Assembly (NCBI RefSeq): GCF_031458235.1 | Contig: NZ_JAVDYB010000001.1 | Span: forward strand, 6,576,501 to 6,640,500 | DNA length: 64,000 bases | From: Catenuloplanes atrovinosus | GTDB taxonomy: Bacteria > Actinomycetota > Actinomycetes > Mycobacteriales > Micromonosporaceae | Direction: 5' to 3' | In this document: positions 1 through 64,000 of the stretch, piece by piece | Layout of the letters: every line of letters starts with the position of its first letter | Position numbering within the stretch: the first letter of the stretch is position 1 | Made by a program: the position numbers and the translations under genes | The notes under the pieces: model-generated | The model's input: the letters and a program-made list of their open reading frames with translations, nothing else | Databases searched by the model: none | What the model was told of the DNA's origin: nothing

Positions 1-130
1 GGCGCTGGCCGATGTCGGCCCGGTTCACGGCGGTCGCGGCGACGTCGACGAGGACCTCACCCGGACCGGGTACGGGATCGGGGACGTCCGACCAGACGAG
101 CGCGTTGTTCTGGATCGTGATGGCGTGCAT
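1..130 (-). CDS. Quinone oxidoreductase-type dehydrogenase, N-terminal part only
   Basis: Reading the minus strand from an ATG at 130 gives 43 residues before the window edge cuts the gene. They match the N-terminus of the zinc-independent MDR dehydrogenases of the PIG3/quinone oxidoreductase group: MHAITI, then PDPVPGPGEVLVDVAA, then AVNRADIGQR. Family members use NADPH to reduce quinones or enals in the cytoplasm. The start lies 89 bases from the start of the AraC regulator on the other strand, so the two probably share a control region, and the regulator may act on this gene. The piece is too short to judge its substrate. Confidence 0.75.
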   Translation of the reverse strand, partial: MHAITIQNNALVWSDVPDPVPGPGEVLVDVAATAVNRADIGQR

Positions 131-219
131 GGATACAGCGTGTGCCGGGCGGGGTGGCGCGGGCGTACCGTGGCGTCCAGCGTTCGTGTCCGATCGTCCA
201 CATCCGCGCGGGGGGCGTC

Positions 220-1083
220 ATGTACGGCCGGTTCGTCGCCCGGGGGCCGTGGGCGTTCTCCGTCCCCACCGGGTCCTCGATCTGGATCATGCGGGTGGCC
301 GAGGGGCGGGTAATGGTCACCACGCGCAGCGACGGGCGTACGGTCGGCGCGGTGTCCGGCGATTACCTGGTCATCCCGGACGGTGACGAGGTGGTGGTGG
401 CCGACCGGCCGGTCGTCGCGGGAGACGCCTGCCCGGCGAGGAGGACTCCGGTGGTGCGCGGACTGGCGCGGCACGGCCAGGCCGGGCCGCGCACCGATCT
501 GCAAGCCATGGCGTTCGGGGCCGCGGGCAGCCCGGTGCGGTCCGGACCGCTGCCGGCGGTGCTGCGGCTGGAGACGGACACGGAGACGGCCGCCGCACTC
601 GACGCCACCTTCGGGCTGCTGGAGCACGAGCGGGCCCGCGGCGAAACCGATGCGGACCTGGTCACCGCACGGCTCGCCGAGGTGCTGATGACGCACACGC
701 TCCGCGCGCTCACCGCCACCCTCAAGACCGGCACCGGCACCTCGCCGCGACTGTTCGGCGATCCCCGGCTGGCCCGCGCGGCCCGCGCCATGCGGGACGA
801 CCTTGCGTACCCGTGGACGGTGGCGGCACTGGCCCGGGAGGCGCACATGTCCCGTGCCGCATTCGCGGCGGCGTTCCGCCAGGCGGCCGGGGAGAGCCCG
901 CTCGCCCTGCTGCGCCGCTGGCGGCTGTGCGAGGCCAAGCGCCTGCTCCGGGAAACCCCGCTGAGCCTGAACGAGATCGCACTGCGAGTCGGCTACGAGT
1001 CCGCCCCGGCGCTGAGCCGCGCCTTCACCCGGCAGGAGCGAATCGCCCCCGGCCGCTGGCGCCAAATCCGCTCCGGCGCGTAA
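220..1083 (+). CDS. AraC-family transcriptional regulator with cupin-like sensor
   Basis: The first half is a cupin_6-like sensor of the kind found in many actinobacterial AraC regulators (RGPWAFSVP near the start, then a GDYLVIPDGDE strand). The last 100 residues hold two helix-turn-helix motifs: LAREAHMSRAAFAAAFRQ and the AraC signature IALRVGYESAPALSRAFTR. It should bind DNA and control nearby metabolic genes, plausibly the divergent dehydrogenase. The ATG at 220 was chosen because it follows a GGGGG stretch and gives the usual N-terminus. An in-frame start at 142 is possible but adds residues with no resemblance to the family. The effector cannot be inferred. Confidence 0.85.
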   Translation: MYGRFVARGPWAFSVPTGSSIWIMRVAEGRVMVTTRSDGRTVGAVSGDYLVIPDGDEVVVADRPVVAGDACPARRTPVVRGLARHGQAGPRTDLQAMAFGAAGSPVRSGPLPAVLRLETDTETAAALDATFGLLEHERARGETDADLVTARLAEVLMTHTLRALTATLKTGTGTSPRLFGDPRLARAARAMRDDLAYPWTVAALAREAHMSRAAFAAAFRQAAGESPLALLRRWRLCEAKRLLRETPLSLNEIALRVGYESAPALSRAFTRQERIAPGRWRQIRSGA

Positions 1084-1234
1084 CCCGTCATGCGTTCACG
1101 GAGCTGAAGGTGCAATACCGGCCTGGGACAGCCGCGGCGGTCACCGCATCCACGAACCCACCCCGATCCTTGTCAATTGCTTGGCCACAATTTATTGACA
1201 CTGGTTCAGCGCAATGCCAAGTCGGGTGAGGGTG

Positions 1235-1316
1235 GCCCTAGTACGGCAGCCGCCTTTCGGGATCTACGCCGAGGCGTTTCGCCTGGGCGGCAGACGTCAC
1301 GGTCATTTACTAGGGC
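1235..1316. repeat. 9-bp inverted repeat between convergent genes
   Basis: GCCCTAGTA at 1235-1243 is matched exactly in inverse at 1308-1316, with 64 bases between. The 226-base gap between the convergent AraC and TetR genes holds nothing else I can support. The arms could be a transcription end signal or the relic of a small inserted element. No target duplication was recognised. Confidence 0.3.
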
Positions 1317-1894
1317 TGTACCGATGTCGGAGGAGGTGTGGTCAGACTTTGGACGCACGGGCGCAGTAGGTCGATGATTCGTTCGGGTGAGGCGTCCGCG
1401 AGGTGCGTGAGGCGTAGCAGGTATCGCTCGGCTATCACGCCGTGGATGATCGCGCTGAGCAGACTTGCGCGCAAATCGGCGTCAGGCGTCGGTATCGCCT
1501 CGGTGAGCCGGTTGAGCTGGGATTCACCGGCGGCCCGGTAGCGATCAGCGGCGTCGGCGTTGGTGAGCATCGAGCGCAGTACCGCCAGGGAGGCCGCCGG
1601 CTCGCCGGTCAGGCGCCGACCCAGCGAGGTGAGTAAGGCCTCGGCCACCTCGCCTGGAGTGCCGGCGGGCAACTCATCGGCGGGCACCTCGACGGCCCGG
1701 GCGAAGAGCAAGTCCTTGCTGCCGAAGTAGTGCATGACCAGCCCGGGATCGACACCGGCAGCCGACGCCACGGCCCGGATTGTGGTCCGGTCGTAGCCGA
1801 GCTCGGCAAAGATGTGACGGGCTGCGGCGAGGATGCGCTCCTCGCTCTGGCGGCGCTGCTGCGCCCTGGTGGGCCGGGGGCTCGATGCGGTCAC
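1310..1894 (-). CDS. TetR-family transcriptional repressor
   Basis: A 194-residue protein of the usual TetR length. The N-terminal DNA-binding domain spans about residues 17-63 with the typical helix-turn-helix (TTIRAVASAAGVDPGLVMHYF) followed by GSKDLLFARAV. The rest is the all-helical ligand-binding domain, whose ligand cannot be predicted. The start is a GTG at 1894. It is divergent from a SnoaL-like gene whose start is 83 bases away, which makes that gene and itself the likely targets. The intervening DNA carries a promoter-like pair and the small palindrome CAAC-AAGC-GTTG (1950-1961) that could be the operator. Confidence 0.85.
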   Translation of the reverse strand: MTASSPRPTRAQQRRQSEERILAAARHIFAELGYDRTTIRAVASAAGVDPGLVMHYFGSKDLLFARAVEVPADELPAGTPGEVAEALLTSLGRRLTGEPAASLAVLRSMLTNADAADRYRAAGESQLNRLTEAIPTPDADLRASLLSAIIHGVIAERYLLRLTHLADASPERIIDLLRPCVQSLTTPPPTSVQP

Positions 1895-1912
1895 GGGTTC
1901 ATTCTACGGCTG

Positions 1913-1941
1913 TTGACCGACGGCTTTATACGTTCTACGCT
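1913..1941 (+). promoter_or_regulatory. Candidate promoter for the SnoaL-like gene
   Basis: TTGACC (1913-1918), 17 bases, then TACGCT (1936-1941). This is a good vegetative-type promoter reading toward 1978. The palindrome at 1950-1961 lies just downstream, where a bound TetR protein would block transcription. Confidence 0.5.
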
Positions 1942-1977
1942 CGTTCAATCAACAAGCGTTGAGCGAAGGGGACGGCC

Positions 1978-2394
1978 GTGGCCGCCACATCACGCGAAGT
2001 CGTCGAGCAGATCTTGCACGCGAGCCGCGAGCAGGACACCGAGACGTTCGTCAACCTGTTCGCGGCGGACGGCTATATCGAGTGGCCGTACCGGCCAGCG
2101 GGCATCCCGGCCCGTGTCGAAGGCCGCGACCAGATCCGCGAGTTCCTGACCGCGCAAGCCAACGGCCTCGTCACGTTCGACGAGTACCGCAACACGGTGA
2201 TTCACGAGACCACCGACCCGGAGGTGGTGATCGTCGAGTACGAGGCTCACGGCACCGTGATCCCCACGGGCGCTCCTTTGCACCAGACGATCATTGCCGT
2301 TTTGCTGATCAGGAACGGCCTGGTCGTCGCATACCGTGACTACCTCAACCCTCTGGTATTGGCCGAAACCCTGGCCAGCGTCGGCAACGTTTAA
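1978..2394 (+). CDS. SnoaL-like/NTF2-fold protein
   Basis: A 138-residue protein with the NTF2-like cone fold pattern: a helical start (VVEQILHASREQDTETFVNLF), then AADGYIEWPY, GRDQIREFL and paired strands ending in VVAYRDYLNPL. Such SnoaL-like proteins act as small isomerases, hydrolases or ligand binders, and the substrate cannot be read from the sequence. The GTG at 1978 follows an AAGGGGA ribosome site. It is probably controlled by the divergent TetR repressor. The C-terminus is intact and no downstream partner gene follows. Confidence 0.8.
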   Translation: MAATSREVVEQILHASREQDTETFVNLFAADGYIEWPYRPAGIPARVEGRDQIREFLTAQANGLVTFDEYRNTVIHETTDPEVVIVEYEAHGTVIPTGAPLHQTIIAVLLIRNGLVVAYRDYLNPLVLAETLASVGNV

Positions 2395-2467
2395 CGGCAG
2401 CCTTCGTTCGGGTTCTTGGACTGGCCCGTTGGACGCAAGGCGACCACCGCGTGATCGTCCGCATGTT

Positions 2468-2638
2468 GTGGACAAACATTCGAGTCTTGCGATTGCCGCT
2501 GGTCACAGCGGAGATGTTGCCGGCTGGCAGCAGGTTCTGGATCAGGTGCTGGGCGCGTTCGCGGGTCGTTTCGCTCGGGTGGAAACACGTCGCGCGGCGG
2601 CCGGGTTCGTGACCGGTCTGCTGGCCGATACTGAAGCG
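2468..2638 (+). pseudogene. Remnant of an IS701-type transposase N-terminus
   Basis: A short stretch reads WQQVLDQVLGAFAGRFARVE, then RRAAAGFVTGLL. This strongly resembles the N-terminus of IS701-family DDE transposases of actinobacteria. After about 57 codons the similarity ends, and the catalytic DDE core is not present downstream. No terminal repeats were found. It is a decayed insertion sequence and should not make a working protein. About 170 bases of unassigned DNA follow before the integrase relic. Confidence 0.5.
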
Positions 2639-2813
2639 ACTATTGACAGGTTGGTCGCCTGTTCCGCGGCGGTCGACGGGCGCCGGTCGATGGACAGCAT
2701 GCAGCGAACGGAGTGCTGGCCATCGCGCCCTGTCGACGGCGCCAGCGGCCCGGCTTCGGGCCACCTCGACGACCACTCGAGATCGAATGCCGGTAAACGG
2801 CCGGCCGCCCTAA

Positions 2814-3035
2814 GCTCTCCGCGTCGATATCGCGGAACACGCCAGCCGCTTCGCCGAAGCCGGGCCGACCGGCCGCCTCTTCGTCGGCCCGCAGGGCGGC
2901 ATCCCACGATGCCGCAACTTCGATCGCGCCGCCCGCACATCGGCCGGCATCCCGGCTGACCTTTACCTACACCGCGTCCGGGCGCCACTTGCCGGGAAAA
3001 TCATACGGCGTGCTCGGGCGCTCGCGGCGAATCTC
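2814..3035 (+). pseudogene. Remnant of a tyrosine recombinase (phage-type integrase)
   Basis: One open stretch reads RFAEAGPTGRLFVGPQGGIP, then RNFDRAARTSAGIPADLYLH. This is the segment of XerC-like integrases just before the catalytic HxLRH box. Where that box should be, the sequence reads HRVRAPLAGK, so the active site is lost. There is no N-terminal half. It lies 93 bases from the 3' end of tRNA-Ala, a common integration target, so it is probably what remains of an old element inserted there. Confidence 0.5.
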
Positions 3036-3089
3036 AACCTCATGGTGACCGAAGCCCGCGAATGGCAAAGGCGCCATCCGGCGCACGCA

Positions 3090-3120
3090 AAAAGGCCCGG
3101 ACTATTCGCCCGGGCCTTTT
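3090..3120 (-). terminator. Bidirectional hairpin terminator after tRNA-Ala
   Basis: AAAAGGCCCGG (3090-3100) pairs with CCGGGCCTTTT (3110-3120). The A run on one side and T run on the other make it a rho-independent terminator on both strands. It sits directly after the 3' end of the minus-strand tRNA gene. Confidence 0.8.
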
Positions 3121-3127
3121 ACAAGGG

Positions 3128-3200
3128 TGGAGCCGAGGGGACTCGAACCCCTGACCCCCACACTGCCAGTGTGGTGCGCTACCAGCTGCGCCACGGCCCC
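3128..3200 (-). tRNA. tRNA-Ala (anticodon GGC)
   Basis: The reverse strand folds as a 73-base cloverleaf. Acceptor GGGGCCG pairs with CGGCTCC (one G-U), the D stem is GCGC/GCGC, the anticodon stem is CCACA/TGTGG with loop CTGGCAG and anticodon GGC, and the T arm is AGGGG TTCGAGT CCCCT. The discriminator is A. CCA is not encoded, since the next bases are CCC. It decodes the alanine codon GCC, one of the commonest codons in this genome. It is followed by a strong hairpin terminator. Confidence 0.95.
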
Positions 3201-3277
3201 TTGCTTCACCGCATCCCGGGCTCACCCGGGCACGGCAGCAATATTACACACCCCGACGGCCACCACGGTGGAGGGGG

Positions 3278-3832
3278 TCAGTTGAGGGCGGCGTCCGGGG
3301 GGAAGTGGGCGACGGCGGCCATGATGCCGCCCTGTCGCTTCAGCACCATGGCCCACAGGTCGTCGGGGCGGGAGACGAAGGCGTCGCCGGGGAGGGCGTC
3401 GAAGACGAACCAGGAGCCGGAGGAGACCTCCTCCTCGAGCTGACCGGGTGACCAGCCGGAGTAGCCGGCGAAGACGCGCAGGCCCGCGAGGTTGTCGCCG
3501 AGGGACTCGGGGTCGGCGGAGAGGTCGACGGTGCCGACGCCGCCGGAGACCGGGTGGAAGCCGGTGGGGCGCTTGACGGAGGGGCGGGTGCGGGCCAGGC
3601 AGATCGCGGACTCGGGCGCGACCGGGCCGCCCTCGAAGAGCACGGCGGGGTCGCCGGCGAGGCTGCCCCACTTGCCCAGGACCTCGGCGACCGGGACCTC
3701 GGTGGCGCGGTTCAGCACGACGCCCAGGGCGCCGCCGGTTTCGTGGGCGACGAGCAGCACGACCGTACGGTCGAAGTTCGGGTCCTTCAATGATGGGGTC
3801 GCGACCAGGAGCCGGCCGGTCAACGACTCCAT
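3278..3832 (-). CDS. yqgE: YqgE/AlgH family protein (UPF0301)
   Basis: The 184-residue product opens with SLTGRLLVATPSLKDPNFDRTV, shown here as SLTGRLLVATP followed by LKDPNF, the family start. It continues with a LGVVLNR motif, FEGGPV and a GYSGWSPGQLE segment, all conserved in YqgE/AlgH proteins. The fold is known but the molecular role is not settled; in pseudomonads it was first linked to alginate regulation. The ATG at 3832 follows a GGAG site and is preferred over longer in-frame starts that add unrelated residues. It is divergent from the MTA phosphorylase gene with 152 bases between. Confidence 0.9.
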   Translation of the reverse strand: MESLTGRLLVATPSLKDPNFDRTVVLLVAHETGGALGVVLNRATEVPVAEVLGKWGSLAGDPAVLFEGGPVAPESAICLARTRPSVKRPTGFHPVSGGVGTVDLSADPESLGDNLAGLRVFAGYSGWSPGQLEEEVSSGSWFVFDALPGDAFVSRPDDLWAMVLKRQGGIMAAVAHFPPDAALN

Positions 3833-3972
3833 GGACCGACCTCCGATGCGCTGACCTTCAGGATGCACGCGACCTCCGTTCCCCCGCGCCGGGCACGGCA
3901 AAAGGCCCGAACACGGTCCTGCGCGCAGTCAACGCCATGCCTCGCACGATAGCTTGCACCACAGCCCGCCGA

Positions 3973-3978
3973 TAAGGT
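3973..3978 (+). promoter_or_regulatory. -10 element of a likely leaderless mtnP promoter
   Basis: TAAGGT lies six bases before the GTG start at 3985. That spacing would place transcription start on or next to the start codon, as in many leaderless actinobacterial mRNAs. The -35 is weak (TAGCTT at 3950-3955, spacer 17). Confidence 0.5.
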
Positions 3979-3984
3979 CTGTAC

Positions 3985-4821
3985 GTGAGTGAGCGCAACG
4001 ATTACCCGACAGAGCCGGACGCGCCGCACGCCGATGTGGCGGTGATCGGCGGGTCAGGTCTCTACGCCCTGCTGGACGACGCGCGCGAGCACGTGGTGAA
4101 CACGCCGTACGGGCTGCCCTCCGACCCGATCACGATCGCACGGATCGGCGACCGGAGCGTGGCCTTCCTGCCCAGACACGGCAAGGATCACCGCTATCCG
4201 CCACACAAGATCCCGTATCGGGCGAATCTCTGGGCGCTGCGCTCGATCGGCGTGCGGCAGATCCTGGCCCCGTGCGCGGTCGGCGGTCTGCGCCCGGAGC
4301 TGGGCCCGGGCACGTTCGTGGTGCCGGATCAGCTGATCGACCGCACCAGTGGCCGGGCGCAGACGTTCTACGACCAGGGCGCGGTGCACGTCTCGTTCGC
4401 CGATCCGTACTGCCCGGCCGGCCGCGCGCTGGTGCTGGCCGAGGCCGAGGGACAGCAGCTCAGCCCGGTCGGCGACGGCACCATGGTGGTCGTCGAGGGT
4501 CCGCGCTTCTCGACCCGCGCGGAGTCCCGCTGGTTCACCGCGATCGGCGGCACGGTGGTCAACATGACCGGCCACCCCGAGGCCGTCCTGGCCCGCGAGC
4601 TGGAGCTCTGTTACACCTCGATCGCGCTGGTCACGGATCTGGACGCGGGCGTCGAGTCCGGCGAGGGCGTCACCATGGAGGAGGTCTTCCGCGTCTTCCG
4701 GGAGAACACCGACCGCCTCCGCACGCTCCTGCTCACCGTGCTCCCACAGCTTCCGGAGCACCGCGACTGCCCCTGCGCCACCGCGCTCTCCGGCATCACG
4801 CTGCCGTTTGAACTGCCCTGA
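3985..4821 (+). CDS. mtnP: S-methyl-5'-thioadenosine phosphorylase
   Basis: A 278-residue member of the PNP/MTAP phosphorylase family. It cleaves 5'-methylthioadenosine with phosphate to adenine and methylthioribose-1-phosphate in methionine salvage. Motifs seen are the phosphate-binding GGSGLY near residue 22, the phosphate/ribose PRHGKDHRYPPHKIPYRANL region written in part (PRHGKDH, PYRANLWAL), VEGPRFSTRAES, and VVNMTGHPEAVLARELE in the base site. The GTG at 3985 is supported by a -10 box six bases upstream. It lies alone between yqgE and a lipoprotein gene. Some homologues accept other purine nucleosides. Confidence 0.9.
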   Translation: MSERNDYPTEPDAPHADVAVIGGSGLYALLDDAREHVVNTPYGLPSDPITIARIGDRSVAFLPRHGKDHRYPPHKIPYRANLWALRSIGVRQILAPCAVGGLRPELGPGTFVVPDQLIDRTSGRAQTFYDQGAVHVSFADPYCPAGRALVLAEAEGQQLSPVGDGTMVVVEGPRFSTRAESRWFTAIGGTVVNMTGHPEAVLARELELCYTSIALVTDLDAGVESGEGVTMEEVFRVFRENTDRLRTLLLTVLPQLPEHRDCPCATALSGITLPFELP

Positions 4822-4940
4822 AAACCCCTGAAGGACCAGCTTTTCCCGCTTCCGGCGTGGCCGGGGTCCGCATGCTCCCGCGGGCACCGGTCGTCGCTGG
4901 CGCTCCTCCCTGCCGGTCCCGCGTCGCAGGAGCGGGCGGT
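4821..4940. repeat. Dispersed intergenic repeat, copy 1
   Basis: This stretch shares a core with 50256-50430 on the same strand: AAAACCC, then TTCCCGCTTCCGGCG, then TCCGCATGCTCCCGCGGGCA and CACCGGTCG. After the core comes an inverted repeat, CGCTCCT (4901-4907) with AGGAGCG (4928-4934). In the other copy the inverted repeat sits in the same place but has a different sequence. It may be a structured RNA or a genus-specific mobile repeat. Confidence 0.6.
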
Positions 4941-4988
4941 CACCCCATCGGGCGGAACCGGGGCGGCGGGCGGCTCGTCATACCCCTC

Positions 4989-6044
4989 ATGCGTCGTTTG
5001 CCGTACCTGGGAATGCTCCTGGTCCTTCCGGTTGCCGCCTGTGCCGCGCCGGGTGAGTCGCCGTCCGCCGGAGCGCCGTCCGCCGGGGCGCCGCCGGCGT
5101 TCACCTCCCGCGCGGAAGCCGTCGCGGCGGCCTGGCCCGCGGTCGAGGCGGCCACGCCCGCGTGGACGACCGGGTTCGTACCGTTGCAGGGTCTGTTGAT
5201 CGCCCCGGCGGGGCTGAGCGTCGAGCAGCGGCAGGCGTTCGACGCGGGGTGGTTCACGCTGACCGGCACACTGCCGTCCGACACGCCGTCCGGCCAGGTC
5301 ACCTACGCCTCCGCCGTGGAGCGGACGCCACTGATCAGCGCGGCCGAGGCGTACCGGCTGATCGATCAGGGCGATCCGCCGCCGTGCGAGCCGGCCGGCG
5401 GGAAGCGGTCCCCCGGCCCGGCCTCCGGTGGCGGGGTCTCCGGCGTCGCACCGGGTTCGACGGGCGGTGCCACGGGTTCGACGGGCGGTGCCACGGGACC
5501 GGACGGCGGGTCGAGCGACGGCGGGCGGGAACCGGCCGCGCCGGGCCCGGATTCGCCGGTCAGCGCGGCGGACAGCGGGTGCGCGAAACTGCCGGTCACC
5601 GGCGCCACGCTCGGCACCGTGCCGCTGCGCACCAGCCGCGGCGACGCCACCGTGCCGGCCTGGCTGTTCACGGTCGGCGGCGTGCCGGGACCGGTCGCGC
5701 GCGTCGCGGTCGCGGCGGGCGACACCGCACCGGTGCCGTCGCCGTCGCTGGCGCCGCCGGAGGCCGGGAACGCCGCGAACCTCAAGGGCGCGCAGAGCCT
5801 GGTGCGGGTGGCGGGAACCACGATCGACTACCGGCTCGGCGTCGGGGCGTGCGACGAGCAGATCACGCCGCTGGCGTACGAGACGGACGAGGTGATCGTG
5901 CTCGGCGGCACCGCCACACGAAGCGCGGAGATGTGCACCGAGCAGTTGGTCCTGCAGCCGGTCACGGTCACGCTGGCCGCCCCGGCCGGCGATCGTCTGG
6001 TGCTCGACGCGCAGACCGGCCAGCCGGTGATCCTCACGCCCTGA
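4989..6044 (+). CDS. Secreted lipoprotein of unknown function
   Basis: The 351-residue protein starts MRRLPYLGMLLVLPVAAC, a lipoprotein signal with the modified cysteine at residue 18. A linker rich in Ala, Pro and Ser follows. A second low-complexity linker in the middle has two GSTGGAT copies and many Gly and Pro. The two structured parts have no family I recognise. Several cysteines in the mature part (for example around PPCEPAG, SGCAKLPVTG and GACDEQ) may form disulphides outside the membrane. The ATG at 4989 is chosen because it begins the signal peptide; longer frames upstream read through the dispersed repeat. Confidence 0.75.
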   Translation: MRRLPYLGMLLVLPVAACAAPGESPSAGAPSAGAPPAFTSRAEAVAAAWPAVEAATPAWTTGFVPLQGLLIAPAGLSVEQRQAFDAGWFTLTGTLPSDTPSGQVTYASAVERTPLISAAEAYRLIDQGDPPPCEPAGGKRSPGPASGGGVSGVAPGSTGGATGSTGGATGPDGGSSDGGREPAAPGPDSPVSAADSGCAKLPVTGATLGTVPLRTSRGDATVPAWLFTVGGVPGPVARVAVAAGDTAPVPSPSLAPPEAGNAANLKGAQSLVRVAGTTIDYRLGVGACDEQITPLAYETDEVIVLGGTATRSAEMCTEQLVLQPVTVTLAAPAGDRLVLDAQTGQPVILTP

Positions 6045-6048
6045 GTCG

Positions 6049-6486
6049 TCAGTCGGAGCCGCCGAGGTCGGTGTGGTACGCCTCCAGCACCAGGTCCGCG
6101 CCGCGCTGACGGTGGGCGAAGATCTGGTGGACGAGCAGCCGCGCCCACGCCTGGATCTCCTCGGTGCCGGGCCGGCCCTCGTCCACGTGCTCCTGGAGCG
6201 CGCGGATCCGGTCGAGCACGTCCGTGTGCTCGCGGACCAGGCCGGAGACGCCGAGGGCGAGCCGCGGCGCGCTGTCGACCAGCGCGGCGTAGTGGCCGGC
6301 CGGGCCCTCGGTGGCGCGCATGTGCTCGTCGAACGCGCCGCGCAGGCCGCGCAGCCGGGACGCGACGCGCTCCCGCCAGGCCAGGCCGTCGTGCACGGGG
6401 TCGGCGATCGCGCGCGCCAGCTCGTGCGTGCCGCTGAGCAGCGGGTGCCAGCCCGTCGTCGTCTGCTTGCCGAAACCAGTCACCAT
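6049..6486 (-). CDS. Hemerythrin-like helical protein
   Basis: A 145-residue all-helical protein. Histidine and acidic residues fall where hemerythrin-type four-helix bundles bind metal: AFDEHMRATE, LVREHTDVLDR and HQIFAHRQRGADLVLEAYHTD. The match is by pattern, not by an exact HHE signature, so metal binding is inference. The ATG at 6486 has a GGGGG site upstream. The gene ends five bases after the convergent lipoprotein gene stops. About 140 bases of unassigned DNA separate it from the flavin reductase gene. Confidence 0.55.
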   Translation of the reverse strand: MVTGFGKQTTTGWHPLLSGTHELARAIADPVHDGLAWRERVASRLRGLRGAFDEHMRATEGPAGHYAALVDSAPRLALGVSGLVREHTDVLDRIRALQEHVDEGRPGTEEIQAWARLLVHQIFAHRQRGADLVLEAYHTDLGGSD

Positions 6487-6626
6487 GGCCCGCACCCCCT
6501 GGTCGGTCACGCATCAGCCCATGACTCGATGGTGCGCGTACCGGCGAAGGCCTGTCCAGGACCAATCACCCGGCCGGCGGGACCATGCGGGCACACCGGT
6601 CCCAGCGGTCCCACCGGCCACAGCGG

Positions 6627-7142
6627 TCAGGCCGCGTCGCGCATCCGGGGCGTGGCCAGCCGGCGGAACCGGCTGGCGTGGAAGACCAGCGGCGCCACGT
6701 CCGGGTCGGCCCGGAGCGTGTGGACGCGCAGCAGCACGATGTCGTGGTCGCCGGCGGGCACCTGCCGCTCGATCGTGCAGTCCAGCCACGCGGTGGCGCC
6801 GACCAGGAAGACCGCGCCGGCCGGGCCGGTCTCCCAGGTGACGCCCGCGAACCGGTCGCCGGTCCGGGACGCTATCTGCCGGGCGAGCCCGTCGTGGCCC
6901 TCACCGAGCACGCTGACGCCGACCCGCTCCAGGTCGCGCAGCTTGGGCCAGGTGGTGGAGGTGTGCTGCACGCACACGGAGACCAGCGGCGGGTTCATCG
7001 ACACGGACGTGAACGAGCTGGCGGTGAGCCCGGCCGGCACGCCGTCGACCAGCGCGCAGACCGCGGTGACGCCGCTGGGGAAGCAACCGTAGGCCTGGCG
7101 CAGCGCGCCCGGATCGTCGCCGACGGGGCGAAGCTCGACCAT
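6627..7142 (-). CDS. Flavin reductase domain protein (HpaC/DIM6-like)
   Basis: 171 residues with the split-barrel FMN-binding fold of the flavin reductase family: YGCFPSGVTAVCALVDG, then AGLTASSFTSVSMNPPLVSV, where the flavin phosphate binds, and HDIVLLRV near the end. Such enzymes supply reduced flavin to a two-component monooxygenase. The ATG at 7142 sits immediately after the stop of the upstream NADPH:FMN reductase-like gene (7144), so the pair is one transcript. No monooxygenase partner is adjacent. Confidence 0.85.
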   Translation of the reverse strand: MVELRPVGDDPGALRQAYGCFPSGVTAVCALVDGVPAGLTASSFTSVSMNPPLVSVCVQHTSTTWPKLRDLERVGVSVLGEGHDGLARQIASRTGDRFAGVTWETGPAGAVFLVGATAWLDCTIERQVPAGDHDIVLLRVHTLRADPDVAPLVFHASRFRRLATPRMRDAA

Positions 7143-7143
7143 G

Positions 7144-7635
7144 TCACTCTCCCTGTTCGAGCGGAAGCAGCGGCCGGACCCGGTCCGCGTACGCGGCCAA
7201 CTGCGGATCGTCGGCGTACGTCGTGTCGAGGAGGTAGAGCCCGCGGGCCGGGGTGATCGCGCCGAGTTCCGCGAGGACCGGCTTGAGCAGCAGCTCCGGC
7301 GCGAGCGCGTGGCCGGGCCCGGCGCCGAGCATCAGCGGCAGCGCGTGCACGCCGGCCAGTCCGTCCGACGGGATCTGGTCGAGGAACAGCTTGAGCACGC
7401 CGGTGTAGGTGGCCTTGAACGTGGGGCTCGCGACGATCAGCACGTCGCTCTCGCGCACCGCGGCGACCGCCTCGGCGACGGCCGGATCACCCCACCCGAG
7501 CAGCCCGGGCCCGAGGTCGATCACGTCGATGACCAGGTCGGGGGCGGCGCCGGTGAGCGTCTGCGCGAGCAGCACGCCGGCGGCGAGGGTGCGTGACTTC
7601 GGCTTCGGATTTCCCGCGACGACCGCGATGCTCAC
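7144..7635 (-). CDS. NADPH-dependent FMN reductase, SsuE-like
   Basis: 163 residues of flavodoxin-like fold. The N-terminal VVAGNPKPKSRTLAAGV loop binds the FMN phosphate, and SDVLIVASPTFKATYTGVLK plus LPLMLGAGPGHALAPELLLKP are typical of the NADPH-FMN reductase family (shown in pieces: PTFKATYTGVLK, GAGPGHALAPE). It probably reduces FMN with NADPH for an oxygenase. It starts an operon with the flavin reductase-domain gene downstream. The start is 129 bases from the divergent membrane ATPase gene. Confidence 0.85.
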   Translation of the reverse strand: MSIAVVAGNPKPKSRTLAAGVLLAQTLTGAAPDLVIDVIDLGPGLLGWGDPAVAEAVAAVRESDVLIVASPTFKATYTGVLKLFLDQIPSDGLAGVHALPLMLGAGPGHALAPELLLKPVLAELGAITPARGLYLLDTTYADDPQLAAYADRVRPLLPLEQGE

Positions 7636-7751
7636 CCGCGGACCTCATTTCCTGTTTAACCGATGGGAATAGACCCTATTGTGCCCGATCACGAGCCGCA
7701 GCGGGAGGCCTGTCCCTCCGCAGGTCCGATATGTCCATCGACCGCGCGAAG

Positions 7752-7757
7752 TATCCT
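7752..7757 (+). promoter_or_regulatory. -10 element of a likely leaderless promoter
   Basis: TATCCT lies seven bases before the GTG at 7765. No ribosome-binding sequence precedes that GTG, so a leaderless mRNA is the simplest reading. Confidence 0.5.
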
Positions 7758-7764
7758 GGCCGCC

Positions 7765-9945
7765 GTGCGACGCGATCGGGTGACGGTGCTGCAACTCGTG
7801 ACGTCCGGGCTGCTCACGGCGCTGCTCGCGATCGCCATCAACGTCGCCACCGGTGGCGAGTTGCCCGCGCCGTTCGACGCGGTGGCCTGGCTCGCCTGGC
7901 CGATCGTCGCGCTGCTCGCGGTCACGCTGATCGTGCTGTCCGTCTGGCAGCACCGCCTCTCCACCGGTACGCCGGCCGTCCACCGGCGGGTGCCCGCCCA
8001 GCTGCCCGCGGCGCGCCCGATCCACGGCCGGGACCGGGAGCTGGCGGAGATCCGGGCGGCGCGGGCCGGCACCCCCGTGATCATGATCGCCGGTGCGCCC
8101 GGCGCCGGGAAGACCACGCTCGCCCTGCGCGCCGCGCACGACCTGCGCCGACACTACCCGGACGGGCAGCTCTACGCGGAGCTGCGCGGCGCCGGGACCG
8201 TCGTCACGCCGGACGTGGTGCTGCCCGCGTTCCTGCGCGCGCTGGGCGAGCCGGACACCGCCGCGCCGCTCGACGAGATCGCCAACCGGTTCCGTACCGT
8301 CGTGGCCGATCTCCGGCTCTTGATCGTGCTCGACGACGCGCTGGAGGAGGACCAGATCCGGCCGCTGCTGCCGGGCGGCCCCGGCAGTCTCGTGCTGGTC
8401 ACCAGCCGCCGGCCGCTGACCGGCGGGCACCCGGTGCGGCTCGACGGGCTGACCCCGGACGCCGCCCGGGCGCTGCTCGCCGCCACCGCCGGTGCCGCGC
8501 GGATCGCCGCGGACCCGGCGGGTACGGACCGGATCGTGGCCGCCTGCGCGGGACTGCCGCTGGCGGTGCAGCTCGCGGCGGCCCGGCTGCGCGACCGGCC
8601 GTCGTGGACCCCCGGCGACCTCGCGGACCGGCTGGACGACGACCGCCGCCGGCTCGGCGAGCTGGCGCACGGCGACGCGGCCGTGCGCACCACGTTCCGC
8701 GGCGCCTACGAGGAGCTGAGCAGCACGGACCGGCTGGTGTTCCGCCGCGCGGGCGCGCATCCGGGGCCGGAGTTCGGCGCCGGCGCCGCGGCGGCGATGG
8801 CCGGCCTGGCGGAAACGGTGGTCACGGAGTCGCTGGACCGGCTGACCGACGCGATGCTCGCGGAGAGTCCGGCGCCGGGCCGCTACCGGCTGCACGACCT
8901 GCTGCGGCTGTACGCACGAGAACTCGGCGACGACGACGCGACGCTGGACCGGCTGCTGGCCTGGCTCACCGAGACCGCGGCGCCCGGCGGGTGGCGCGAT
9001 CGGGAGCTGGAGAACGCGCTGGCCGCGGTGGACGCGGCCGTCCACACCGGACGGCAGGAGGCCGCCTGGGCGCTGGTCGAGGCGGTCCATCCGCTGCTGA
9101 ACCGCGCCGGCGACCACGTCTACCGGCTGTCGCTCTGGCAGGCCGCGCTCGCCGTCGCCACCGAGGACGAGCGCCGGCTCCGCGCGCTCGGGTGGGTCGC
9201 CCACAGTCACCGCATGATCGGCGACCTGAACCCCTCGCTCGCGGCCGCGAGCGAGGCCGTCGAGATCGCCACCCGCCTCGGTGACCGTTGGGAGCTGGCG
9301 CAGGCCGTCCGCGGCCTCGGCGAGACGCGGCGTGCCATGTTGCACTTCCAGCCCGCCGAGGACGCGCTGCTCCGCGCGCTGGAACTCTTCGAGGAGCACG
9401 GCGCCGTCGAGGAACAGACCGAGGTGCGGTCCACGCTGGGCACGCTCTACAACGTCTGGCAGCGGCCGGAGCGAGCCGAGGCCGTCCTGCTGCCCGCGCT
9501 GGCGCTGCTGCCCGCCGAGGAGACGTCGACGCACGCGTGGATCCGGCTCGGGCTCTCCATCGCCCGGCGGATCCAGGACCGTCGCGACGAGGCGCTCCGC
9601 GACGCGGAGGAGGCCGCCGCCACGGCGCGCCGCCTCGGCGACGACTACGTGCTCGGCTACTGCCACCAGGAGTTCGGGCTGGCCGCCCGGGACGCCGGGC
9701 GATACGGCGATGCCGAGCACGAGTTCCGGCAGATGCTCCGGCTGCTCGACGGCATCCAGCACCGCACCGGTGTCGCCGGCGCACACCGGCAGCTCGGCAT
9801 CCTGGCCCACCGGCGCGGACGCCACCGGCAGGCACTCGCGGAGTTCACCGCCGCGCTGGAGATCTTCGACCGGCTCGGCGACACCGCCCGCGCCGACCAG
9901 TGCCGGCGCGAGCGCGCCGACGTCCTCGCCGCGCCGGGCCGCTGA
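7765..9945 (+). CDS. Membrane-anchored STAND NTPase with TPR repeats
   Basis: The product (726 residues from the GTG at 7765) starts with two transmembrane helices (VTVLQLVTSGLLTALLAIAI and WLAWPIVALLAVTLIVLSVW). An AfsR/SARP-type NB-ARC ATPase domain follows: Walker A GAPGAGKTT, Walker B LLIVLDDA and LVTSRRP. The C-terminal 300 residues are TPR-like helical repeats. It lacks the SARP DNA-binding domain of AfsR, so it is a membrane-tethered signal-transducing ATPase and not a direct regulator. A longer start at 7663 is possible, but the leaderless -10 box supports 7765. The gene stands alone, and its ligand is unknown. Confidence 0.8.
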   Translation: MRRDRVTVLQLVTSGLLTALLAIAINVATGGELPAPFDAVAWLAWPIVALLAVTLIVLSVWQHRLSTGTPAVHRRVPAQLPAARPIHGRDRELAEIRAARAGTPVIMIAGAPGAGKTTLALRAAHDLRRHYPDGQLYAELRGAGTVVTPDVVLPAFLRALGEPDTAAPLDEIANRFRTVVADLRLLIVLDDALEEDQIRPLLPGGPGSLVLVTSRRPLTGGHPVRLDGLTPDAARALLAATAGAARIAADPAGTDRIVAACAGLPLAVQLAAARLRDRPSWTPGDLADRLDDDRRRLGELAHGDAAVRTTFRGAYEELSSTDRLVFRRAGAHPGPEFGAGAAAAMAGLAETVVTESLDRLTDAMLAESPAPGRYRLHDLLRLYARELGDDDATLDRLLAWLTETAAPGGWRDRELENALAAVDAAVHTGRQEAAWALVEAVHPLLNRAGDHVYRLSLWQAALAVATEDERRLRALGWVAHSHRMIGDLNPSLAAASEAVEIATRLGDRWELAQAVRGLGETRRAMLHFQPAEDALLRALELFEEHGAVEEQTEVRSTLGTLYNVWQRPERAEAVLLPALALLPAEETSTHAWIRLGLSIARRIQDRRDEALRDAEEAAATARRLGDDYVLGYCHQEFGLAARDAGRYGDAEHEFRQMLRLLDGIQHRTGVAGAHRQLGILAHRRGRHRQALAEFTAALEIFDRLGDTARADQCRRERADVLAAPGR

Positions 9946-9963
9946 GCTACCAGGGCGCCTCCG

Positions 9964-11109
9964 TCATGAGCCGCCGCGGCCGAAGCGCAGGCGGAACACG
10001 GCGTTCGTGAGCGGGAGCGCGACCCGGGTGGCGGCGTGGAAGAGCAGCGGGTTGGCGAGGCGGCGTTGCCAGCGCAGGGCGGGGCGGGCCTCGTCGACCG
10101 CGCGCGGGGCGTAGCCGAGCAGCCGGCGCTGGTACGCGGCCAGGTCGCCGGCGGCCAGGTCGTGCGCGAGGTGGACGGCGTCCAGGATGGCGGTGCTGGC
10201 GCCGGCCCCGGCGGTCGGCGGCATCGGGTGGATGGCGTCGCCGAGCAGCGTGACCGGGCCGAGCGGCCACGGCTGGAGCGCGGCCGGGAAGTGGAACGGG
10301 AACGCGGCGATGCTGCCCGGATCGGAGCCGTCGACCAGCGCGTGGAAGTCGTCGGTCCACGACGCGGTCAGGTCGTGCACCAGCGCGGGCAGCGCGCCAC
10401 CGGGATCGTCCATGGTGGCGGCCACGGACCAGACGACGTACGGCTCCTCGGCCGCGGGATCGCCGTCGCCCGCGTGGTCGTGCATGGCCAGGAACGCGCC
10501 CACGCCACCGGGGCCGATCATGAAGGCGAGACCGTGACGCAGGTCGGGCGGGACACGCTGCGGCAGCGGCGACCGGCCGGCGATGCCGACGACGCCGGAC
10601 CGCACCGCGGTGGACCGGCCGACCCACTGGCGGGCCAGCCGCGAGCCGGTGCCGTCCGCCGCGACCAGCACGTCCGCCTCGTCCCCGGTGGACAGCGCGA
10701 CGGTGTCCGCGGCGGCGGTGAAGCCGGTCACCGGCGTACCCCAGCGAATCCTCGACTCCAGACCGCGGGCCAGGATGGCGCGCAGCGGGCGACGGCCGAT
10801 CAGCAGGATCTCCCCGTCGTGATCGATCGGGATGCGCAGCCGTGACCTGCCATGATGGTCGAGCACGGCGAACCGGCGGAACGACGAGGCGCCCGCGCCG
10901 CAGGCCCGCAGCGCGCGGGCCGACGCGTCCGGCAGCACGCGGGTGAGCACGGCGAACGCGTCCGCGGTCAGGTGCAGCCGGTATCCGTCGGTGGCGTCCG
11001 GGCCGGCGTCCCGGTCGTACACGACGCAGTCGATGCCCTGGTGCGTCAGCGCGTGCGCCAGCGTCAGCCCGCCGATGCCGGCGCCGACGACGGCTACTCG
11101 TAGCCCCAT
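9964..11109 (-). CDS. FAD-dependent monooxygenase (PHBH-type)
   Basis: 381 residues with all three FAD/NADPH motifs of class A flavoprotein hydroxylases: GAGIGG at the N-terminus, the DG motif in VLVAADGTGSRLAR and the GD motif in LLGDAIHPMPPTAGAGA. It should insert oxygen into an aromatic or related substrate using NAD(P)H. It follows the alpha/beta hydrolase gene by 12 bases on the same strand, so the two form an operon that could process one compound. The divergent TetR gene is the probable regulator. Confidence 0.85.
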   Translation of the reverse strand: MGLRVAVVGAGIGGLTLAHALTHQGIDCVVYDRDAGPDATDGYRLHLTADAFAVLTRVLPDASARALRACGAGASSFRRFAVLDHHGRSRLRIPIDHDGEILLIGRRPLRAILARGLESRIRWGTPVTGFTAAADTVALSTGDEADVLVAADGTGSRLARQWVGRSTAVRSGVVGIAGRSPLPQRVPPDLRHGLAFMIGPGGVGAFLAMHDHAGDGDPAAEEPYVVWSVAATMDDPGGALPALVHDLTASWTDDFHALVDGSDPGSIAAFPFHFPAALQPWPLGPVTLLGDAIHPMPPTAGAGASTAILDAVHLAHDLAAGDLAAYQRRLLGYAPRAVDEARPALRWQRRLANPLLFHAATRVALPLTNAVFRLRFGRGGS

Positions 11110-11121
11110 CTCCTCAGCATG

Positions 11122-12066
11122 TCACTCCAGGAACACCGCCACGTCGGCCGCGATCTCGTCCGGGTACTCACCATTGAGCGCGTGTGACGCGTCCGGGTAG
11201 ACCCGCACGGTGGCGTGCGGCAGCACCCGGCGCGCGGTGTCCGCGGCGGCGGTGGCGTCGTGCAGGCGCGACTCGCCGGCCAGCAGCACCAGCACCGGTA
11301 CGGTCACGGCCGCCATCCGCTCGCCGGACGGGCGGGCCGGCGCGGACAGCTTGCTCACGTACGCCTGGAGGCCCGCCTCGATCATGCGGGCGACCGGGAC
11401 GTCCTCGACCGGCGCGCCGTTCGCGGTCCAGCTGGCGAAGTCGTCGCGCCAGGCCCGGGGCGCCCAGCGGAACGCGACCGGGATCGAGCGCAGCACCACG
11501 CCGGCCGAGAGGTCGCTGAAGACCAGCATCGGGTCGAGCAGCACCACGCCGGCGATCCGGTCCGCCCGGTGCACGGCGAGGTTCATCGCGGTCCAGCCGC
11601 CGAATGACAGGCCGACCAGGTGGACGCGCGGCTCGGGGAGCGCGAGCAGCACCTCGTGCAGCCACTGCGCGTGGTCGGCCGGCGTGCGGATCGGGCGCTG
11701 CTGGACGCTCATGCCGGGCTCGCCGAGCAGGTCGACGGTGTAGACGCCGCGGAGTTGGAGCAGCGAGGGCAGGTTGTCCGCCCAGACCGGGGACGCGGAC
11801 GCGCGACCGGGCAGGAGCAGCAGCGGCGCCGCGTCCGGGCCGGCGGCGCCGGCGAAGTGGTAGACGCGCACCACGCCGTACCCGGTGCGGACGTCGATGG
11901 TCCGGTCCGGCGCCGGCATCTCCGCCATCGCCTCGCGATACGCCGCCGTGAAGCGGTCGGCCGCCTCGGCCGAGGCGAAGTAGCCGACGGGCGCGGGGTC
12001 GCGCAGCGCGTAGGCGACGGCCGCCACGATCACCACGACGGCCAGCGCCACCCATCTGATAACCAT
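11122..12066 (-). CDS. Membrane-anchored alpha/beta hydrolase
   Basis: 314 residues. It begins with an uncleaved-looking membrane anchor (VIRWVALAVVVIVAAVAYAL). The hydrolase fold shows the nucleophile elbow GLSFGGW, an upstream LLLLPGRASASPVWADNL oxyanion region and a late histidine in ASHALNG. It would act outside or at the membrane on an ester, lactone or epoxide. The ATG is at 12066. It is the first gene of the hydrolase/monooxygenase operon and is divergent from the TetR gene, 52 bases away. Confidence 0.8.
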   Translation of the reverse strand: MVIRWVALAVVVIVAAVAYALRDPAPVGYFASAEAADRFTAAYREAMAEMPAPDRTIDVRTGYGVVRVYHFAGAAGPDAAPLLLLPGRASASPVWADNLPSLLQLRGVYTVDLLGEPGMSVQQRPIRTPADHAQWLHEVLLALPEPRVHLVGLSFGGWTAMNLAVHRADRIAGVVLLDPMLVFSDLSAGVVLRSIPVAFRWAPRAWRDDFASWTANGAPVEDVPVARMIEAGLQAYVSKLSAPARPSGERMAAVTVPVLVLLAGESRLHDATAAADTARRVLPHATVRVYPDASHALNGEYPDEIAADVAVFLE

Positions 12067-12078
12067 GCGGTCAGATTA

Positions 12079-12113
12079 CTAACCGGGCGGTAGAAAATTC
12101 AACCGGTACGCTG
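12079..12113. promoter_or_regulatory. Operator-like palindrome and leaderless -10 box
   Basis: CTAACCGGGCGGTAG (12079-12093) is a near-perfect inverted repeat in the middle of the 52-base TetR/hydrolase gap. TACGCT (12108-12113) lies six bases before the TetR GTG and would give a leaderless mRNA. The palindrome is the best candidate binding site for the TetR protein on both promoters. Confidence 0.5.
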
Positions 12114-12118
12114 AACGC

Positions 12119-12709
12119 GTGCCGACCAAGGACGCCACCAAGCCCCTCACCCTCACCGAGCGAGCACGACGTGCCCAGCTCATCGGCGTCGCGATCGACC
12201 TGGTGGCCCGGCACGGCTACGCCGGGACCTCGCTGGCCCGGATCGCCGAGGCCGCCGGCATCTCCAAGGCCGCGGTGCTGTACCACTTCCCGTCCAAGGA
12301 CGCGGTACTGCGGGCCGCCTACGCCGCGGTGCTGGAGTCGCTGGTCGAGTTCGTCGGCGCCGCCGTCGGGCCGCGGACCGGCGCGCCCGCGCTGGAGGCC
12401 TACATCCGGTCGCTGGTGGAGTACATGCGCGTGCACCCGGACCACACCCGGATGATCATCGAGTCGCTGGTGGCGGAGAGCGGCGCCCCGGACGGGCCCG
12501 GACGGCAGGAGACCGTGGCCGGCCTGATCACCGCCGCGGTGGCCGCCGGCGACTACCGGGCCGGGACGGACGCGCGCGCCACCGCGGTCATCGTGAACGG
12601 CGCCATCGACGCGATCGTCTCCGCGGGCCTGGCCGACCCGAGCTTCCGCACCGCGGACGCGGCCGAGCAGTTGATCACGATGTTGAGCGGCGCCTACCGC
12701 ACCTCATGA
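12119..12709 (+). CDS. TetR-family transcriptional regulator
   Basis: 196 residues. The DNA-binding domain has a typical helix-turn-helix (TSLARIAEAAGISKAAVLYHF) followed by PSKDAVLRAAYAAV. The C-terminal ligand domain resembles TetR_C_6-like regulators, but the ligand is unknown. The start is a GTG at 12119 with a -10 box six bases upstream. It likely represses itself and the divergent hydrolase/monooxygenase operon. Its last codon and stop are the palindrome TCATGA, which also ends the convergent phosphoesterase gene. Confidence 0.85.
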   Translation: MPTKDATKPLTLTERARRAQLIGVAIDLVARHGYAGTSLARIAEAAGISKAAVLYHFPSKDAVLRAAYAAVLESLVEFVGAAVGPRTGAPALEAYIRSLVEYMRVHPDHTRMIIESLVAESGAPDGPGRQETVAGLITAAVAAGDYRAGTDARATAVIVNGAIDAIVSAGLADPSFRTADAAEQLITMLSGAYRTS

Positions 12710-13213
12710 CGGGTCGCGTCGAGGGAGTCGGTGCAGCGTCACCCCGGCCAGCGCGCCCGCCTCGATCACCGCGGTCAGGTAGGTGCAGTACGGCTGCCGG
12801 CGCCGGTCGGTCGGGCTGCCCGGGTTGAGCAGCCGCGGGCCGCCCGGCGCGGTCGTGTCCCACGGAATGTGCGAGTGCCCGAACACCAGCACGTCGACGT
12901 CCGGGTACGCCTCCGCGCAGCGCCGCTCCCGCCCCTTCGCGTCGCCGGTCTCGTGCACCACCGCGAGCCGTACCCCGTCCAGCTCGGCCCTCGCCACCTC
13001 CGGCAGCCGGGCCCGCAGCGCCGCGCCGTCGTTGTTGCCGTAGCAGGCGATCAGCCGTCGCGCGCGCGACTCCAGCGCGTCCAGCAGCGGCACGTCGACC
13101 CAGTCGCCCGCGTGCACCACCACGTCCGCCGTCGCGACCGCGTCCCACAGCGCGGCCGGCAGGTCCCGGGCCCGCTTCGGCACGTGTGTGTCCGCCATCA
13201 GCACCAGACGCAT
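12704..13213 (-). CDS. Metallophosphoesterase, YfcE-like
   Basis: 169 residues containing the full calcineurin-like metal set: ADTH (D8, H10), HAGDW (D37), YGNND (N60), VVHETGD and FGHSHIP. Short proteins of this type are cyclic phosphodiesterases such as YfcE/MJ0936, so hydrolysis of a phosphodiester with Mn is expected. The ATG at 13213 is used because it opens the first metal motif; upstream in-frame sequence reads antisense through the Rieske gene. It overlaps the TetR stop by six bases. Confidence 0.85.
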   Translation of the reverse strand: MRLVLMADTHVPKRARDLPAALWDAVATADVVVHAGDWVDVPLLDALESRARRLIACYGNNDGAALRARLPEVARAELDGVRLAVVHETGDAKGRERRCAEAYPDVDVLVFGHSHIPWDTTAPGGPRLLNPGSPTDRRRQPYCTYLTAVIEAGALAGVTLHRLPRRDPS

Positions 13214-13265
13214 GCCTACCACCCTATGCGTGTTTGCGAGCCGCCTGACCGGGCATCCTCGCGGC

Positions 13266-14120
13266 ATGGTGCTGCAGAGACTGCTGGAACGCGTCGAGAA
13301 GACCGGCGAGCTGGACCGCGCGGGCGACCCGCTGCAGCGCCGCGTCCAGGCCACGCTCCCCCGCCGGCTCAAGGACCTGCTGCACGGTGTCGGGCTCGGG
13401 CATCCGCTGCACCCGGTCGCCGTGCAGTTGCCGGTCGGCGCCTGGATGAGCACGGCCGTGCTGGACGCGCTGCCCGGCACCGAACGCGCCGCGACGATCC
13501 TCGTCGGCGTGGGTGCCGCCGCCGCGCTCCCGGCCGCGGCGTCCGGCGCCACCGACTGGTCCGAGCAGTCCCGCGAGCAGCGCCGCGTCGGCCTGGTCCA
13601 CGCGGCCGCGAACACGGTCGCGCTCGGCTTCTACGTGGGCTCGTTCGCCGCCCGGCTGGCCGGCAACCACCGTCTGGGCCGGCGGCTCGCCTACACCGGG
13701 CTGGCCGCGGCCGGGCTCGGCGCGTACGTCGGCGGGCACCTGAGCTTCCGGCAGGCGGCCGCCACCAACCAGGCCGAGCCGTTCCTGCGCCAGATCGACG
13801 ACGGCTGGCACGACGTGTACGGCTGGGACGAACTGGTCGACGGCCGCCCCGAGGTCGCCCGGATCGGCGAGGTCCCGGTGCTGGTCACGCGGGTCGGCGA
13901 CCGGGTCACCGTGATGATGGAGCGCTGCGCGCACCAGACCGGCCCGCTCGGCGACGGCGAGATCACCGAGATCGGCGGCGCAGCCTGCGTGGTCTGCCCC
14001 TGGCACGGCAGCACGTTCCGGCTCGCCGACGGCGCCGTGGTCCGCGGCCCGTCCGCCAACGACCAGCCGCTGCTGCGCAGCCGCGTCGTCGAGGGCCGCG
14101 TCCAGGCGTCGCTCCCCTAG
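13266..14120 (+). CDS. Rieske 2Fe-2S protein with DUF2231-like membrane domain
   Basis: 284 residues. The first 165 form a DUF2231-type membrane region (LHPVAVQLPVGAWMSTAVLD and two or three further hydrophobic segments). The C-terminal domain is a Rieske centre with ligands C221, H223, C244 and H247 in CAHQ and CPWH. It should carry an electron at the membrane, with an unknown redox partner. The ATG at 13266 begins the domain. The gene starts 52 bases from the divergent phosphoesterase and ends in CTAG, whose other strand is the stop of the convergent lipoprotein gene. Confidence 0.85.
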   Translation: MVLQRLLERVEKTGELDRAGDPLQRRVQATLPRRLKDLLHGVGLGHPLHPVAVQLPVGAWMSTAVLDALPGTERAATILVGVGAAAALPAAASGATDWSEQSREQRRVGLVHAAANTVALGFYVGSFAARLAGNHRLGRRLAYTGLAAAGLGAYVGGHLSFRQAAATNQAEPFLRQIDDGWHDVYGWDELVDGRPEVARIGEVPVLVTRVGDRVTVMMERCAHQTGPLGDGEITEIGGAACVVCPWHGSTFRLADGAVVRGPSANDQPLLRSRVVEGRVQASLP

Positions 14121-14560
14121 GGCGCGTAATCCGAGACCGCGTAGCAGCGGCCCGCGTCGACCGCCATCGCGTCCGGGTGGAATCCGAACGCGACCGGATG
14201 CCCGTCCGCCGGGTCCCACTCGCGCCGCTCGCCGCCGTCCGCCTGCCGCATCCACACGTCCAGTTCGCCCAGCGTCGGCACCGGCACGTCCGGGTGCGCC
14301 TTCGCCACGTCGTTGACCGCGGACGCCGCCACCACCCGGCCGCCCTCGACCCGCACGGCGTACCGCGCGTCGACGAACCCGCGCGTGCACCCGGTGGTCA
14401 GCACGAACGCGTAGCTCTCCGGCTCCGCCCACCGCGGCGTCGCCGCGGGAACCTCCGCCGACGGTACGACCGGAGCCGTGACCGTCTCGTCCATCCGCGA
14501 ACATCCGCCGGCCAGGACCACCGCCAGCAGCAGCGGCCCGGCCCACCATCGCCTCGTCAC
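14117..14560 (-). CDS. Small lipoprotein, DUF6174-like
   Basis: 147 residues from a GTG at 14560. The signal peptide TRRWWAGPLLLAVVLAGGC ends in a lipobox, so the mature protein is lipid-anchored outside. The body resembles the DUF6174 group: a YAFVLTTGC strand, a YAVRVEGGRVV strand and a late FHPDAMAVD. Two cysteines (in TTGCTRG and AGRCYAV) could pair. The role is unknown. It shares the four-base CTAG with the stop of the convergent Rieske gene. Confidence 0.65.
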   Translation of the reverse strand: MTRRWWAGPLLLAVVLAGGCSRMDETVTAPVVPSAEVPAATPRWAEPESYAFVLTTGCTRGFVDARYAVRVEGGRVVAASAVNDVAKAHPDVPVPTLGELDVWMRQADGGERREWDPADGHPVAFGFHPDAMAVDAGRCYAVSDYAP

Positions 14561-14759
14561 CACGTACTCCCAACGATCTCGATGGCGCCCCGTCCGCCCC
14601 ACCGGGCAGGATCACCCGGGTGAGCAGCTTCCCGGCCCAGTCGCACCGGGCCCGCGACGATTCTCTACCGCCGGTACGCCGCCCGCGCGCGCTGCGGGAG
14701 TGCGCGCCGTACGGGTTTCACGCCACCTGACACCATCGTTTCCGCGCCGCTGACGGGCC

Positions 14760-15449
14760 TCAGCGGGCGAGGTCGGCACCCTGCGGGCGGTGCGCGATGC
14801 GCATGGCGGTCACCGGGCGCCGGTACGGGGAATGGCCGGTGCGGGCCCGCATCGCCTGGCGGGTCGCCTGCTCGCGGCCCAGCGGGTCCTCGACGCGGAA
14901 GCCGTGCATCAGCACGGTGGCGGCGTGGACGTCGCCGGGGCGGCGCGGCGTGCCGGGCGCGAAGCCGAAGAACGTCCGCAGCGCGGCCGTGCCGAGCGCG
15001 ATCGGGTCGTGCCAGACCGGGTACTCGAAGCCGTACGGGTCGCCGATGTTCTCCAGGATCCGCCGGGACGTGACGCTGAACGAGCGGACCAGCGCGCCGT
15101 GCTCCCACACGCCGAAGGCGGACCAGCCGGCCGCCTCGTCCATGCCGTGCACGATGATCCGCCGGTCGGCACCGGCCCGCAGCACGTGCGCGGGCAGCCG
15201 GGACGGGCAGTCCAGCGCGAATCTGCGGTCGCTGAGCAGCACCGCGCCGCGCAGCACCGCCGCGTAGGTGACGTCGTCCGGCGGGTAGAGCCGGTCGGCC
15301 AGCGCGCCGTCCTCGATGCGGGAGACGTCCCGGCCGGGCAGCAGACCGCGCACCGACTCCTCCGCGTCCGCCGCTCCACGGCCCGCGCCGCGCAGCGCCT
15401 CCCGCGGATCCCCCGCCACGATCGCCAACAGCGCCGTCTGCACACCCAT
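14760..15449 (-). CDS. Uncharacterised actinobacterial protein, DUF6928-like
   Basis: 229 residues starting MGVQTALLAIVAGDPREAL. This resembles a family of conserved actinobacterial proteins I know as DUF6928, whose function is unknown. The sequence has a mixed alpha/beta pattern (VLLSDRRFALDCPSRLP, RIIVHGMDEAAGWSAFGVW, LVRSFSVTSRRILENIGDP). No catalytic motif is evident. The ATG at 15449 was preferred over a longer frame that has no family resemblance. Flanking gaps of about 160-200 bases hold nothing I can identify. Confidence 0.6.
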   Translation of the reverse strand: MGVQTALLAIVAGDPREALRGAGRGAADAEESVRGLLPGRDVSRIEDGALADRLYPPDDVTYAAVLRGAVLLSDRRFALDCPSRLPAHVLRAGADRRIIVHGMDEAAGWSAFGVWEHGALVRSFSVTSRRILENIGDPYGFEYPVWHDPIALGTAALRTFFGFAPGTPRRPGDVHAATVLMHGFRVEDPLGREQATRQAMRARTGHSPYRRPVTAMRIAHRPQGADLAR

Positions 15450-15614
15450 CGCGTTCTCCCTGCTCAGAGCCCGTACCGCCGGAAGATCATGGCTCTGCGG
15501 CGGGCACGCCGCTGTCACCCATCCGTCAGATCGAGCGGGGCGCGTCCACAACGGTCCGATGAATTAACAGTGAGCGGGTGGCGAGTGAGCAGTGATCTCA
15601 GTCAGCGTGACGGG

Positions 15615-16220
15615 ATGCAACAGAATTCCGGCGCGGCCTTCCTGCAGCGCTTCATCAAGAACCCCGCTCAGGTGGGTGCGATCGCCCCCACGTCACCGGC
15701 GGTGAGCCGCCGGCTGGCCGAGCCGATCCCGGCGACCGGCGATCCGCTCGTCGTCGAGCTCGGTCCGGGTGACGGCGCGATCACGGAGTGGATTCAGCGG
15801 CGGCTGGACGGCCGCGGCCACCTGCTGGCGATCGAGATCGACCCGGTCTTCGCGGAGGCGCTCCAGCGGCGCTACCCCACGCTGGACGTGGCGGTCGCGG
15901 ACGCCGGCGACCTCGCGTCGCTGCTCGCCGAGCGGGGCCTCGGCACGGTCGACGCCGTGGTCAGCGCGCTGCCGTGGACGACGTTCTCGGACGAGCAGAC
16001 CCGCCGCATACTCCGCGCGCTCGCCTCGTCGATGAGCCCGGACGGCGTGTTCACCACGATCACGTACACCACCGCGCGGTTGATGCCTCCGTGGCGCCGC
16101 GTGCTCGCCGCGCTCAACGACACGTTCGAGTCGGTCGAGCCGAGCCGCGCCATCTGGGCCAACCTGCCGCCGGCGTTCGTCTACGAGGCCCGCCGACCCC
16201 GCCCGCGGACCGCGGCCTGA
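15615..16220 (+). CDS. SAM-dependent methyltransferase, PmtA-like (first of tandem pair)
   Basis: 201 residues with the class I methyltransferase core: VVELGPGDGAITEWI binds SAM, HLLAIEIDPVFAEAL follows and VVSALPWTTFS is the motif IV region. The N-terminal FLQRFIKNPAQVGAIAPTSP pattern is typical of phospholipid N-methyltransferase-like proteins, so a lipid or membrane substrate is possible but unproven. The ATG at 15615 is matched by the same position in the paralogue downstream. A 14-bp hairpin follows the stop. The neighbour is about 60% identical by eye and arose by tandem duplication. Confidence 0.8.
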   Translation: MQQNSGAAFLQRFIKNPAQVGAIAPTSPAVSRRLAEPIPATGDPLVVELGPGDGAITEWIQRRLDGRGHLLAIEIDPVFAEALQRRYPTLDVAVADAGDLASLLAERGLGTVDAVVSALPWTTFSDEQTRRILRALASSMSPDGVFTTITYTTARLMPPWRRVLAALNDTFESVEPSRAIWANLPPAFVYEARRPRPRTAA

Positions 16221-16225
16221 CCGGG

Positions 16226-16263
16226 CGCCGCTGGTGCCGACGTGACGTGCGGCACCAGCGGCG
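16226..16263 (+). terminator. Strong GC hairpin between the tandem methyltransferase genes
   Basis: CGCCGCTGGTGCCG (16226-16239) pairs perfectly with CGGCACCAGCGGCG (16250-16263) over a 10-base loop. There is no U tract after it, so it may act as an actinobacterial stem-only terminator, a pause site or an RNA stability element. Confidence 0.6.
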
Positions 16264-16311
16264 GAAGAACTCGGACTGGCCATTGTGCGAACTCTGAGGC
16301 AGCGTGGCGGG

Positions 16312-16953
16312 ATGCAATCCAAGAGTGCGCCCGGAGCGACATCCCCCTCGCCCACCGGCGCCTTCGTGCAACGGTTCCTCCGCAACCCGGCCCGGGTCGG
16401 CACGCCAGCCGCCACGTCCGCGGCCGTCAGCCGTCAGATGGCCGCGCCGATACCCGAGCACGGTGACCCGCTCGTCGTCGAGCTCGGGGCCGGCACGGGC
16501 GCGGTCACCGAGTGGATACAGCACCGGCTCGGCGGCCGCGGCCACCACCTGGCGATCGAGATCGACCCGGTCTTCGCCGGCCTGCTGCGCACCCGCTGGC
16601 CCGGCCTGGACGTCGCCGAGGCCGACGCGGCGCAGCTCCCGGCGCTGCTGGCCGAGCGCGGTCTCGGCGCCGCCGACGTGATCGTCAGCGCGCTGCCGTG
16701 GACGCTCTTCTCCGAGGAGCAGGCCCGCGACATCCTCACCGCCGTCGCCGCGTCGCTGGCGCCGCACGGCGCGTTCACCACGATCACGCTGAGCCTCGGC
16801 CGCCGCATGCCGAGCGCCCGCCGGTTCCGCGACTCGCTCGCCTCGACGTTCGAGGAGGTCACGGAGAGCCGCACGTTCTGGCGCAACCCCCCGCCCGCGT
16901 TCGTCTACGAGGCCCACCGCCCCCGCCAGCGCCGGCCCTCCGCCGGCAGCTAG
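16312..16953 (+). CDS. SAM-dependent methyltransferase, PmtA-like (second of tandem pair)
   Basis: 213 residues. It matches the upstream gene along its whole length: FVQRFLRNPARVGTPAATSA, VVELGAGTGAVTEWI, HLAIEIDPVFAGLL, IVSALPWTLFS and FWRNPPPAFVYEA. It has a nine-residue insertion after the start. Both copies keep the SAM motif, so both should be active. A hairpin separates the genes, so they may be transcribed separately. The substrate is unknown; phospholipid headgroups are the family precedent. Confidence 0.8.
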   Translation: MQSKSAPGATSPSPTGAFVQRFLRNPARVGTPAATSAAVSRQMAAPIPEHGDPLVVELGAGTGAVTEWIQHRLGGRGHHLAIEIDPVFAGLLRTRWPGLDVAEADAAQLPALLAERGLGAADVIVSALPWTLFSEEQARDILTAVAASLAPHGAFTTITLSLGRRMPSARRFRDSLASTFEEVTESRTFWRNPPPAFVYEAHRPRQRRPSAGS

Positions 16954-17251
16954 TCGTCGCGCGGGTACGTCGTGGCGGCGCACGGCGTACCCGCGAGGCA
17001 CTCGACACGGCGCTGAGCTGCCGAAAGGCGCCGCGCGCGCTCACCCCCGCCCCCGAAGGGGGTCGCCGGGCGACCGGAAGTGCCCGGCCGAACGGAGGAA
17101 CCGACCGGCCTCTATCCGGCGCCGGTCGACGGGTCGTCCACGACGAGTGACCGTGCGTCGACAGAGCCGGCACCCGCAGACGCGGTATTCCCCCTGTGAC
17201 ATCACTACCGTCCACAGTGTCAGTCACAGCGCGTGGTGAGGACGTGGACAC
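16954..17251 (+). promoter_or_regulatory. Intergenic region upstream of the chaperone/GTPase array
   Basis: A 298-base stretch without a gene. It probably holds the promoter of the long plus-strand array that starts at 17252. TGTGAC (17195-17200) and GTCACA (17223-17228) form a 6-bp inverted repeat 24 bases before the first gene, a candidate regulator site. I could not fix a -35/-10 pair with confidence. A GGTGAGGAC sequence precedes the GTG start. Confidence 0.4.
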
Positions 17252-17830
17252 GTGGACGGTCACCCTGAGGACAAGCCCGCCCCGGACACCGATGCGGATC
17301 CGTTGAGCGAGGTCGCCACCCGGCTCGGCCGGGTGGAGGAACAGCTGGCCGACTTCCACCGGCGCTCCGCGCACCGGGAGGGCGTCATCGACCGGCTGCA
17401 CGAGGAGAACCAGCGGTTCCGCGAGGGCCTTCGGCGCGTGATCCTCGAACCGATCGTCACCGATCTGTTGCGGCTCTACGACTCCATGACCCGGGAGGCC
17501 GGGCGGCTCGCCGGCACGGACGCCGGCGTCGCCCGGATGCTGGAGGGCTACGCCGACGAGACCGAGATGACGATCGAACGCTGCGGATACCAGCTGTTCC
17601 GCGCCGTTCCGGGCGAGCCGTTCCAAGCCGGGCGCCACGGACCCGCCGGCACGGTGCCCACCACCGATCCGGTCTGCGACAACACGGTCGCGGAAGCGCT
17701 CGCGGCCGGCGTGCTGGAGACCGAGACCGGCCGGGTACGCCGTCCCGCTCGCGCCCGTTTCCACCGGTACGACGCCGGCCCCACCGGCCAGCAGCGCGCT
17801 GATCACCAGTCCCACGTCGGAAGCGAGTAG
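17252..17830 (+). CDS. GrpE-like nucleotide exchange factor
   Basis: 192 residues. The N-terminal half is a coiled coil (LSEVATRLGRVEEQLADFHR, RLHEENQRFREGLRR). A GrpE-like stretch follows: ILEPIVTDLLRLYDSM, ARMLEGYADETEMTIERCGY and a small beta region at EPFQAGRHGPAGTVPTTDP. It would release ADP from an Hsp70. The Hsp70 gene begins six bases after its stop, so it very likely serves that specialised Hsp70 and not the housekeeping DnaK. It starts with GTG at 17252 and is the first gene of the ten-gene array. Confidence 0.8.
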   Translation: MDGHPEDKPAPDTDADPLSEVATRLGRVEEQLADFHRRSAHREGVIDRLHEENQRFREGLRRVILEPIVTDLLRLYDSMTREAGRLAGTDAGVARMLEGYADETEMTIERCGYQLFRAVPGEPFQAGRHGPAGTVPTTDPVCDNTVAEALAAGVLETETGRVRRPARARFHRYDAGPTGQQRADHQSHVGSE

Positions 17831-17835
17831 CGGAC

Positions 17836-19440
17836 ATGACCACGTTCGGCATCGACCTCGGCACCACCTACTCCTGCGTCGCCCGCATCGACGACACCGG
17901 ACGACCGGAGATCATCAAGAACGCGGTCGGCGACGACACCACCCCGTCCGTCGTCTTCTTCGAGCAACCGGACCACGTGGTGGTCGGCAAGGACGCGAAG
18001 GACAACGCGAAGCTGCGTCCTGACCTGGTGGTGTCGCTGATCAAGCGTCAGATGGGCCGCCAGTTCGAGGTGACCGCGCACGGTACGGCGCACACGCCCG
18101 AGTCCGTCTCCGCACTGATTCTCCGCGAGTTGGCCCGCGCCGCGAGCGAGAGCTGCGGCGAGGAGGTCCGGGACGTGGTCATCACGGTGCCGGCCTACTT
18201 CGGCGTGGCCGAGCGTGACGCCACCCGCAAGGCCGGCGCGATCGCCGGCCTGAACGTGCTGAGCATCGTGGACGAGCCGGTCGCGGCCGCGCTCCACTAC
18301 GACGCGGTCTCGTCCGGCGGCACTCGCACGCTCTTCGTCTACGACCTCGGCGGCGGCACGTTCGACACCACCGTCATCCGGGTCTCGCCGGAGGAGATCG
18401 TGGTCGTCTGCACCGACGGCGACCACCACCTCGGCGGCGCGGACTGGGACGACCGGCTCCGCGAATACCTGCTGGAGCAGTTCCTCGCCGAGCACCCCGG
18501 CTCCGCCGCGGGCGAGGACGAGGAGTTCCTCCAGGAACTCGCGAATCGGGCCGAGGACATCAAGCGCCAGCTGAGCAGCATGCAGTCGCGTCGGTGCAAT
18601 CCCGTCTTCGGCGGCGAGACCGCCAAGATCGAGGTGACCCGGGAGAAGTTGGAGGAGATCACCTCCGAGCTGCTGGAGCGCACGTTCGAGATCACCCGGC
18701 GGACGATCGAGACGGCCCGCGCGAAGGGCGTCACCGAGTTCGACGACGTGCTCCTGGTCGGCGGCTCCAGCCGGATGCCGGCGGTCGCGGCGGGGCTGCG
18801 CAAGCTCGGGCTGGAGCCGCGGATGCACGACCCCGACCTCGCCGTCGCCAAGGGCGCCGCGCAGTACGCACTGATCGAATCGATCAAGGTGCAGCTGCCG
18901 GAGGAGGGCGAGGAGGCACCGGCCGCCGCGGTCGAATCGGTCGCCGACCGGCTCAACATCTCCGTGGAGAAGGTCCGCGCGCTGGCCGGCAAGCGGGTCG
19001 CCACGGTGGTGCCGCGCGCCTTCGGCGTCAAGGTGGTCAACATCGACGGCGACACCGAGACGCACAGCATCGTGCACGTGCTCCGCGCCAACACGCCGCT
19101 GCCGGCGCGGACCGAGCCCAGCCGGTTCATGACCGCTTACCAGAACCAGGTCGAGATCCTGGTGGAGATCTGGGAGCAGTCCGGCTCCGTCGAGTCCGAC
19201 GAGGTCGAGGACAACGAGCACATCGCCGAGGGCCTGATCACCGGCCTGCCGCAGTTGCCGAAGGGTTCACCGATCGACATCACCTTCGGCATGGAGACCG
19301 ACGGGCTGCTCAAGGTGCACGCCGTCGAACTCCAGACCGGCAAGGACCTGCACATCGAGGTGCAGATCAAGGGTGGGCTGTCGGACGAGCAGGTGGCCGA
19401 GGCCCGGACCTCCGTAGCCCGCTACAGCGTCTCCGCGTGA
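17836..19440 (+). CDS. Hsp70/DnaK-type chaperone lacking the helical lid
   Basis: 534 residues, shorter than a normal DnaK (about 610-640). The ATPase domain is complete: GIDLGTTYS (5-13), DLGGGTFD (170-177) and VGGSSRMPAV. The substrate domain keeps the beta part (PRAFGVKVVN, TPLPARTEPSRFMTAYQNQ, LPKGSPIDITF) but ends soon after SVARYSVSA, so the C-terminal lid helices are missing. A charged linker (PEEGEEAP) joins the parts. It is probably a dedicated chaperone or ATP-dependent switch of this locus, paired with the GrpE-like protein upstream and the large FN3-like protein 13 bases downstream. Confidence 0.9.
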   Translation: MTTFGIDLGTTYSCVARIDDTGRPEIIKNAVGDDTTPSVVFFEQPDHVVVGKDAKDNAKLRPDLVVSLIKRQMGRQFEVTAHGTAHTPESVSALILRELARAASESCGEEVRDVVITVPAYFGVAERDATRKAGAIAGLNVLSIVDEPVAAALHYDAVSSGGTRTLFVYDLGGGTFDTTVIRVSPEEIVVVCTDGDHHLGGADWDDRLREYLLEQFLAEHPGSAAGEDEEFLQELANRAEDIKRQLSSMQSRRCNPVFGGETAKIEVTREKLEEITSELLERTFEITRRTIETARAKGVTEFDDVLLVGGSSRMPAVAAGLRKLGLEPRMHDPDLAVAKGAAQYALIESIKVQLPEEGEEAPAAAVESVADRLNISVEKVRALAGKRVATVVPRAFGVKVVNIDGDTETHSIVHVLRANTPLPARTEPSRFMTAYQNQVEILVEIWEQSGSVESDEVEDNEHIAEGLITGLPQLPKGSPIDITFGMETDGLLKVHAVELQTGKDLHIEVQIKGGLSDEQVAEARTSVARYSVSA

Positions 19441-19453
19441 GAAACGGCGAACC

Positions 19454-22093
19454 ATGTTCGACCAGGACGAATACCGCCGGACGGTGCTCGATCCGGCGCG
19501 CGCCGACCGGAACACGCCGCCGGCGGACCTCTTCCTCCGGTACGCGATGGCGGCCGACCGCCCGCCTCGTACCGAGCAGTTCACCGCACACGTCGAGGCG
19601 GTCGCGAAGTACTGGCAGTCGCTGACACAGCGGATCGCGTACCGCCGGCTGGCCGAGACGCTGCTGGTCGCGCACCGAACCCTGCGGCAGGCCGGCAAGC
19701 TCACGCTGGAGCACTTCGCGGCCGAACGCGACCGCTGGACCGCCGAGATCGGCCGCAAGCTGGAGGAGGCGGTCGACGACCTCGCCGCGGCCGGGCCGGT
19801 GGTCTTCGCCGAGCACGTCGCCGCGGTCGCCGCGAGGCTCGGCGGCGCAACCGCGGAGGCGGGCCTGCGGGACCACCTACGCCGCCGCCGGGTGCGCGTC
19901 GTCGACGAGTTGTGGCCGCTCCCGGCCGGGCCACACCCGAAGAGCCGCGACCTTCAGGCCGCCACGACGATGCTCGGGCTGAGGCTGTCGATCGACGCGG
20001 TCGCCGGTGAGGAGCGGGTACGGCAGGGCTTCACGCTCCGCCGGGGCCTGTGCGTCGGCGGAGCGCCGTTGACCGGCGCGCAGATCCGCGAGGCGAAGAG
20101 CAGAGCGGAACGCCGCGCGCAGGACGAGCGCAAGACCGCCACGGACAACGTGCTCACCATCCTCCAGAACGCGGAACAGGACGGGACGCTCGGCGCGCTC
20201 GTGCTGTGGGAGTTGCTGGAGGCGGTCCGGCCCGCGGCCGAGTTGCCCGGGGCGACGGTACGGCGGGTGGCCCGCGAGGCGGCCCAACTCGGCCTGGACC
20301 GCGACGAGGCGGACGAACTCGCGCTGGCCGTGCTGGCAGCGGGCCGGGACAGCGGCTCCCGGCGTGGCCCGGCCGCCGAGGTCGAGGCGCTGCTCGGCTC
20401 CGGAGCGCTGCGCGCCGCTCAGCGGCTGCTCACCTCGCTTCCCGCGGAGGCGGCCGGCGACCTGCCGGACCGGATACGGGAGGTGGCCGCCCGGGTCTCC
20501 GATCTGGCGGCCCGCGCCCATACCGAGGCCGCGGCCGGTCGCACCGAGCACGCCGCCGAGCTGCTCGTCGCCGCGACGCGCGAGGCGAGCGACGACACCG
20601 ACCTGGCCGGCCGGCTGAGGGCGCTCGCTCCACCACCGCCGCCCTCGGTCCGGGCCGGTGCCGTCATGGATCGGGTCAGCGTCGGATGGGACCCGAGCCC
20701 GGCTCGTACCGGTGGCATCTCGTATCAGGTGGTCCGCACGCGCGGCCGGGCGGCGGGTGCCGCGGCCGACGGGGACGTGGTCGGGGGTACGGAGAGCAAC
20801 GAGATCGTCGACCGGGCCCCGCCCGCCGGAGACGACCTCTGGTACACGGTCTTCGCCCGGCGCGCGGACGGCGCCTGGTCCGCCGGTGCCTCCACCGGGC
20901 CCGTCACGCTGCTGCCGGACGTCACCGCGCTCACCGCCACCGCCGGGGAGACCGACGTTCGGGTGACGTGGACGGTGCGGTCCGACGCCACCGGCGTCGC
21001 CGTGACGCGCCTGCCCGGCGGTGCGCGCGTCCCCGAGGTGGCCCGGACCGGGTTCGCCGAGAAGGGGCTGCCCTCCGGGCGGGAGTGCCGGTACCTGGTG
21101 CGCGTGGTCTACGCCGGGGCCGGCGGCACCCCGGTGACCTCGCCGGGCGTCACGGTCACCGTCACGCCGCAACCGCCTCCGGCCGAGGTGCGTGACCTGG
21201 CGGTCGTGCCGCTGCCCGGCCAGAGCGCCGATCGGCTGCGGCTGGCCTGGACGCGCCCGCCCGGGGGCGAGGTCGTGCTGAGGTCCGCGCCGCACCGGCC
21301 GCGCTGGCAGCCCGGAGCCGAGCTCGCCGCGACGGAGCTGAGCACGTACGGCGACGAGTTGACCGGGCACGTCGAGCTCGGGCCGGACGGGCGGGACGGG
21401 CTCACGGTACGCGCGCCGAGCGGGCGCGTCTTCGTGACCGCGTTCAGCACCGGCGCCGGGCGTGCGATCTGCGGGCCCACCATCGCGGTCACGAACACCG
21501 CGCCGGTCACGAACCTGCGCGCCCGCCGGGTCGGTCCCCGGGCGCGGCTGAGCTGGGAGTGGCCCGATGGCGTCGGGCTGGCCCGGGTGCGCTGGTGGCC
21601 GTCGGACGCGCCGGACCGGGTCAGAGAGTCGGACTGCTGGGCTCGCGCCTACCGCGACGACGGCGGATTCGAGATCGCCGTGGGCGTCGGCGCCGCGTTC
21701 GTCTCCGTCGCCACGGTCGGTCACGGGCCGGACGAGGAGAGCGTGGGCACGCCGGTCACCATCCGCGTGGCCGGCGTGGGAGTGCGCGTCACCTACCGGT
21801 TCGAGCAGCGCCGGCTGCCGCGCCGCACCCGCATCGTGCTCACCAGCGAACAGACCTGCGAACTGCCGGAGCTGATCGTGGTGCGCACCGAGGGCCGGGT
21901 GGCGCCGCTGCGCGCGGACCAGGGCACGACCGTCGCCCGGGTGCCGTCCCAGCGCCTCGAGCCGGGCCGCCCGCTCGCCATGGACGTGGCCGCGGGCGGC
22001 GGGCGGGGGCCGTACCGGCTGGGTTGTTTCATCGACGACCGCGGCGGCCCCGGGTCGGACGTGGTCCTGACCGGCACCCCGGGAGGGTACTGA
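19454..22093 (+). CDS. Large FN3-like protein of unknown function coupled to the Hsp70
   Basis: 879 residues. Residues 1-250 are helical and rich in Arg and Glu. Residues 250-400 are Ala-rich helices that may form repeats. From about 405 come several beta-sandwich units of the fibronectin type III kind: VRAGAVMDRVSVGWDPSP, LTATAGETDVRVTWTV, RDLAVVPLPGQSADRLRLAW and VTNLRARRVGPRARLSWEWP. There is no signal peptide, so it is cytoplasmic. FN3-like arrays usually bind proteins, so it may be the client or scaffold of the adjacent lidless Hsp70. I recognise no enzyme domain. The ATG at 19454 is 13 bases after the Hsp70 stop, with GAGAAACGG as a weak ribosome site. Confidence 0.65.
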   Translation: MFDQDEYRRTVLDPARADRNTPPADLFLRYAMAADRPPRTEQFTAHVEAVAKYWQSLTQRIAYRRLAETLLVAHRTLRQAGKLTLEHFAAERDRWTAEIGRKLEEAVDDLAAAGPVVFAEHVAAVAARLGGATAEAGLRDHLRRRRVRVVDELWPLPAGPHPKSRDLQAATTMLGLRLSIDAVAGEERVRQGFTLRRGLCVGGAPLTGAQIREAKSRAERRAQDERKTATDNVLTILQNAEQDGTLGALVLWELLEAVRPAAELPGATVRRVAREAAQLGLDRDEADELALAVLAAGRDSGSRRGPAAEVEALLGSGALRAAQRLLTSLPAEAAGDLPDRIREVAARVSDLAARAHTEAAAGRTEHAAELLVAATREASDDTDLAGRLRALAPPPPPSVRAGAVMDRVSVGWDPSPARTGGISYQVVRTRGRAAGAAADGDVVGGTESNEIVDRAPPAGDDLWYTVFARRADGAWSAGASTGPVTLLPDVTALTATAGETDVRVTWTVRSDATGVAVTRLPGGARVPEVARTGFAEKGLPSGRECRYLVRVVYAGAGGTPVTSPGVTVTVTPQPPPAEVRDLAVVPLPGQSADRLRLAWTRPPGGEVVLRSAPHRPRWQPGAELAATELSTYGDELTGHVELGPDGRDGLTVRAPSGRVFVTAFSTGAGRAICGPTIAVTNTAPVTNLRARRVGPRARLSWEWPDGVGLARVRWWPSDAPDRVRESDCWARAYRDDGGFEIAVGVGAAFVSVATVGHGPDEESVGTPVTIRVAGVGVRVTYRFEQRRLPRRTRIVLTSEQTCELPELIVVRTEGRVAPLRADQGTTVARVPSQRLEPGRPLAMDVAAGGGRGPYRLGCFIDDRGGPGSDVVLTGTPGGY

Positions 22094-22096
22094 CCG

Positions 22097-23287
22097 ATGG
22101 CGAAGGTGACCTGTCCTTACTGCTACGCCACCTATCCGGAGAAGGAGATCACGTTTCGCTGCGGCGGCCTCGCCGCGCCGGACGGCCGCCAGTGCCAGCC
22201 GCGTCGCGACCCGGTCCGGGAACGCCTCGGCGACGGCGCCTCGCTGCCGCCCGCGGTCGGCGGCAACGGCCGCAAGCTCACGGCGACCTGCCAGGAGTGC
22301 CGCAACGTCACCACGATCCAGATATGCCCCCGATGCCACGCCCAGCTGCCGGTGCACTACAGCAAGATCAATAACCGGATGGTGGCGATGATCGGCGCGA
22401 AGTTCAGCGGCAAGTCGGTCTACACCACCGTGCTGCTGCACGAGTTGCGGCACCGGGTCGGCCGGCGGTTCAACGCCGCGGTGATCGGTGCGGACGAGCG
22501 CACCCGCCGCGACTTCGGTGCCGAGGAGCGGACGCTCTACGCCGAGGGCGTGCTGCCGGCGACCACCGTGACCGGCGCCACCGGCGTCGGCCGGGAGCCG
22601 TTCGTGTTCAAGTTCTCGCTCGGCGAGCGCCGGCGCTTCCGCAACACGCTGCGGCACACGGTGCTCTCGTTCTTCGACACCGCCGGCGAGGACCTCGAGT
22701 CGGAGCAGGGCATCGCGCAGAACGTGCGATACCTCAGCAGCGCGGACGGCATCATCGTGCTGCTCGACCCGCTGACCATCCCCGGCGTGGTGGACAGCCT
22801 CGGCCTCCACCCGTCGGTACGCCCGCAGGGCACCCAGGCGGACAGCCCGATCAACATCCTGAGCCGGGTCACCGAGGTGTTGCAGAAGGTGCCGGGCGTC
22901 GGGCCGCATCGCATGATCAGCATCCCGGTCGCGATCGCGTTCTCCAAGGTGGACGCGCTCTGGGACGCGCTGCCCGCGGACAGCCCGCTGCGCCAGCCGT
23001 CGCCGGACACCCCGTACTTCGACGAGCGCGACAGCGCCGCCACGCACGCGTACGTCCAGGCCCTGCTCCACGAGTGGGAGGGCGGCCAGATCGACCAGCT
23101 CCTGGCCAAGCACTACCGCCGGTACCGGTACTTCGGCCTCTCCGCGCTCGGTGCCGTACCGCCCGCCAGGGCTCCGGGTGAGGCCCGGCAGAAGGTGGCG
23201 ACCTCGGGCATCCAACCGCACCGCGTGGAGGACCCGTTCCTGTGGCTGCTGAGCCGGCTCAACGTCATCGAGACAGGAAAGGACTGA
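22097..23287 (+). CDS. Zinc-ribbon GTPase (DO-GTPase type), soluble
   Basis: 396 residues. The N-terminus has CxxC zinc knuckles (C6/C9, C65/C68, C77/C80). The GTPase domain follows: G1 GAKFSGKS (100-107), G3 DTAGED (195-200) and a G4-like SKVD (284-287). This is the double-GTPase group I know from predicted bacterial conflict systems, where two GTPases are encoded around a GAP1 protein. The gene begins three bases after the FN3 gene and ends one base before the GAP1-like gene, so all are co-translated. It has no membrane segment, unlike the second GTPase at 25697. GTP binding is well supported; the trigger is unknown. Confidence 0.8.
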   Translation: MAKVTCPYCYATYPEKEITFRCGGLAAPDGRQCQPRRDPVRERLGDGASLPPAVGGNGRKLTATCQECRNVTTIQICPRCHAQLPVHYSKINNRMVAMIGAKFSGKSVYTTVLLHELRHRVGRRFNAAVIGADERTRRDFGAEERTLYAEGVLPATTVTGATGVGREPFVFKFSLGERRRFRNTLRHTVLSFFDTAGEDLESEQGIAQNVRYLSSADGIIVLLDPLTIPGVVDSLGLHPSVRPQGTQADSPINILSRVTEVLQKVPGVGPHRMISIPVAIAFSKVDALWDALPADSPLRQPSPDTPYFDERDSAATHAYVQALLHEWEGGQIDQLLAKHYRRYRYFGLSALGAVPPARAPGEARQKVATSGIQPHRVEDPFLWLLSRLNVIETGKD

Positions 23288-23288
23288 G

Positions 23289-25664
23289 ATGGGCGTGCCG
23301 CAGATGTACTACACCTCCTGCGAGAACGGCCTGGCCGGCTACCCCGGCTTCCAGTTCAACGCCGCCACACCCGGCATCGGCGACGCGGTGCTGCGCCGCG
23401 TCGAACAGGACACCTCGTACGAGCCGCCACGCTCGCTCGGATACCAGCCCACCGAGGCCCAGATCGACGACTGCCCGGTGAACCTCTGCTATCTGCCCGG
23501 CGGCGGCGGTGAACCGGCGATCCTGGCCCGCACGGTATTCGTCGGCACGGACTACTCGCAGCGGTACGGCAACTACTTCACCCACGCGCTCGCCGTCCGG
23601 TCCACGGAACGAGACCTCGGGGGCGCACTGCCGATCGAGTTCTGGCGCGCCGCGTTCTGGGCCCGCGACGAGGCCGCCGGCACCGGCCTGCCCGAGCTGG
23701 ACCCGGTGCCGACGGGCAGCTTCGGGCGCGCCGCCGCGGACGCGTTTCTGCACTCCAGCGGGCGGATGGGCTGGCTGCCCCGGTTGTTGACGGCGGTGGA
23801 GCGGGCGATCGTCGCCGGCGAGCGGTCCGTCGTGCTGGTGGCGCCGGACAGCGAGCAGGTGGCCCGATGGATCGCCACGGTCTGCCACCTGCTGCCGCCC
23901 TCGATGAGCCGGGAGCTGTCCTTCGCCACGTACAGCTACCGACCCGGCCGCAGCCGCCAGCACCTGGTGGGCACCGTGCCGGAGACCGAGTTCACCGTGG
24001 ACGACAACACGCTGCGCGGCCACTTCCTGTTCGACGTCGTCGGCGGGCACGCCAGCGAGTTGCCCACGCACCCGCTGGCGGAGCTGCTGGCCGCCGCCGG
24101 GGCGGAGGGGGCACGTACCGTGTGGTCCCTGGCCGAGCCCTTCACCACCGGCGCCGAGCGGACCTTCGACGACTGGTACGCGCCCGCGGTCGCCGGCACG
24201 ATCCGCGGCGGCCTGCCGGTCAGCGACGAGGATCTCCAGGCCGCCATCCGCCTGATCGAGAACGGCGGCGCCCGGCTCCGCCCCGACCTGGTCGCCGACC
24301 TCGCCGACCACTGCCTGGACCACGACGCGATCACGGTCGCCCACTGCCACGCGCTGGCCGAGGCGGCCTCGGCCGCGGGTGACGACGGCCTGCGCGCGGC
24401 GGCGGAGACCCGAGCGTTCGATGTGCTGGTCGCCGCGCCCGCCGGCGCCGGACCGGTACCGCGCCCGAGGACACCCGCCGGGCAGCGGCACGCGGCCCGC
24501 GTGCTGACCGCCGGGCTCGCCCGGGCCACCGACGGCCGCGCCGCCCTGCCGCTGCTCGCGGTGGCCGTCGACGCCCGGATCGACATCTCCGCCGGCGACC
24601 TGGAGCGGTATGCCCGCGAGCTGCTCGCCCCGATGGTTCTGTCGGACCCCGGCACCGACCCCGACGGCCGGCTCACCCGCCTGCTCCGCGATCTGCCGGA
24701 CCTGCGCCGCGGTCTGTTCGGTGCGCTCGCCGACGCGCTTCCCGGCCGGGAGCCGGCGGTCGTGGCGGCCGCGGCCCGGTTGGTCTCCACCGCGCCCGAC
24801 GAGGAGTTGCGCACCTATCCGAGGCTGCGCCGCGTGCTGCTGCTCGCCCGCTCCGCGGACGCACCGGAGACCCGCGTACCTACGCTGCTGCGGCTCTGCG
24901 AGACGGAGGTACCGGACGACGTGCTGCTGACCGCGCTGTGGCCGGACGGGTGGGGGCTGGGCGACGCGGCCGGCATCATCGCGGAGGCGCCGTCGGACGC
25001 GTGGGAGTCGGACGCGATGGTGGAACGCGTCGACCAGCTACTGCGCCGATCCGAGATGCCCGGGCCCGAGGAGTGGGCGGCGTACACCGCGGTCTGCCGG
25101 TTCGCCACCGGCGAGACCCTCTCCGGACGGCTGTCCATGGCCGCGGATCGGCTGGCCGTCTCGTACACCCGGGCCCGCCACCTGGCCAGGCGCGGCAGCC
25201 GGGAGCACGGCACGGAACTGGCGGGCGTGGTGCGGGCCGCGCTCCGCCTCCACGACGACGCCGATCCGATCACTCGCCGCTATCTGACGAACAACGTGTA
25301 CACGATGCTTCTCCGGCTGGAGCCGAAGGCGCTGGCCGAGTTGCTGCCGCGGACCCCGGAGCCGATCCGTGACCGGTTCACCGACCGCGCCGCCACCATG
25401 CTGCGGGATCGGGCTCCGGACCAGTCCCTGGCCGCGGCGCTGTTCGAGGCGCGAATGCTGCTGGCCAAGCGGGAGCCGCGGATCACGGCCGAGATCGACC
25501 GGCTGCTGGCGGACACCGTGGCCCGCTGGCGCTCGCGAGACCTCGAAGGCCTGGAGAAATGGCTGGCCGGCGGGCCCAAGGGCGCCGTCGCCTACTACGC
25601 GGGCTGGCGGGAGGCGAACGTACGGCGCGGTATCGGGCGCCTCTTCCCCCGCTGGCGGCCCTGA
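23289..25664 (+). CDS. GTPase-associated protein 1 (GAP1)-like
   Basis: 791 residues. The N-terminus MYYTSCENGLAGYPGFQFNA, then the YGNYFTHALAV and IEFWRAAFW stretches, is typical of the GAP1-N2 domain. The long helical middle and C-terminus fit the GAP1-M and GAP1-C parts. GAP1 proteins are named for their constant association with the DO-GTPases and are thought to act as their partner or regulator, with no enzymatic activity shown. Here it sits exactly between the two GTPase genes. The ATG at 23289 overlaps the preceding stop context (TGAG ATG). No membrane or catalytic motif is seen. Confidence 0.75.
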   Translation: MGVPQMYYTSCENGLAGYPGFQFNAATPGIGDAVLRRVEQDTSYEPPRSLGYQPTEAQIDDCPVNLCYLPGGGGEPAILARTVFVGTDYSQRYGNYFTHALAVRSTERDLGGALPIEFWRAAFWARDEAAGTGLPELDPVPTGSFGRAAADAFLHSSGRMGWLPRLLTAVERAIVAGERSVVLVAPDSEQVARWIATVCHLLPPSMSRELSFATYSYRPGRSRQHLVGTVPETEFTVDDNTLRGHFLFDVVGGHASELPTHPLAELLAAAGAEGARTVWSLAEPFTTGAERTFDDWYAPAVAGTIRGGLPVSDEDLQAAIRLIENGGARLRPDLVADLADHCLDHDAITVAHCHALAEAASAAGDDGLRAAAETRAFDVLVAAPAGAGPVPRPRTPAGQRHAARVLTAGLARATDGRAALPLLAVAVDARIDISAGDLERYARELLAPMVLSDPGTDPDGRLTRLLRDLPDLRRGLFGALADALPGREPAVVAAAARLVSTAPDEELRTYPRLRRVLLLARSADAPETRVPTLLRLCETEVPDDVLLTALWPDGWGLGDAAGIIAEAPSDAWESDAMVERVDQLLRRSEMPGPEEWAAYTAVCRFATGETLSGRLSMAADRLAVSYTRARHLARRGSREHGTELAGVVRAALRLHDDADPITRRYLTNNVYTMLLRLEPKALAELLPRTPEPIRDRFTDRAATMLRDRAPDQSLAAALFEARMLLAKREPRITAEIDRLLADTVARWRSRDLEGLEKWLAGGPKGAVAYYAGWREANVRRGIGRLFPRWRP

Positions 25665-25696
25665 AGCGATCCCCGCCCCGTCCCGAGGAGGCGCGC

Positions 25697-27232
25697 GTGT
25701 TCTACCTGGCATTCCTACTCATGTGGTACCTGTTCGTCGGGACCGTGTTCCTGTTCCTGAGCGTCCCCATCATTCTCGGCTCCAGCGCCGTCTTCCTGGT
25801 GCTCTACATGCGCGCCTACCTGCTGGCCAGCGGGCGCGCGCTCGGCGTGCTCGCCCCCGGCGGCGCGGTCCCGATCCCGCCGCCCAGCGTCAGCGGTCCC
25901 GGCGAGCCCGCCTACGTGCACTACCTGTCCGGGCCGGTAGGCCGCGACCTGATGCAGGTCGCGCGACTGTCCTGGCCGGAGATGCAGGCACAGGCGAAAC
26001 GCGCGCGGAGCTGGCTGAAGGTCCGGTTCTTCGACTACGGCATGTCGAACTACCGCCGGGCGGTGGGTCTGGTGCTCGGCGCGGGCCTGGTCGCCGGTTC
26101 GCTGCTCACCGCCACCACCATGAGCCTGGTCGTGTTCGGCGAGCTGGTCGTCTGGGCGCTGCTCTTCGTCCTGGCCAAGGGCGTGCTCTACACGTTGCGC
26201 TGGACGGACACCGGCATGTCCCTGATTCGCGGCGTGCGGCTCTCCTGCCCGTCGTGCCATCACCGGGTGGTCTACCCGGCGTACGAGTGCCCCGGCTGCG
26301 GCGTCCGGCACCGCGACGTCCGCCCCGGCCGCTACGGCCTGTTGCGCCGCGTCTGCGCCTGCGGTCACCGCATGCCGACGCTGATCCTGCTGGGCAGCCA
26401 CCGGATGACCGCGTACTGTCCGCACGCCGCCTGCGGCGCGCCGATGGCCGAGGGCGCCGGTACCGCGCGGGAGATCGTGCTGCCACTGCTCGGCGCCACC
26501 ACCGCCGGTAAGACCCGGATGATGCTGGCGCTGGCGACCGCGCTCGTCGACACCCGGCCGCTGCCGGGCCTGACCGCGACCCCCGCCGACGAGCACACCC
26601 GCGGCCGCCTGACCCAGTTGCAGGAGTCGCTGCGCACCAAGGGCGATACGGACAAGACGCTCGCCAGCGACGCGATGCGGGCGATCTCGTTCAACCTCGA
26701 CGGCGGCCGGGTACGGCGCCTGGTGCACGTCTACGACCCGCCGGGGGAGCGGCTCAACGACTCTGCCCGCCTGCACGAGTTGCGGTTCATGCGGATGGCG
26801 GACACGCTCATCCTCGTCGTGGACCCGCTCGCGATCCCGCTCGTGTGGGAGTCCCTCGACGCGGCCGCGCAAGCGCGCTACCGGCAATACCGGTCGTCCC
26901 GGCCGCCGGACTTCATCTTCTCCCAGGTGCTGCAGAACATCGAGCAGATGGGCGTGCAGCCGAGGAAGAAGGCCCTCGCGGTGGCGGTCACCAAGAGTGA
27001 CCTCACCCACGGTCTCCCGGTCTGCGCCGGACTCGGCGAGAGCAGCGACGACGTCCGGGCGTGGCTGAACGACCGCGCCGGCATGGACAACATGGTGCGC
27101 GCGATCGACCAAGCCTTCGGCGAGGTGCGCTACTTCCACACCACGTCCCGGTTCACCGCGGCCGGCGCCGCCGACCGCAACGTACGCGACCTCCTGCTGT
27201 GGACCCTCGGCCGATATGGAGTCAACCGATGA
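25697..27232 (+). CDS. Membrane zinc-ribbon GTPase (second DO-GTPase)
   Basis: 511 residues from a GTG at 25697, preceded by the strong ribosome site GAGGAGG. Two or three N-terminal membrane helices come first (residues 3-28, 30-45), then another hydrophobic pair at 122-165. Eight cysteines arranged as CxxC pairs (184/187, 198/201, 220/222, 241/246) form zinc ribbons. The GTPase domain begins at G1 GATTAGKT (266-273), with DPPGE as the G3 equivalent and TKSD as G4. It should sit in the membrane and signal with the soluble GTPase and GAP1. Its stop overlaps the next start as ATGA. Confidence 0.8.
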   Translation: MFYLAFLLMWYLFVGTVFLFLSVPIILGSSAVFLVLYMRAYLLASGRALGVLAPGGAVPIPPPSVSGPGEPAYVHYLSGPVGRDLMQVARLSWPEMQAQAKRARSWLKVRFFDYGMSNYRRAVGLVLGAGLVAGSLLTATTMSLVVFGELVVWALLFVLAKGVLYTLRWTDTGMSLIRGVRLSCPSCHHRVVYPAYECPGCGVRHRDVRPGRYGLLRRVCACGHRMPTLILLGSHRMTAYCPHAACGAPMAEGAGTAREIVLPLLGATTAGKTRMMLALATALVDTRPLPGLTATPADEHTRGRLTQLQESLRTKGDTDKTLASDAMRAISFNLDGGRVRRLVHVYDPPGERLNDSARLHELRFMRMADTLILVVDPLAIPLVWESLDAAAQARYRQYRSSRPPDFIFSQVLQNIEQMGVQPRKKALAVAVTKSDLTHGLPVCAGLGESSDDVRAWLNDRAGMDNMVRAIDQAFGEVRYFHTTSRFTAAGAADRNVRDLLLWTLGRYGVNR

Positions 27233-27390
27233 ACCAGCCCCCTTACCGGCGCTGGCGGCACGTGGTCTACGCCGCCGGTGTGACCGCCACCGGCCTGCTC
27301 ACCGTCTCGATCCTGCTGACGCTGGCCGTCTGCGTGCTCGCCTGGTTCGGCGGCGTGGGCACGTCCGGCACTCCGTCGTCCGGGTACTGA
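27229..27390 (+). CDS. 53-residue single-pass membrane peptide
   Basis: The ATG at 27229 overlaps the GTPase stop (ATGA), so translation is coupled. The peptide MNQPPYRRWRHVVYAAGVTA leads into one hydrophobic helix (LLTVSILLTLAVCVLAWFGG) and a short Gly/Ser tail. The basic N-terminus should stay inside the cell. No family is recognised. In this setting it may anchor or regulate the membrane GTPase, or be a small membrane-active effector. Either role is inference. Confidence 0.65.
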   Translation: MNQPPYRRWRHVVYAAGVTATGLLTVSILLTLAVCVLAWFGGVGTSGTPSSGY

Positions 27391-27394
27391 CGCC

Positions 27395-28546
27395 GTGCCC
27401 GGCAACCGCCGCAACGGGCTGGTCGCCGTGCCGGTGCGACCGCTCTCCGGCGACACGATCGACATCCGGATTCCCGGGCCGTCCCCGCACGAGCGGCCGT
27501 TCGCGGTCCTGCTGAATGATCTCGGCCGCGTCACGTCCGAGCTCGACCTGGTATTCCCGGGGATGCCCACGCACCCCTCCGGTGCGGTCCGCTCCGGCCC
27601 GGACTGGCTGCGGGTGACACCGCAGGCGGCCGGGCCCACCGTCCGCCGGATCGCGGTCGGCGTGCTGCGCGGCCCGGACGCCCCGGACCGCGCGCGGTGC
27701 GACGTGGACGGCGTCCCCACCACCGTGGCCGTGGCACCGAAGGCGCCCATCGTGGTGGTCTCGGAGCTGGTCCGCCGGGACGGCGGCTGGGTGCACCGGA
27801 GGGCCGGTTTCCCGATCGCGTCCGCGGCGCACTTCGCCGGCCGGTTCCGGGCCGAGCCGGGCGGCGCACTCCAGCGGCGGCTCGGCACCCATCTATCCGG
27901 CCTGGCACCGGCGGCGGCCACCGCGGCCGATCGCCGGCCGGCCCATGACCGCACCGAACCGGCCGTGCCCGCCGGGCTGATCGTCGGCAGCGTCTCGCTG
28001 GACCGCGGTGAGCAGGCATCCGTGGTCCGCCACGGCGAGCGGTTCCACGCCGCGCTGAAGTGGAGCCGCCGCAGCAAGGACCTCGATCTGTACGCGCTGT
28101 ACGTGGACGCGGCCGGCCGCACCGGCGCCACCTACTACCGCCACCAGGGATCGCTCACCCGGCCGCCGTTCGTCTGCCTGACCTCGGGCGACCGGCGCGG
28201 CAAGGAGACGATCGAGGTGAGCCGCACCAGCGGACTCCGCTATCTGCTGATCTGCGCCTACTCGGCCGTGGAGAACGGCTACGGCTCGTTCGCCGGCTTC
28301 CACGCCTTCGCGGAGGTGGACAACGGCGACGGGTCGGTCATCCAGGTGCCGCTGCACCACCGCAACCGCTACTCGTACTGGGTGGCGATCGCGCTGGTCG
28401 ACCTGGGCGCCGCGGACCGGATCTCGGTGCGGCACGTGGAGACGTACTCCGCCCCGGGCAGTGAGGCGCGGCCGGTCCTGCACCCGAACGGCACATTCCG
28501 GATGGACGCCGGACCGGTCGAGTTCAAGACCAGGCGGGCGTGGTGA
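27395..28546 (+). CDS. Protein with two TerD-like domains
   Basis: 383 residues. The first half matches TerD strands (AVLLNDLGRVTSELDLVF, PTHPSGAVR, IAVGVLRG, VVVSELVRRDGGWVHRRAGF). The second half repeats the pattern more clearly (ALKWSRRSKDLDLYALYV, FVCLTSGDRRGKETIEV, YLLICAYSAVENG, AIALVDLG). TerD domains bind calcium and occur in stress and phage-response networks. The aspartate-rich DLDLYAL loop suggests the second domain could still bind Ca. It starts with GTG at 27395 and its stop overlaps the CHAT gene start as GTGA. Confidence 0.75.
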   Translation: MPGNRRNGLVAVPVRPLSGDTIDIRIPGPSPHERPFAVLLNDLGRVTSELDLVFPGMPTHPSGAVRSGPDWLRVTPQAAGPTVRRIAVGVLRGPDAPDRARCDVDGVPTTVAVAPKAPIVVVSELVRRDGGWVHRRAGFPIASAAHFAGRFRAEPGGALQRRLGTHLSGLAPAAATAADRRPAHDRTEPAVPAGLIVGSVSLDRGEQASVVRHGERFHAALKWSRRSKDLDLYALYVDAAGRTGATYYRHQGSLTRPPFVCLTSGDRRGKETIEVSRTSGLRYLLICAYSAVENGYGSFAGFHAFAEVDNGDGSVIQVPLHHRNRYSYWVAIALVDLGAADRISVRHVETYSAPGSEARPVLHPNGTFRMDAGPVEFKTRRAW

Positions 28547-31182
28547 GTACCGCCGTGGAGGAGACGCTACGGCGGTGCGGCGAGATCGCGCTCGCGGTCA
28601 GCGGCCACGGTGACCTGGACGCCGCCCTGGCGTGCTATCTCGGTCTGCCGCCGGATCTGCCCGGCCGGCCGCGGTTCGCGGCCGCCCTGGTCGCGGCGCT
28701 GGTGCGGGAGCCGACCGTCGCACCGGCCCGGATGCGGCAGCTCGAGGCGTTGCTGGCCGCCGCCGACGCGGACCCTCCGGCGGCCCCGTCCTGGCCGGCG
28801 GTGCGCGCCGTCGCCGGTGCCGTGTCACTGACGTACGCCGCCGCCGAGGGCCGCGTCGATCCGCGCGCCGCGCTGGCGGACGTCGAACGGCTGGCGGAGC
28901 AGGCGGGCGGGTCACCGCTCTTCGAGACGAGCCGGATGGGTTTGCGTTATGTGGCCGCGGCCGCGGACGGCGACGCCTCCGCGCACCGTCGCATGACGGA
29001 CGAGCTCACCGCGCTCTGGAAGGCGTCCGGGGCGGCGGCCAAGGACGACGGCGGTGTCCTCGAGGTGCTCGACTCCGTCGCCGCCCTGCTGGAGACCCAG
29101 CGGCGCGGCGAGGTACCCGACGCACCGCTGAGCCGGCTACGCACCGCGGTGCAGCGGCTGCCGGAGGGCCATCCGATGCGGCAGGCCGCCACCGAGGCGT
29201 ACGAGATGGCGTCCGCGCTGAGCGGCGGCGGCCCGATGCCGTCGATGGCCACTCACGAGGAGGACCTGCCGGACGCCGAGCGCGCGCTGCGCCACGGCTA
29301 CGAGGCGATGAGACTGCTCGGCCGGGGCGACGAGACCGACCTCGGCAAGGTCGAGGCCGGCATAGAACACCTGCGGATGGCCGTCCGGTTGACTCCGGCC
29401 GGCCATTCCCGGCGCCCGTTCCACCTGGCCTCGATCGCGCTGGGCCTCTACCGCGGCTGCGAACTGCGCAACGATCCCACCGGGCTGGAAGAGGCGCGAG
29501 GGCTGCTGGAGGAGGCGCGAGACCTGGCCGGCGGTCCCGCGCACCCGCAGTGGTCCTGGATCAACGACATGCTGTCCGGCATCGAGCAGCGGCTCGGTGG
29601 CGCACAGCGCTCGCGGCGCACCGCGCTGGAAGGGCTGCGCGGGCATGCGTACCAGGTGCTGCTGCAAACGGATCTCACCTCCGCCACGTCCGCCGCGGCC
29701 GACGCCGCCCGGGACGCGGCGGACACCGCCCGCTGGTGCCTGCGCGACAACGCGCCGGCCGATGCGATCACCGCACTGGACGCCGGGCGCGGTCTGGCGC
29801 TGTTCGCCGCCACCGAACTCGGCACGATCCCGGACCGCATGCGCGCCGCCGGCCGGGACGACCTCGCCGACCGGTGGGATGCCGGCCTCGCCGCCGGCGA
29901 ACCGGACCGGCTGCCGACCTCGCTCCGCCGAGAGGCCCTGGACGTGCTGGCCGCTCAGGACGTACCGGCGCTGCTCGACCCGCCGGACCTGGACGAGATC
30001 CGTGCCGCGCTGCGGACGCAGGACGCCGACGCGCTGGTCTACCTCATGCCCGGCGGCCAGGGCCTCCCCGGTCATGCGGTGATCGCGCCGGTCGACGGCC
30101 CGCCGGCCTTCCTGACCCTGCCCAACCTGCTACCGGCCGACGTGGACGTCGAGTCCTACCTGGCGCTGTCCGCCCGGGGCCCGCGCGACATGGACGCGGC
30201 CGACGACGAACGGTTCGCCGGCAGCCTGGACGCGCTCTGCCGGTGGGCGTGGCGGGCGGCGATGGGGCCGCTGGTCAACCGCTATCTACTGCCTCGCTTC
30301 TCCGGCCGGTCGCGCGGGCGCCCGCCGCGCGTGGTGCTGGTGCCGATCGGGGACCTCGCCCGCATCCCGTGGCAGGCGGCCCGGCGCCCGGACGGCACGT
30401 ACGTCGTGCAGCTGATCGGGGTCTCCCAGGCGGTCTCCGCGCGGATGATGTGCCACACCGCCGCGCTTGCCCCGGTGACCCCCACGCCGACCGGCCTGTT
30501 CGTCGGCGACCCGGCCACCGGGGACCCGAGGGACGACCTTCCCGCGGCCCGCGCGGAGGCCTATGCGGTCCGGCGCGTGTTCTATTCCGGTGCCCGATAC
30601 GTCGGCCGCCGCCCCGACGGCACGGTCAGCCCTTCCGGACCCGGCACCGCCGACCAGGTGCGCGGCTGGCTGCGCACCGGCGGTCCGGCGGCCGGCAGCA
30701 CGCTCCATCTGGCCTGTCACGGCTTCACCTCGGCGACGCCCGGTGCTGAGCTGTCGTACCTGATGCTGGCCGGGGGCGACCGGCTGACCGCGCAGTCGCT
30801 GGGCGCGGTCATGTCCCGGGCACCCGACCGGGCCGTCGGGCTCGTGGTGCTGGCGGCGTGCCGCAGCGGCGTCGCCATCAGCGGGTACGACGAGGCGTAC
30901 AGCCTCGGTACCGCGTTCCTGGCCGCGGGGGCCCGCTCGGTGCTCTCCACGCAGTGGAACATCCCGGACGGCGCCACGTCCGTGCTGATGTTCATGTTCC
31001 ACCACTACCTGATGGCCGAGCGCCTGCCGGTCTGGGACGCGCTGCGCCGGGCCCAGCTGTGGATGCTCGACCCGGGCCGGATCGCGCCGGCCCGCATGCC
31101 CGACAGCCTGCGCGCCGAACTCGCCGGCGCCGACCCGGCCGACGTGGTGGCCTGGGCCGGCTTCCTCCACTGGGGACGGTGA
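28543..31182 (+). CDS. TPR-CHAT caspase-like protease
   Basis: About 879 residues. The first 400 are helical TPR-like repeats. The C-terminal CHAT domain belongs to the caspase clan: the catalytic histidine lies in LHLACHGF and the catalytic cysteine in LAACRSG (codons at 30718 and 30859). They are followed by the typical LGTAFLAAGARSVLSTQWNI and a VWDALRRAQ helix. CHAT proteases act as executioners in several immune systems, including the gasdermin and Craspase-type systems. The start is GTG, 28540 or 28543; 28543 gives a GTGA overlap with the TerD gene. It is followed at once by an inactive paralogue. Confidence 0.85.
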   Translation: MSTAVEETLRRCGEIALAVSGHGDLDAALACYLGLPPDLPGRPRFAAALVAALVREPTVAPARMRQLEALLAAADADPPAAPSWPAVRAVAGAVSLTYAAAEGRVDPRAALADVERLAEQAGGSPLFETSRMGLRYVAAAADGDASAHRRMTDELTALWKASGAAAKDDGGVLEVLDSVAALLETQRRGEVPDAPLSRLRTAVQRLPEGHPMRQAATEAYEMASALSGGGPMPSMATHEEDLPDAERALRHGYEAMRLLGRGDETDLGKVEAGIEHLRMAVRLTPAGHSRRPFHLASIALGLYRGCELRNDPTGLEEARGLLEEARDLAGGPAHPQWSWINDMLSGIEQRLGGAQRSRRTALEGLRGHAYQVLLQTDLTSATSAAADAARDAADTARWCLRDNAPADAITALDAGRGLALFAATELGTIPDRMRAAGRDDLADRWDAGLAAGEPDRLPTSLRREALDVLAAQDVPALLDPPDLDEIRAALRTQDADALVYLMPGGQGLPGHAVIAPVDGPPAFLTLPNLLPADVDVESYLALSARGPRDMDAADDERFAGSLDALCRWAWRAAMGPLVNRYLLPRFSGRSRGRPPRVVLVPIGDLARIPWQAARRPDGTYVVQLIGVSQAVSARMMCHTAALAPVTPTPTGLFVGDPATGDPRDDLPAARAEAYAVRRVFYSGARYVGRRPDGTVSPSGPGTADQVRGWLRTGGPAAGSTLHLACHGFTSATPGAELSYLMLAGGDRLTAQSLGAVMSRAPDRAVGLVVLAACRSGVAISGYDEAYSLGTAFLAAGARSVLSTQWNIPDGATSVLMFMFHHYLMAERLPVWDALRRAQLWMLDPGRIAPARMPDSLRAELAGADPADVVAWAGFLHWGR

Positions 31183-33095
31183 CGGTGAGCGACCACGACC
31201 TCGCACGTCTGCGCGCCGAACTCGACCGGCTGACCGGCCCGGCCCGCGCGCAGACGCTGCACGACCTGACCCGCGCGCACACCAACCGATTCTGGCGGGC
31301 CGGCCCCGGACGCGCGGACGCCCGCCCCGACCTGGACGCGGCGATCGCCGCGGCCACCGAGACGTACGGCTGGTTCCGTCCCGGCGACGCGCTGCGACCG
31401 CAGATCGCGTCCCAGCTCGGCTGGCTGCTGGCGACCCGCCACCTGGCCTACGGCACCCCCGCGGAGGATCGGGAGACCGGCATCGCGCGCCTCGTCGAGG
31501 CGCTCGAGTCACCGACGCTGCCGCCCATGATGCGCCAGCAGGCGCGCCTCTGGCTCGGCCAGCTCTACCTTCGGCGCACGCTCGGCGGCCTCGGCGACAT
31601 CGGCGGCGCGATGATCGGTCTCGTCGGCCGTCCCGGCTCGGACCGCGCCGGCAACGCGCGGGCCGCCGCCGGCTGCTTCCGGCAGGTGCTCGCGGAGCCG
31701 GAGATGAGCGGAGAGATCACCGCCGCGGCGGAGTCGCTGCTCGGGATCGCGGAGTCCCTGCTGGCGCTGGGCGAGGGCCGGTTGCGTGGCCTCGGCGGCA
31801 TCCGGAAGGCGGCCGCGGGCCTGCGGAGGCTGCACGAACAGAGCCAGGTCGCCACCCGGGGGCCGATCCTGTTCCAGGGTTCCCGGCTGGCGGCGATGGA
31901 CCCGCTGGACCGGCCGGTGATGCTGGTCGGCTCCACCGAGCCGGATACGGCGGCGCCGCGCCGCCCCGCGGCACGCCCCGCCGCCGCGCCGGCCGACCCG
32001 CGCGCTGCGGTCCGGCAGCGCCTGTCCGCCGGCGACGACCCGTTCCCGGTGCTCGCCCCGATGCTGGACCGCGACGCGCCCCGGCCGGACGTGGGCCTCG
32101 CCGACGATCTGACGGCACTCGCCACGACAGCCCTGCACTCGGGAACGGCCGGCCCCGACGACCACCTGCTGCTGGCCGCGGCGCTGTGGCTGCGGGCCCG
32201 TGCCGACGAGGGCACCGCGGCGGACGAGGACACGGAGGCCGCGCTCGACAGCCTCAGCGCCGCCGCGGCCGGCATCGCCGGCCTGCCCGTACCGGCCGTC
32301 CCGGTGCTGTTCCGGATGCTGGTGCTGCTCGGTGACCGGGATCCGGCCGGGCACCTGCCCCGGGCACTCGCCCCGATCGTCTCGGCGCTGCGAGCGGTCG
32401 GGGCCGACGCGCTGGCCGTTCCGGAGGCGGGCGGGGTGCTGCTGCACGCGGCGGACGGGCGGGCGATGACGGCCGGGGTGCGCGCGCTTCCCCGACGGGT
32501 CCTGATGATCGGCGACACGCCACCCACCGGCGCGCTGAGCATGGTGTCCACGGTGGCAGGTCCGGCACAGGTGATCATGCTCGCCGGGCGGCCCCGGCGA
32601 CGCCTCGACGAGCGCCCGGTGATCCTCGCCGGTCCCGCCGGCGATCCCGCGCTGCTGCGCGCGTTCTACCCGCACGCGACCGTGCTCGACGCGGGCGGTG
32701 ACCGGCGTTCCTCGGCGGAGGCGTCGATGCTGCACGTCGGCGACGCGGCCGTGACCGTGCCGGACCGCACCGGCGCCGGTGGTGGGCTGGTCGTGCTGCC
32801 GCCCTCCGCCCGTTTCCCGGCGCTCGCGGACGCGTTCCTGGCCGCGGGCTTCTCCGGCGCGGTCGGCTGGCTGCGGCCGGTGCCGGACCGGGCCGCCGTC
32901 GCCGTGACCGCGGCACTGCACGCACACCTCACGCTGTGGGGGCGGGAACCGGCCGCGGCGGTGTTCGCGGTGCGCCGCTGGCTGCGAAGCCCGGAGCGGG
33001 CGGCCGTACCGCACCTTCCGGTCACGCTCGCCGCCGCGCTCGACGCCGCGGGACCGCGTGATCTCGCCGACTCGCTGGTCCACCGGGGCGTGTGA
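31179..33095 (+). CDS. TPR protein with a degenerate CHAT-like C-terminus
   Basis: 638 residues starting at a GTG that overlaps the CHAT gene stop as GTGA. The N-terminal half has TPR-like helices (ALRPQIASQLGWLLATRHLA, MMRQQARLWLGQLYLRRTL). The C-terminal part follows the CHAT fold: FLAAGFSGAVGWLRPVPDRA and AAVFAVRRWLRS align with FLAAGARSVLSTQW and VWDALRRAQ of the upstream protease. The ACHG and AACRSG catalytic motifs are absent; the equivalent strand reads GGGLVVLPPSARF. It is therefore best read as a pseudoprotease that could regulate or bait the active CHAT protein. The gene ends seven bases before the convergent caspase fragment. Confidence 0.65.
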   Translation: MTVSDHDLARLRAELDRLTGPARAQTLHDLTRAHTNRFWRAGPGRADARPDLDAAIAAATETYGWFRPGDALRPQIASQLGWLLATRHLAYGTPAEDRETGIARLVEALESPTLPPMMRQQARLWLGQLYLRRTLGGLGDIGGAMIGLVGRPGSDRAGNARAAAGCFRQVLAEPEMSGEITAAAESLLGIAESLLALGEGRLRGLGGIRKAAAGLRRLHEQSQVATRGPILFQGSRLAAMDPLDRPVMLVGSTEPDTAAPRRPAARPAAAPADPRAAVRQRLSAGDDPFPVLAPMLDRDAPRPDVGLADDLTALATTALHSGTAGPDDHLLLAAALWLRARADEGTAADEDTEAALDSLSAAAAGIAGLPVPAVPVLFRMLVLLGDRDPAGHLPRALAPIVSALRAVGADALAVPEAGGVLLHAADGRAMTAGVRALPRRVLMIGDTPPTGALSMVSTVAGPAQVIMLAGRPRRRLDERPVILAGPAGDPALLRAFYPHATVLDAGGDRRSSAEASMLHVGDAAVTVPDRTGAGGGLVVLPPSARFPALADAFLAAGFSGAVGWLRPVPDRAAVAVTAALHAHLTLWGREPAAAVFAVRRWLRSPERAAVPHLPVTLAAALDAAGPRDLADSLVHRGV

Positions 33096-33102
33096 GGGCC
33101 GG

Positions 33103-33956
33103 TCAGCCCGGGATCACGGTCTCGATCGGCAGCACCAGCGCGGCCCAGTCGTACGCACGCCCCGGTTCCGCCTCGTCCATCTCGCGGTGCACCGCCCGCC
33201 GGCCGAGGCGGTCCAGCAGACCGTCCAGTCCGTTCACGTCCCGTGCCGCGGTCACATCCTCCCCGAGCGGCGGCATCGCGAACGCCGACGCACCGAACTG
33301 CTCCTCCGCCACGAGCAGCTTCAGCCAGTCCCGGCTGCGGCCGCCCGGAACCAGCGGTGCGGACCTCGGCAGCCCCACCCGGATCGGCCCGCCCCGAACC
33401 GCCCACGCGATCTCGCCCGGGTCGACGAAGTCGCCGGGAAACAGTCGCGCGTGGATCCGGTAGTTGCCGGAGAGGTTCAGCAGCACACAGTAGAGCCGTT
33501 TCCCGCGCCGGTTCCGCAACCGCACGTGGATCTGCGGTGCCACCCATGCCCCGTCACGCCGGGCGTACTCCAGCCGATAGCACCCTTCCCGTGCCAGGAG
33601 CGCCGGCGCGTCCGGATCAGGCCGGCGCCCCGGAACGGCCGCGACCAGCGACACCGAGACCGCACCGGCGAGCGTGCTGCCCGGATTGTCCAACGCCAGC
33701 ACCTGACGCCACCCGGCCACGTGCTCCAGCCGCCGGACCATCCGGGTCGCGCCGTCGCCGTCGATGTCCCGGATCTCGTCGCCGATCGGCGCACCGTCCG
33801 GGCCGAGGAGCCGGGCGCGGCCCCGCCGGGTGGCCACCCGCAACTCGGGCACGGTGCCCGGGCCGGCCGGCCGCACGTGCGGGGACGGCCCGCCGCCCGG
33901 CCCGGCGGTGCCGATCGCGGCCGTCAGCCGCGCGCGGTACCGGCGTGGTCCTCCCC
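33103..33956 (-). pseudogene. C-terminal domain of the caspase-like protein, in the -1 frame
   Basis: This open frame continues the caspase-like protein after a shift at the GGGG run (33953-33956). It encodes a beta-rich domain (RLEHVAGWRQVLALDNPGST, WVAPQIHVRLRNRRGKRLYC, LLNLSGNYRIHARLFPGDF) that is normally fused to the caspase domain in actinobacterial caspase-family proteins. It has no good start of its own; the first GTG is at 33876. Adding one G to the run would join both parts into one protein of about 655 residues. It may be a real mutation, a sequencing error or a programmed -1 frameshift. Confidence 0.65.
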
Positions 33957-35069
33957 GCGCCCGCCGATCGCGACCACGGTGGCGGGCAGTTCCACCCGGG
34001 AGAGCACCACGTCGTACTGCCGCTCCCGGTCGGGCTCCCAGCCGAGCGGAACGACCAGGCTGCGTTCGGCGAGCACGCGCGCCACGCGCGCCTCCCGCGA
34101 CGGGTCGCCGTGCACGGCGACGCGCAGCACGTCCGCGCCGTCCGGCACCGGCCGAAGACCGTGGCAGGCGCCCGCATCCAGCTCCCAGCCCTCGGCCGCG
34201 TATCGGATGATCATGCCGGTCCCCACGGAGGTGACCGCGCCGCCGAGGAACGGCGCGTCGGCGAGCCCGGGAAGATCGGGATAGAGCTGGGGGACCTGCC
34301 GGTACGCGTACAGTTCCACCTCGGCCCGCGCCGCGACCAGCAGTTGCCGGTACGTCGCGGTGCCGCCCAGCCGGTTCAGCGCGCGCAGCAGCGCCCAGCT
34401 GAACAGCCCGCGAGGCGCGCCGTCCAGCCACCGCTCCTCGGCCAGTTCGAAGCGGCGAGCGGCGGCCAGCGCCACGTGCTCCGCCGCGGACCGGCCCACC
34501 GCCGAGAACGGCCGCCCGCCCAACTCGGGCAGGAGGGTGCCGGGCAGGTCCCGGACGCTTCCGGCGGGAAGCGCGCGGACGCGTACCCCCGGTTCGGCCT
34601 TCTCCCGCGCACTCCGGGTGGCGCCGCCGCTGTGGCAACCGTCCAACACGACCGCCACGTGCGCGCCGCGCTCCGCCAGGTCGTCGAGCAGCAACGACAG
34701 TTCCTTGTCCAGCAGGTCCGGGACTCCGCCGGTACGGCTGTCCGCGCACACCAGCGTCTGCATGGTGGGCCCGGCCTCGACATGTCTCAGCTCGGGCGGC
34801 GCCTCGGCCTCCGAGCCGTGCCCGGAGAACCAGAACAGTGCGGTGTCGCCGGGCCCGGCACGGCCGAGGTGGTGCCGGAGCCCGTCGATGACTGCGGCCC
34901 GGGTGGCGTCGTCGTCGTACAGTTCGCGGATCTCCGGCCGGCGCCCGCCCGCGCGGCCGCGCAGCACCGCCGCCGCGGCCACCACGTCGTTGCGAGCGCC
35001 GGCGAGCCGCGCCCACCGGCCCATCCGGTAGGTATCGATGCCCACGAGCAACGCGTACAGCACGCTCAT
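33924..35069 (-). CDS. Caspase-like (metacaspase) protease domain protein
   Basis: 381 residues. The peptidase C14 domain is clear: YALLVGIDTY at the N-terminus, the catalytic histidine H84 in FWFSGHGSE and the catalytic cysteine C145 in VVLDGCHSGG, each after a hydrophobic strand. The frame ends in RGEDHAGTARG just after a GGGG run, where the family would continue into the beta domain encoded at 33103. The ATG at 35069 overlaps the stop of the cyclase-like gene (ATGA), so the two are translated together. Metacaspase-like proteases cleave after Arg, Lys or Asp and often execute cell death. The protease half is intact. Confidence 0.85.
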   Translation of the reverse strand: MSVLYALLVGIDTYRMGRWARLAGARNDVVAAAAVLRGRAGGRRPEIRELYDDDATRAAVIDGLRHHLGRAGPGDTALFWFSGHGSEAEAPPELRHVEAGPTMQTLVCADSRTGGVPDLLDKELSLLLDDLAERGAHVAVVLDGCHSGGATRSAREKAEPGVRVRALPAGSVRDLPGTLLPELGGRPFSAVGRSAAEHVALAAARRFELAEERWLDGAPRGLFSWALLRALNRLGGTATYRQLLVAARAEVELYAYRQVPQLYPDLPGLADAPFLGGAVTSVGTGMIIRYAAEGWELDAGACHGLRPVPDGADVLRVAVHGDPSREARVARVLAERSLVVPLGWEPDRERQYDVVLSRVELPATVVAIGGRGEDHAGTARG

Positions 35070-36316
35070 CGCGGCGCGCCGACGTGGACCCAGCAGTGTT
35101 CGAGGAAGTCCTTGTCCGGCAGGTCCACGACGGCGGGGCTGAAGTCGCCGGCTCCCGGCGGTTCCGCCGAGTGCGCTATCACGTCGCGGTAGAGCACGTC
35201 CGGCACACCGAGCACGAAATCCGCGGCCGGATGGTCACGGATCGCGTCGTGCAGCGGCCGGCTGTCCAGAATCCGGTGCACCGCGATCGGGGCCACGCCG
35301 ACCCAGCCGTTCGCACCCGGCTCGACCAGCCCCCGGTGCAGCGCGACCCGGACCCTGATCCGCTCGGACGGCACCGTGCGCAGCCCACGCGCGAGCCCGC
35401 CGACGAGGCGGGGGATGACCACGGCCTCGTCGATGCCGAGCGGCAGGACGGTGAACTGCCCGTCGCCCTGCGGCTGCGGCTCGACCTCCGACTCCGCGAT
35501 CCCGGCCGTCTCCCGCGCGCCGCGCAACACGTCGACCAGTTCCCGCTGAACACGCCGCGTCTGGTCGGTGCGCCGGGCGCTGTACCCGACGACGTCCGCC
35601 GCCATGCACAGCCGCACCGTACGCCGCCCGTTCATCGGCGGCGCACCGGTCCGCTCCGCGAACGGCACCGCGTCGCCGAGCACCCCGTCGAACCCGGCGT
35701 CCGTACGGATCTGCACGTCCAGCGTGCCGGAGACCTCGGCCAGGTCAGGCGGGATCTCCAGCAACGCATGCATCCCGTACGAGCGCGACGCCAGCCGCTC
35801 ACCCCGGCCCGCGTGGTACGTCCAGCCGAAGTGCGGGGCGAGCAGCCCGGAGGCGAAGACCCGCGGTGCGCCGCGCCGTCTCATCAGCCGGTCCAGCCAG
35901 CCGCGCCGGTCCCGCGCCGCCTCCACCGTCCGGGACGCGAAGTCGGAGCTGGGCGCCACCTGCCGGCGGTCCTCCCAGAAAAGCCCGAGCGCGTCACCGT
36001 CCGCGTGCACGTCGACCGCGACGACCCGGGAATCCGACATGGCGACCGAGAAGCGCGCCATGGTGATCCGCGACCGTCCGGGCGGCTCCTCCAGGTCGAA
36101 CGCCAGTAACATCCCCGCGTACCGGGTGCCGGTCGCCGCCGCCCGCCGCCGCAGATGAGCCGGCAGATCGCCCACCGGCACCGGATAGATCAGCGGACGT
36201 CCACATCGCACCCGGGACAGCCGCGCCCCCGCCCCGTTCCCCGGATCCCGCCCGGACGGCTCCCTGATCACCCGCTCCGCGATCACCCACTCCGCGCCGA
36301 GTGCCACCGGCTCCAC
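35066..36316 (-). CDS. Protein with class III cyclase-like C-terminal domain
   Basis: 416 residues from a GTG at 36316, preceded by the strong site GGAGGTGAC. The first 250 residues have no family I recognise. The C-terminal 160 follow the nucleotide cyclase homology fold: VRLCMAADVVGYS (beta1 with D in place), RVQRELVDVLRGA, VEPQPQGDGQFTVLP (the GDG turn) and IRVRVALHRGLVEP. Several catalytic positions are uncertain, so it may be a degenerate cyclase that senses or binds. It is the first gene of a two-gene operon with the caspase-like protease and shares ATGA with it. This pairing suggests a sensor upstream of the protease. Confidence 0.6.
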   Translation of the reverse strand: MEPVALGAEWVIAERVIREPSGRDPGNGAGARLSRVRCGRPLIYPVPVGDLPAHLRRRAAATGTRYAGMLLAFDLEEPPGRSRITMARFSVAMSDSRVVAVDVHADGDALGLFWEDRRQVAPSSDFASRTVEAARDRRGWLDRLMRRRGAPRVFASGLLAPHFGWTYHAGRGERLASRSYGMHALLEIPPDLAEVSGTLDVQIRTDAGFDGVLGDAVPFAERTGAPPMNGRRTVRLCMAADVVGYSARRTDQTRRVQRELVDVLRGARETAGIAESEVEPQPQGDGQFTVLPLGIDEAVVIPRLVGGLARGLRTVPSERIRVRVALHRGLVEPGANGWVGVAPIAVHRILDSRPLHDAIRDHPAADFVLGVPDVLYRDVIAHSAEPPGAGDFSPAVVDLPDKDFLEHCWVHVGAPR

Positions 36317-36459
36317 GCCGTCACCTCCCCCTCCCCCGCCTCCGCGCCAGTCTGCTCCCCACCCCGCCATCACCAGCATCGGAACAACAGCCGACGCCGC
36401 CGCCCGTCCGGCCCACCCACTCCGGGCACGACTCACCCGCGGTGGTGAACAATCCCCTC

Positions 36460-36972
36460 ATGACGACCGCGGAGTGGGCCACGCGCCCCGAGACCCCGGC
36501 CGACCGCGACGCCGTGCGCGCCGTGACGGTGGCGGCCTTCGACACGCCCGCCGAGGCGGACCTGGTCGACGCGCTGCGCGCCGATCCGGCGTGGATCGAC
36601 GGCCTGTCCATCGTGGCGGTCACCCCGTCGGGCCTGGTCGCGGGCCACGCGCTGCTGACCCGCTGCCACATCGGCGACATCCCGGCGCTCTGCCTGGCTC
36701 CCTGCTCGGTGCTCCCGGCCCACCAGCGCACCGGCGCCGGGTCCGCCGCGATCCGCGCCGTGCTCGCCGCCGCGGCCGCGCGGGGCGAGGCCTTCGTCGT
36801 CGTGCTCGGCCACCCGGACTACTACCCCCGGTTCGGCTTCCGCCGCGCCTCCGAGGCCGGCATCCGCCTCCCCATCGAGGTACCCGACGAGGCCGCCATG
36901 GCGCTCACGCTGGACCCGGCGCGCCCGCTGCCGCCCGGCACCGTGCGCTACCCGGCCCCGTTCGGCATCTGA
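36460..36972 (+). CDS. GNAT N-acetyltransferase, YhbS-like
   Basis: 170 residues with the GNAT core: LVAGHALLTRC (beta4), LAPCSVLPAHQRTGAGSAAI (acetyl-CoA loop), then VVVLGHPDYYPRFGFRRAS, the last being the YhbS family signature. It transfers an acetyl group to a small molecule or protein; the acceptor is unknown. The ATG at 36460 is chosen because it opens the domain, while upstream in-frame sequence is proline-rich antisense of the cyclase-like gene. It ends 13 bases before the convergent amidohydrolase. Confidence 0.8.
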   Translation: MTTAEWATRPETPADRDAVRAVTVAAFDTPAEADLVDALRADPAWIDGLSIVAVTPSGLVAGHALLTRCHIGDIPALCLAPCSVLPAHQRTGAGSAAIRAVLAAAAARGEAFVVVLGHPDYYPRFGFRRASEAGIRLPIEVPDEAAMALTLDPARPLPPGTVRYPAPFGI

Positions 36973-36985
36973 CCGGGTCCGGCGG

Positions 36986-38515
36986 TCACGCCGGCTGGAG
37001 GACCGGGGTGCACGCGCAACTGACCAGCCGCGCGGGCAGTGCCCCGGCCGACGCCGCGGCCTCGACGTCGCTGAGCATGCGCTCCCGCCGCTCCGCACTG
37101 ATCAGCTCGCCCCGCACGACCACCGCGTGTACGCGCCGCGTGTTGCGGATGTCCGCGAGCGGGTCGGCGTCGAGCACCGCGAGGTCCGCGACCGCGTTGC
37201 GCCGTACCGTGCCCACGTCCCGCAGCCCGAGGAAGCGGGCGGGCGCGCTGGTCGCCGCCTGCAGCGCCCGCATCGGGCTGAAGCCGGCCTGGACCAGGTT
37301 CTCCAGTTCGTCGTGCAGGCTGAATCCGGGGTAGACGTACGCCGTGCCGGTGTCCGTTCCGGCGAGCACCGGCACGCCCGCCCGGGCCGCCGCGGCGATC
37401 CAGCGCACCCGGGCCTGGAAGAGTTCCCGGTGCTCGGCCACGGCCTGCGGGGTACGCCCGGCCAGGTAGACCTGCTCCAACTGCCCCTGCCAGCCCGTGC
37501 GGGTGGCGGCGGGCAGGTAGCGCAGCCGGTCGTCGTGCAGCGCGACCGACTCGGGCAGGTCGAACACGCGGTGCTGGGTCAGCGTGGGCACCTGGTGCGA
37601 CCCGTCCGCGGCGAGCCGGCCGAACACCTTTCGCGCCCGGGCCGGGTCGAACGTGCGGGCGGCCAGCACCTCCAGCGGGTGCGTCTGGTTGAACCAACTG
37701 TTGAACTCGCCGGCCCCGACCGTGATCCGCGCGAGCCGGCGGCGGATCTCCTCCTCCTGCGCGGAGGTGTCGAACCAACTCGTGTAGATGTGCTCGAAGC
37801 TGCGCTGACCCGCCGCGCTCGCCTCCGCCAGCGAAATCGCGTCCGGCGTGTGCCCCACGAACGTGACGCCCAGCCGGCGGCACTCGTCCGCGATCGCGTG
37901 ATAGGCGGCCGGGGTCAGCCGCACGTAGACCTTGATGAAGTCGGCCCCGCCGGCGACCGCCGTGCGCACCGCCTCCCGGGCCTGCCGGGCGTCCGACACC
38001 TCGACGTACGGCGCCCCAAGGCCCGCGAGCAGCGAAGGGTTGCCGTCGATGATGCTGCTGGCGACCACGAACCGCGGCCCCTTCAGCGTTCCGGCGGCGA
38101 TCCGGTCCCGCCAGTCGTACAGCGTCGCCTGACCGTTCATGTCGCGCACCGTGGTCACGCCGTTGGCGAGGAACAGCGGCAGGTCGATCTGCTCCTGACC
38201 GCTACCGTGCACATGGGAGTCGATGAACCCCGGCACGACGAACCTGCCGCGCCCGTCCACCACCTCCGCGTCCGCCGGCACCCGCACCCGCCGCGCGTCA
38301 TCCACGACAGCGATCCGCCCGCCGCGCACCACCACCGTGACATCTCGCACCGGCCGTCCCCCGGCCCCGTCGATCACCGTGGTTCCGACGATCGCGACCG
38401 CCCCACCCGACGTCGCCCCCTGAGCCGAGGCCACCCCCGCACTCCCGAGCGCGATCCCGGCCCCGATTCCCACCCCGGCACCGAGAACCCGACGCCGCGA
38501 CACCTGTGCTGCCAT
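36986..38515 (-). CDS. Secreted amidohydrolase with Tat signal
   Basis: 509 residues. The N-terminus VSRRRVLGAGVGIGAGIALG is a twin-arginine signal, so the enzyme is exported folded. The metal-dependent hydrolase fold shows GRFVVPGFIDSHVHG (HxH), TTVRDMNG, FIKVYVRLTP (the bridging Lys), FVGHTP and GTDTGTAYVYPGF. It should hydrolyse an amide, imide or ester of a small molecule or peptide. The ATG is at 38515. The gene ends the host-like block; everything to its right looks accessory until ssrA. Confidence 0.85.
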   Translation of the reverse strand: MAAQVSRRRVLGAGVGIGAGIALGSAGVASAQGATSGGAVAIVGTTVIDGAGGRPVRDVTVVVRGGRIAVVDDARRVRVPADAEVVDGRGRFVVPGFIDSHVHGSGQEQIDLPLFLANGVTTVRDMNGQATLYDWRDRIAAGTLKGPRFVVASSIIDGNPSLLAGLGAPYVEVSDARQAREAVRTAVAGGADFIKVYVRLTPAAYHAIADECRRLGVTFVGHTPDAISLAEASAAGQRSFEHIYTSWFDTSAQEEEIRRRLARITVGAGEFNSWFNQTHPLEVLAARTFDPARARKVFGRLAADGSHQVPTLTQHRVFDLPESVALHDDRLRYLPAATRTGWQGQLEQVYLAGRTPQAVAEHRELFQARVRWIAAAARAGVPVLAGTDTGTAYVYPGFSLHDELENLVQAGFSPMRALQAATSAPARFLGLRDVGTVRRNAVADLAVLDADPLADIRNTRRVHAVVVRGELISAERRERMLSDVEAAASAGALPARLVSCACTPVLQPA

Positions 38516-38693
38516 CACCAGTCTCCATCCGTGGACCCAACGAACACGGACGACCCTAAAACCTGACACTGACGTCAGAGGCAACCCCCGAGGCCACCGA
38601 GGCGGCGTCGCTGCCAGCCTGCCGAGCGCGGATGAACCGACGTCGCCCAACGGCAGCGGCACAGCGATCTACGCAGACTATGAGGGGCACCGC

Positions 38694-39575
38694 GTGCGGG
38701 CTCGATTCATCGAGCCGGCCCGGGTCGAGATCGTCGATGGCCCTCTCGCGGGCCAGTTCTTCAGGACACCGATCGGCGCCGCACGAGCCGTGATCCGGCA
38801 TTACAACCCAGGTGTCAACGACAACCGCAACGGCTGGGGATTCTGGCAACTCGACGACGAGTCTGACCGGCGCCGATCGCTGCAGGCGATCCGGCCGGGC
38901 ATCACCCGCACAGGCCGAGGTTCCCTGCGGGGCCAGCTCATCACCGCGGACGACTGGGCCGCCACCACCACACCGCGAACCGCGCCCACCGGAACGCGGG
39001 GGCATCCGGGGGCTCGGCCCCCGGAGCGGAATGCCGAAACGGCCCCCGGTTCGCGCTTTCCGCGAACAGGGGGCCGCAGCCGTGGAGGTGCTGTCCACTT
39101 ACTCCAACGACACCGCGAACCGCAACCACCACACCGCGGGGCGTCCGGGGGCTCGGCCCCCGGAGCAGAATCCGAAACGGCCCCCGGTTCGCGCTTTCCG
39201 CGAACAGGGGGCCGCAGCCGTGGAGGTGCTGTCCACTTACTCCAACGACACCGCGAACCGCAACCACCACACCGCGGGGCGTCCGGGGGCTCGGCCCCCG
39301 GAGCAGAATCCGAAACGGCCCCCGGTTCGCGCTTTCCGCGAACAGGGGGCCGCAGCCGTGGAGGTGCTGTCTGCCTACTCCAACCTCGGCGGACAGGTGG
39401 CCAACGTGTAGCCCATCACCACCAGAATCGTCACTGCACTAAAGCAGGCATATCACTGCATAGAATATTAATCCCGTTCACCTACGCTCACGCGAATTTA
39501 CAGCCCCTCGACCGCTATCTTTCAGCTCCAGCCCAGTTCCCACTAGAGACAACGAAATACCGGGACGAGAACTAG
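38694..39575 (+). CDS. Possible RAMA-like domain protein running into tandem repeats
   Basis: The first 70 codons look like a real small domain: ARVEIVDGPLAGQFFRTPIG, AARAVIRHYNPGVNDNRNGW and GFWQLDD resemble the RAMA/DUF4357 group found beside restriction and methylation genes. In-frame codons upstream (from about 38616) fit the domain start, but no ATG or GTG is there. Past 39000 the frame crosses three 138-bp repeats and reads low-complexity sequence, so the C-terminus is not natural. It is probably a truncated gene whose 3' end was replaced by the repeats. Confidence 0.35.
   Translation: MRARFIEPARVEIVDGPLAGQFFRTPIGAARAVIRHYNPGVNDNRNGWGFWQLDDESDRRRSLQAIRPGITRTGRGSLRGQLITADDWAATTTPRTAPTGTRGHPGARPPERNAETAPGSRFPRTGGRSRGGAVHLLQRHREPQPPHRGASGGSAPGAESETAPGSRFPRTGGRSRGGAVHLLQRHREPQPPHRGASGGSAPGAESETAPGSRFPRTGGRSRGGAVCLLQPRRTGGQRVAHHHQNRHCTKAGISLHRILIPFTYAHANLQPLDRYLSAPAQFPLETTKYRDEN
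39006..39384. repeat. Three tandem copies of a 138-bp hairpin-bearing repeat
   Basis: Units begin at 39006 (139 bp), 39145 (138 bp) and 39283 (about 102 bp, incomplete). Units 1 and 2 differ by a few bases. Each holds CCGGGGGCTCGGCCCCCGG, a short hairpin, and a longer one in which GGCCCCCGGTTCGCG pairs with CGCGAACAGGGGGCC over CTTTC. Each then has CCGTGGAGGTGCTGTC and TACTCCAAC. The hairpins look like transcription stops. The units also carry an 11-base match to the end of ssrA. Confidence 0.85.
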
Positions 39576-39592
39576 TCCTGAGACGTCCCTGA
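39562..39592. promoter_or_regulatory. Candidate operator with GACGTCCC core, copy 1
   Basis: GGGACG (39562-39567) and CGTCCC (39584-39589) form an inverted repeat, and AGTCCTGAGACGTCCCT overlaps it. A near copy, AGTCCCAAGACGTCCCT, lies before the first HTH regulator gene at 40870-40886. It is upstream of the gene at 39761. About 170 bases between here and that start hold nothing else I can identify. Confidence 0.4.
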
Positions 39593-39760
39593 AGAATGAG
39601 TAGTCCTTCTCGGGGTGATTAGCCGATGCTACTTACGGAACACGGCCACATATCGCCCCGTCCGAAAGTATCGGAGGCCGTGTCCCAAGAGGCCCCGGCC
39701 GCACGCGACACCCACCCGTGCGGCCGGGCTGCCCAAACTCTGGTGGAGAGGCAGCGTCTG

Positions 39761-40105
39761 ATGATGAAACACCCGGCTTGGTGCGCGCGAACCGAGGGTC
39801 CTGATGAAGTGCATGAGTCGGCCCCGCTGTTCGCGAGTGAGGAGGAGGACTTCATCGCGGTCAAGGTACAGAGAGTCCAGGCAGAGGAGGGTGACGATTT
39901 TCCACTGTTGGTGTTGACGATGCGGCAGGATGGGGAGGAGGCGCAGTACGCCCTGTCGCCTGAACAGGTTCGGAGAATGGCAGAGGTCTTCGACGAACTG
40001 CTAGGCCTGCAAAGCCGGCACTCATATCAATTGACCGGCAGCGGCGGATTCGAGCAGCACAGGGAAGGACGGATCGCGCGAAATCGGTGGAGGTCGGCTA
40101 GGTGA
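39761..40105 (+). CDS. Small DUF6907-like protein
   Basis: 114 residues. MMKHPAWCARTEGPDEVHES followed by strands (FIAVKVQRVQ, FPLLVLTMRQ) and LSPEQVRRMAEVFDELLGL resembles the DUF6907 group of small actinobacterial proteins, often found on plasmids and integrative elements. It has a likely metal-binding HPxWC-xn-H start. The function is unknown. The ATG at 39761 follows GGAGAGG. Its 3' end overlaps the convergent HTH gene by eight bases. Confidence 0.6.
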   Translation: MMKHPAWCARTEGPDEVHESAPLFASEEEDFIAVKVQRVQAEEGDDFPLLVLTMRQDGEEAQYALSPEQVRRMAEVFDELLGLQSRHSYQLTGSGGFEQHREGRIARNRWRSAR

Positions 40106-40826
40106 GAGGCCGGGCCTCGCGCCAGATCCGCTCGAAGGAGTCAAGGTAGGTCTGCGCCATACCTTCCCCGCCGGGGCGCCGTCGGAGGTGAAGGACCGCG
40201 GCATGGGAGGCCGGCTTTCCATAGATGTGCGGGTTAACCATTAGCTCGTCATCAGCGCGGAATACCGAGGCGTAGAGCGTTGTGTCATGCAGTCGTAGAT
40301 CGAGAGGACGGGCCGTCGCCAGGTGGCGAAAGAGGAGGAGGGCGTTGTGGATGCGGGCCGCCATGAGGCCTCCGACGCCCTCCTCCGCGCCTCGCGCAGC
40401 AACCAAGGCGCCGTCCGGGTCGCCCAGCAGGAGACGTACACGGGTGCCGGCTTCGATCTTCTGCCGCAAGAGGGAAAGCACGCCGGCATCCTCGGCCAGG
40501 AAGAGAGCACTGTAAGCGAGCACACCGATCTCCGCGTGCGCGCGTCCGAAAAGTCGACGCCAGACGTCGGCGGGCACGGACGAGCGGTGAGGGTAGGTAA
40601 CCAGCACCTCGGAAATGGCGTCCGTTGACTCTGGCGATGCGGCAGCAGGCCACAGGTCTCGTTCGGTCCAGCCGGTCAGTTGTACGAGGGCCGCGCGGTG
40701 ACGGGGATACGGCACGCGGCCGTCGATCCAGCGGGCGACGGTCTTCGGATCGACCTCAAGGCGCGCGGCCACATCGGTCGTGTCCATGCCGATCCCGTGG
40801 AGTGCGCGTGCGAGCGGATGCCTCAT
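40098..40826 (-). CDS. XRE-type HTH regulator with DUF5919-like domain, copy 1
   Basis: 242 residues from an ATG at 40826. Residues 1-50 are a Cro/C1-type helix-turn-helix (MDTTDVAARLEVDPKTVARW). The C-terminal domain reads VLAYSALFLAEDAGVLSLLR, VRLLLGDPDGALVAARG, LHDTTLYASVFRADDELMVN and PHIYGKPASHAAVLHLRR. It resembles DUF5919 and has a phospholipase D-like layout, although no HxK motif is kept. A second copy is at 43206. It probably senses a ligand and represses element genes. A GACGTCCC site lies 43 bases upstream. Confidence 0.75.
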   Translation of the reverse strand: MRHPLARALHGIGMDTTDVAARLEVDPKTVARWIDGRVPYPRHRAALVQLTGWTERDLWPAAASPESTDAISEVLVTYPHRSSVPADVWRRLFGRAHAEIGVLAYSALFLAEDAGVLSLLRQKIEAGTRVRLLLGDPDGALVAARGAEEGVGGLMAARIHNALLLFRHLATARPLDLRLHDTTLYASVFRADDELMVNPHIYGKPASHAAVLHLRRRPGGEGMAQTYLDSFERIWREARPLT

Positions 40827-40868
40827 TCCAGGCCCTCCTACGTCGGCTGCGATGAATTTTAGGCCAAG

Positions 40869-40888
40869 AAGTCCCAAGACGTCCCTCA
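40869..40888. promoter_or_regulatory. Candidate operator with GACGTCCC core, copy 2
   Basis: AAGTCCCAAGACGTCCCTCA contains two GTCCC words ten bases apart. It matches 39573-39592 at 16 of 20 positions. It sits upstream of the HTH gene that starts at 40826 and 73 bases before the divergent gene at 40961. Confidence 0.4.
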
Positions 40889-40960
40889 CGCTGGGGTACG
40901 GCTTTCGGGTATTCGACGAAAAACTCTGATCAATACGATCGATCGCAGAGAAGAGCGAAG

Positions 40961-41209
40961 ATGAGTGATCAGCACGCGTTCCGTGGGGACGGGCCGGACG
41001 AGGTGGCGCAACGGGCAACGGACCGCCTTGCCACCTCACTGGAAGCGGTCGGCTTCGACGTCGGCGAGGACTTCCCGCAGCTCAGTTCCGTTTCAACGTT
41101 TGGCTACGGACCCCCGGTGCGCGTGGGCCGGATCTCGACCGAGACCGCATCCCGCCTGTGCGACGTGCTTGCGCGGGTGCCGCCGGCAGAGGAAGCCGCT
41201 ACCGAGTAA
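40961..41209 (+). CDS. Small protein of unknown function, element-borne
   Basis: 82 residues: a helical N-terminus (PDEVAQRATDRLATSLEAVG), a short strand region (DFPQLSSVSTFGYGPPVRVG) and an Arg/Glu-rich end. No family is recognised with certainty. Similar short proteins accompany HTH genes of this type in actinomycetes. The ATG at 40961 follows the purine-rich GAAGAGCGAAG. It is divergent from HTH copy 1 and may be controlled by it. Confidence 0.5.
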   Translation: MSDQHAFRGDGPDEVAQRATDRLATSLEAVGFDVGEDFPQLSSVSTFGYGPPVRVGRISTETASRLCDVLARVPPAEEAATE

Positions 41210-41267
41210 GACCGGCACACCGCCTCTCGCATACCCTCGGCGCAGACAGTTTGCCGAGGGGGAGGCC

Positions 41268-41741
41268 GTGGCGCAGAGGTCGACCGCCTGGGGTGCGTAC
41301 CGGCAGATCGCGGATGCGTTGAGAACGCGGATCGCGGCCGGCGAGTTCTCGCCGGGGCAGCCGTTTCCTGCCGAAAGTGTGCTGTCCATCGAGTACGGCG
41401 TAGCCCGCAACACGGTCCGGCGGGCGCTGTCCCTGCTCACCGAGGAAGGGCTTCTCACCCTCGCGTCCGGCAGGCGGCAGCTCGCGCGCGGCGGAGAAAA
41501 TGGGATGCCGGAGCACCGGCGGATCGCAGATGACCTCAGTGCTCGGATCGCCGACGGGCGAATGCGCCCGGGTCAGGCCCTTCCCAGTGAGTCGGCGCTC
41601 AGCACAAGCTACGGTGTCGCCCGCGGCACCGTCCGGCACGCGCTGGCCTCGCTGGAAGGCGCCGGCCTCGTCGAGGCGAGGCGGGGTAAGGGATGGTTCG
41701 TCCGCGCGTCTCGGCCTGGCGGAGATTCACCATTAGCCTGA
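41268..41741 (+). CDS. GntR-type regulator with two tandem winged helices
   Basis: 157 residues from a GTG at 41268, preceded by GAGGGGGAGG. The protein consists of two GntR DNA-binding domains in a row: AYRQIADALRTRIAAGEFSP with VARNTVRRALSLL, then EHRRIADDLSARIADGRMRP with VARGTVRHALASL. There is no ligand domain. GntR proteins such as KorSA of pSAM2 repress transfer and excision functions of integrative elements, so a similar role is likely here. Doubling would let one chain bind two half-sites. Confidence 0.8.
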   Translation: MAQRSTAWGAYRQIADALRTRIAAGEFSPGQPFPAESVLSIEYGVARNTVRRALSLLTEEGLLTLASGRRQLARGGENGMPEHRRIADDLSARIADGRMRPGQALPSESALSTSYGVARGTVRHALASLEGAGLVEARRGKGWFVRASRPGGDSPLA

Positions 41742-41745
41742 GGCG

Positions 41746-42291
41746 ATGGACGCGGCATCGTGGGCACGTGAACTTGCGGAACAGTTGCTGGCTGACGTCC
41801 TTCCCCGCCGCTGGAACCACAGCCAGGGCGTCGGCCTCAAAGCTGAGTCGATCGCGCATGTCCTGGGCGACGACGCCGATACCCTGATCTGTGCTGCCTG
41901 GTTGCACGACATCGGTTACGCGCCCTCGCTGGTCGACAGCGGCTCACACGCACTGGACGGTGCCCGCTACCTCCGCGATGCGGCCGGTGCCGATGGGCGG
42001 ATCTGCCGACTCGTCGCGCACCACTCCTGCGCGGCGATCGAGGCGCGCAACCGTGGCTTGCACGAGCAGCTTGAGGCGGAGTTCCCCTACCTGGACGCGC
42101 CGGTCACGGACGCCCTCACCTACTGCGACATGACCACCAGCCCGGACGGTGAGCCCACCGAGGTCCACAAGCGCTTGGACGAGATTCTCGTTCGCTACGA
42201 GCCGGGCAGCACGGTGCATGACTCCATCGCGGAGGCTACGCCGCGCATCGTCCAGGCCGTCGAGAAGACGCTACGGCTGCTCGATCGCTAG
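41746..42291 (+). CDS. HD-domain phosphohydrolase
   Basis: 181 residues with an HD-type metal site: H25 in WNHSQGV, H54 and D55 in AWLHDIGYAP, and a later HH in LVAHHSCAAIEA. HD proteins of this size hydrolyse nucleotides or phosphoesters. The ATG at 41746 is four bases after the GntR gene stop, so both are co-expressed. A TAGCCT -10-like box lies six bases upstream and overlaps a GAGG ribosome site. Its TAG stop lies in CTAG, which also ends the convergent membrane protein gene. Confidence 0.8.
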   Translation: MDAASWARELAEQLLADVLPRRWNHSQGVGLKAESIAHVLGDDADTLICAAWLHDIGYAPSLVDSGSHALDGARYLRDAAGADGRICRLVAHHSCAAIEARNRGLHEQLEAEFPYLDAPVTDALTYCDMTTSPDGEPTEVHKRLDEILVRYEPGSTVHDSIAEATPRIVQAVEKTLRLLDR

Positions 42292-42728
42292 CTCTTCTGC
42301 GCGAGTGTTCCCTGTTCGTCCCGGGTCCAGCGACGCCCGGAGCTGTCCAGGAACTCGATCTGCACCGGCTCCGGGTCGACGTAGCCGCGCAACCAGTCCG
42401 CCGGGGCCGGCCGCCGGATGGTCTGGCCCGGCGGCACCAGGCCGACGAACTCCGCGTCGTTGCCCTCGGGAAGCGGCAGCTCCACGTCGTAGATGGGCAT
42501 GTCGCTGGCGTTGTGGATGTGGAACGCGAGTTCCCGGGCGCCGTCCGCCTTCACGATCAGCTCGACCCACGCGCTGATCTTCGCCGCCTGTGCCCTGCGG
42601 TCGTCCTCGGCCCGACCGGCCTCCCGCCGATGCTCACGCCGGAACAGCACAAACCCGACGATGAACGCGCCGACCGTACCGACGGCCGAGAACGCATCGG
42701 CTCCGACGCCTATCCACTCGCTATCCAA
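42288..42728 (-). CDS. Membrane-anchored protein of unknown function
   Basis: 146 residues. One N-terminal helix (AFSAVGTVGAFIVGFVLF) is followed by a basic, charged coil (RREHRREAGRAEDDRRAQAA) and a beta-rich domain (WVELIVKADGARELAFHIHN, YDVELPLPEG, VQIEFLDSSGRRW). No family is recognised. Such proteins are common on actinomycete elements. The start appears to be TTG at 42728, inside the end of the Nudix gene, with GGGGTG upstream; no ATG or GTG is available before the helix. Confidence 0.6.
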   Translation of the reverse strand: MDSEWIGVGADAFSAVGTVGAFIVGFVLFRREHRREAGRAEDDRRAQAAKISAWVELIVKADGARELAFHIHNASDMPIYDVELPLPEGNDAEFVGLVPPGQTIRRPAPADWLRGYVDPEPVQIEFLDSSGRRWTRDEQGTLAQKS

Positions 42729-43197
42729 GGTGCGGCACCCCGTTCCCGGACAGGAAGTGCATGATCCGGGTACGCATCGAGCGGTCCATGGTCAACGCCG
42801 GGATGTCCTCCGGCGCCATCCAGCGGACCTCGCGTGACTCGTCGCTGGTCTTCGGTTCGCCGCCGACCGGACGCGCGGTGAAGACGACGGAGAACTCCTG
42901 CCGCGCCTCGCCGTTGCTGGTGTAGAGGATGACGTGCCGCGGGTCGGTGTAGATGCCGACGAGACCGGTCACCTCGACCTGAATGCCGGTCTCCTCGAAC
43001 GTCTCCCGCACCGCCGTCTCCGGCAGCGACTCCCCCAGATCCATTGCGCCGCCGGGCACCGCCCAGTTGTCGTTGTCCGTACGGTGGATGAGCAGGATTC
43101 GTCCGTGGTCGTCGGTCACGACGACGTTGGCGGATGGGACGAGGCTGTTGGCTTTCGGGGCCGAAGGGTCGTCGTAGTAGTCGATGCGGCGTCCCAC
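42721..43197 (-). CDS. Nudix hydrolase
   Basis: 158 residues with a complete Nudix box (GX5EX7REUXEEXGU) in GGAMDLGESLPETAVRETF and the residues after it. The N-terminal RIDYYDDPSAPKANSLVPS is typical of Nudix enzymes on actinomycete elements. It cleaves a nucleoside diphosphate linked to another group. I chose the GTG at 43197, because GAGGA lies five bases upstream; a TTG at 43209 that overlaps the HTH stop is the alternative. Nudix genes also accompany pSAM2-type elements. Confidence 0.85.
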   Translation of the reverse strand: MGRRIDYYDDPSAPKANSLVPSANVVVTDDHGRILLIHRTDNDNWAVPGGAMDLGESLPETAVRETFEETGIQVEVTGLVGIYTDPRHVILYTSNGEARQEFSVVFTARPVGGEPKTSDESREVRWMAPEDIPALTMDRSMRTRIMHFLSGNGVPHLG

Positions 43198-43205
43198 GTC
43201 GTTCC

Positions 43206-43940
43206 TCAATCCATCGGCCTGGCGGTGTCCCAGACCTGCTCGAAGCTCTCCAGGTACGTGCTCACCATGCCGCCGCCGGCCACACGGCGCAGGTGCAAGA
43301 CGGGTGCGTGGTAGGCGCCGAAGCCGTAGATGTGCGTGTTGACCATGAGTTGGTCGTCCGCGACGTAGATCGAGTTGTAGAGGACCGTTTCGTGCAGCCG
43401 AAACTCGATGCCGTCGATGTCGCGCAACGGCCGGTAGAGCACGATGGCGTTGCGGATCTTCGCGGCCATGCTGTCGTCCACGCCCTCGTCCGTGCCGCGC
43501 TGGGCCACGACTTCGCTACGGGGATCGCCGAGCAGGATGCGGACCCGCCCGCCGTTGTCGGCCTTCTTCCGGAAGACGCGCTGGATGCCGGTGTCCTCGG
43601 CGACGAACAGCCCGCTGAAGACCAGCACGCCGATCTCGCGTTCCGCGGAGTCGAAGAAGTTTCGCCACAGGTCGGACGGCACCGCCCAGCGGTGCGGATA
43701 GACGTTGATGATCTCGCTCTCCGACGCGTTGGCGACCTGGTCGCGCGTCAGTGCGTCCGGCCAGAGATAGGCCTCGTCGACACCCAGGTGGGCGGCCACC
43801 GCGTAGCGATGACGTCGATACGGCGTCCGGCCGGTGATCCACCGTTCCACGCTCTTCGGGTCCACGTCGAGCGCCTGCGCAAGATCCACGGGAGTGATTC
43901 CGCGTTCGAGCAGAGCGCTGCGTAACCGATCGTTCGGCAT
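43206..43940 (-). CDS. XRE-type HTH regulator with DUF5919-like domain, copy 2
   Basis: 244 residues from an ATG at 43940. It matches copy 1 throughout: VDLAQALDVDPKSVERWITG, then VLVFSGLFVAEDTGI, VRILLGDPRSEVVAQRG, LHETVLYNSIYVADDQLMVN and HIYGFGAYHAPVLHLRR. It is the first gene of a minus-strand operon with the Nudix and membrane protein genes. A GACGTCCC core (43958-43965) lies just upstream. The pair may bind shared sites and silence or fine-tune the element. Confidence 0.75.
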   Translation of the reverse strand: MPNDRLRSALLERGITPVDLAQALDVDPKSVERWITGRTPYRRHRYAVAAHLGVDEAYLWPDALTRDQVANASESEIINVYPHRWAVPSDLWRNFFDSAEREIGVLVFSGLFVAEDTGIQRVFRKKADNGGRVRILLGDPRSEVVAQRGTDEGVDDSMAAKIRNAIVLYRPLRDIDGIEFRLHETVLYNSIYVADDQLMVNTHIYGFGAYHAPVLHLRRVAGGGMVSTYLESFEQVWDTARPMD

Positions 43941-44195
43941 CGTTTCCCCGCAGTAGGACGTCCCGGCCGGAGCCAACCCTATGGGAGACATCTTCGACAC
44001 GTCCAGCCATGACCTCATTACGTCCCGCTCCCTTCACGCATTCTCATCTCGTCGATGCAGCCGCACCGGCAAAGCACCGGCCCGCCACTTCCACCACCTC
44101 GCTTGACATCGGAGGCGGTGACTGAGCACCGTGAATATGAACATGTTGTACATGCTCATGTGTGACGGGTCGGGATACGAGAAGGGAGCACCACG
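43941..44195. promoter_or_regulatory. Divergent control region with ACATG-rich palindromes
   Basis: The 255-base gap between HTH copy 2 and the transfer-type genes. AGTAGGACGTCCCGG (43952-43966) resembles the other two candidate operators. Around 44133-44163 the words ACATG, TTGTACATG and CTCATGTG recur about every 10 bases, with TGTACA as a central palindrome. That pattern would suit a GntR-type repressor controlling the transfer genes. AAGGGAG at 44182-44188 is a ribosome site. Confidence 0.4.
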
Positions 44196-44372
44196 ATCCA
44201 CATCCGCCGGAACCCTCACGACGGCCCGACCTGCATCTGCGGCGCCCGTCTCGCCCCGGAGAACTCGACCTTCTGCCGCAAGTGTTCCGCCCGATCCCGC
44301 TGGCGGCGGCGCCGCCTCACGGCACGACGTCACCGCCGTCCCGGCGGGACGCTCGGCCACCCCGACATCTGA
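44196..44372 (+). CDS. Zinc-ribbon peptide with no standard start codon
   Basis: A 58-residue frame encoding IHIRRNPHDGPTC, CGARLAPENSTFCRKC and a basic tail (SRWRRRRLTARRHRR). The C-x-C and C-x2-C pairs should bind zinc. The frame has no ATG, GTG or TTG. A perfect AAGGGAG site at 44182-44188 is seven bases before ATC at 44196, exactly where a start belongs. It may use ATC, or a G-to-C change has removed the ATG. Similar zinc-ribbon peptides precede FtsK-type genes on actinomycete elements. The basic tail suggests nucleic acid binding. Confidence 0.55.
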   Translation: MHIRRNPHDGPTCICGARLAPENSTFCRKCSARSRWRRRRLTARRHRRPGGTLGHPDI

Positions 44373-44395
44373 CGACTCGGCGAAAGGAGACTCTC

Positions 44396-44590
44396 TTGGT
44401 CATTTCCATATCCGCGACGCTCCTGCTCGGTACGGTCGTTTACCTGCTCTGGCGGTACGCCCGACTTCCCCTCTGGCAAGCCGCGACGTGCACCGCGCTT
44501 GGCTACTTCCTCGCGTCGTCGTCGCTCGGCCCGCAGATCGGCGACGCGTTCCTCACCGCCGCCCGTTTCATCGCCGGTCTGGACGTTTAG
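44396..44590 (+). CDS. Small two-helix membrane protein of the transfer region
   Basis: 64 residues. The start is TTG at 44396, supported by AAAGGAGA eight bases upstream. Two hydrophobic segments are seen (VISISATLLLGTVVYLLW and LWQAATCTALGYFLASSSL). No family is recognised. It lies between the zinc ribbon and an FtsK/TraB operon and could be a spread (Spd-type) helper in mycelial transfer, an inference from position only. Confidence 0.6.
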   Translation: MVISISATLLLGTVVYLLWRYARLPLWQAATCTALGYFLASSSLGPQIGDAFLTAARFIAGLDV

Positions 44591-44592
44591 CC

Positions 44593-44871
44593 ATGGCCGC
44601 TGACCTGGACGCCACTACGGAGGCCGTCAACATCCGCCTGCGAGCGGCGCTCGCCTCCAGCCCACCGCCGGCCTCGCTCGCAGCTCTGGCGGACATCCCG
44701 CTACTTCTCGCCGACGCGCACCGACTTTCGACGACGGCCCGGCTCGCGAGGCTGGAACTCGCCAACCTCCGCGCCGCCGCCCGTGCCACGCTCGCCGCCC
44801 ACCACGACGGCGAGGCTGACCCGCTCGCCTACCTCCGCGACGAGTTGGACGCCACGGAGACCGGCCGATGA
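44593..44871 (+). CDS. Small helical protein before the FtsK/TraB gene
   Basis: 92 residues, nearly all helix and rich in Ala, Leu and Arg (AVNIRLRAALASSPPPASLA, ARLARLELANLRAAARATLA). The ATG at 44593 comes two bases after the previous stop, and its own stop overlaps the next start as ATGA. No family is recognised. Co-translation with the translocase suggests it is an accessory transfer protein. Confidence 0.6.
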   Translation: MAADLDATTEAVNIRLRAALASSPPPASLAALADIPLLLADAHRLSTTARLARLELANLRAAARATLAAHHDGEADPLAYLRDELDATETGR

Positions 44872-46586
44872 GGCGGGCGCACTCCCGGCGTTGGCGCCGC
44901 AGCCATTCGGACCCGATCGTCGTCTTCCCCGACCGCTCACCATTCATCGCGCTCGCACTGGCGGCGCTGGGCAAGGCGCTCTTCCGATACCGCTCAGAAC
45001 TGGCACCTCTGGCGGTCATGGTGGGCCTTTACGTCACGGCGCTCGTTGCCCACCACCGCGATCCGGGCGTCTGGCCGTGGCTCCCCGCCATCACAGTCGT
45101 GACGGCGACTCTGTCGCTGTGGCATCCCCGCCGCCGATCCGAGGAGAAGGCTTACGCGTTCGCCGCCGTCATGGCGGCGGGCGCGTGGCTCACCACCGCC
45201 ACCGCTTACGGACCCAACACCACTCCCCTACCGACACTCCTTCTTGTCGCCACGGCGGTCGGCGCCATCCCGTGGTGGACGCACCGACGGCGCCGCGCGC
45301 GAGTTCGCGTCGACCGCACGATCCGCGCCTGGCCCGGCATGTCGGAACGGGTAGGCCTGGCCGGCTCAAAGATTCAGTCCGCCGTGGTGGACGCGTGGGG
45401 TTGGCGCGCCAGCATGGTCCTCCGGCCCGGCCAGACCGTCGCGGACGCCGTCGCTCAGGTTCCCGCGATCGAGTCAGGGCTCGGCACCCGCCCCGGTGCC
45501 GTCCGCGTCGAGGCGGACCCGGCGCACGCCGGCCGGTTCGTCATGCGCGTCCTCGCCGCCGACCCGCACGCCACGGCGATTCTCTGGCCCGGCCCGCAGA
45601 GCACATCCGTAGCCGACCCGATCGACATCGGCGTCTTCGAGGACGCCGAACACGTCCGCATCTCCGTCCTGCGCCGCCACGTGCTGATCGGAGGTACCAC
45701 CGACTCAGGCAAGAGCGGGGTCCTCAACGGTCTCCTCGGCAACCTCGCGGCCTGCCGGGACGTCGTCCTTTGGGGCATCGACCTCAAGGGCGGCATGGAA
45801 CTCCGCCCGTGGGCTTCGTGCCTTGACCGGCTCGCCACCACCCCGGCGGAGGCGGCGGCGCTGCTGGAGGATGCCAACCGCATACTCGACGCCCGCGCGC
45901 ACGCCCTCGGACGCGACGCCTCCCGCGTCTGGGAACCGACCGCGCAACGCCCGGCGCTGATCGTTGTCATCGACGAGTACGCCGAACTCACCGACACCGC
46001 ACCGGCCGCCGTCGACCCGGCCGAATCGATCGCCCGACGGGGCCGTGCCCTCGCCGTCACCCTCCTGGTGGCGACCCAGCGACCGACGCAGAAGGCGATG
46101 GGCGGCGGCGCGCTGAGGTCGCAGATGGGCACGCGCATCTGCCTCCGCGTCCGCGAGCGCCGCGACGTCGATCTCATCCTCGACCGGGGCATGCTCGCGG
46201 CCGGCTGGCACGCCCACACGCTCGACGCACCCGGCAAGTTCTACGTCCTCGCGGACGGCCACACCCGTCCCCGGCGCGCCCGCGCCTACCTCGTCACCGA
46301 CAACGACGTCCGGCGCACCGCAGCACAGCACGCGAACAGCCGGCCGTCCCTCGACGCGCTGTCGACGAACAGCGCGGACGAAGTCCTGGAAGGCACCGTG
46401 ATCACGCCGGAGGAGACGCTGTGGCGGGCGCTCACCACCGCACCCGCCGCCGGCTGTTCGGTGCCCGACCTCATCCAACTCACCGGCATGAAGCGCACCT
46501 GGATCTACGACCGGCTCCACGCCTGGGCACGCACCGGCCGCGCAGTTCAGGTTTCTCGCGGACGGTGGCGTGCCAACAGGGATTGA
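44868..46586 (+). CDS. FtsK/SpoIIIE-type DNA translocase (TraB/TraSA-like)
   Basis: 572 residues. Two to four N-terminal membrane helices (FIALALAALGKALF, LAVMVGLYVTALVAHH, AYAFAAVMAAGAWLTTA, LPTLLLVATAVGAIPW) anchor it. The motor domain has Walker A in IGGTTDSGKSGVLN (near residue 275), WGIDLKGGMEL and Walker B in LIVVIDEYAEL. The end has a winged-helix-like domain (LIQLTGMKRTWIYDRLHAWA) as in TraB and FtsK gamma. Such proteins move double-stranded element DNA between hyphae in one step. The ATG overlaps the upstream stop. Confidence 0.9.
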   Translation: MRRAHSRRWRRSHSDPIVVFPDRSPFIALALAALGKALFRYRSELAPLAVMVGLYVTALVAHHRDPGVWPWLPAITVVTATLSLWHPRRRSEEKAYAFAAVMAAGAWLTTATAYGPNTTPLPTLLLVATAVGAIPWWTHRRRRARVRVDRTIRAWPGMSERVGLAGSKIQSAVVDAWGWRASMVLRPGQTVADAVAQVPAIESGLGTRPGAVRVEADPAHAGRFVMRVLAADPHATAILWPGPQSTSVADPIDIGVFEDAEHVRISVLRRHVLIGGTTDSGKSGVLNGLLGNLAACRDVVLWGIDLKGGMELRPWASCLDRLATTPAEAAALLEDANRILDARAHALGRDASRVWEPTAQRPALIVVIDEYAELTDTAPAAVDPAESIARRGRALAVTLLVATQRPTQKAMGGGALRSQMGTRICLRVRERRDVDLILDRGMLAAGWHAHTLDAPGKFYVLADGHTRPRRARAYLVTDNDVRRTAAQHANSRPSLDALSTNSADEVLEGTVITPEETLWRALTTAPAAGCSVPDLIQLTGMKRTWIYDRLHAWARTGRAVQVSRGRWRANRD

Positions 46587-46712
46587 CCACGGACGTCCGT
46601 TCGCGCGCACGCGCGTCTGCGCAGATCAGCACGCGGACGGACATCCGGACGGACGAACACACGGACGACGAAGGGAGACGCCAACGAGCCTCGACAACGG
46701 CACCGCACGACG

Positions 46713-46850
46713 ATGACGTCCCGTGCGAGACGCGTCGTCACCCGCCGCACCAGACGGACGAAGACCGTCGATGAAGAACTGCTGATCCGGGCGCTCGTCC
46801 TCATCGCCGAGGAGAGCGGCCGGCAGGACCGAGACCGGAAGCAGCAATGA
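46713..46850 (+). CDS. Very small basic protein upstream of the recombinase
   Basis: 45 residues: MTSRARRVVTRRTRRTKTVD followed by a helix (EELLIRALVLIAEES) and a charged end. The ATG at 46713 has only weak ribosome-site sequence. The Arg-rich head suggests DNA binding. Its place just before the recombinase is where an excision or directionality factor often lies, but it has no recognised excisionase fold. The 126 bases before it have repeated CGGACG words and no gene. Confidence 0.45.
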   Translation: MTSRARRVVTRRTRRTKTVDEELLIRALVLIAEESGRQDRDRKQQ

Positions 46851-46865
46851 CGAAGGGATCAGACC

Positions 46866-48626
46866 ATGGCGCGCAGCCATGACGACCGGCCGACGAGCAA
46901 GCGAGCATTCGCCTACCTGCGGGTCTCGTCGGCCGGCCAGGTCAACACCGACTACGACCCGGAGGGCATCTCCCTCCCTGCCCAGCGTGCCGCGATTCAG
47001 CGCCGCGCCGCCGAGTTGGACGCGGAGATCGTCGAGGAGTTCGTTGAGCCGGGCCGCTCCGCGACCACGACTGATGGGCGGCCGGTCTTCCGCGAGATGA
47101 TGGCCCGGCTCAAAGCTGAGGCAGGCATCGACTACGTGATCGTCTACGCCCGCTCACGGCTCCACCGGAACAGCATCGACGCCGCGATCACCAAGCGCGA
47201 TCTCCGTACCGCCGGGGCCGTTCTGGTCTCGGTCATGGACTACACCGAGGACACGGCGATCGGTGACCTGGTCGCCACCGTCCTCGACGCGGTCAACGAG
47301 TATCAGTCGCGGGCGTCCGGGGCAGATATCGCGTACAAGATGGGTCAGAAGATCGTCAAAGGCGGCTCGGTCGGGCGGGCACCAATCGGCTACCTCAACG
47401 TCCGCGAGATGTTCGAGGGTCGCGAGGTGCGCACGATCGCCGTTGACCCGGAGCGCGGCCCGCTGATCCGGATGGCATTCGAGCTGTACGCGACCGGCAC
47501 CTACGGATTCCACGCGCTCATCGAGGCCCTCACCGACGCGGGTCTCCGGACGAAGCCGACCCGCCGCTACCCCACCGGCACGCCCATCTCGATCAACTCG
47601 ATCGGCAACCTGCTCCGCGATCGCTACTACCTCGGCTACGTCACCTACCGAGGGCAGGAGTACCGCGGGCGCCACGAACCGCTCATCGATCCCGAGACGT
47701 TCGAGCGGGTCCAGCAGATGCTCGAAGCGCGGCGCGCGGGCGGTGTCCGGGAGCGGACGCACAACCACTACCTCAAGGGCACCGTCTGGTGTCACCGTTG
47801 CGAGAGCCGCCTCATGATCATGCGGGGTAAGAGCCACACCGGCGCGCACTACTTCTACTACTTTTGCCGGGGCCGTCAGCGCCATGTCTGCGATCTGCCG
47901 TACCTGCCGGTCGCCCGCGTCGAGGACGCTGTCCGGGACAACTACGCCGCGATCACACTGCCCACCGACCTGCGGCGGCGGATCGCCGAAAAGCTGGATC
48001 AGGTGGTCAATGACTCCGGCCGTGCGAAAGCGGAGCTACAGGCGCGGATCAAGGCCAGGCGGGACGAACTGAGCGCTCAGGAAGACCGGTTCCTCGATCT
48101 CGTGGGCGACCCCGACTGGCCGCAGGACAAGATCGGCGCCCGGCTCCGGAAGATCCGCGATGAACGCGACCGCCTCAACCGCCAGATCGAGGACGTACGA
48201 GACCCGAGCGCCGGGCACGAGACGCTACGCCACCTGATCGACCTGCTGTCCAACCCGATCGAGCTGTACCGCCTGGCCGACAAGCGCGCCCGCCGCACCC
48301 TCAACCAGGCGTTCTTCGCCAAGATCTTCCTCGACGCGGACGACGACGGTCCCTACGTCGCGGCAGACGCCCCGGACGACCTGATTGCGCCGCTCGTCGT
48401 CGTGGCCAGGAACGACAGCGGCGGCACCACCCGTGTGGGTGATGCCGCCGCTACTACGGCTCTGAACCTCCGTGCCGCCCTGGCGGGCGGTGGTTCAAGT
48501 AACGCCGCTCTCGTGGAGGTGCCGGGAATCGAACCCGGGTCCTTCGGTGAATCTACAGGGCTTCTCCGAGCGCAGCTTGCTGTGTCTCTACTCGGCCCCT
48601 CCGATCACGCAAGCGAGTCGGTGTGA
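46866..48626 (+). CDS. Large serine recombinase (element integrase)
   Basis: 586 residues. The catalytic domain starts RAFAYLRVSSAGQ with the active serine in YLRVS, followed by the QRAAIQRRA and VYARSRLHRNS signatures. The recombinase domain (GRAPIGYLNVRE, NLLRDRYYLGYVTYRGQEY) and a zinc ribbon (VWCHRCESRL, FCRGRQRHVCDLP) come next, then a coiled coil. The ATG at 46866 follows GAAGGGATC. The last 40 residues (from LVEVPGIEPG) are antisense to ssrA, so the true C-terminus before integration was different. It is the likely integrase of the element. Confidence 0.9.
   Translation: MARSHDDRPTSKRAFAYLRVSSAGQVNTDYDPEGISLPAQRAAIQRRAAELDAEIVEEFVEPGRSATTTDGRPVFREMMARLKAEAGIDYVIVYARSRLHRNSIDAAITKRDLRTAGAVLVSVMDYTEDTAIGDLVATVLDAVNEYQSRASGADIAYKMGQKIVKGGSVGRAPIGYLNVREMFEGREVRTIAVDPERGPLIRMAFELYATGTYGFHALIEALTDAGLRTKPTRRYPTGTPISINSIGNLLRDRYYLGYVTYRGQEYRGRHEPLIDPETFERVQQMLEARRAGGVRERTHNHYLKGTVWCHRCESRLMIMRGKSHTGAHYFYYFCRGRQRHVCDLPYLPVARVEDAVRDNYAAITLPTDLRRRIAEKLDQVVNDSGRAKAELQARIKARRDELSAQEDRFLDLVGDPDWPQDKIGARLRKIRDERDRLNRQIEDVRDPSAGHETLRHLIDLLSNPIELYRLADKRARRTLNQAFFAKIFLDADDDGPYVAADAPDDLIAPLVVVARNDSGGTTRVGDAAATTALNLRAALAGGGSSNAALVEVPGIEPGSFGESTGLLRAQLAVSLLGPSDHASESV
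48417..48452 (-). terminator. Hairpin downstream of ssrA, inside the recombinase frame
   Basis: AGCGGCGGCA (48417-48426) pairs with TGCCGCCGCT (48443-48452), and CACCC with GGGTG inside, with one mismatch. On the minus strand it follows the ssrA 3' end by 62 bases and is the probable ssrA terminator. It is also coding sequence for the recombinase C-terminus. Confidence 0.6.
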
Positions 48627-48883
48627 CGGGCCCAGTCGTGATTGGTCTCGCCGCACAAGCCTCACGACGGGGCTTGATTGGCCAGCCTTCTAGATGATGC
48701 CGGTGACTAGGCCGAAGGCGTGCCTAGACCGACAGAGCTGCTACTCGCCTCAGGCGGCGAGAGCGAGCTCAGAGCGCTTAGTGTCGGCGCTTATTGCTTC
48801 CAACGATCGATTTGTGAGACGACGTTGGCTTCCTCAGCTCGCTTCCCCTGCGTCAGCATCCGAAGTCGAAACCAGTCACCCCC
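48514..48883 (-). ncRNA. ssrA: Transfer-messenger RNA (tmRNA)
   Basis: The minus strand from 48883 begins GGGGGTGACTGGTTTCGAC, a typical tmRNA 5' end. It ends in GGTTCGATTCCCGGCACCTCC plus A, quoted in part as TTCGATTCCCGG. Acceptor GGGGGTG pairs with CACCTCC. CCA is not encoded. The tag frame ends in ADTKRSELALAA followed by TGA; the exact resume codon is not fixed. It rescues stalled ribosomes together with SmpB, encoded 0.8 kb upstream. The 3' 113 bases are antisense to the recombinase gene, which marks this as the element target site. Confidence 0.95.
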
Positions 48884-48921
48884 TCGTAGGACGCCGCCCG
48901 GGTGGACGGCGCAACCCCACA

Positions 48922-48950
48922 AGATTAACGCGTCCCCACGCGAACGTCAC
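48922..48950 (-). promoter_or_regulatory. Candidate ssrA promoter
   Basis: On the minus strand GTGACG (48950-48945), 17 bases, then TAATCT (48927-48922). Transcription would start about 30 bases before the mature 5' end, leaving a leader for RNase P to remove. Confidence 0.5.
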
Positions 48951-48970
48951 ACGAGATACCCCGTGGTGGG

Positions 48971-49624
48971 TCAGAAGCCAGCGCAGGGGGTGCCGTTGAT
49001 CGTGCAGGAGGTGGGGTCGACCTGGGCGGCGGTGTTCTTCGTGGCCTGGAAGCCGGCCTGGACCTGGCCGTTGGGGGCGAGCGGGCCGCCGTCGAGGACG
49101 AGGGTGGTGCCGGAGACGGAGGCGGTCGCGTTCCAGAAGCCGGTGACGGCGATCTCGACGTCGGCGGGGTAGGTGAGGCGGACCTGCCACGGCGTGCCGG
49201 TGCCGGTGCGGTTGGCGACGAACAGGTTGGACACGAAGCCCTCGTTCCAGCTGCTGCCGAGCACGTACTGCGCGGCGAGGCCGGTGCTGGCGGGCGCGCG
49301 GGTGGCCGGCGGCGTGGTGGGGGCGGGCTGCGTGGTGGGGGGCGGCGGGTCGGAGCGCGGGCTGCCGGGGGCGGCGGGGGTCGGGGACTCCTCCTCGAAC
49401 GGGTCCGCCGTGATGACGCCCTCGGGCGGGGCGGAGAGCGCCGCGGTGGGGATCACGATGAGCGACGGCCGGATGTCGTCGTCGGAGTCGCTGGTGAGAA
49501 TCCACACGACGCTGCCGATGACGAGCGCGGCGATCACGCCGCCGGCGATGGCGAGCCGGGCCCGGGTGGGTGAGATGCCGAAGAAACCGCTGGTGGCGAC
49601 ACCCTCGGAGTGCTTGCCGGACAC
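48971..49624 (-). CDS. Membrane-anchored protein with CBM2-like domain
   Basis: 217 residues from an ATG at 49624. A single helix (LAIAGGVIAALVIGSVVWIL) after a short cytoplasmic head is followed by a Pro/Thr-rich linker and a C-terminal domain of the cellulose-binding CBM2 type: AAQYVLGSSWNEGFVSNLFV, WQVRLTYP, VTGFWNATASVSGTTLVLDG and a GQVQAGFQATKN strand. It is likely exposed on the surface and may bind polysaccharide. It sits between ssrA and smpB, both ribosome-rescue genes, with no clear functional link. Confidence 0.75.
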   Translation of the reverse strand: MSGKHSEGVATSGFFGISPTRARLAIAGGVIAALVIGSVVWILTSDSDDDIRPSLIVIPTAALSAPPEGVITADPFEEESPTPAAPGSPRSDPPPPTTQPAPTTPPATRAPASTGLAAQYVLGSSWNEGFVSNLFVANRTGTGTPWQVRLTYPADVEIAVTGFWNATASVSGTTLVLDGGPLAPNGQVQAGFQATKNTAAQVDPTSCTINGTPCAGF

Positions 49625-49706
49625 GGCTGGTCTTCCTCCCGCGGGCTCCGCGAAGACGCGAAGACTCGGCGCATCGGACGAAGAAGGCTACCCCGTCCGT
49701 ACCGCG

Positions 49707-50183
49707 TCAGTCCATGCCCTTGCTGCGCCGCCCGAGCGCCTTGCTGATCTCCTTGGCCGCGTCCCGCTTGGCCAGGTCGTGCCGTTTGTCGTAGTCGCGC
49801 TTACCGCGCGCGAGCCCGATCTCGACCTTGGCCCAGCCGTCCGCGAAGTACACCTGGAGCGGCACCATGGTCAGGCCGTCCTCGCGGACCTTGCCGGACA
49901 GCTTGAGGATCTCGCCGCGCTTGAGCAGCAGCTTCCGCGTGCGCCGGGGCTCGTGGTTGGTCCAGGTGCCCTGCGTGTACTCCGGGATGTGCATCGCGTA
50001 CAGCCAGATCTCGCCGTCCTTGACCTGTGCGAACGCGTCGACGAGTGACGCGCGCCCGGCCCGCAGCGACTTGACCTCGGTGCCGGTCAGCGCCATCCCG
50101 GCCTCGTAGGTGTCCAGAATCGTGTAGTCGTGGCGCGCCTTGCGGTTGGAGGCCACCACCTTGCGCCCCTTTTCGCGCGGCAT
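49707..50183 (-). CDS. smpB: SsrA-binding protein SmpB
   Basis: 158 residues. The OB-fold protein shows [55 protein letters not shown], the [10 protein letters not shown] loop and the basic tail [16 protein letters not shown]. It binds tmRNA and brings it to stalled ribosomes. The ATG at 50183 begins MPREKGRK; a longer start at 50201 adds six residues not seen in the family. It lies in the conserved ftsE-ftsX-peptidase-smpB order, with ssrA downstream. Confidence 0.95.
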
Positions 50184-50255
50184 CGTGCACAACTCCCTCA
50201 TGGTCCGAACAACCTCGCAATGCTACAGCGCGCCCGGGCCGATCCCCCACCGACT

Positions 50256-50430
50256 AAAACCCAGAACGTTCCTTTCCCGCTTCCGGCGGGGTCGTTTTCC
50301 GCATGCTCCCGCGGGCACCGGTCGGCCGTGGCCGGCCTCCCTGCACGATCCGTCGTGGTCACCACGAACGCCGGGGCGGGCCGCCGGGACCGGGCTGGGA
50401 GTGGCAGCGAGGCCGGCCACGGCCGAGCGG
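50256..50430. repeat. Dispersed intergenic repeat, copy 2, with long inverted arms
   Basis: This shares its core with 4821-4940 (AAAACCC, TTTCCCGCTTCCGGCG, TCCGCATGCTCCCGCGGGCA). Then TCGGCCGTGGCCGGCCTC (50322-50339) is matched perfectly in inverse at 50409-50426, an 18-bp stem over 69 bases that contain a second small palindrome (TCGTGGT/ACCACGA). It fills most of the 308-base gap between the M23 peptidase stop and smpB. The arms differ in sequence from copy 1 but pair the same way. Confidence 0.6.
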
Positions 50431-50491
50431 TCTCCGGCGGGAGCGGCGGAACGGGACCACGGCGTGACCGGGACCGCGGTCTTCCGGTCGT

Positions 50492-51754
50492 TCAGCAGAG
50501 GCAGCTGGGCAGCCAGCTCAGCGGCTGTCGCGGGGCGCCGTCCACGCGGACCTCGAAGTGCAGGTGGTAGCCGGTGCTGGCGCCGGTGGTGCCGACGCGG
50601 CCGATGGTCTGGCCGCGGCGGACGTGCTGGCCGCGGTGGACGAGGATGCGCGACTGGTGGGCGTAGCAGGTGGTGACGCCGCGGCCGGCGACCTCGCCGT
50701 GCGCGACGCAGGTGAAGTTGCCGTAGCCGTTGGCCCAGCCGGCGCGGATGACGACGCCGTCGTCGGCGGCCCAGATGGGCTGGCCGCCGCCGGCCGCGAT
50801 GTCGACGCCGGAGTGGAGTTGCCAGACCCGGTAGTACGGGTCGAAGCGCCAGCCGAAGTTGCTGGACTTCCAGCCGCGGACCGGCATGAGCAGGCGGGCG
50901 CCGGGTCGCATGCGGGTGACGGTCTGCCGGGCGCCGCGGCGGCGGGCCTCCCAGGCGCGGACCTCGGCCGCGATGCGCGACTCGGCCGTGCGGGCCTCGC
51001 GGTAGCGGGCGAGGCTGGCGGAGCGCTCCTGCTGGGCGACGCCGAGCGCGGCGCGGCGCTGGTCGGTGAGCGCCTGGACCGCGGCGACCGCGGCCTCGGC
51101 GACGCGCTCGGCCTCGCGGGCCTCGGCGAGCTTGGCCTGCGCGTCGGCGTGCGCGGCGTCGGCGGCCTCGCGGGCGGCGGTGGCCGCGTTCTGGGCGTCG
51201 CGGGCCGCGCCGCGGGCGTCGACGACGCGGCCGAGCGCGCCGTGCTGCGTGTCGAGCACGCGGTCGACGTAGCCGAGCCGGTCGGCGAACGTGGTGGGGT
51301 TGGCGTCGATGAGCACGTTCAGCGTGCCGATGTTGCCGCCCTTGAAGGACGCGGCCGCGAGGTCGCCGAGCCGGTCCCGGGCCTCGGCGACGCGGCGCTC
51401 CGCCTGCTCGTAGCGGCCGGTGGCGGCGGCCTGGGCGGCGCGCGCGGTGGCGGCCTTGCGCGCGGCGGTGTCCGCGGCGGCCTGGGCGGCGGCGACGTGG
51501 CCGCGGGCCTGTTCGGCGCGGGTCTGCGCGGGCGGGAGGCCGGCGGTGGCGGCGGCTAGGCTGCGGGCGGCGGCCCGGGCACGGTCGGTGGCGCCCTCCA
51601 GGATCGAGGCGGCCTTCGCGACCTCCTGCTCGATCCGGCGCTGGTCGTCGCGTGGGTCGGCGGCCGTGCGCGCGGACGCGGGTGCCGCTCCGGGCGCGAG
51701 GAACGCCAGGGTGAGCAGGACCGCGAGGGCGCTGCGATAGGACTTCACGGACAT
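50492..51754 (-). CDS. Secreted M23 peptidase with coiled coil (EnvC-like)
   Basis: 420 residues. A signal peptide (YRSALAVLLTLAFLAPGAAP, cut near ASA) leads to about 240 residues of Ala-rich coiled coil, then a LytM/M23 domain with HSGVDIAAGGG and GYHLHFEVRVDG. It is exported and probably cleaves cross-links in peptidoglycan. Its place right after ftsX, and the EnvC/RipC-like coiled coil, suggest FtsEX activates it, as is known for EnvC and RipC. The ATG is at 51754. A strong hairpin lies between it and ftsX. Confidence 0.85.
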   Translation of the reverse strand: MSVKSYRSALAVLLTLAFLAPGAAPASARTAADPRDDQRRIEQEVAKAASILEGATDRARAAARSLAAATAGLPPAQTRAEQARGHVAAAQAAADTAARKAATARAAQAAATGRYEQAERRVAEARDRLGDLAAASFKGGNIGTLNVLIDANPTTFADRLGYVDRVLDTQHGALGRVVDARGAARDAQNAATAAREAADAAHADAQAKLAEAREAERVAEAAVAAVQALTDQRRAALGVAQQERSASLARYREARTAESRIAAEVRAWEARRRGARQTVTRMRPGARLLMPVRGWKSSNFGWRFDPYYRVWQLHSGVDIAAGGGQPIWAADDGVVIRAGWANGYGNFTCVAHGEVAGRGVTTCYAHQSRILVHRGQHVRRGQTIGRVGTTGASTGYHLHFEVRVDGAPRQPLSWLPSCLC

Positions 51755-51821
51755 ATCCCCCGATTCTCCGTGGTCCTCACCCTACATGTGGGAGAACCGG
51801 CAGATCGGCAGAAACGCGAAT

Positions 51822-51859
51822 CGCCGCCCGCACCCGGGACGACCCGGGTACGGACGGCG
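51822..51859 (-). terminator. Hairpin after ftsX
   Basis: On the minus strand CGCCGTCCGTACCCGGG pairs with CCCGGGTGCGGGCGGCG over TCGT, a 17-bp stem with two or three G-U pairs. It is followed by a moderately T-rich ATTCGCGTTTCTG. It probably ends or reduces ftsEX transcripts before the peptidase gene. Confidence 0.65.
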
Positions 51860-51885
51860 ATGCGGCGAGAATGGCCCGAGGGCGA

Positions 51886-52761
51886 CTAGACCCGCAGGTA
51901 GAACCGGAGCGTGCTCCACGCGGTGACGGCGCTGACCAGCGCGCCCGCGCCGGCCATGAACGGCAGCATGAGCAGCACGTTGTCCCAGTTGAGCGGCGTG
52001 AGCAGCTCGGTCAGGTCGCGCAGCGCGCCGTCGATCAGGAAGATCTTGCCGAGCACCAGCGCGCCGAAGCCGAGCAGCGAGCCGAGCACGCCGGCCGCGA
52101 CCGCCTCGAGCACGAACGGCGCCTGGATGAACCAGTTCGACGCGCCGACCAGCTTCATGACCGCGACCTCGCGCCGCTTGCTGTACGCCGCGACCTGGAT
52201 GGTGTTACCCACGAGCAACAGCGCGGCGATGGCCATGATCGACGAGGCGATCAGGGACATGGTCTGCACCGAGTTGAGGATGCCGAAGACCTTCTCCAGC
52301 AGCGCGCGCTGGTCGAGGATCTCGTCGACGCCCTCGGCGGTGGCGTACTTCGCGGCGAAGTCCTCGTACTGCTCGGGGTTGTTGAGCTTGACCCGGAACG
52401 ACTCGGGCAGCTGGTCGGCGCTGACGGAGTTCACGAGGTCGGGCGTGTCGCGCCACAGGGTCCGGAACTTCTCGAGCGCCTTGTCCTTGGTCTCCAACTG
52501 GTACGACTGGACCAGTTCGTCGGAGTTCAGCGCCGCGTCCAGACTCTGCCTCTGCTCATCGTTGACGTCGGACTTCAGGAACATCGCGACCTCGATGTTC
52601 GCGTAGTAGAAGTCCTTCATCTCGTTGGCCTGCAGGTAGAGCAGCGCGCTGGCGCCGAGCATGGTCAGCGAGACGGACATCGTGATGATCATGGCGATGG
52701 TCATCGTGACGTTGCGCCACAGTCCGACCAGCACTTCGGACAGGACATACTTGAGACGCAT
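51886..52761 (-). CDS. ftsX: Cell division protein FtsX
   Basis: 291 residues, close to the usual 297. Four transmembrane helices are seen (TIAMIITMSVSLTMLGASAL, SLIASSIMAIAALLLVGNTI, AAGVLGSLLGFGALVLGKIF, VLLMLPFMAGAGALVSAVTA). The extracellular loop lies after helix 1, and the KRREVAVMKLVGAS intracellular motif is typical. It forms the ABC-like FtsEX complex that relays ATP hydrolysis to a peptidoglycan hydrolase, probably the M23 peptidase downstream. The ATG at 52761 begins MRLKYVLSEV. Confidence 0.95.
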   Translation of the reverse strand: MRLKYVLSEVLVGLWRNVTMTIAMIITMSVSLTMLGASALLYLQANEMKDFYYANIEVAMFLKSDVNDEQRQSLDAALNSDELVQSYQLETKDKALEKFRTLWRDTPDLVNSVSADQLPESFRVKLNNPEQYEDFAAKYATAEGVDEILDQRALLEKVFGILNSVQTMSLIASSIMAIAALLLVGNTIQVAAYSKRREVAVMKLVGASNWFIQAPFVLEAVAAGVLGSLLGFGALVLGKIFLIDGALRDLTELLTPLNWDNVLLMLPFMAGAGALVSAVTAWSTLRFYLRV

Positions 52762-52838
52762 CGGTGAGGCTTCCTTCGTGAATCGTCTGCGGCCGGGTCA
52801 GGGTTCGGGGGATGGAGCCAGTCGATTACCGACTGCTA

Positions 52839-53519
52839 TCAGCCGTACACACCGCGCGGCTGGTCACGGACGATCCGGCCGCTCTCGATCTCGATGACCC
52901 GTCGGCGCATCTGGTTCACGATGTTGGAGTCGTGAGTCACCATGACGACCGTGGTGCCGGTCCGGTTGATCCGGTCCAGCAGGCGCATGATCTCGATCGA
53001 GGTGTCCGGGTCCAGGTTTCCGGTGGGCTCGTCCGCCAGCAGGATCAGGGGGCGGTTGACGAAGGCGCGGGCCACGGCGACACGCTGCTGCTCACCGCCG
53101 GAGAGCTCGTGCGGGTAACGGTGCTCCTTGCCACCGAGACCGACGAGTTCCAGCACCTCGGGCACGACGCGGCGGGCGACCGCCTTGGTCTTGCCGATCA
53201 CCTCGAGCGCGAAGGCGACGTTCTCGTAGGCCGTCCGGTTGGGCAGGAGCCGGAAGTCCTGGAACACGCAGCCGATCGAGCGCCGGAAGTGCGGGATCTT
53301 CCACGAGCGCATGGAGGTGACGTCCTTGGAGTTGACGATCACCTTGCCCTTGTTCGGGGCGACCTCGTGCAGCAGCAGCTTGATGATCGTGGACTTGCCG
53401 GAGCCGGACGGGCCGATGAAGAAGACGAACTCGCCCTTTTCGATCCCGACCGACACATCGTCCAGCGACGGCCGGGACGCCTTCGGATACGTCTTGGTCA
53501 CGTTCTCAAGCTGAATCAC
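52839..53519 (-). CDS. ftsE: Cell division ATP-binding protein FtsE
   Basis: 226 residues from a GTG at 53519. All ABC motifs are present: Walker [11 protein letters not shown]-loop in VFQDFRLL, signature LSGGEQQR, Walker [14 protein letters not shown] and switch H in VMVTHD. The ATPase drives FtsX. The GTG was preferred to a TTG at 53555 because TAGACT (53528-53533) lies eight bases upstream and the usual N-terminus is [12 protein letters not shown]. The ftsX start is 77 bases downstream. Confidence 0.95.
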
Positions 53520-53527
53520 GGGAGCAG

Positions 53528-53555
53528 AGTCTACGCGGTGTAACGAAAACTCCAA
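53528..53555 (-). promoter_or_regulatory. ftsE promoter, probably leaderless
   Basis: On the minus strand TTGGAG (53555-53550), 16 bases, TAGACT (53533-53528), then eight bases to the GTG. Transcription should start at or next to the start codon. Confidence 0.6.
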
Positions 53556-53648
53556 GTCCAGAGCCCGCCCGATCTGCCCTCGATGACCCGATAAAGGATC
53601 GTCCGATCGGGTGACTTTCGCGGGTCGATCCGCGACACGCCGGGACGG

Positions 53649-54770
53649 TTACGCCGCGTCGCCGCTCAACTGCTGCTGCTTACGCCACTTGATCCCGGCC
53701 TCGATGAACGCGTCCAGGTCGCCGTCGAAGACCGAGGTCGGATTGCCCGTCTCCTGCTCAGTTCGCAGATCCTTCACCATCTGATACGGGTGCAGCACGT
53801 ACGACCGCATCTGGTCACCCCAGGAGCCGGCCGCGTCGGTCTTCAGGCCCTGCATCTTGGCCTGCTCCTCCTGGCGCTTGCGCTCCAGCAGGCGGGCCTG
53901 GAGCACGCGCAGCGCGGACGCCTTGTTCTGCAGCTGGGACTTCTCGTTCTGGCAGGTCACCACGATGCCGGTGGGAATGTGTGTGATTCGCACCGCAGAG
54001 TCCGTGGTGTTCACGCTCTGTCCGCCGGGACCTGACGAGCGGTACACGTCCACCCGCATCTCGTTCTCCGGGATGTCGATGTGGTCGGTCTGCTCCACGA
54101 CCGGCATCACCTCGACGCCGGCGAAGCTGGTCTGCCGGCGGCCCTGGTTGTCGAACGGACTGATCCGCACCAGACGGTGGGTGCCCGACTCGACACTCAG
54201 CGTGCCGTACGCGTACGGCGCCTTGACCGTGAAGGTGGCGGACTTGAGGCCCGCCTCCTCCGCGTACGACGTCTCGTAGACCTCGGTCGGGTAGCCGTGC
54301 CGCTCCGCCCACCGCAGGTACATCCGCAGCAGCATCTCCGCGAAGTCGGCCGCGTCCACCCCGCCGGCGCCGGCACGCACCGCCACCAGCGCCTCACGGG
54401 CGTCGTACTCCCCGGACAGCAGCGTGCGCACCTCGAGTTCGTCCACCGCCTTGGTCAGCGCCTGGAGCTCCGTGCCCACCTCGCCCAGCGAGGACGCGTC
54501 GTCCTCCGCCTCGGACAGCTCGAGCAGCACGAAGGCGTCGTCGAGCCGGGCGCGGAGGCGCTCCAGCTTCTGGATCTCCCCGTTGACGTAGGAGAGCTTC
54601 GAGGTGACCTGCTGCGCGCGTGCCTGGTCGTCCCAGAGGTTCGGCTCGGCGGCCTGCTCCTCCAACTCCGCCTTCTCCCGGCGGAGCTTGTCGACGTCGA
54701 GGACGCCCTCGATGTTCCGCAGGGTGGCGTCGAGGTGCTTGAGCTGGTCGGAAAAGTCGGCTGCAGTCAC
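53649..54770 (-). CDS. prfB: Peptide chain release factor 2
   Basis: 373 residues. The order is N-terminal helices, then [13 protein letters not shown] containing the SPF stop-codon recognition motif of RF2, then [18 protein letters not shown] with the catalytic GGQ. It releases peptides at UGA and UAA. There is no in-frame UGA in the first 30 codons, so the programmed frameshift of E. coli prfB is absent. The GTG at 54770 ([10 protein letters not shown]) follows a -10 box by eight bases; a TTG at 54779 overlaps that box and is less likely. It precedes ftsE. Confidence 0.95.
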
Positions 54771-54778
54771 AACACTCA

Positions 54779-54784
54779 AGAATA
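54779..54784 (-). promoter_or_regulatory. -10 element of a leaderless prfB promoter
   Basis: TATTCT on the minus strand, eight bases before the GTG at 54770. No ribosome site precedes the GTG. Confidence 0.5.
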
Positions 54785-54840
54785 CGGCGCGCCGCGCGAG
54801 ATCGGACTCCCCCCGGGCCGATCCACGCCGGCCCCGGCCA

Positions 54841-55362
54841 TCAGGCGCCCGGCGCGGTCTTCAGCCAGGTGAGCGCCGCCTTGTGATAGGCCACCGCGAA
54901 CTCCAGCGCGGACGCCCCGAAGTTGTCCCCCGCCTTCTTAGCCTCCTTGGCCTGCTCGCGCGCGGATGCCAGAGCCGCCGTGTGGTACTCGTTGGCACCA
55001 GCGATCAAGGTGCTCATCTGGCCCTCACTGTGCTGCTCCCCGAACGCGACGCGGAGCGCGATCGGGTTGCGAATGGCATCGCGTCCCGGGGAGTCGGTCA
55101 GCCAACGGCTGAACGCGCGCTTTCCGGACGCCGTGATCGCGTAGGGCTGGCTCGAGCGGGGGCCCGGCTTACCCAGCCGGACATAACCCATCTCGGCGAG
55201 CGCCGGCAATTCCCGGTAAACCTGGCTTCGGGTCATGGACCAGAAGGGGCCAAGGCGGCGCTCCGCCTGACCCATGAGTTGCCCACCCGTCATCGGCCCC
55301 TCGTGGAGCAGCCCGAGGAGGGCAGCCGCGGTTGGGTTGATTCCTGTCTCGGCCATGCCCAT
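54841..55362 (-). CDS. PadR-family transcriptional regulator
   Basis: 173 residues. The winged-helix domain is PadR type: [37 protein letters not shown] and [18 protein letters not shown]. The second half is the helical dimer domain ([20 protein letters not shown]). It may respond to a phenolic or other ligand. ATG at 55362 and 55356 are equally possible. Paired GTCCG/CGGAC sites upstream (55449-55461, 55514-55529) could be operators. The ligand and targets are unknown. Confidence 0.85.
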
Positions 55363-55507
55363 TACGCTGCCACTTTGTAGCCCCGGCGTCCAGGATTTCG
55401 AGTTATCCGCGCCAAAGCGTCTCCACAGTGCACTGTCTTGCGCGGACTGTCCGGTGCGGACCGGCCACAAATAGTGATCAACTTCGGGAACTATTCGACC
55501 GGGAATG

Positions 55508-55538
55508 CCCTTTGTCCGGTTCGACGGACCGCAAAGGG
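55508..55538. promoter_or_regulatory. Imperfect 31-bp palindrome upstream of padR
   Basis: CCCTTTG (55508-55514) and CAAAGGG (55532-55538) enclose TCCG/CGGA arms. A second GTCCG/CGGAC pair lies at 55449-55461. It sits in the 280-base gap between the kinase stop and padR. It may be an operator for the PadR protein or a transcription end for the kinase gene. The rest of the gap has no feature I can name. Confidence 0.35.
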
Positions 55539-55642
55539 TCTCACAAAAGCCGGGGTGCAATGCACCACTCCCGACTCAGCTTTGCAGACTCGGACGCCCG
55601 AATGCCGGGAAACGGGGGTCAAGACCCATAGCAAATCGGGGG

Positions 55643-56977
55643 TCAGGGGCCGGCCACGGTGGAGGTCCCGGACGGTACCCGGGGCACTGGCATACCGCTG
55701 GTGTCCCCTCCGGAGAGAAGTACCCCACTCACCACAGTGATCAACATAAGGAACGCGGCCACCACACAAACCGCGATCAACCGGCGTCGCCGCGAACGAC
55801 CGTCCGATCCGATCCGCGCGCCCGCCATCACCCCGATCTCCGGCATGTGCAGCCGCCCCGCCGCCGCCCTCGGCCACGGCCCGCCCGCGCTGTACGCCGC
55901 ACCGAGCGCGGCCGCCGCCGGATGGCTCGGCGGCGCGGACGTGGGCGGCGCGGAGATCGGCGGCACGGACATCGGCGCCACCGAGATCGGCGGCGCGGAG
56001 ACCGGCCCCTGGAACTCCATCACCGGCAGCGCCACCATCCGGCCCGCGTACGCCGGCGACACCGGCGCCACCTCCAGCGGCACCCAGCGCACGTGCGCCT
56101 GCCCGCGGCTGCGACCGTTCGGCCGCGGCCACCAGGTCACGTCGCCCTCGGCCAGCGCGGGCAGCGGCGGCAGCCCGGCCACCGAGGACTCCACCCGGCG
56201 CAGCCGCTGGCCGATCGCGCGCGCGTCCGGCCGGCGCGCCGGGTCCGGCTCCATGCAGTGCTCGATCACCGGCCACACCTGCGCGGGCAGCCCGGCCGGC
56301 GGCACCACCGTGCACTGCCGGTGCCGCGCGAGCACGTCCAGCGGGGTGCCGCCCTTGAACGGGCTGCGGCCGCAGAGCAGCTCGAACAGGACCACGCCCA
56401 TCGCGTACACGTCCGAGGCCGGGCTCGGTGAAGCGCCCTCCACCACCTCGGGCGACACGTACTCCGGGGTGGCGTGGGTGGCGCGCGCCTCATCGGTGCG
56501 GTGCAGCCGCCGGGCCACGCCGAAGTCGACCAGCCGGACCGGGCCGCCGTCCGCGGGCACCACCAGGTTGCCCGGCTTCACGTCGCCGTGCACGATGCCG
56601 CGCTCGTGGAGGTACGCCAGCGAGTTCGCCAACTGGGCGATCAGGTTGACCGCGACGGCGGGCGGCACCGGGCCGTCCCGCCGCAGCCTCCGGCGCAGGT
56701 CCTCGCCGTCGATCAGCTCCATCACGAAGACGTGCTGATCCGCCTCCCGGCCGAACTCGATCGGCCGCACGATGCACGGGTGGGACAGCTCGGCGAGGAT
56801 CTCCGCCTCGTCCACGAAGTTGCGCACCAGGTCGGGCTGGGACAGCGCCTCCGGGCGCAGCAGCTTGACCGCCACCGCGCGCCCGGTGCCCGTGTCCAGG
56901 CCGGACCAGACCGTGCCGATCGCCCCCCTGGCGATCTCGGCATCGAGCCGGTAGCGGCCGTTGAGCAGACCCGTCAT
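55643..56977 (-). CDS. Membrane Ser/Thr protein kinase (PknB-type)
   Basis: 444 residues. Kinase motifs in order are the Gly loop RGAIGTVW, the ATP-binding K38 in AVAVKLL, the catalytic loop HGDVKPGN (130-137, with G in place of R), the DFG at 151-153 and SDVYAMGVVLFELLCG. A Pro-rich linker follows, then a single helix near residue 405 (LIAVCVVAAFLMLITVVSGV) and a short extracellular tail with no PASTA domains. It should phosphorylate Ser or Thr of cytoplasmic targets. The ATG at 56977 has GAGGAGG upstream. The HGD form is known in non-RD kinases. Confidence 0.9.
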   Translation of the reverse strand: MTGLLNGRYRLDAEIARGAIGTVWSGLDTGTGRAVAVKLLRPEALSQPDLVRNFVDEAEILAELSHPCIVRPIEFGREADQHVFVMELIDGEDLRRRLRRDGPVPPAVAVNLIAQLANSLAYLHERGIVHGDVKPGNLVVPADGGPVRLVDFGVARRLHRTDEARATHATPEYVSPEVVEGASPSPASDVYAMGVVLFELLCGRSPFKGGTPLDVLARHRQCTVVPPAGLPAQVWPVIEHCMEPDPARRPDARAIGQRLRRVESSVAGLPPLPALAEGDVTWWPRPNGRSRGQAHVRWVPLEVAPVSPAYAGRMVALPVMEFQGPVSAPPISVAPMSVPPISAPPTSAPPSHPAAAALGAAYSAGGPWPRAAAGRLHMPEIGVMAGARIGSDGRSRRRRLIAVCVVAAFLMLITVVSGVLLSGGDTSGMPVPRVPSGTSTVAGP

Positions 56978-57169
56978 CGTGGTCCTCCTCCCGGGCCCCC
57001 CGCCCGGCTGCGTGTCTGATGCTACGGCCGGGAAACCGGATTCCGGAGCCCTGCGCCGCCGAGCCGACACCGGATCGAGGGCTGCGACCAGGGCGAACAT
57101 CAACTGATCATCGATAAACAACCATGTCGGGGGACATCGCATTGACCGGGTGGAGCCGATAGGGAACAT

Positions 57170-59620
57170 TTGGCTGCCGTGGCGTCTCCACTCGTACGAT
57201 GGCTCGCAGGTCGCAGCCCTGATCAGCTCGCCCGGATTCTGCTGCACCGGCCGGAGAGCGTCCACGCGGGGACCGGCTCCCGGCCCGCCGCGCCACCGTC
57301 CGACCTGTCCGCGCTCGCCGAGCGGCTGCAGCGCCCGGCCGCGCTCCACGCCGCGCTGCGCGCCCAGCCGCTGCCCAGCCACGAGCTGCTCGGGCTGCTC
57401 ACCCACCTCGGCCGCCGGCACCGCCCGGTGCCCCGCGCCACGCTCGCCCACCAGCTCGGACTGACCGCCGACGACCCCGGCCTGACCGCCGCGCTGGACC
57501 GGCTGGCCGCCGCCGCGCTGGCCTGGCCGGACCACGAGGACGGGCTGCACATCCCGACCGAGCTGGCCCGCGCGTTCCCGCACCCGCTCGGGCTCGGCGC
57601 GGACGCGGCCCGGCTCTACCGGGAGACCCCCGCGGACCGGCTGCGCCAGATCGCGGTCGCGCTGGGCCGGCCGGATCCGGGGCCGCGCCGCGACGACGCG
57701 TACGCCGCGGTCCGCGCCGCGCTGGCGGACGCGCCCGCGGTCCGGGACCTGGCCGACACCGCGCCGCCCGAGGTCCGCGACCTGCTGCACGCGATGGCCG
57801 CCGGGCTCCCGGTCGCCACGCCCGACCCGGCGCGATCCGGCGCCCAGGACTGGGCGGTCAGCCGTGGGCTGCTCGCGTTCAGCGGCTGGCGTCTGGAGAT
57901 GCCGGCCGAGGTGGCGACGGCGCTGCGCGGGCCCGGGTGGACACCGCCGTTCACGCCGGACCCGCCGCTGCCGAAGCCGGTGCCGGTCACGGCGGACGCG
58001 GTCGCCCGCGAGTCGGCCGCGGCCGCGCACGCCGCGGTCCAGCACGTCACCGCGCTGCTCGACGCGATCTCGGCCACGCCCGCGGCGGCGCTCAAGACCG
58101 GCGGGGTCGGCTCCCGCGAGCTCACCCGGCTCGGCAAGGCCATCGGCGTACCGGCGGCGGAGGCCCGGTTCTGGCTCGTGCTCGCGCACGCGGCCGGGCT
58201 GGTCGACGCGGTCTACGACCGATCCGTCGGGTACGGCATGGACCCCACCCGGTACGCGGTCACCGGCGAGCACGCCCGGTGGCAGCGGCTGAGCCCGGCG
58301 CGCCGGCTGACCGCGCTGCTGCGCCGCTGGCCCACGCTGGCCCCGGCCGCGCTGGCCACGCACCGCGGCGGTTTCGGCCCGGCCGGTGCCGCGCTCGCGC
58401 CGCACCCGCTCGACGCGGTCGCGCCGCGCCTGAAGACCGGCCTGCTCGACCTGCTCGCCGCGCTGCCGGACGGTGCCGGCCTGCCCGCGCCGTTCGCGGC
58501 CGGGCCCGCGGTGGGCTGGCACCGGCCGCTCGACACGCCGGTCACCGGCGACCGCGACGAGCTGGTGGTGCAGCTCTGGGAGGAGGCGCGCCTGTGCGGC
58601 GTCATCGCACACGGCACGCTGACCCCGCTCGGCCGCGCGCTGCTGGCCGACGACCGTAGCGGCCTCGATCGGGTCGCGGACGGGCTGCTGCCGGACGCGG
58701 TGGCCACCGCGCTGTTCCAGAACGACCTCACCGTGGTGGTGCCCGGCATCCCGGCCGCCGACCTCGCCACGCTGCTCGACGCGTGCGCCGATCGGGAATC
58801 CCGCGGCGGTGCGGGCACCTGGCGGTTCAGCGCCGCGTCGGTCCGGCGCGCGCTCGACGACGGGCACCGGGCCGAGGATCTCCGCGCCGCGCTCGCGGCC
58901 GTCGGCACGCTGCCGCAGGCGCTGGACTACCTGATCGCGGACGTCGCCCGCCGCCACGGTCACGTGCGCGTCCGCCCGGCCGGCTGCGTGCTGCACACCG
59001 AGGACCCGGCGCTGATCGCGGAGATCCTCTCCACCCGCGGGCTCGCCGCGCTCGGCCTCACCACGGTCGCGCCGACCGTCCTGGTCAGCCCCGCGGGGGT
59101 GACGGAGACGCTGGCGGCGCTGCGCGCGGCGGGATTCGCACCGGCCGGTGAAGACGCCGACGGCGGGCCACTCGTCCGGCAGCGCCCGCCCGCTGCCACC
59201 GCCGCCCCGGAGGCGGATGCCGGTCCGGACACGGATGCCGGCCCGCCGGCCGCACGGGAACTCACCCCGGCCGACGCGCTGCACCTCGCCAAGCTGCTGC
59301 TGACCGCCGCCAGGCCGGCGGATCCGGTGGAGGAGGCCCGGCAGCGGATCGCCGCGCTGCGCCCGCGGAACCGGGCGGCCGACGAGGACATCACGCTCCA
59401 CGCGGAACGCCTCGACGACGCCGCCCGCGCCACGCTCGCCGCCTGCGTCCGCGAACGCCGCACCGTCCACGTCGAGTACGTCAACGCGGGCGGCCGCCGC
59501 TACACGCGCCTGGTCGAACCGCTCGCGGTCGACGGCGAGTTCCTGGTCGGCCAGGTGCCGCCGCTGGCGGAGGAGGTGTCGTTCGCGCTCGGCCGCATCG
59601 TCTCGGTCACCCCGGCCTGA
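57170..59620 (+). CDS. Helicase-associated protein (Helicase_C_3-like) with WYL-like end
   Basis: 816 residues. Conserved actinobacterial protein of the type named helicase-associated or Helicase_C_3: the N-terminal LVRWLAGRSPDQLARILLHR, many Ala/Leu helices, then FQNDLTVVVPGIPAADLATL and YLIADVARRHGHVRV. The last 70 residues (RRTVHVEYVNAGGRRYTRLV) look like a WYL domain. There is no helicase motor. It may act with the XPB-type helicase encoded elsewhere. The start is TTG at 57170 with AGGGA five bases upstream, or GTG at 57179. The GAP before it (56978-57169) holds no other gene. Confidence 0.7.
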   Translation: MAAVASPLVRWLAGRSPDQLARILLHRPESVHAGTGSRPAAPPSDLSALAERLQRPAALHAALRAQPLPSHELLGLLTHLGRRHRPVPRATLAHQLGLTADDPGLTAALDRLAAAALAWPDHEDGLHIPTELARAFPHPLGLGADAARLYRETPADRLRQIAVALGRPDPGPRRDDAYAAVRAALADAPAVRDLADTAPPEVRDLLHAMAAGLPVATPDPARSGAQDWAVSRGLLAFSGWRLEMPAEVATALRGPGWTPPFTPDPPLPKPVPVTADAVARESAAAAHAAVQHVTALLDAISATPAAALKTGGVGSRELTRLGKAIGVPAAEARFWLVLAHAAGLVDAVYDRSVGYGMDPTRYAVTGEHARWQRLSPARRLTALLRRWPTLAPAALATHRGGFGPAGAALAPHPLDAVAPRLKTGLLDLLAALPDGAGLPAPFAAGPAVGWHRPLDTPVTGDRDELVVQLWEEARLCGVIAHGTLTPLGRALLADDRSGLDRVADGLLPDAVATALFQNDLTVVVPGIPAADLATLLDACADRESRGGAGTWRFSAASVRRALDDGHRAEDLRAALAAVGTLPQALDYLIADVARRHGHVRVRPAGCVLHTEDPALIAEILSTRGLAALGLTTVAPTVLVSPAGVTETLAALRAAGFAPAGEDADGGPLVRQRPPAATAAPEADAGPDTDAGPPAARELTPADALHLAKLLLTAARPADPVEEARQRIAALRPRNRAADEDITLHAERLDDAARATLAACVRERRTVHVEYVNAGGRRYTRLVEPLAVDGEFLVGQVPPLAEEVSFALGRIVSVTPA

Positions 59621-59717
59621 CGACGGCGGCGGGTGGGTGTCAGGCGGGACGCGTACCCTGAGTCCGCCGGTTGGCAGCATGCGGCCCGTGCGCCGGGCCA
59701 GGCGAGGAAGACAGAGG

Positions 59718-60620
59718 ATGACCAAGCAGCCCCCCACCCCCACGAGCACGAAGCGGTTCGCCGTACCGCTGGAGCCGGTCTTCGCCGTCGTCGCCCTCGG
59801 CTGGCTGGGCGTGATGCTGCGGTCGGCGCAGGTCTCGGTGTCGACCGCGCCGGAGGGCGCGCTGGCCGTCTACCTCGCGGCCTACTCGCTGCCCGGGCTG
59901 ATCTCCGCGAGCCTGGTGGCGGGCGCCGCGACCGGGCTGGCAATCGTGACCACGATCGGGCCGGTGCGGCGCGCGGGCGCGACCGTGCGATTCGCGGTGG
60001 CGATCGCGGCCGGGCTGCTGGTCGGCGCGGTCGCGGCGCTGGTGGTGCTGAACAGCTACGGGCGCGGTGACGCGATCACGATCCTGGCGGCGACGTTCGC
60101 GGCCTCGGCGACCGCCGGTGGCGCGCTCGCCGGCATCCGGCACGTGGCGCTGGCCGGCGCGGTCGTCAACGCGTCGCTGGGCGTGTTCCTGATCGGCTTC
60201 GTGCTCAACCTGTTCCAGGATCCGCTGCTGGACCTGTTCGGCGCGGGCGACACGCAGGCCTCACAGGCGGGCGCGCTGAGCTGGTTCTCGCTGACCGCGT
60301 CGCTGGTGAGCGCGCTGGTCGCGGGCGTCACCGCCTACCTGACGCTGACCAGCCGGCAGGGTGACGACCGGCCGAAGTGGGTGGTCTACCTGGCCGGCGG
60401 CGCGGGCGCGGGCGCGGTGCTGCTGGTGTCCGAGGCGATCGCGCGGACCGGCGGCGGCCAGCTGCTGGACCTGGCCGGGCAGCTCAGCGAGGCGGACCGG
60501 GCCGCGCAGGAGATCCTGGCGAACTCCCGTTTCAACAACGGCCTGATCGTGCTCTTCGTCGGCGCGATCACCGCCATGATCCTGCTCGGCCGCACGCTGA
60601 AGCCGATCGAGGACGAGTGA
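59718..60620 (+). CDS. Polytopic membrane protein of unknown function
   Basis: 300 residues with about eight transmembrane helices (VFAVVALGWLGVML, LAVYLAAYSLPGLISASLVA, FAVAIAAGLLVGAVAALVVL, VALAGAVVNASLGVFLIGFV, and more). The N-terminus is short and Pro/Thr-rich. A coil near LAGQLSEADRAAQEILANS lies before the last helix. No family is recognised. The ATG at 59718 follows GAGGAAGACAGAGG. It ends 13 bases from a convergent gene. Confidence 0.75.
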   Translation: MTKQPPTPTSTKRFAVPLEPVFAVVALGWLGVMLRSAQVSVSTAPEGALAVYLAAYSLPGLISASLVAGAATGLAIVTTIGPVRRAGATVRFAVAIAAGLLVGAVAALVVLNSYGRGDAITILAATFAASATAGGALAGIRHVALAGAVVNASLGVFLIGFVLNLFQDPLLDLFGAGDTQASQAGALSWFSLTASLVSALVAGVTAYLTLTSRQGDDRPKWVVYLAGGAGAGAVLLVSEAIARTGGGQLLDLAGQLSEADRAAQEILANSRFNNGLIVLFVGAITAMILLGRTLKPIEDE

Positions 60621-60632
60621 GCGGGCCCTAGC

Positions 60633-61136
60633 CTAGAGCTGGTCGAGTTCGGTCGCGTCGTACCACTCCAGTTCGTGGTCCTCGGCGCCGTCCACGGTGA
60701 ACTGCGCGTCCTCGTCGCCGTCGAGCGCGCCCGGGACCGCGTCCGCCGCGGCCGCGACGTCCGGCGCCGCGGCCGCGGAGTCGACGTGGACCGCCGCGAC
60801 CGCGCCGAGCGGCAGCGGCCGGGCGAGCGTCATGATGGACGAGCCGAGTTGGTCGTCGCCGCGGGTCAGCGCGGAGGCGGGGAGGTCGGCGGAGACCACC
60901 ACGCGGCGGCGCGGGGCGTCCGGGTCGCGGTGCAGCAGCACGAGCGCGGACTGGGCGGCGCGGGTGAACGCCACGTACTCCAGCTCCTCCTCGTCGCCCT
61001 CCGCGTACCACTCGCGCAGCCGGGGCGTGACCGCGTGCACCGGGTCGCCGGGCGCGCCCAGCTCGCCCTTCTCCCGGAGCGCGGCGAGCAGCGGGAGCGT
61101 GGCCGGGACGTACACCCGAACGTTCTGATCCGACAC
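60633..61136 (-). CDS. Conserved actinobacterial protein, DUF6912-like
   Basis: 167 residues. The N-terminal [20 protein letters not shown], then [32 protein letters not shown] and [15 protein letters not shown] match a family I know as DUF6912, with no known function. The C-terminal third is acidic and Ala-rich, ending [13 protein letters not shown]. It is probably a small cytoplasmic protein. The ATG is at 61136. It lies downstream of the rhodanese gene on the same strand. Confidence 0.7.
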
Positions 61137-61192
61137 CGCCGTGGTCTCCCCGCATCCGTTCCCGAGCCTGCGGTCCCATTAGACCGCACGGG

Positions 61193-61621
61193 TCAGCAGG
61201 CGCAGGCCGCACCCTTCGCCGGCGCGGTCAGCGGGTCCGGATCGCGGGTGAGCGGACCGGCCGGCGTCCGCACCGTGAACCCCTCGCGGATCCAGTACTC
61301 GATGCCGCCGATCATCTCCTTGACCCGGTAGCCGAGCTGCGCGAACGCGAGCGCGGCGCGGGTGGCGCCGTCGCAGCCCGGTCCCCAGCAGTAGGCCACG
61401 ACCGGGGTCGCGGGGTCGATCAGCGCGGGCGCGCGGGCGGCGATCTCGCGGCGCGGCAGGTGCAGCGCGCCGGGGACGTGCGCCTGCGTCCACGCCTCCT
61501 CGGAGCGGGTGTCGACGAGCACGAAGCCGGGCGCGCCCGACTCCAGTGCCGCGTGCGTGTCGGAGACGTCGATCTGCATGTCGAGCCGGGCGGAGAACCA
61601 GGCAACCCCTTCATTCCACAT
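61193..61621 (-). CDS. Rhodanese-like sulfurtransferase
   Basis: 142 residues, a single rhodanese domain. FVLVDTRSEEAWTQAHVPGA and the active loop VVAYCWGPGCDGATRAAL are typical; the active cysteine is probably the first of the loop (YCWGPGC). A C-terminal CAC tail could bind metal. It moves sulfane sulfur to an acceptor. The ATG at 61621 is 92 bases from the divergent Lrp gene, which may regulate it. Confidence 0.8.
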   Translation of the reverse strand: MWNEGVAWFSARLDMQIDVSDTHAALESGAPGFVLVDTRSEEAWTQAHVPGALHLPRREIAARAPALIDPATPVVAYCWGPGCDGATRAALAFAQLGYRVKEMIGGIEYWIREGFTVRTPAGPLTRDPDPLTAPAKGAACAC

Positions 61622-61701
61622 GCCTCGACGGTACGGACCCGCGGGCCTCTTCTTAAGGGACTTCGCCCGGCAGGCAACCGCTGCGGCCGTGGAAGCACCG
61701 C

Positions 61702-61707
61702 TATAGT
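61702..61707 (+). promoter_or_regulatory. -10 element of a leaderless Lrp-gene promoter
   Basis: TATAGT, six bases before the ATG at 61714. It is close to the -10 consensus and no ribosome site is present. Confidence 0.55.
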
Positions 61708-61713
61708 GCGCGG

Positions 61714-62181
61714 ATGGCCGCTGTTTCCCCGGAGCTTGACCAGACCGACTGGCGGATTCTCGCCGAGCTGCAACGCGACGGCCGGATCAGCTTCGCGGAG
61801 CTGGCCCGCACGGTCTCGATGTCGGCCAGCGCGGTCACCGAGCGGGTGCGCCGGCTGGAGGAGGCCGGTGTGATCTCCGGCTACCGGGCGGTGGTGACTC
61901 CGGAGCGGGTCGGGCTGCACATCATGGCGTTCGTCCGGCTGCGCTACCCGACCGGGAACTACCGGCCGTTCCACGAGCTGGTGGCGCGTACCCCGGAGAT
62001 CATGGAGGCCCATCACGTGACCGGCGAGGACTGCTTCGTGCTGAAGGTGCTGGCCGGGTCGATGCGGCACCTGGAGGAGGTCACCGGGCGGATCAGCGCG
62101 CTCGGCGGCGTGACCACCAGCGTGGTCTACTCCAGCCACCTGGAGGCGCGCGCGATCTCGGCGCCGTCGATGTCAGACTAG
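61714..62181 (+). CDS. Lrp/AsnC-family regulator
   Basis: 155 residues. The N-terminal helix-turn-helix is typical (WRILAELQRDGRISFAELAR, VSMSASAVTERVRRLEEAGV), followed by the RAM/AsnC ligand domain (GLHIMAFVRLRYP, HHVTGEDCFVLKVLAGSMRH). Such proteins sense amino acids and often regulate divergent genes; the rhodanese gene lies 92 bases away. The ATG at 61714 is supported by a -10 box. The gene ends five bases before the next start. Confidence 0.9.
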   Translation: MAAVSPELDQTDWRILAELQRDGRISFAELARTVSMSASAVTERVRRLEEAGVISGYRAVVTPERVGLHIMAFVRLRYPTGNYRPFHELVARTPEIMEAHHVTGEDCFVLKVLAGSMRHLEEVTGRISALGGVTTSVVYSSHLEARAISAPSMSD

Positions 62182-62185
62182 GGGG

Positions 62186-62425
62186 GTGCCGCCGGTGGAG
62201 CCGAGGTTTCTGCTGCTGTCCGACGTCGCCGCCGAGCTGAACGTGTCGGACTCGCAGGTCTACCACATGGTCCGCAGCGGCGAGCTGCCCGCGATCAAGA
62301 TCGGTGGCCGGGGACAGTGGCGCGTGGAGCGCGCGCGGCTGGAGGAGTACATCGCGGCGAAGTACGCCGAGACCGCGGCGTGGGTGGCGAAGAATCCGCT
62401 GGTCGACCGCGAAGACGAGGCCTGA
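62186..62425 (+). CDS. Small HTH protein, excisionase/BldC-like fold
   Basis: 79 residues. The MerR/excisionase-type helix-turn-helix reads FLLLSDVAAELNVSDSQVYH, then MVRSGELPAIKIGGRGQWRV and a helix LEEYIAAKYAETAAW. Proteins of this form are conserved near secA in actinobacteria and are not phage-linked. It binds DNA. The GTG at 62186 follows GGGGG; a GTG at 62195 is also possible. It is probably co-transcribed with the Lrp gene. Confidence 0.8.
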   Translation: MPPVEPRFLLLSDVAAELNVSDSQVYHMVRSGELPAIKIGGRGQWRVERARLEEYIAAKYAETAAWVAKNPLVDREDEA

Positions 62426-62514
62426 CCGGCCGGCACGAGCGGTCACGCTCGCGGATCACCCATCGAAGTCGATCGTTGACGTGGCGCTGTCGTCTGCCTT
62501 TCAATGGAAGCCGT

Positions 62515-62540
62515 CGAAGGCAAACGAAGGTAAACGAAGG
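62515..62540 (+). repeat. CGAAGG repeated three times at 10-bp steps
   Basis: CGAAGG begins at 62515, 62525 and 62535, with AAA between. One helical turn apart, the copies face the same side of the DNA. The array lies 16 bases before the start at 62557 and may be a regulator site. Confidence 0.4.
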
Positions 62541-62556
62541 CATCGGGAGCGTCCTC

Positions 62557-63204
62557 ATGGTCACGCGACTCGTCGATCCCCGCGGCACCCGCCCCGCCAT
62601 CCGCGTCAGCCGCATCCCCCCGGTCGATCCCCCGTTCGACGACGAGCCGCTCGCCTGGTCCGACGCCGACCAGCTGACGCTCCCCTGGCGTCCCCGCGAG
62701 CCGCCGGTGCCGGACGCGCCCGCGTCCCTGGCCGGTCTCCGGTCGCTGTCCGACCTGGCCGCGCTGGCCGGGCTGGGCGCGCCCGGCCGCACGCCGCCGC
62801 CGATCCCGGCCGACGCACTGGCCGGCGCCTCCGGCGAGGCGCGCGGCGCCGCGCACCGGTTCCTCACCCGGGCGCTGGAGATCCTCAACGGATACCGCCC
62901 CGTCGGTCACCTGCGCGCGTCGTCCGCACTGCTGGCCACGCCCACCATCCTGCGCGGCGCGGACACCGCGCTGCGCACCATCGCCCGCCTCCGCCGCGCC
63001 GCCGGGCTGCCGCCGGTGGCGGGCCGGCGGCCGCTCGCCGCCGAGGCCCGGGTGCGGCCCCGGCGGCTGCGCGTCTGCGAGCCCCGCCCGGGCGTGGCCG
63101 AGGCGTCCGCGGTGCTCACCACGGCCGGGCGCACCTGGGCCCTGGCCTACCGGCTGGAGCTGCTGCACGGCCGGTGGCTCGCCACCGCGTTCACGGTCGT
63201 CTGA
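62557..63204 (+). CDS. Rv3235-like protein
   Basis: 215 residues. The N-terminus is Pro-rich. The C-terminal domain reads GAAHRFLTRALEILNGYRPV, HLRASSALLA, RRLRVCEPRPGVAEASAVLT and a RTWALAYRLELLHGRWLATA segment, the pattern of the Rv3235 family, which is conserved next to secA in actinobacteria. Function is unknown. A link to SecA is suggested only by conserved position. The ATG at 62557 follows GGGAG. Confidence 0.75.
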   Translation: MVTRLVDPRGTRPAIRVSRIPPVDPPFDDEPLAWSDADQLTLPWRPREPPVPDAPASLAGLRSLSDLAALAGLGAPGRTPPPIPADALAGASGEARGAAHRFLTRALEILNGYRPVGHLRASSALLATPTILRGADTALRTIARLRRAAGLPPVAGRRPLAAEARVRPRRLRVCEPRPGVAEASAVLTTAGRTWALAYRLELLHGRWLATAFTVV

Positions 63205-63225
63205 CCCCGCCCGAGCGGAAGGCGC

Positions 63226-63514
63226 TCACAGTTGACGAAGAATCACCGGATACTTGATCTTCTCGTCCGCGGCCAGCAGCAGCGCCTTGCTGATGATCTC
63301 GGAGAGCCGGCTGTCGCCCTCGAACGGCAGGAGCAGGTCGGGTTCCGCCGACTCCGGGATGATGCACAGGCAACGGTCCTCCGGCGCGATCAGGATGTTC
63401 CCCGAGCTGTGGTGGATGCCGGTACGTGTGCGGGTCGCCGCGCACCTCCAGGAACTTCTCGGTCGGCGTGCACCGGCCGGCGATCGCCAGCCGCGGCGAG
63501 CAGGCGCTCGACCA
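63226..63514 (-). pseudogene. Broken C-terminal fragment of an unidentified protein
   Basis: Two frames hold one protein-like end. The first reads CTPTEKFLEVRGDPHTY, and after a shift near 63425 the second reads TGIHHSSGNILIAPEDR, LCIIPESAEPDLLLPFEGDS and SEIISKALLLAADEKI. This looks like true coding sequence because of its balanced composition. No start codon context or N-terminal part is seen. I could not assign a family. It lies between the Rv3235-like gene and secA. Confidence 0.4.
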
Positions 63515-63640
63515 CACCGGCCGGCGCCCAGCCGCACGCCACGGCCGAGTGCCTCCGGAAAGCGGAGTCCGCGGCGGGTCCCGGAACGACACCGCCGGCC
63601 CGGCCGTGCGGCCGAGCCGGCGGAGAGCGGCGGCGGACGA

Positions 63641-64000
63641 TCAGTCGTTGCCCGGCGCGCCGTGGCAGCGCTTGTACTTCTTGCCGGAGCCGCAGGGGCA
63701 CGGCGCGTTGCGGGACGGGCCGTTGGAGGCGGCGGCCTGGCCGCTGCCGGTCACCGGCGCGCGACGGGCGGCCGCGCGCGGCGACGGGGTGCCGCCGACC
63801 GGGGTGTCGCCGCCGAGAGCCGGGGCCTGGCGCTGCATCTCGACCGCGCCCGAGCCGGCGGCGCCGTCGATGGTGGGCGCGGAGTACTGCAGGGGCTGGC
63901 GCTGGGCGCGCCCGCCGCCGAGACCCTTGGCGCGGACCTCCACCTGCGTCTCCGGCTCGGCAGCAGCCGGCGCGGCATCCGCGGCCGGAGTGCCGCCACC
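63641..64000 (-). CDS. secA: Preprotein translocase SecA, C-terminal part only
   Basis: The last 119 codons of a minus-strand gene that continues beyond the window edge. The PLQYSAPTIDG segment and the zinc-binding SEC-C tail NAPCPCGSGKKYKRCHGAP (C, C, C and H) identify SecA, the ATPase that pushes proteins through SecYEG. Between them is a Pro/Ala/Gly-rich linker that is longer than in E. coli. The stop is at 63641. The Rv3235-like gene to the left fits the usual actinobacterial order. Confidence 0.9.
   Translation of the reverse strand, partial: GGGTPAADAAPAAAEPETQVEVRAKGLGGGRAQRQPLQYSAPTIDGAAGSGAVEMQRQAPALGGDTPVGGTPSPRAAARRAPVTGSGQAAASNGPSRNAPCPCGSGKKYKRCHGAPGND

Follow-up and report, generated by a model that had tools for sequence, protein, structure and literature searches.

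A 19.5-kb island of Catenuloplanes atrovinosus joining a predicted GAP1-N2 double-GTPase core to CHAT, dead-CHAT and caspase genes

The window analyzed here, a stretch of 64,000 nucleotides of Catenuloplanes atrovinosus DNA, carries an island whose core corresponds, judging from its domains, to a predicted double-GTPase system of GAP1-N2 type with the HSP70/GrpE theme. In the sequences compared, a CHAT protease, a dead CHAT, a caspase and a cyclase-fold protein recur together, and here this putative set joins the core. The island may act as an inducible self-destruction or growth-arrest system, a reading that we hold to fall just short of probable. The role of such systems in biological conflict is a prediction of PMC7159879, and neither experimental support for an immunity role nor experimental follow-up of the predicted GTPase-centered systems was found in the literature searched.

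Ten packed genes on the plus strand (17252-33095) face a minus-strand operon encoding the cyclase-like protein and the caspase (Table 1). All ten had been proposed in the original prediction and are borne out by a codon-position GC bias typical of real genes and by an independent codon-usage gene caller, which returned the identical set. From g1 to g10 the spacings are +5, +13, +3, +1, +32, -4, +4, -7 and -4 bases, with the +32 before g6 becoming +29 if the earlier g6 start at 25694 is used. On the minus strand, a cyclase-like/caspase pair had been expected; both genes are real, but a third open reading frame, g13, is also present there. Promoters numbered 0 (0.3 expected) and terminators 3 (2.2 expected), and no direct repeats were found in the island beyond short two-copy pairs.

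Table 1. Features of the island, with positions in the window and the main support for each assignment.
Feature	Assignment	Position	Strand	Support
Island	19.5-kb stretch	16933..36471		missing at the matching place in same-genus genome G153
g1	GrpE-like nucleotide exchange factor	17252..17830	+	NCBIfam E 2.9e-5, Pfam E 0.001, both below cut-off
g2	Hsp70, 534 aa	17836..19440	+	PF00012, 338 bits
g3	FN3-type repeat protein	19454..22093	+	homologue in 51/57 loci
g4	zinc-ribbon double-GTPase	22097..23287	+	PF19993, 18.4 bits, below cut-off
g5	GAP1	23289..25664	+	N2/M/C domains PF20013, PF20014 and PF20052, all over cut-off
g6	membrane double-GTPase	25697..27232 (start possibly 25694)	+	PF19993 (DO-GTPase2), 59.3 bits, cut-off 27
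g7	single-TM peptide, 53 aa	27229..27390	+	comparable peptide in related loci
g8	TerD-like protein, optional	27395..28546	+	TerD fold 3ibz matched at E 1.8e-5; poor model
g9	CHAT protease	28540..31182	+	PF12770, 157.6 bits; HLACHG and LAACRS catalytic motifs
g10	dead CHAT (putative pseudo-protease)	31179..33095	+	hhalign to CHAT, prob 96%, E 3.8e-9
g13	caspase C-terminal domain, separate ORF	33103..33876	-	tblastn with fused caspases of relatives; alignment
g11	caspase	33924..35069	-	PF00656 (Peptidase_C14), 58.4 bits; SGHG and DGCHSG, the catalytic His/Cys motifs
g12	class III cyclase-fold protein	35066..36316	-	4-base overlap with g11; model pLDDT 88.3

The host is an Actinoplanes-like soil bacterium. 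The borders of the island were apparent from blastn comparison with locus L220 of G153, where window segments 14120-16932 and 36472-36973 (the second inverted) lie 226 bp apart. No island genes were found in L220 by tblastn, and the G153 flanks match those of the island, partly rearranged. A serine-recombinase/FtsK element occupies about 40-48.6 kb of the window, and the island was considered as a part of it; this was ruled out, since an amidohydrolase gene (36983-38590) that matches G153 beyond the island's place lies between the two, so that the island is separate from the FtsK element. Carriage by a plasmid was likewise rejected, with just two partial plasmid matches (22% of GAP1, at 34% identity), as was carriage by a phage, with CHAT lacking any phage match.

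Within the core, the Hsp70, the GAP1-like protein and the membrane GTPase of the original prediction were confirmed by profile scores over the cut-offs, the N2, M and C domains of g5 reaching 141, 100 and 143 bits, respectively. Judged by its length, the Hsp70 may be lidless. The NCBIfam and Pfam matches of g1 lean towards the proposed GrpE-like assignment, and its homologues precede Hsp70 in 35 of the 57 loci. As to the FN3-like label of g3, Pfam fn3 is present in five of the 17 members of the g3 alignment and was not detected in the window protein itself. The two DO-GTPases of the system, one with a zinc ribbon and one with a TM segment, are represented by g4, which is assigned by clustering with g6 homologues and in whose sequence CxxC pairs and GxxxxGKS can be read, and by g6, which is over the cut-off and has hydrophobic N-terminal stretches, also read from the sequence. 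Downstream of the second GTPase, a single-TM peptide is encoded in 42 of 46 loci vs 9 of 202 background genes, a contrast for which no p-value is given because the rule was framed after the peptides had been seen and the loci are mutually related.

These core domains match those of the GTPase-centric systems of Kaur, Burroughs, Iyer and Aravind (PMC7159879), to which the locus had been assigned. With the GAP1-N2 system described there (Kaur et al. 2020) it shares zinc-ribbon and TM double-GTPases, GAP1-N2/M/C, HSP70, GrpE, variable neighbors and, putatively, an FNIII protein, and its HSP70 theme is represented here by the Hsp70 together with the sub-threshold GrpE-like protein. According to section 29 of PMC7159879, ~14% of GAP1-N2 neighborhoods contain HSP70 and GrpE together with an FNIII protein, which is fused to DnaJ or TPR. 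The GrpE/Hsp70/FN3 module, put forward earlier as possibly undescribed, is therefore a published part, already the second theme of the GAP1-N2 systems. What the locus holds in addition, relative to the main text of PMC7159879, are CHAT, dead CHAT, the TerD-like protein, the single-TM peptide and the caspase-cyclase pair. In that main text CHAT has no occurrences and TerD has one, within another system; a caspase is named for GAP1-N1 systems in section 28 but not for GAP1-N2 systems in section 29.

The products of g9 and g10 had been described as TPR-CHAT and TPR-pseudoCHAT, of which the CHAT and the dead CHAT stand; no TPR repeats were detected by Pfam in either protein. Against Pfam CHAT, g10 scored 24.5 bits (cut-off 24) across 61 residues only, and the CHAT catalytic His/Cys motif pair is missing from 21 of 21 long dead-CHAT members. 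Of 296 genomes sampled from the class, 13 matched the dead-CHAT model, two in the family and 11 outside it, the latter covering at most 114 of 617 model positions. Animals have pairs of a pseudo-caspase and a caspase, such as c-FLIP with caspase-8, and the likeness to them, an inactive protease twin encoded alongside an active one, is an analogy only. The upstream g8 is likely a double TerD, the assignment going no further because its model is poor (mean pLDDT 55.8, pTM 0.41). Its sole PDB fold match under E 0.001, the Streptomyces coelicolor TerD 3ibz (prob 1.00), favors the earlier double-TerD call, but the Pfam TerD score was below cut-off (16.1 vs 25.3 bits, E 0.008), and a whole-genome search returned no Pfam TerD. 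Strong g8 homologues were found in only three of the 54 GAP1-N2 genomes (the window's counted), in all three within the GAP1 locus.

The distribution of GAP1-N2 is patchy, with 54 of 354 genomes of the family carrying it, and the neighbors of the GAP1 loci are variable. Corynebacterium glutamicum, used as a control in that search, also gave a GAP1-N2 match and offers a laboratory model of the core. Of 60 caspase places in these 354 genomes, 17 had GAP1-N2 no more than 30 kb away vs 0.23 expected at random, the counts being lower bounds because three family searches scored only 3, 7 and 5 candidates per genome. From the first of these 53 places were used, weaker matches and second fragments being dropped; from the second, 60 of 65 matches (five under 42 bits were dropped); and from the third, the 32 over 290 bits among the matches listed. 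Linkage near contig ends may stay hidden. Dead CHAT accompanied 15 GAP1-linked and seven unlinked caspase ORFs and was lacking from three linked and 37 unlinked ones (62 in total, with two split genes entered twice each and the caspase of G203:C50, past the fetched DNA, left out; Fisher 9.4e-7, ignoring relatedness).

The arrangement within the set also recurs. CHAT lies on the same strand within 4 kb for 26 of 27 dead CHATs, and cyclase and caspase share a strand in 25 of 25 cases, with the 4-base overlap in 23. Where dead CHAT and caspase are immediate neighbors they are convergent (11 of 11, all in GAP1-linked loci), and in six GAP1-unlinked loci with both genes the two are never immediate neighbors. 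Immediate CHAT-caspase neighbors are codirectional in nine, divergent in three and convergent in two cases, so that the layout follows no one rule. CHAT was present in 16 of the 57 GAP1 loci (fetched 20 kb), all 16 with Hsp70 (Fisher 0.0012, ignoring relatedness). On the caspase tree, GAP1 linkage needs seven changes, at least five of them forced, and a whole-order search with GAP1 gave 3 of 150, the window's own included. As far as sequences can tell, the expectation that gene order is kept elsewhere is thus supported by recurrence across family genomes, and the facing caspase operon, whose linkage to GAP1-N2 and dead CHAT recurs, looks like part of the unit, as had been suggested.

The same comparisons bear on whether the island holds two adjacent systems, a GAP1-N2/Hsp70 system and a self-sufficient CHAT/dead-CHAT/caspase/cyclase system, brought together through defense-gene clustering, which we consider rather doubtful. 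A caspase without GAP1-N2 within 30 kb was found at 43 of the 60 places, so the caspase set does not require the GAP1 core; the same caspase adjoins an AAA+ operon at 11 loci, 41 of the 57 GAP1 loci have no CHAT in the fetched stretch, and, as defense genes cluster, linkage alone is no proof of a single pathway. Against two systems, CHAT and dead CHAT stand in one tight run with the core (spacing -7 to +4), the presence of dead CHAT and GAP1 linkage are correlated, every immediate convergent dead CHAT/caspase pair is GAP1-linked, and the CHAT/caspase set is downstream of the core in the window yet upstream of GrpE in L177-L180.

If the island is a single inducible self-destruction or growth-arrest system, the FN3 protein and Hsp70/GrpE would sense an invader's or a damaged protein near the membrane, and sensing would alter the nucleotide state of the GTPase pair, held at the membrane by GAP1 and the small TM peptide. 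This switch would release the CHAT protease from its dead twin, acting as regulator and adaptor, after which CHAT and the caspase would act in series, with cleavage plausibly falling in the linker that joins the caspase to its C-terminal domain. The cyclase-like protein, co-produced with the caspase, could set a second threshold as a nucleotide sensor or signal source, TerD would be an optional accessory, and the outcome would be that one filament cell dies or goes dormant. More tentatively, the active CHAT may be held by an obligate dead twin, the pair being the adaptor through which one common caspase-cyclase executioner is coupled to exchangeable NTPase switches, in the manner of initiator-caspase control. 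The switch versions would be double GTPases gated by Hsp70/GrpE, with a single-TM micropeptide as a subunit, or an AAA+ operon with a different CHAT. If this is right, inactive protease twins govern bacterial death proteases and one executioner unit serves different NTPase switches; cell suicide in multicellular actinomycetes would then follow design rules in which a dead twin exerts control, a chaperone gates the switch and the threshold needs two keys. As a 19.5-kb cassette with natural borders, the island makes the predicted switch testable: its executioners are visible, and it encodes a small membrane peptide as well as a pseudo-protease that is a candidate regulator.

A stress or developmental system instead of immunity, with Hsp70 and the GTPases signaling damage to proteins or to the envelope and the cell being remodeled by the proteases, is a decidedly unlikely reading. 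It would be consistent with Hsp70/GrpE, the TerD-like protein and the membrane peptide, and the tie of DO-GTPases to membrane stress, with their grouping among envelope-stress operons, in PMC11237479 would suit a non-immune role. The patchy distribution, variable neighbors and whole-island gain or loss are signs of a conflict system, but are compatible with stress too.

In 11 of 11 relative ORFs the caspase and its C-terminal domain are joined in a single protein of 586-669 aa, three of these ORFs repeating one gene under a second locus id; A. siamensis has such a one-piece caspase. A caspase arm decaying in the window genome, with the system ending at CHAT, is very improbable: the two parts are in different frames and the G186 caspase is also split, at another position, yet the window split falls at the domain boundary within a lengthened linker, both halves keep codon bias and aligned conserved residues, and the catalytic motifs are intact.

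No Pfam match was obtained for g12, and its PDB fold matches are adenylyl/guanylyl cyclases (best 4yut, E 2.2e-6; others Rv1264 and Ma1120); solved structures matching g9 or g12 by sequence were not found. Class III cyclases have two metal Asp and a transition-state Asn and Arg. In g12 the candidate residues, assigned by eye, include D241, D285 and R348, which are invariant in 27 of 27 aligned sequences. There is no Asn four residues ahead of R348, and as this class III residue is seemingly missing, g12 may produce no cyclic nucleotide.

Of ten proteins scanned with PADLOC, eight gave no match; g11 matched a caspase model (E 5.4e-26), and g9 had a weak match to BovA (E 0.0091). With Csx29/Craspase, the type III-E CRISPR TPR-CHAT, the island would share a CHAT protease under a partner's control, but its genes include no CRISPR parts and the NCBIfam Csx29 score was 16.7 of 300 bits. 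The EACC1-caspase systems (System 4 in PMC7159879), in which cyclase domains also occur, are likewise two-gene units in which the caspase is N-terminal and the C-terminal domain varies, whereas the 5' gene of the island encodes a cyclase fold and not a single-TM EACC1. The VMAP vWA-MoxR ternary systems, as presented in PMC7159879, similarly combine an NTPase switch with proteases. VMAP, Trypco and trypsin models matched none of the 13 ORFs of the island. VMAP-type genes (domains checked in L056 only) lie beside nine of the 57 GAP1-N2 loci, all nine lacking Hsp70 (Fisher 2.7e-6, ignoring relatedness).

The window locus is a member of the GAP1-N2/HSP70 theme. Domain-model searches of the window returned GAP1-N2, GAP1-M and GAP1-C at 141, 100 and 143 bits, Hsp70 at 338 bits and DO-GTPase2 for the membrane GTPase at 59 bits. 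Two genes at their expected places stayed under cut-off, GrpE and the zinc-ribbon GTPase (18.4 bits). The novelty suggested for the GrpE/Hsp70/FN3 module in the original prediction did not hold, as section 29 of Kaur et al. 2020 (PMC7159879) already covers the core, including an HSP70 + GrpE theme (~14% of GAP1-N2 neighbourhoods) whose FNIII protein carries a DnaJ or TPR fusion. The main text of that paper contains no occurrence of CHAT and names TerD once, within another system. In later literature, including PMC8195603, PMC10907252 and PMC11237479 (openly licensed papers without supplements, hence no proof of absence), no CHAT, dead CHAT or caspase-cyclase pair was treated in GAP1-N2 systems. 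Altogether, we could not find a description of the recurring protease set beside the GAP1-N2/HSP70 core in the openly licensed literature searched.

The source genome (8.9 Mb, single contig) belongs to the family of Actinoplanes. Codon-position bias and a codon-usage caller supported two convergent operons separated by 7 bases, with plus-strand intergenic spacing of -7 to +32 bases. The gene list proposed earlier was correct except for one overlooked minus-strand ORF, the caspase C-terminal domain, which is fused in a single 586-669-aa protein in 11/11 relative ORFs (three being the same gene listed again with another locus id). The window caspase is split across two frames, and the linker between its parts is longer, has diverged and contains a stop; the catalytic motifs are intact despite the split. 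The gene is also split by a frame change, at a different position, in genome G186 (L147:8472-10393). Fission, decay or an assembly error are possible explanations for the split in the window.

Features of the window and its flanks
Feature	Position	Strand	Remark
Left flank	14120-16932
Stretch absent at the matching G153 site	16933-36471
Ten-gene operon	17252-33095	plus
Three-ORF operon	36316-33103	minus
Caspase C-terminal domain ORF	33103-33876	minus
Caspase split	33876-33969	minus
Right-side gene	36472-36973		inverted in G153
Next right-side stretch	36983-38590
Tandem repeat	39034-39447		138-nt unit x3, two identical, one 63% alike
Probable integrative element	40000-48900		beside tmRNA gene
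FtsK/SpoIIIE gene	44868-46586		part of probable integrative element
Large serine recombinase	46866-48626		end overlaps tmRNA gene
tmRNA gene	48513-48883

GAP1-N2 was found in 54/354 family genomes; of its 57 places, one scored below cut-off. Up to 20 kb was taken around 56 places, giving 57 loci with the window. Amongst these, an FN3 protein was present in 51, two GTPases in 46, Hsp70 in 40 and Hsp70 with GrpE in 35, and the genes neighbouring the core were variable. CHAT was detected inside the fetched stretch in 16/57 loci, all 16 with Hsp70, and the TerD-like protein in three. VMAP/MoxR/trypsin/Trypco1-type genes (domains checked in L056 only) occurred in nine loci, none with Hsp70, on the opposite strand directly after the core (L056, L058, L060, L068, L070, L072, L074, L078, L079). 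A block of a ClpB-like AAA ATPase with kinase-like and vWA-like proteins, the latter two under Pfam cut-off, followed six loci of the HSP70/GrpE type (L073, L075, L077, L080, L081, L088), all with Hsp70; if this block is Kaur's third theme, then the themes overlap in these loci.

Profiles of the dead CHAT, caspase C-domain and cyclase-like protein were run against the same 354 genomes. The caspase C-domain was found at 60 places, 17 of which lay <=30 kb from GAP1-N2 versus 0.23 expected (random places, 9.5-Mb genomes). Caspase with cyclase and dead CHAT was GAP1-N2-linked at 10 places and unlinked at 4, caspase with dead CHAT at 6 and 3, caspase with cyclase at 0 and 11, and caspase alone at 1 and 25, where dead-CHAT counts are lower bounds as only three candidates per genome were scored. 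For this reason, unlinked caspase places were fetched and annotated locally: amongst 62 caspase ORFs, those with a dead CHAT <=9 kb away were GAP1-linked in 15 cases and unlinked in 7, and those without one in 3 and 37. Across a tree of 59 caspases, GAP1 linkage requires 7 changes, of which strong branch support forces at least 5; the caspase-GAP1 link was therefore gained or lost repeatedly.

Immediate dead CHAT-caspase neighbours were convergent in 11/11 cases, -7 to +72 bp apart, all at GAP1-linked loci; one to three genes intervened in the six unlinked loci that carry both genes and in three of the linked loci. A caspase lay <=4 kb from 25/32 high-scoring cyclase places. Adjacent cyclase-caspase pairs were same-strand in 25/25 cases, 23 with a 4-base overlap. 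The position of the protease set differs between loci: it follows the core in the window and precedes GrpE in L177-L180. The main rival explanation, two neighbouring systems lying side by side, becomes less likely but stays plausible in view of the gene run that the core shares with CHAT/dead CHAT, the association of CHAT solely with Hsp70-bearing GAP1-N2 loci and the correlation of dead CHAT with GAP1 linkage.

Profile comparison joined the dead CHAT to its active neighbour (prob 96%, E 3.8e-9, 170 columns), but nothing in the dead CHAT corresponds to the neighbour's CHG and AAC stretches. Neither catalytic motif was present in any of 21 long dead CHATs; both occurred in 44/49 active-type CHATs, five missing the first pattern. 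A same-strand CHAT lay <=4 kb from 26/27 dead CHATs, and no full-length dead CHAT was detected outside the family among 296 sampled genomes of the class.

In 42/46 loci the second GTPase was followed by a 35- to ~99-residue peptide carrying a single hydrophobic segment, mostly with a Y/H-R-x-x-R-like motif before it; of all loci analysed, 43/56 had such a peptide, and the same rule on other genes with room gave 9/202. The peptide gene of the window and the GTPase gene ahead of it share a 4-base start-stop overlap. This peptide, for which no naming term was found in the main text of Kaur et al. 2020 (PMC7159879), may be a subunit of the membrane GTPase. In L057, L061, L062, L065, L067, L069, L071 and L076 the genes after the peptide encode a second Hsp70 and a ~210-aa vWA protein.

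Beyond the observed composition, gene order, recurrence, catalytic-motif loss and absence at the matching site, a mechanism may be outlined in which FN3/Hsp70 would do the sensing, the GTPases would act as a switch, and CHAT would be set free from its dead twin, with the cascade passing on to the caspase and leading to death or dormancy.

At 11 loci the caspase lies next to a different conserved operon encoding an AAA+ ATPase (PF00004, 108 bits in L158); none of these loci had GAP1-N2 within 30 kb or a dead CHAT inside the fetched stretch. Cyclase and CHAT were each present in 9/11, and in all nine CHAT-bearing loci caspase and CHAT were codirectional with 4-8-base overlaps. The operon (L158:12825-17316 and ten similar loci) encodes a ~520-aa AAA+ ATPase and ~590- and 181-aa proteins without a Pfam match.

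The cyclase-like model was confident (mean pLDDT 88.3, 27 sequences); in its predicted structure the C-terminal half resembles adenylyl and guanylyl cyclases, and both putative metal Asp residues are invariant (27/27). At what we take to be the catalytic Asn position of cyclases, the residue is apparently missing. The TerD-like model was poor, its sole PDB match below E 0.001 being TerD (3ibz).

In G153, a genome of the same genus, the left flank and the right-side gene are 226 bp apart, followed by 4.3 kb of other DNA and the next right-side stretch. No island genes were found at this site. Although rearranged, the site matches and lacks the intervening stretch, an indication that the two operons were gained or lost together. 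G153 has another GAP1-N2 locus elsewhere. Amongst the other three same-genus genomes, the match in G151 was confined to the right flank, and the right-flank gene lacks a close copy in G150 and G152. The probable integrative element also carries GntR-like and HTH genes, and its GC is 0.67-0.70 versus 0.70-0.77 across 16-38 kb.
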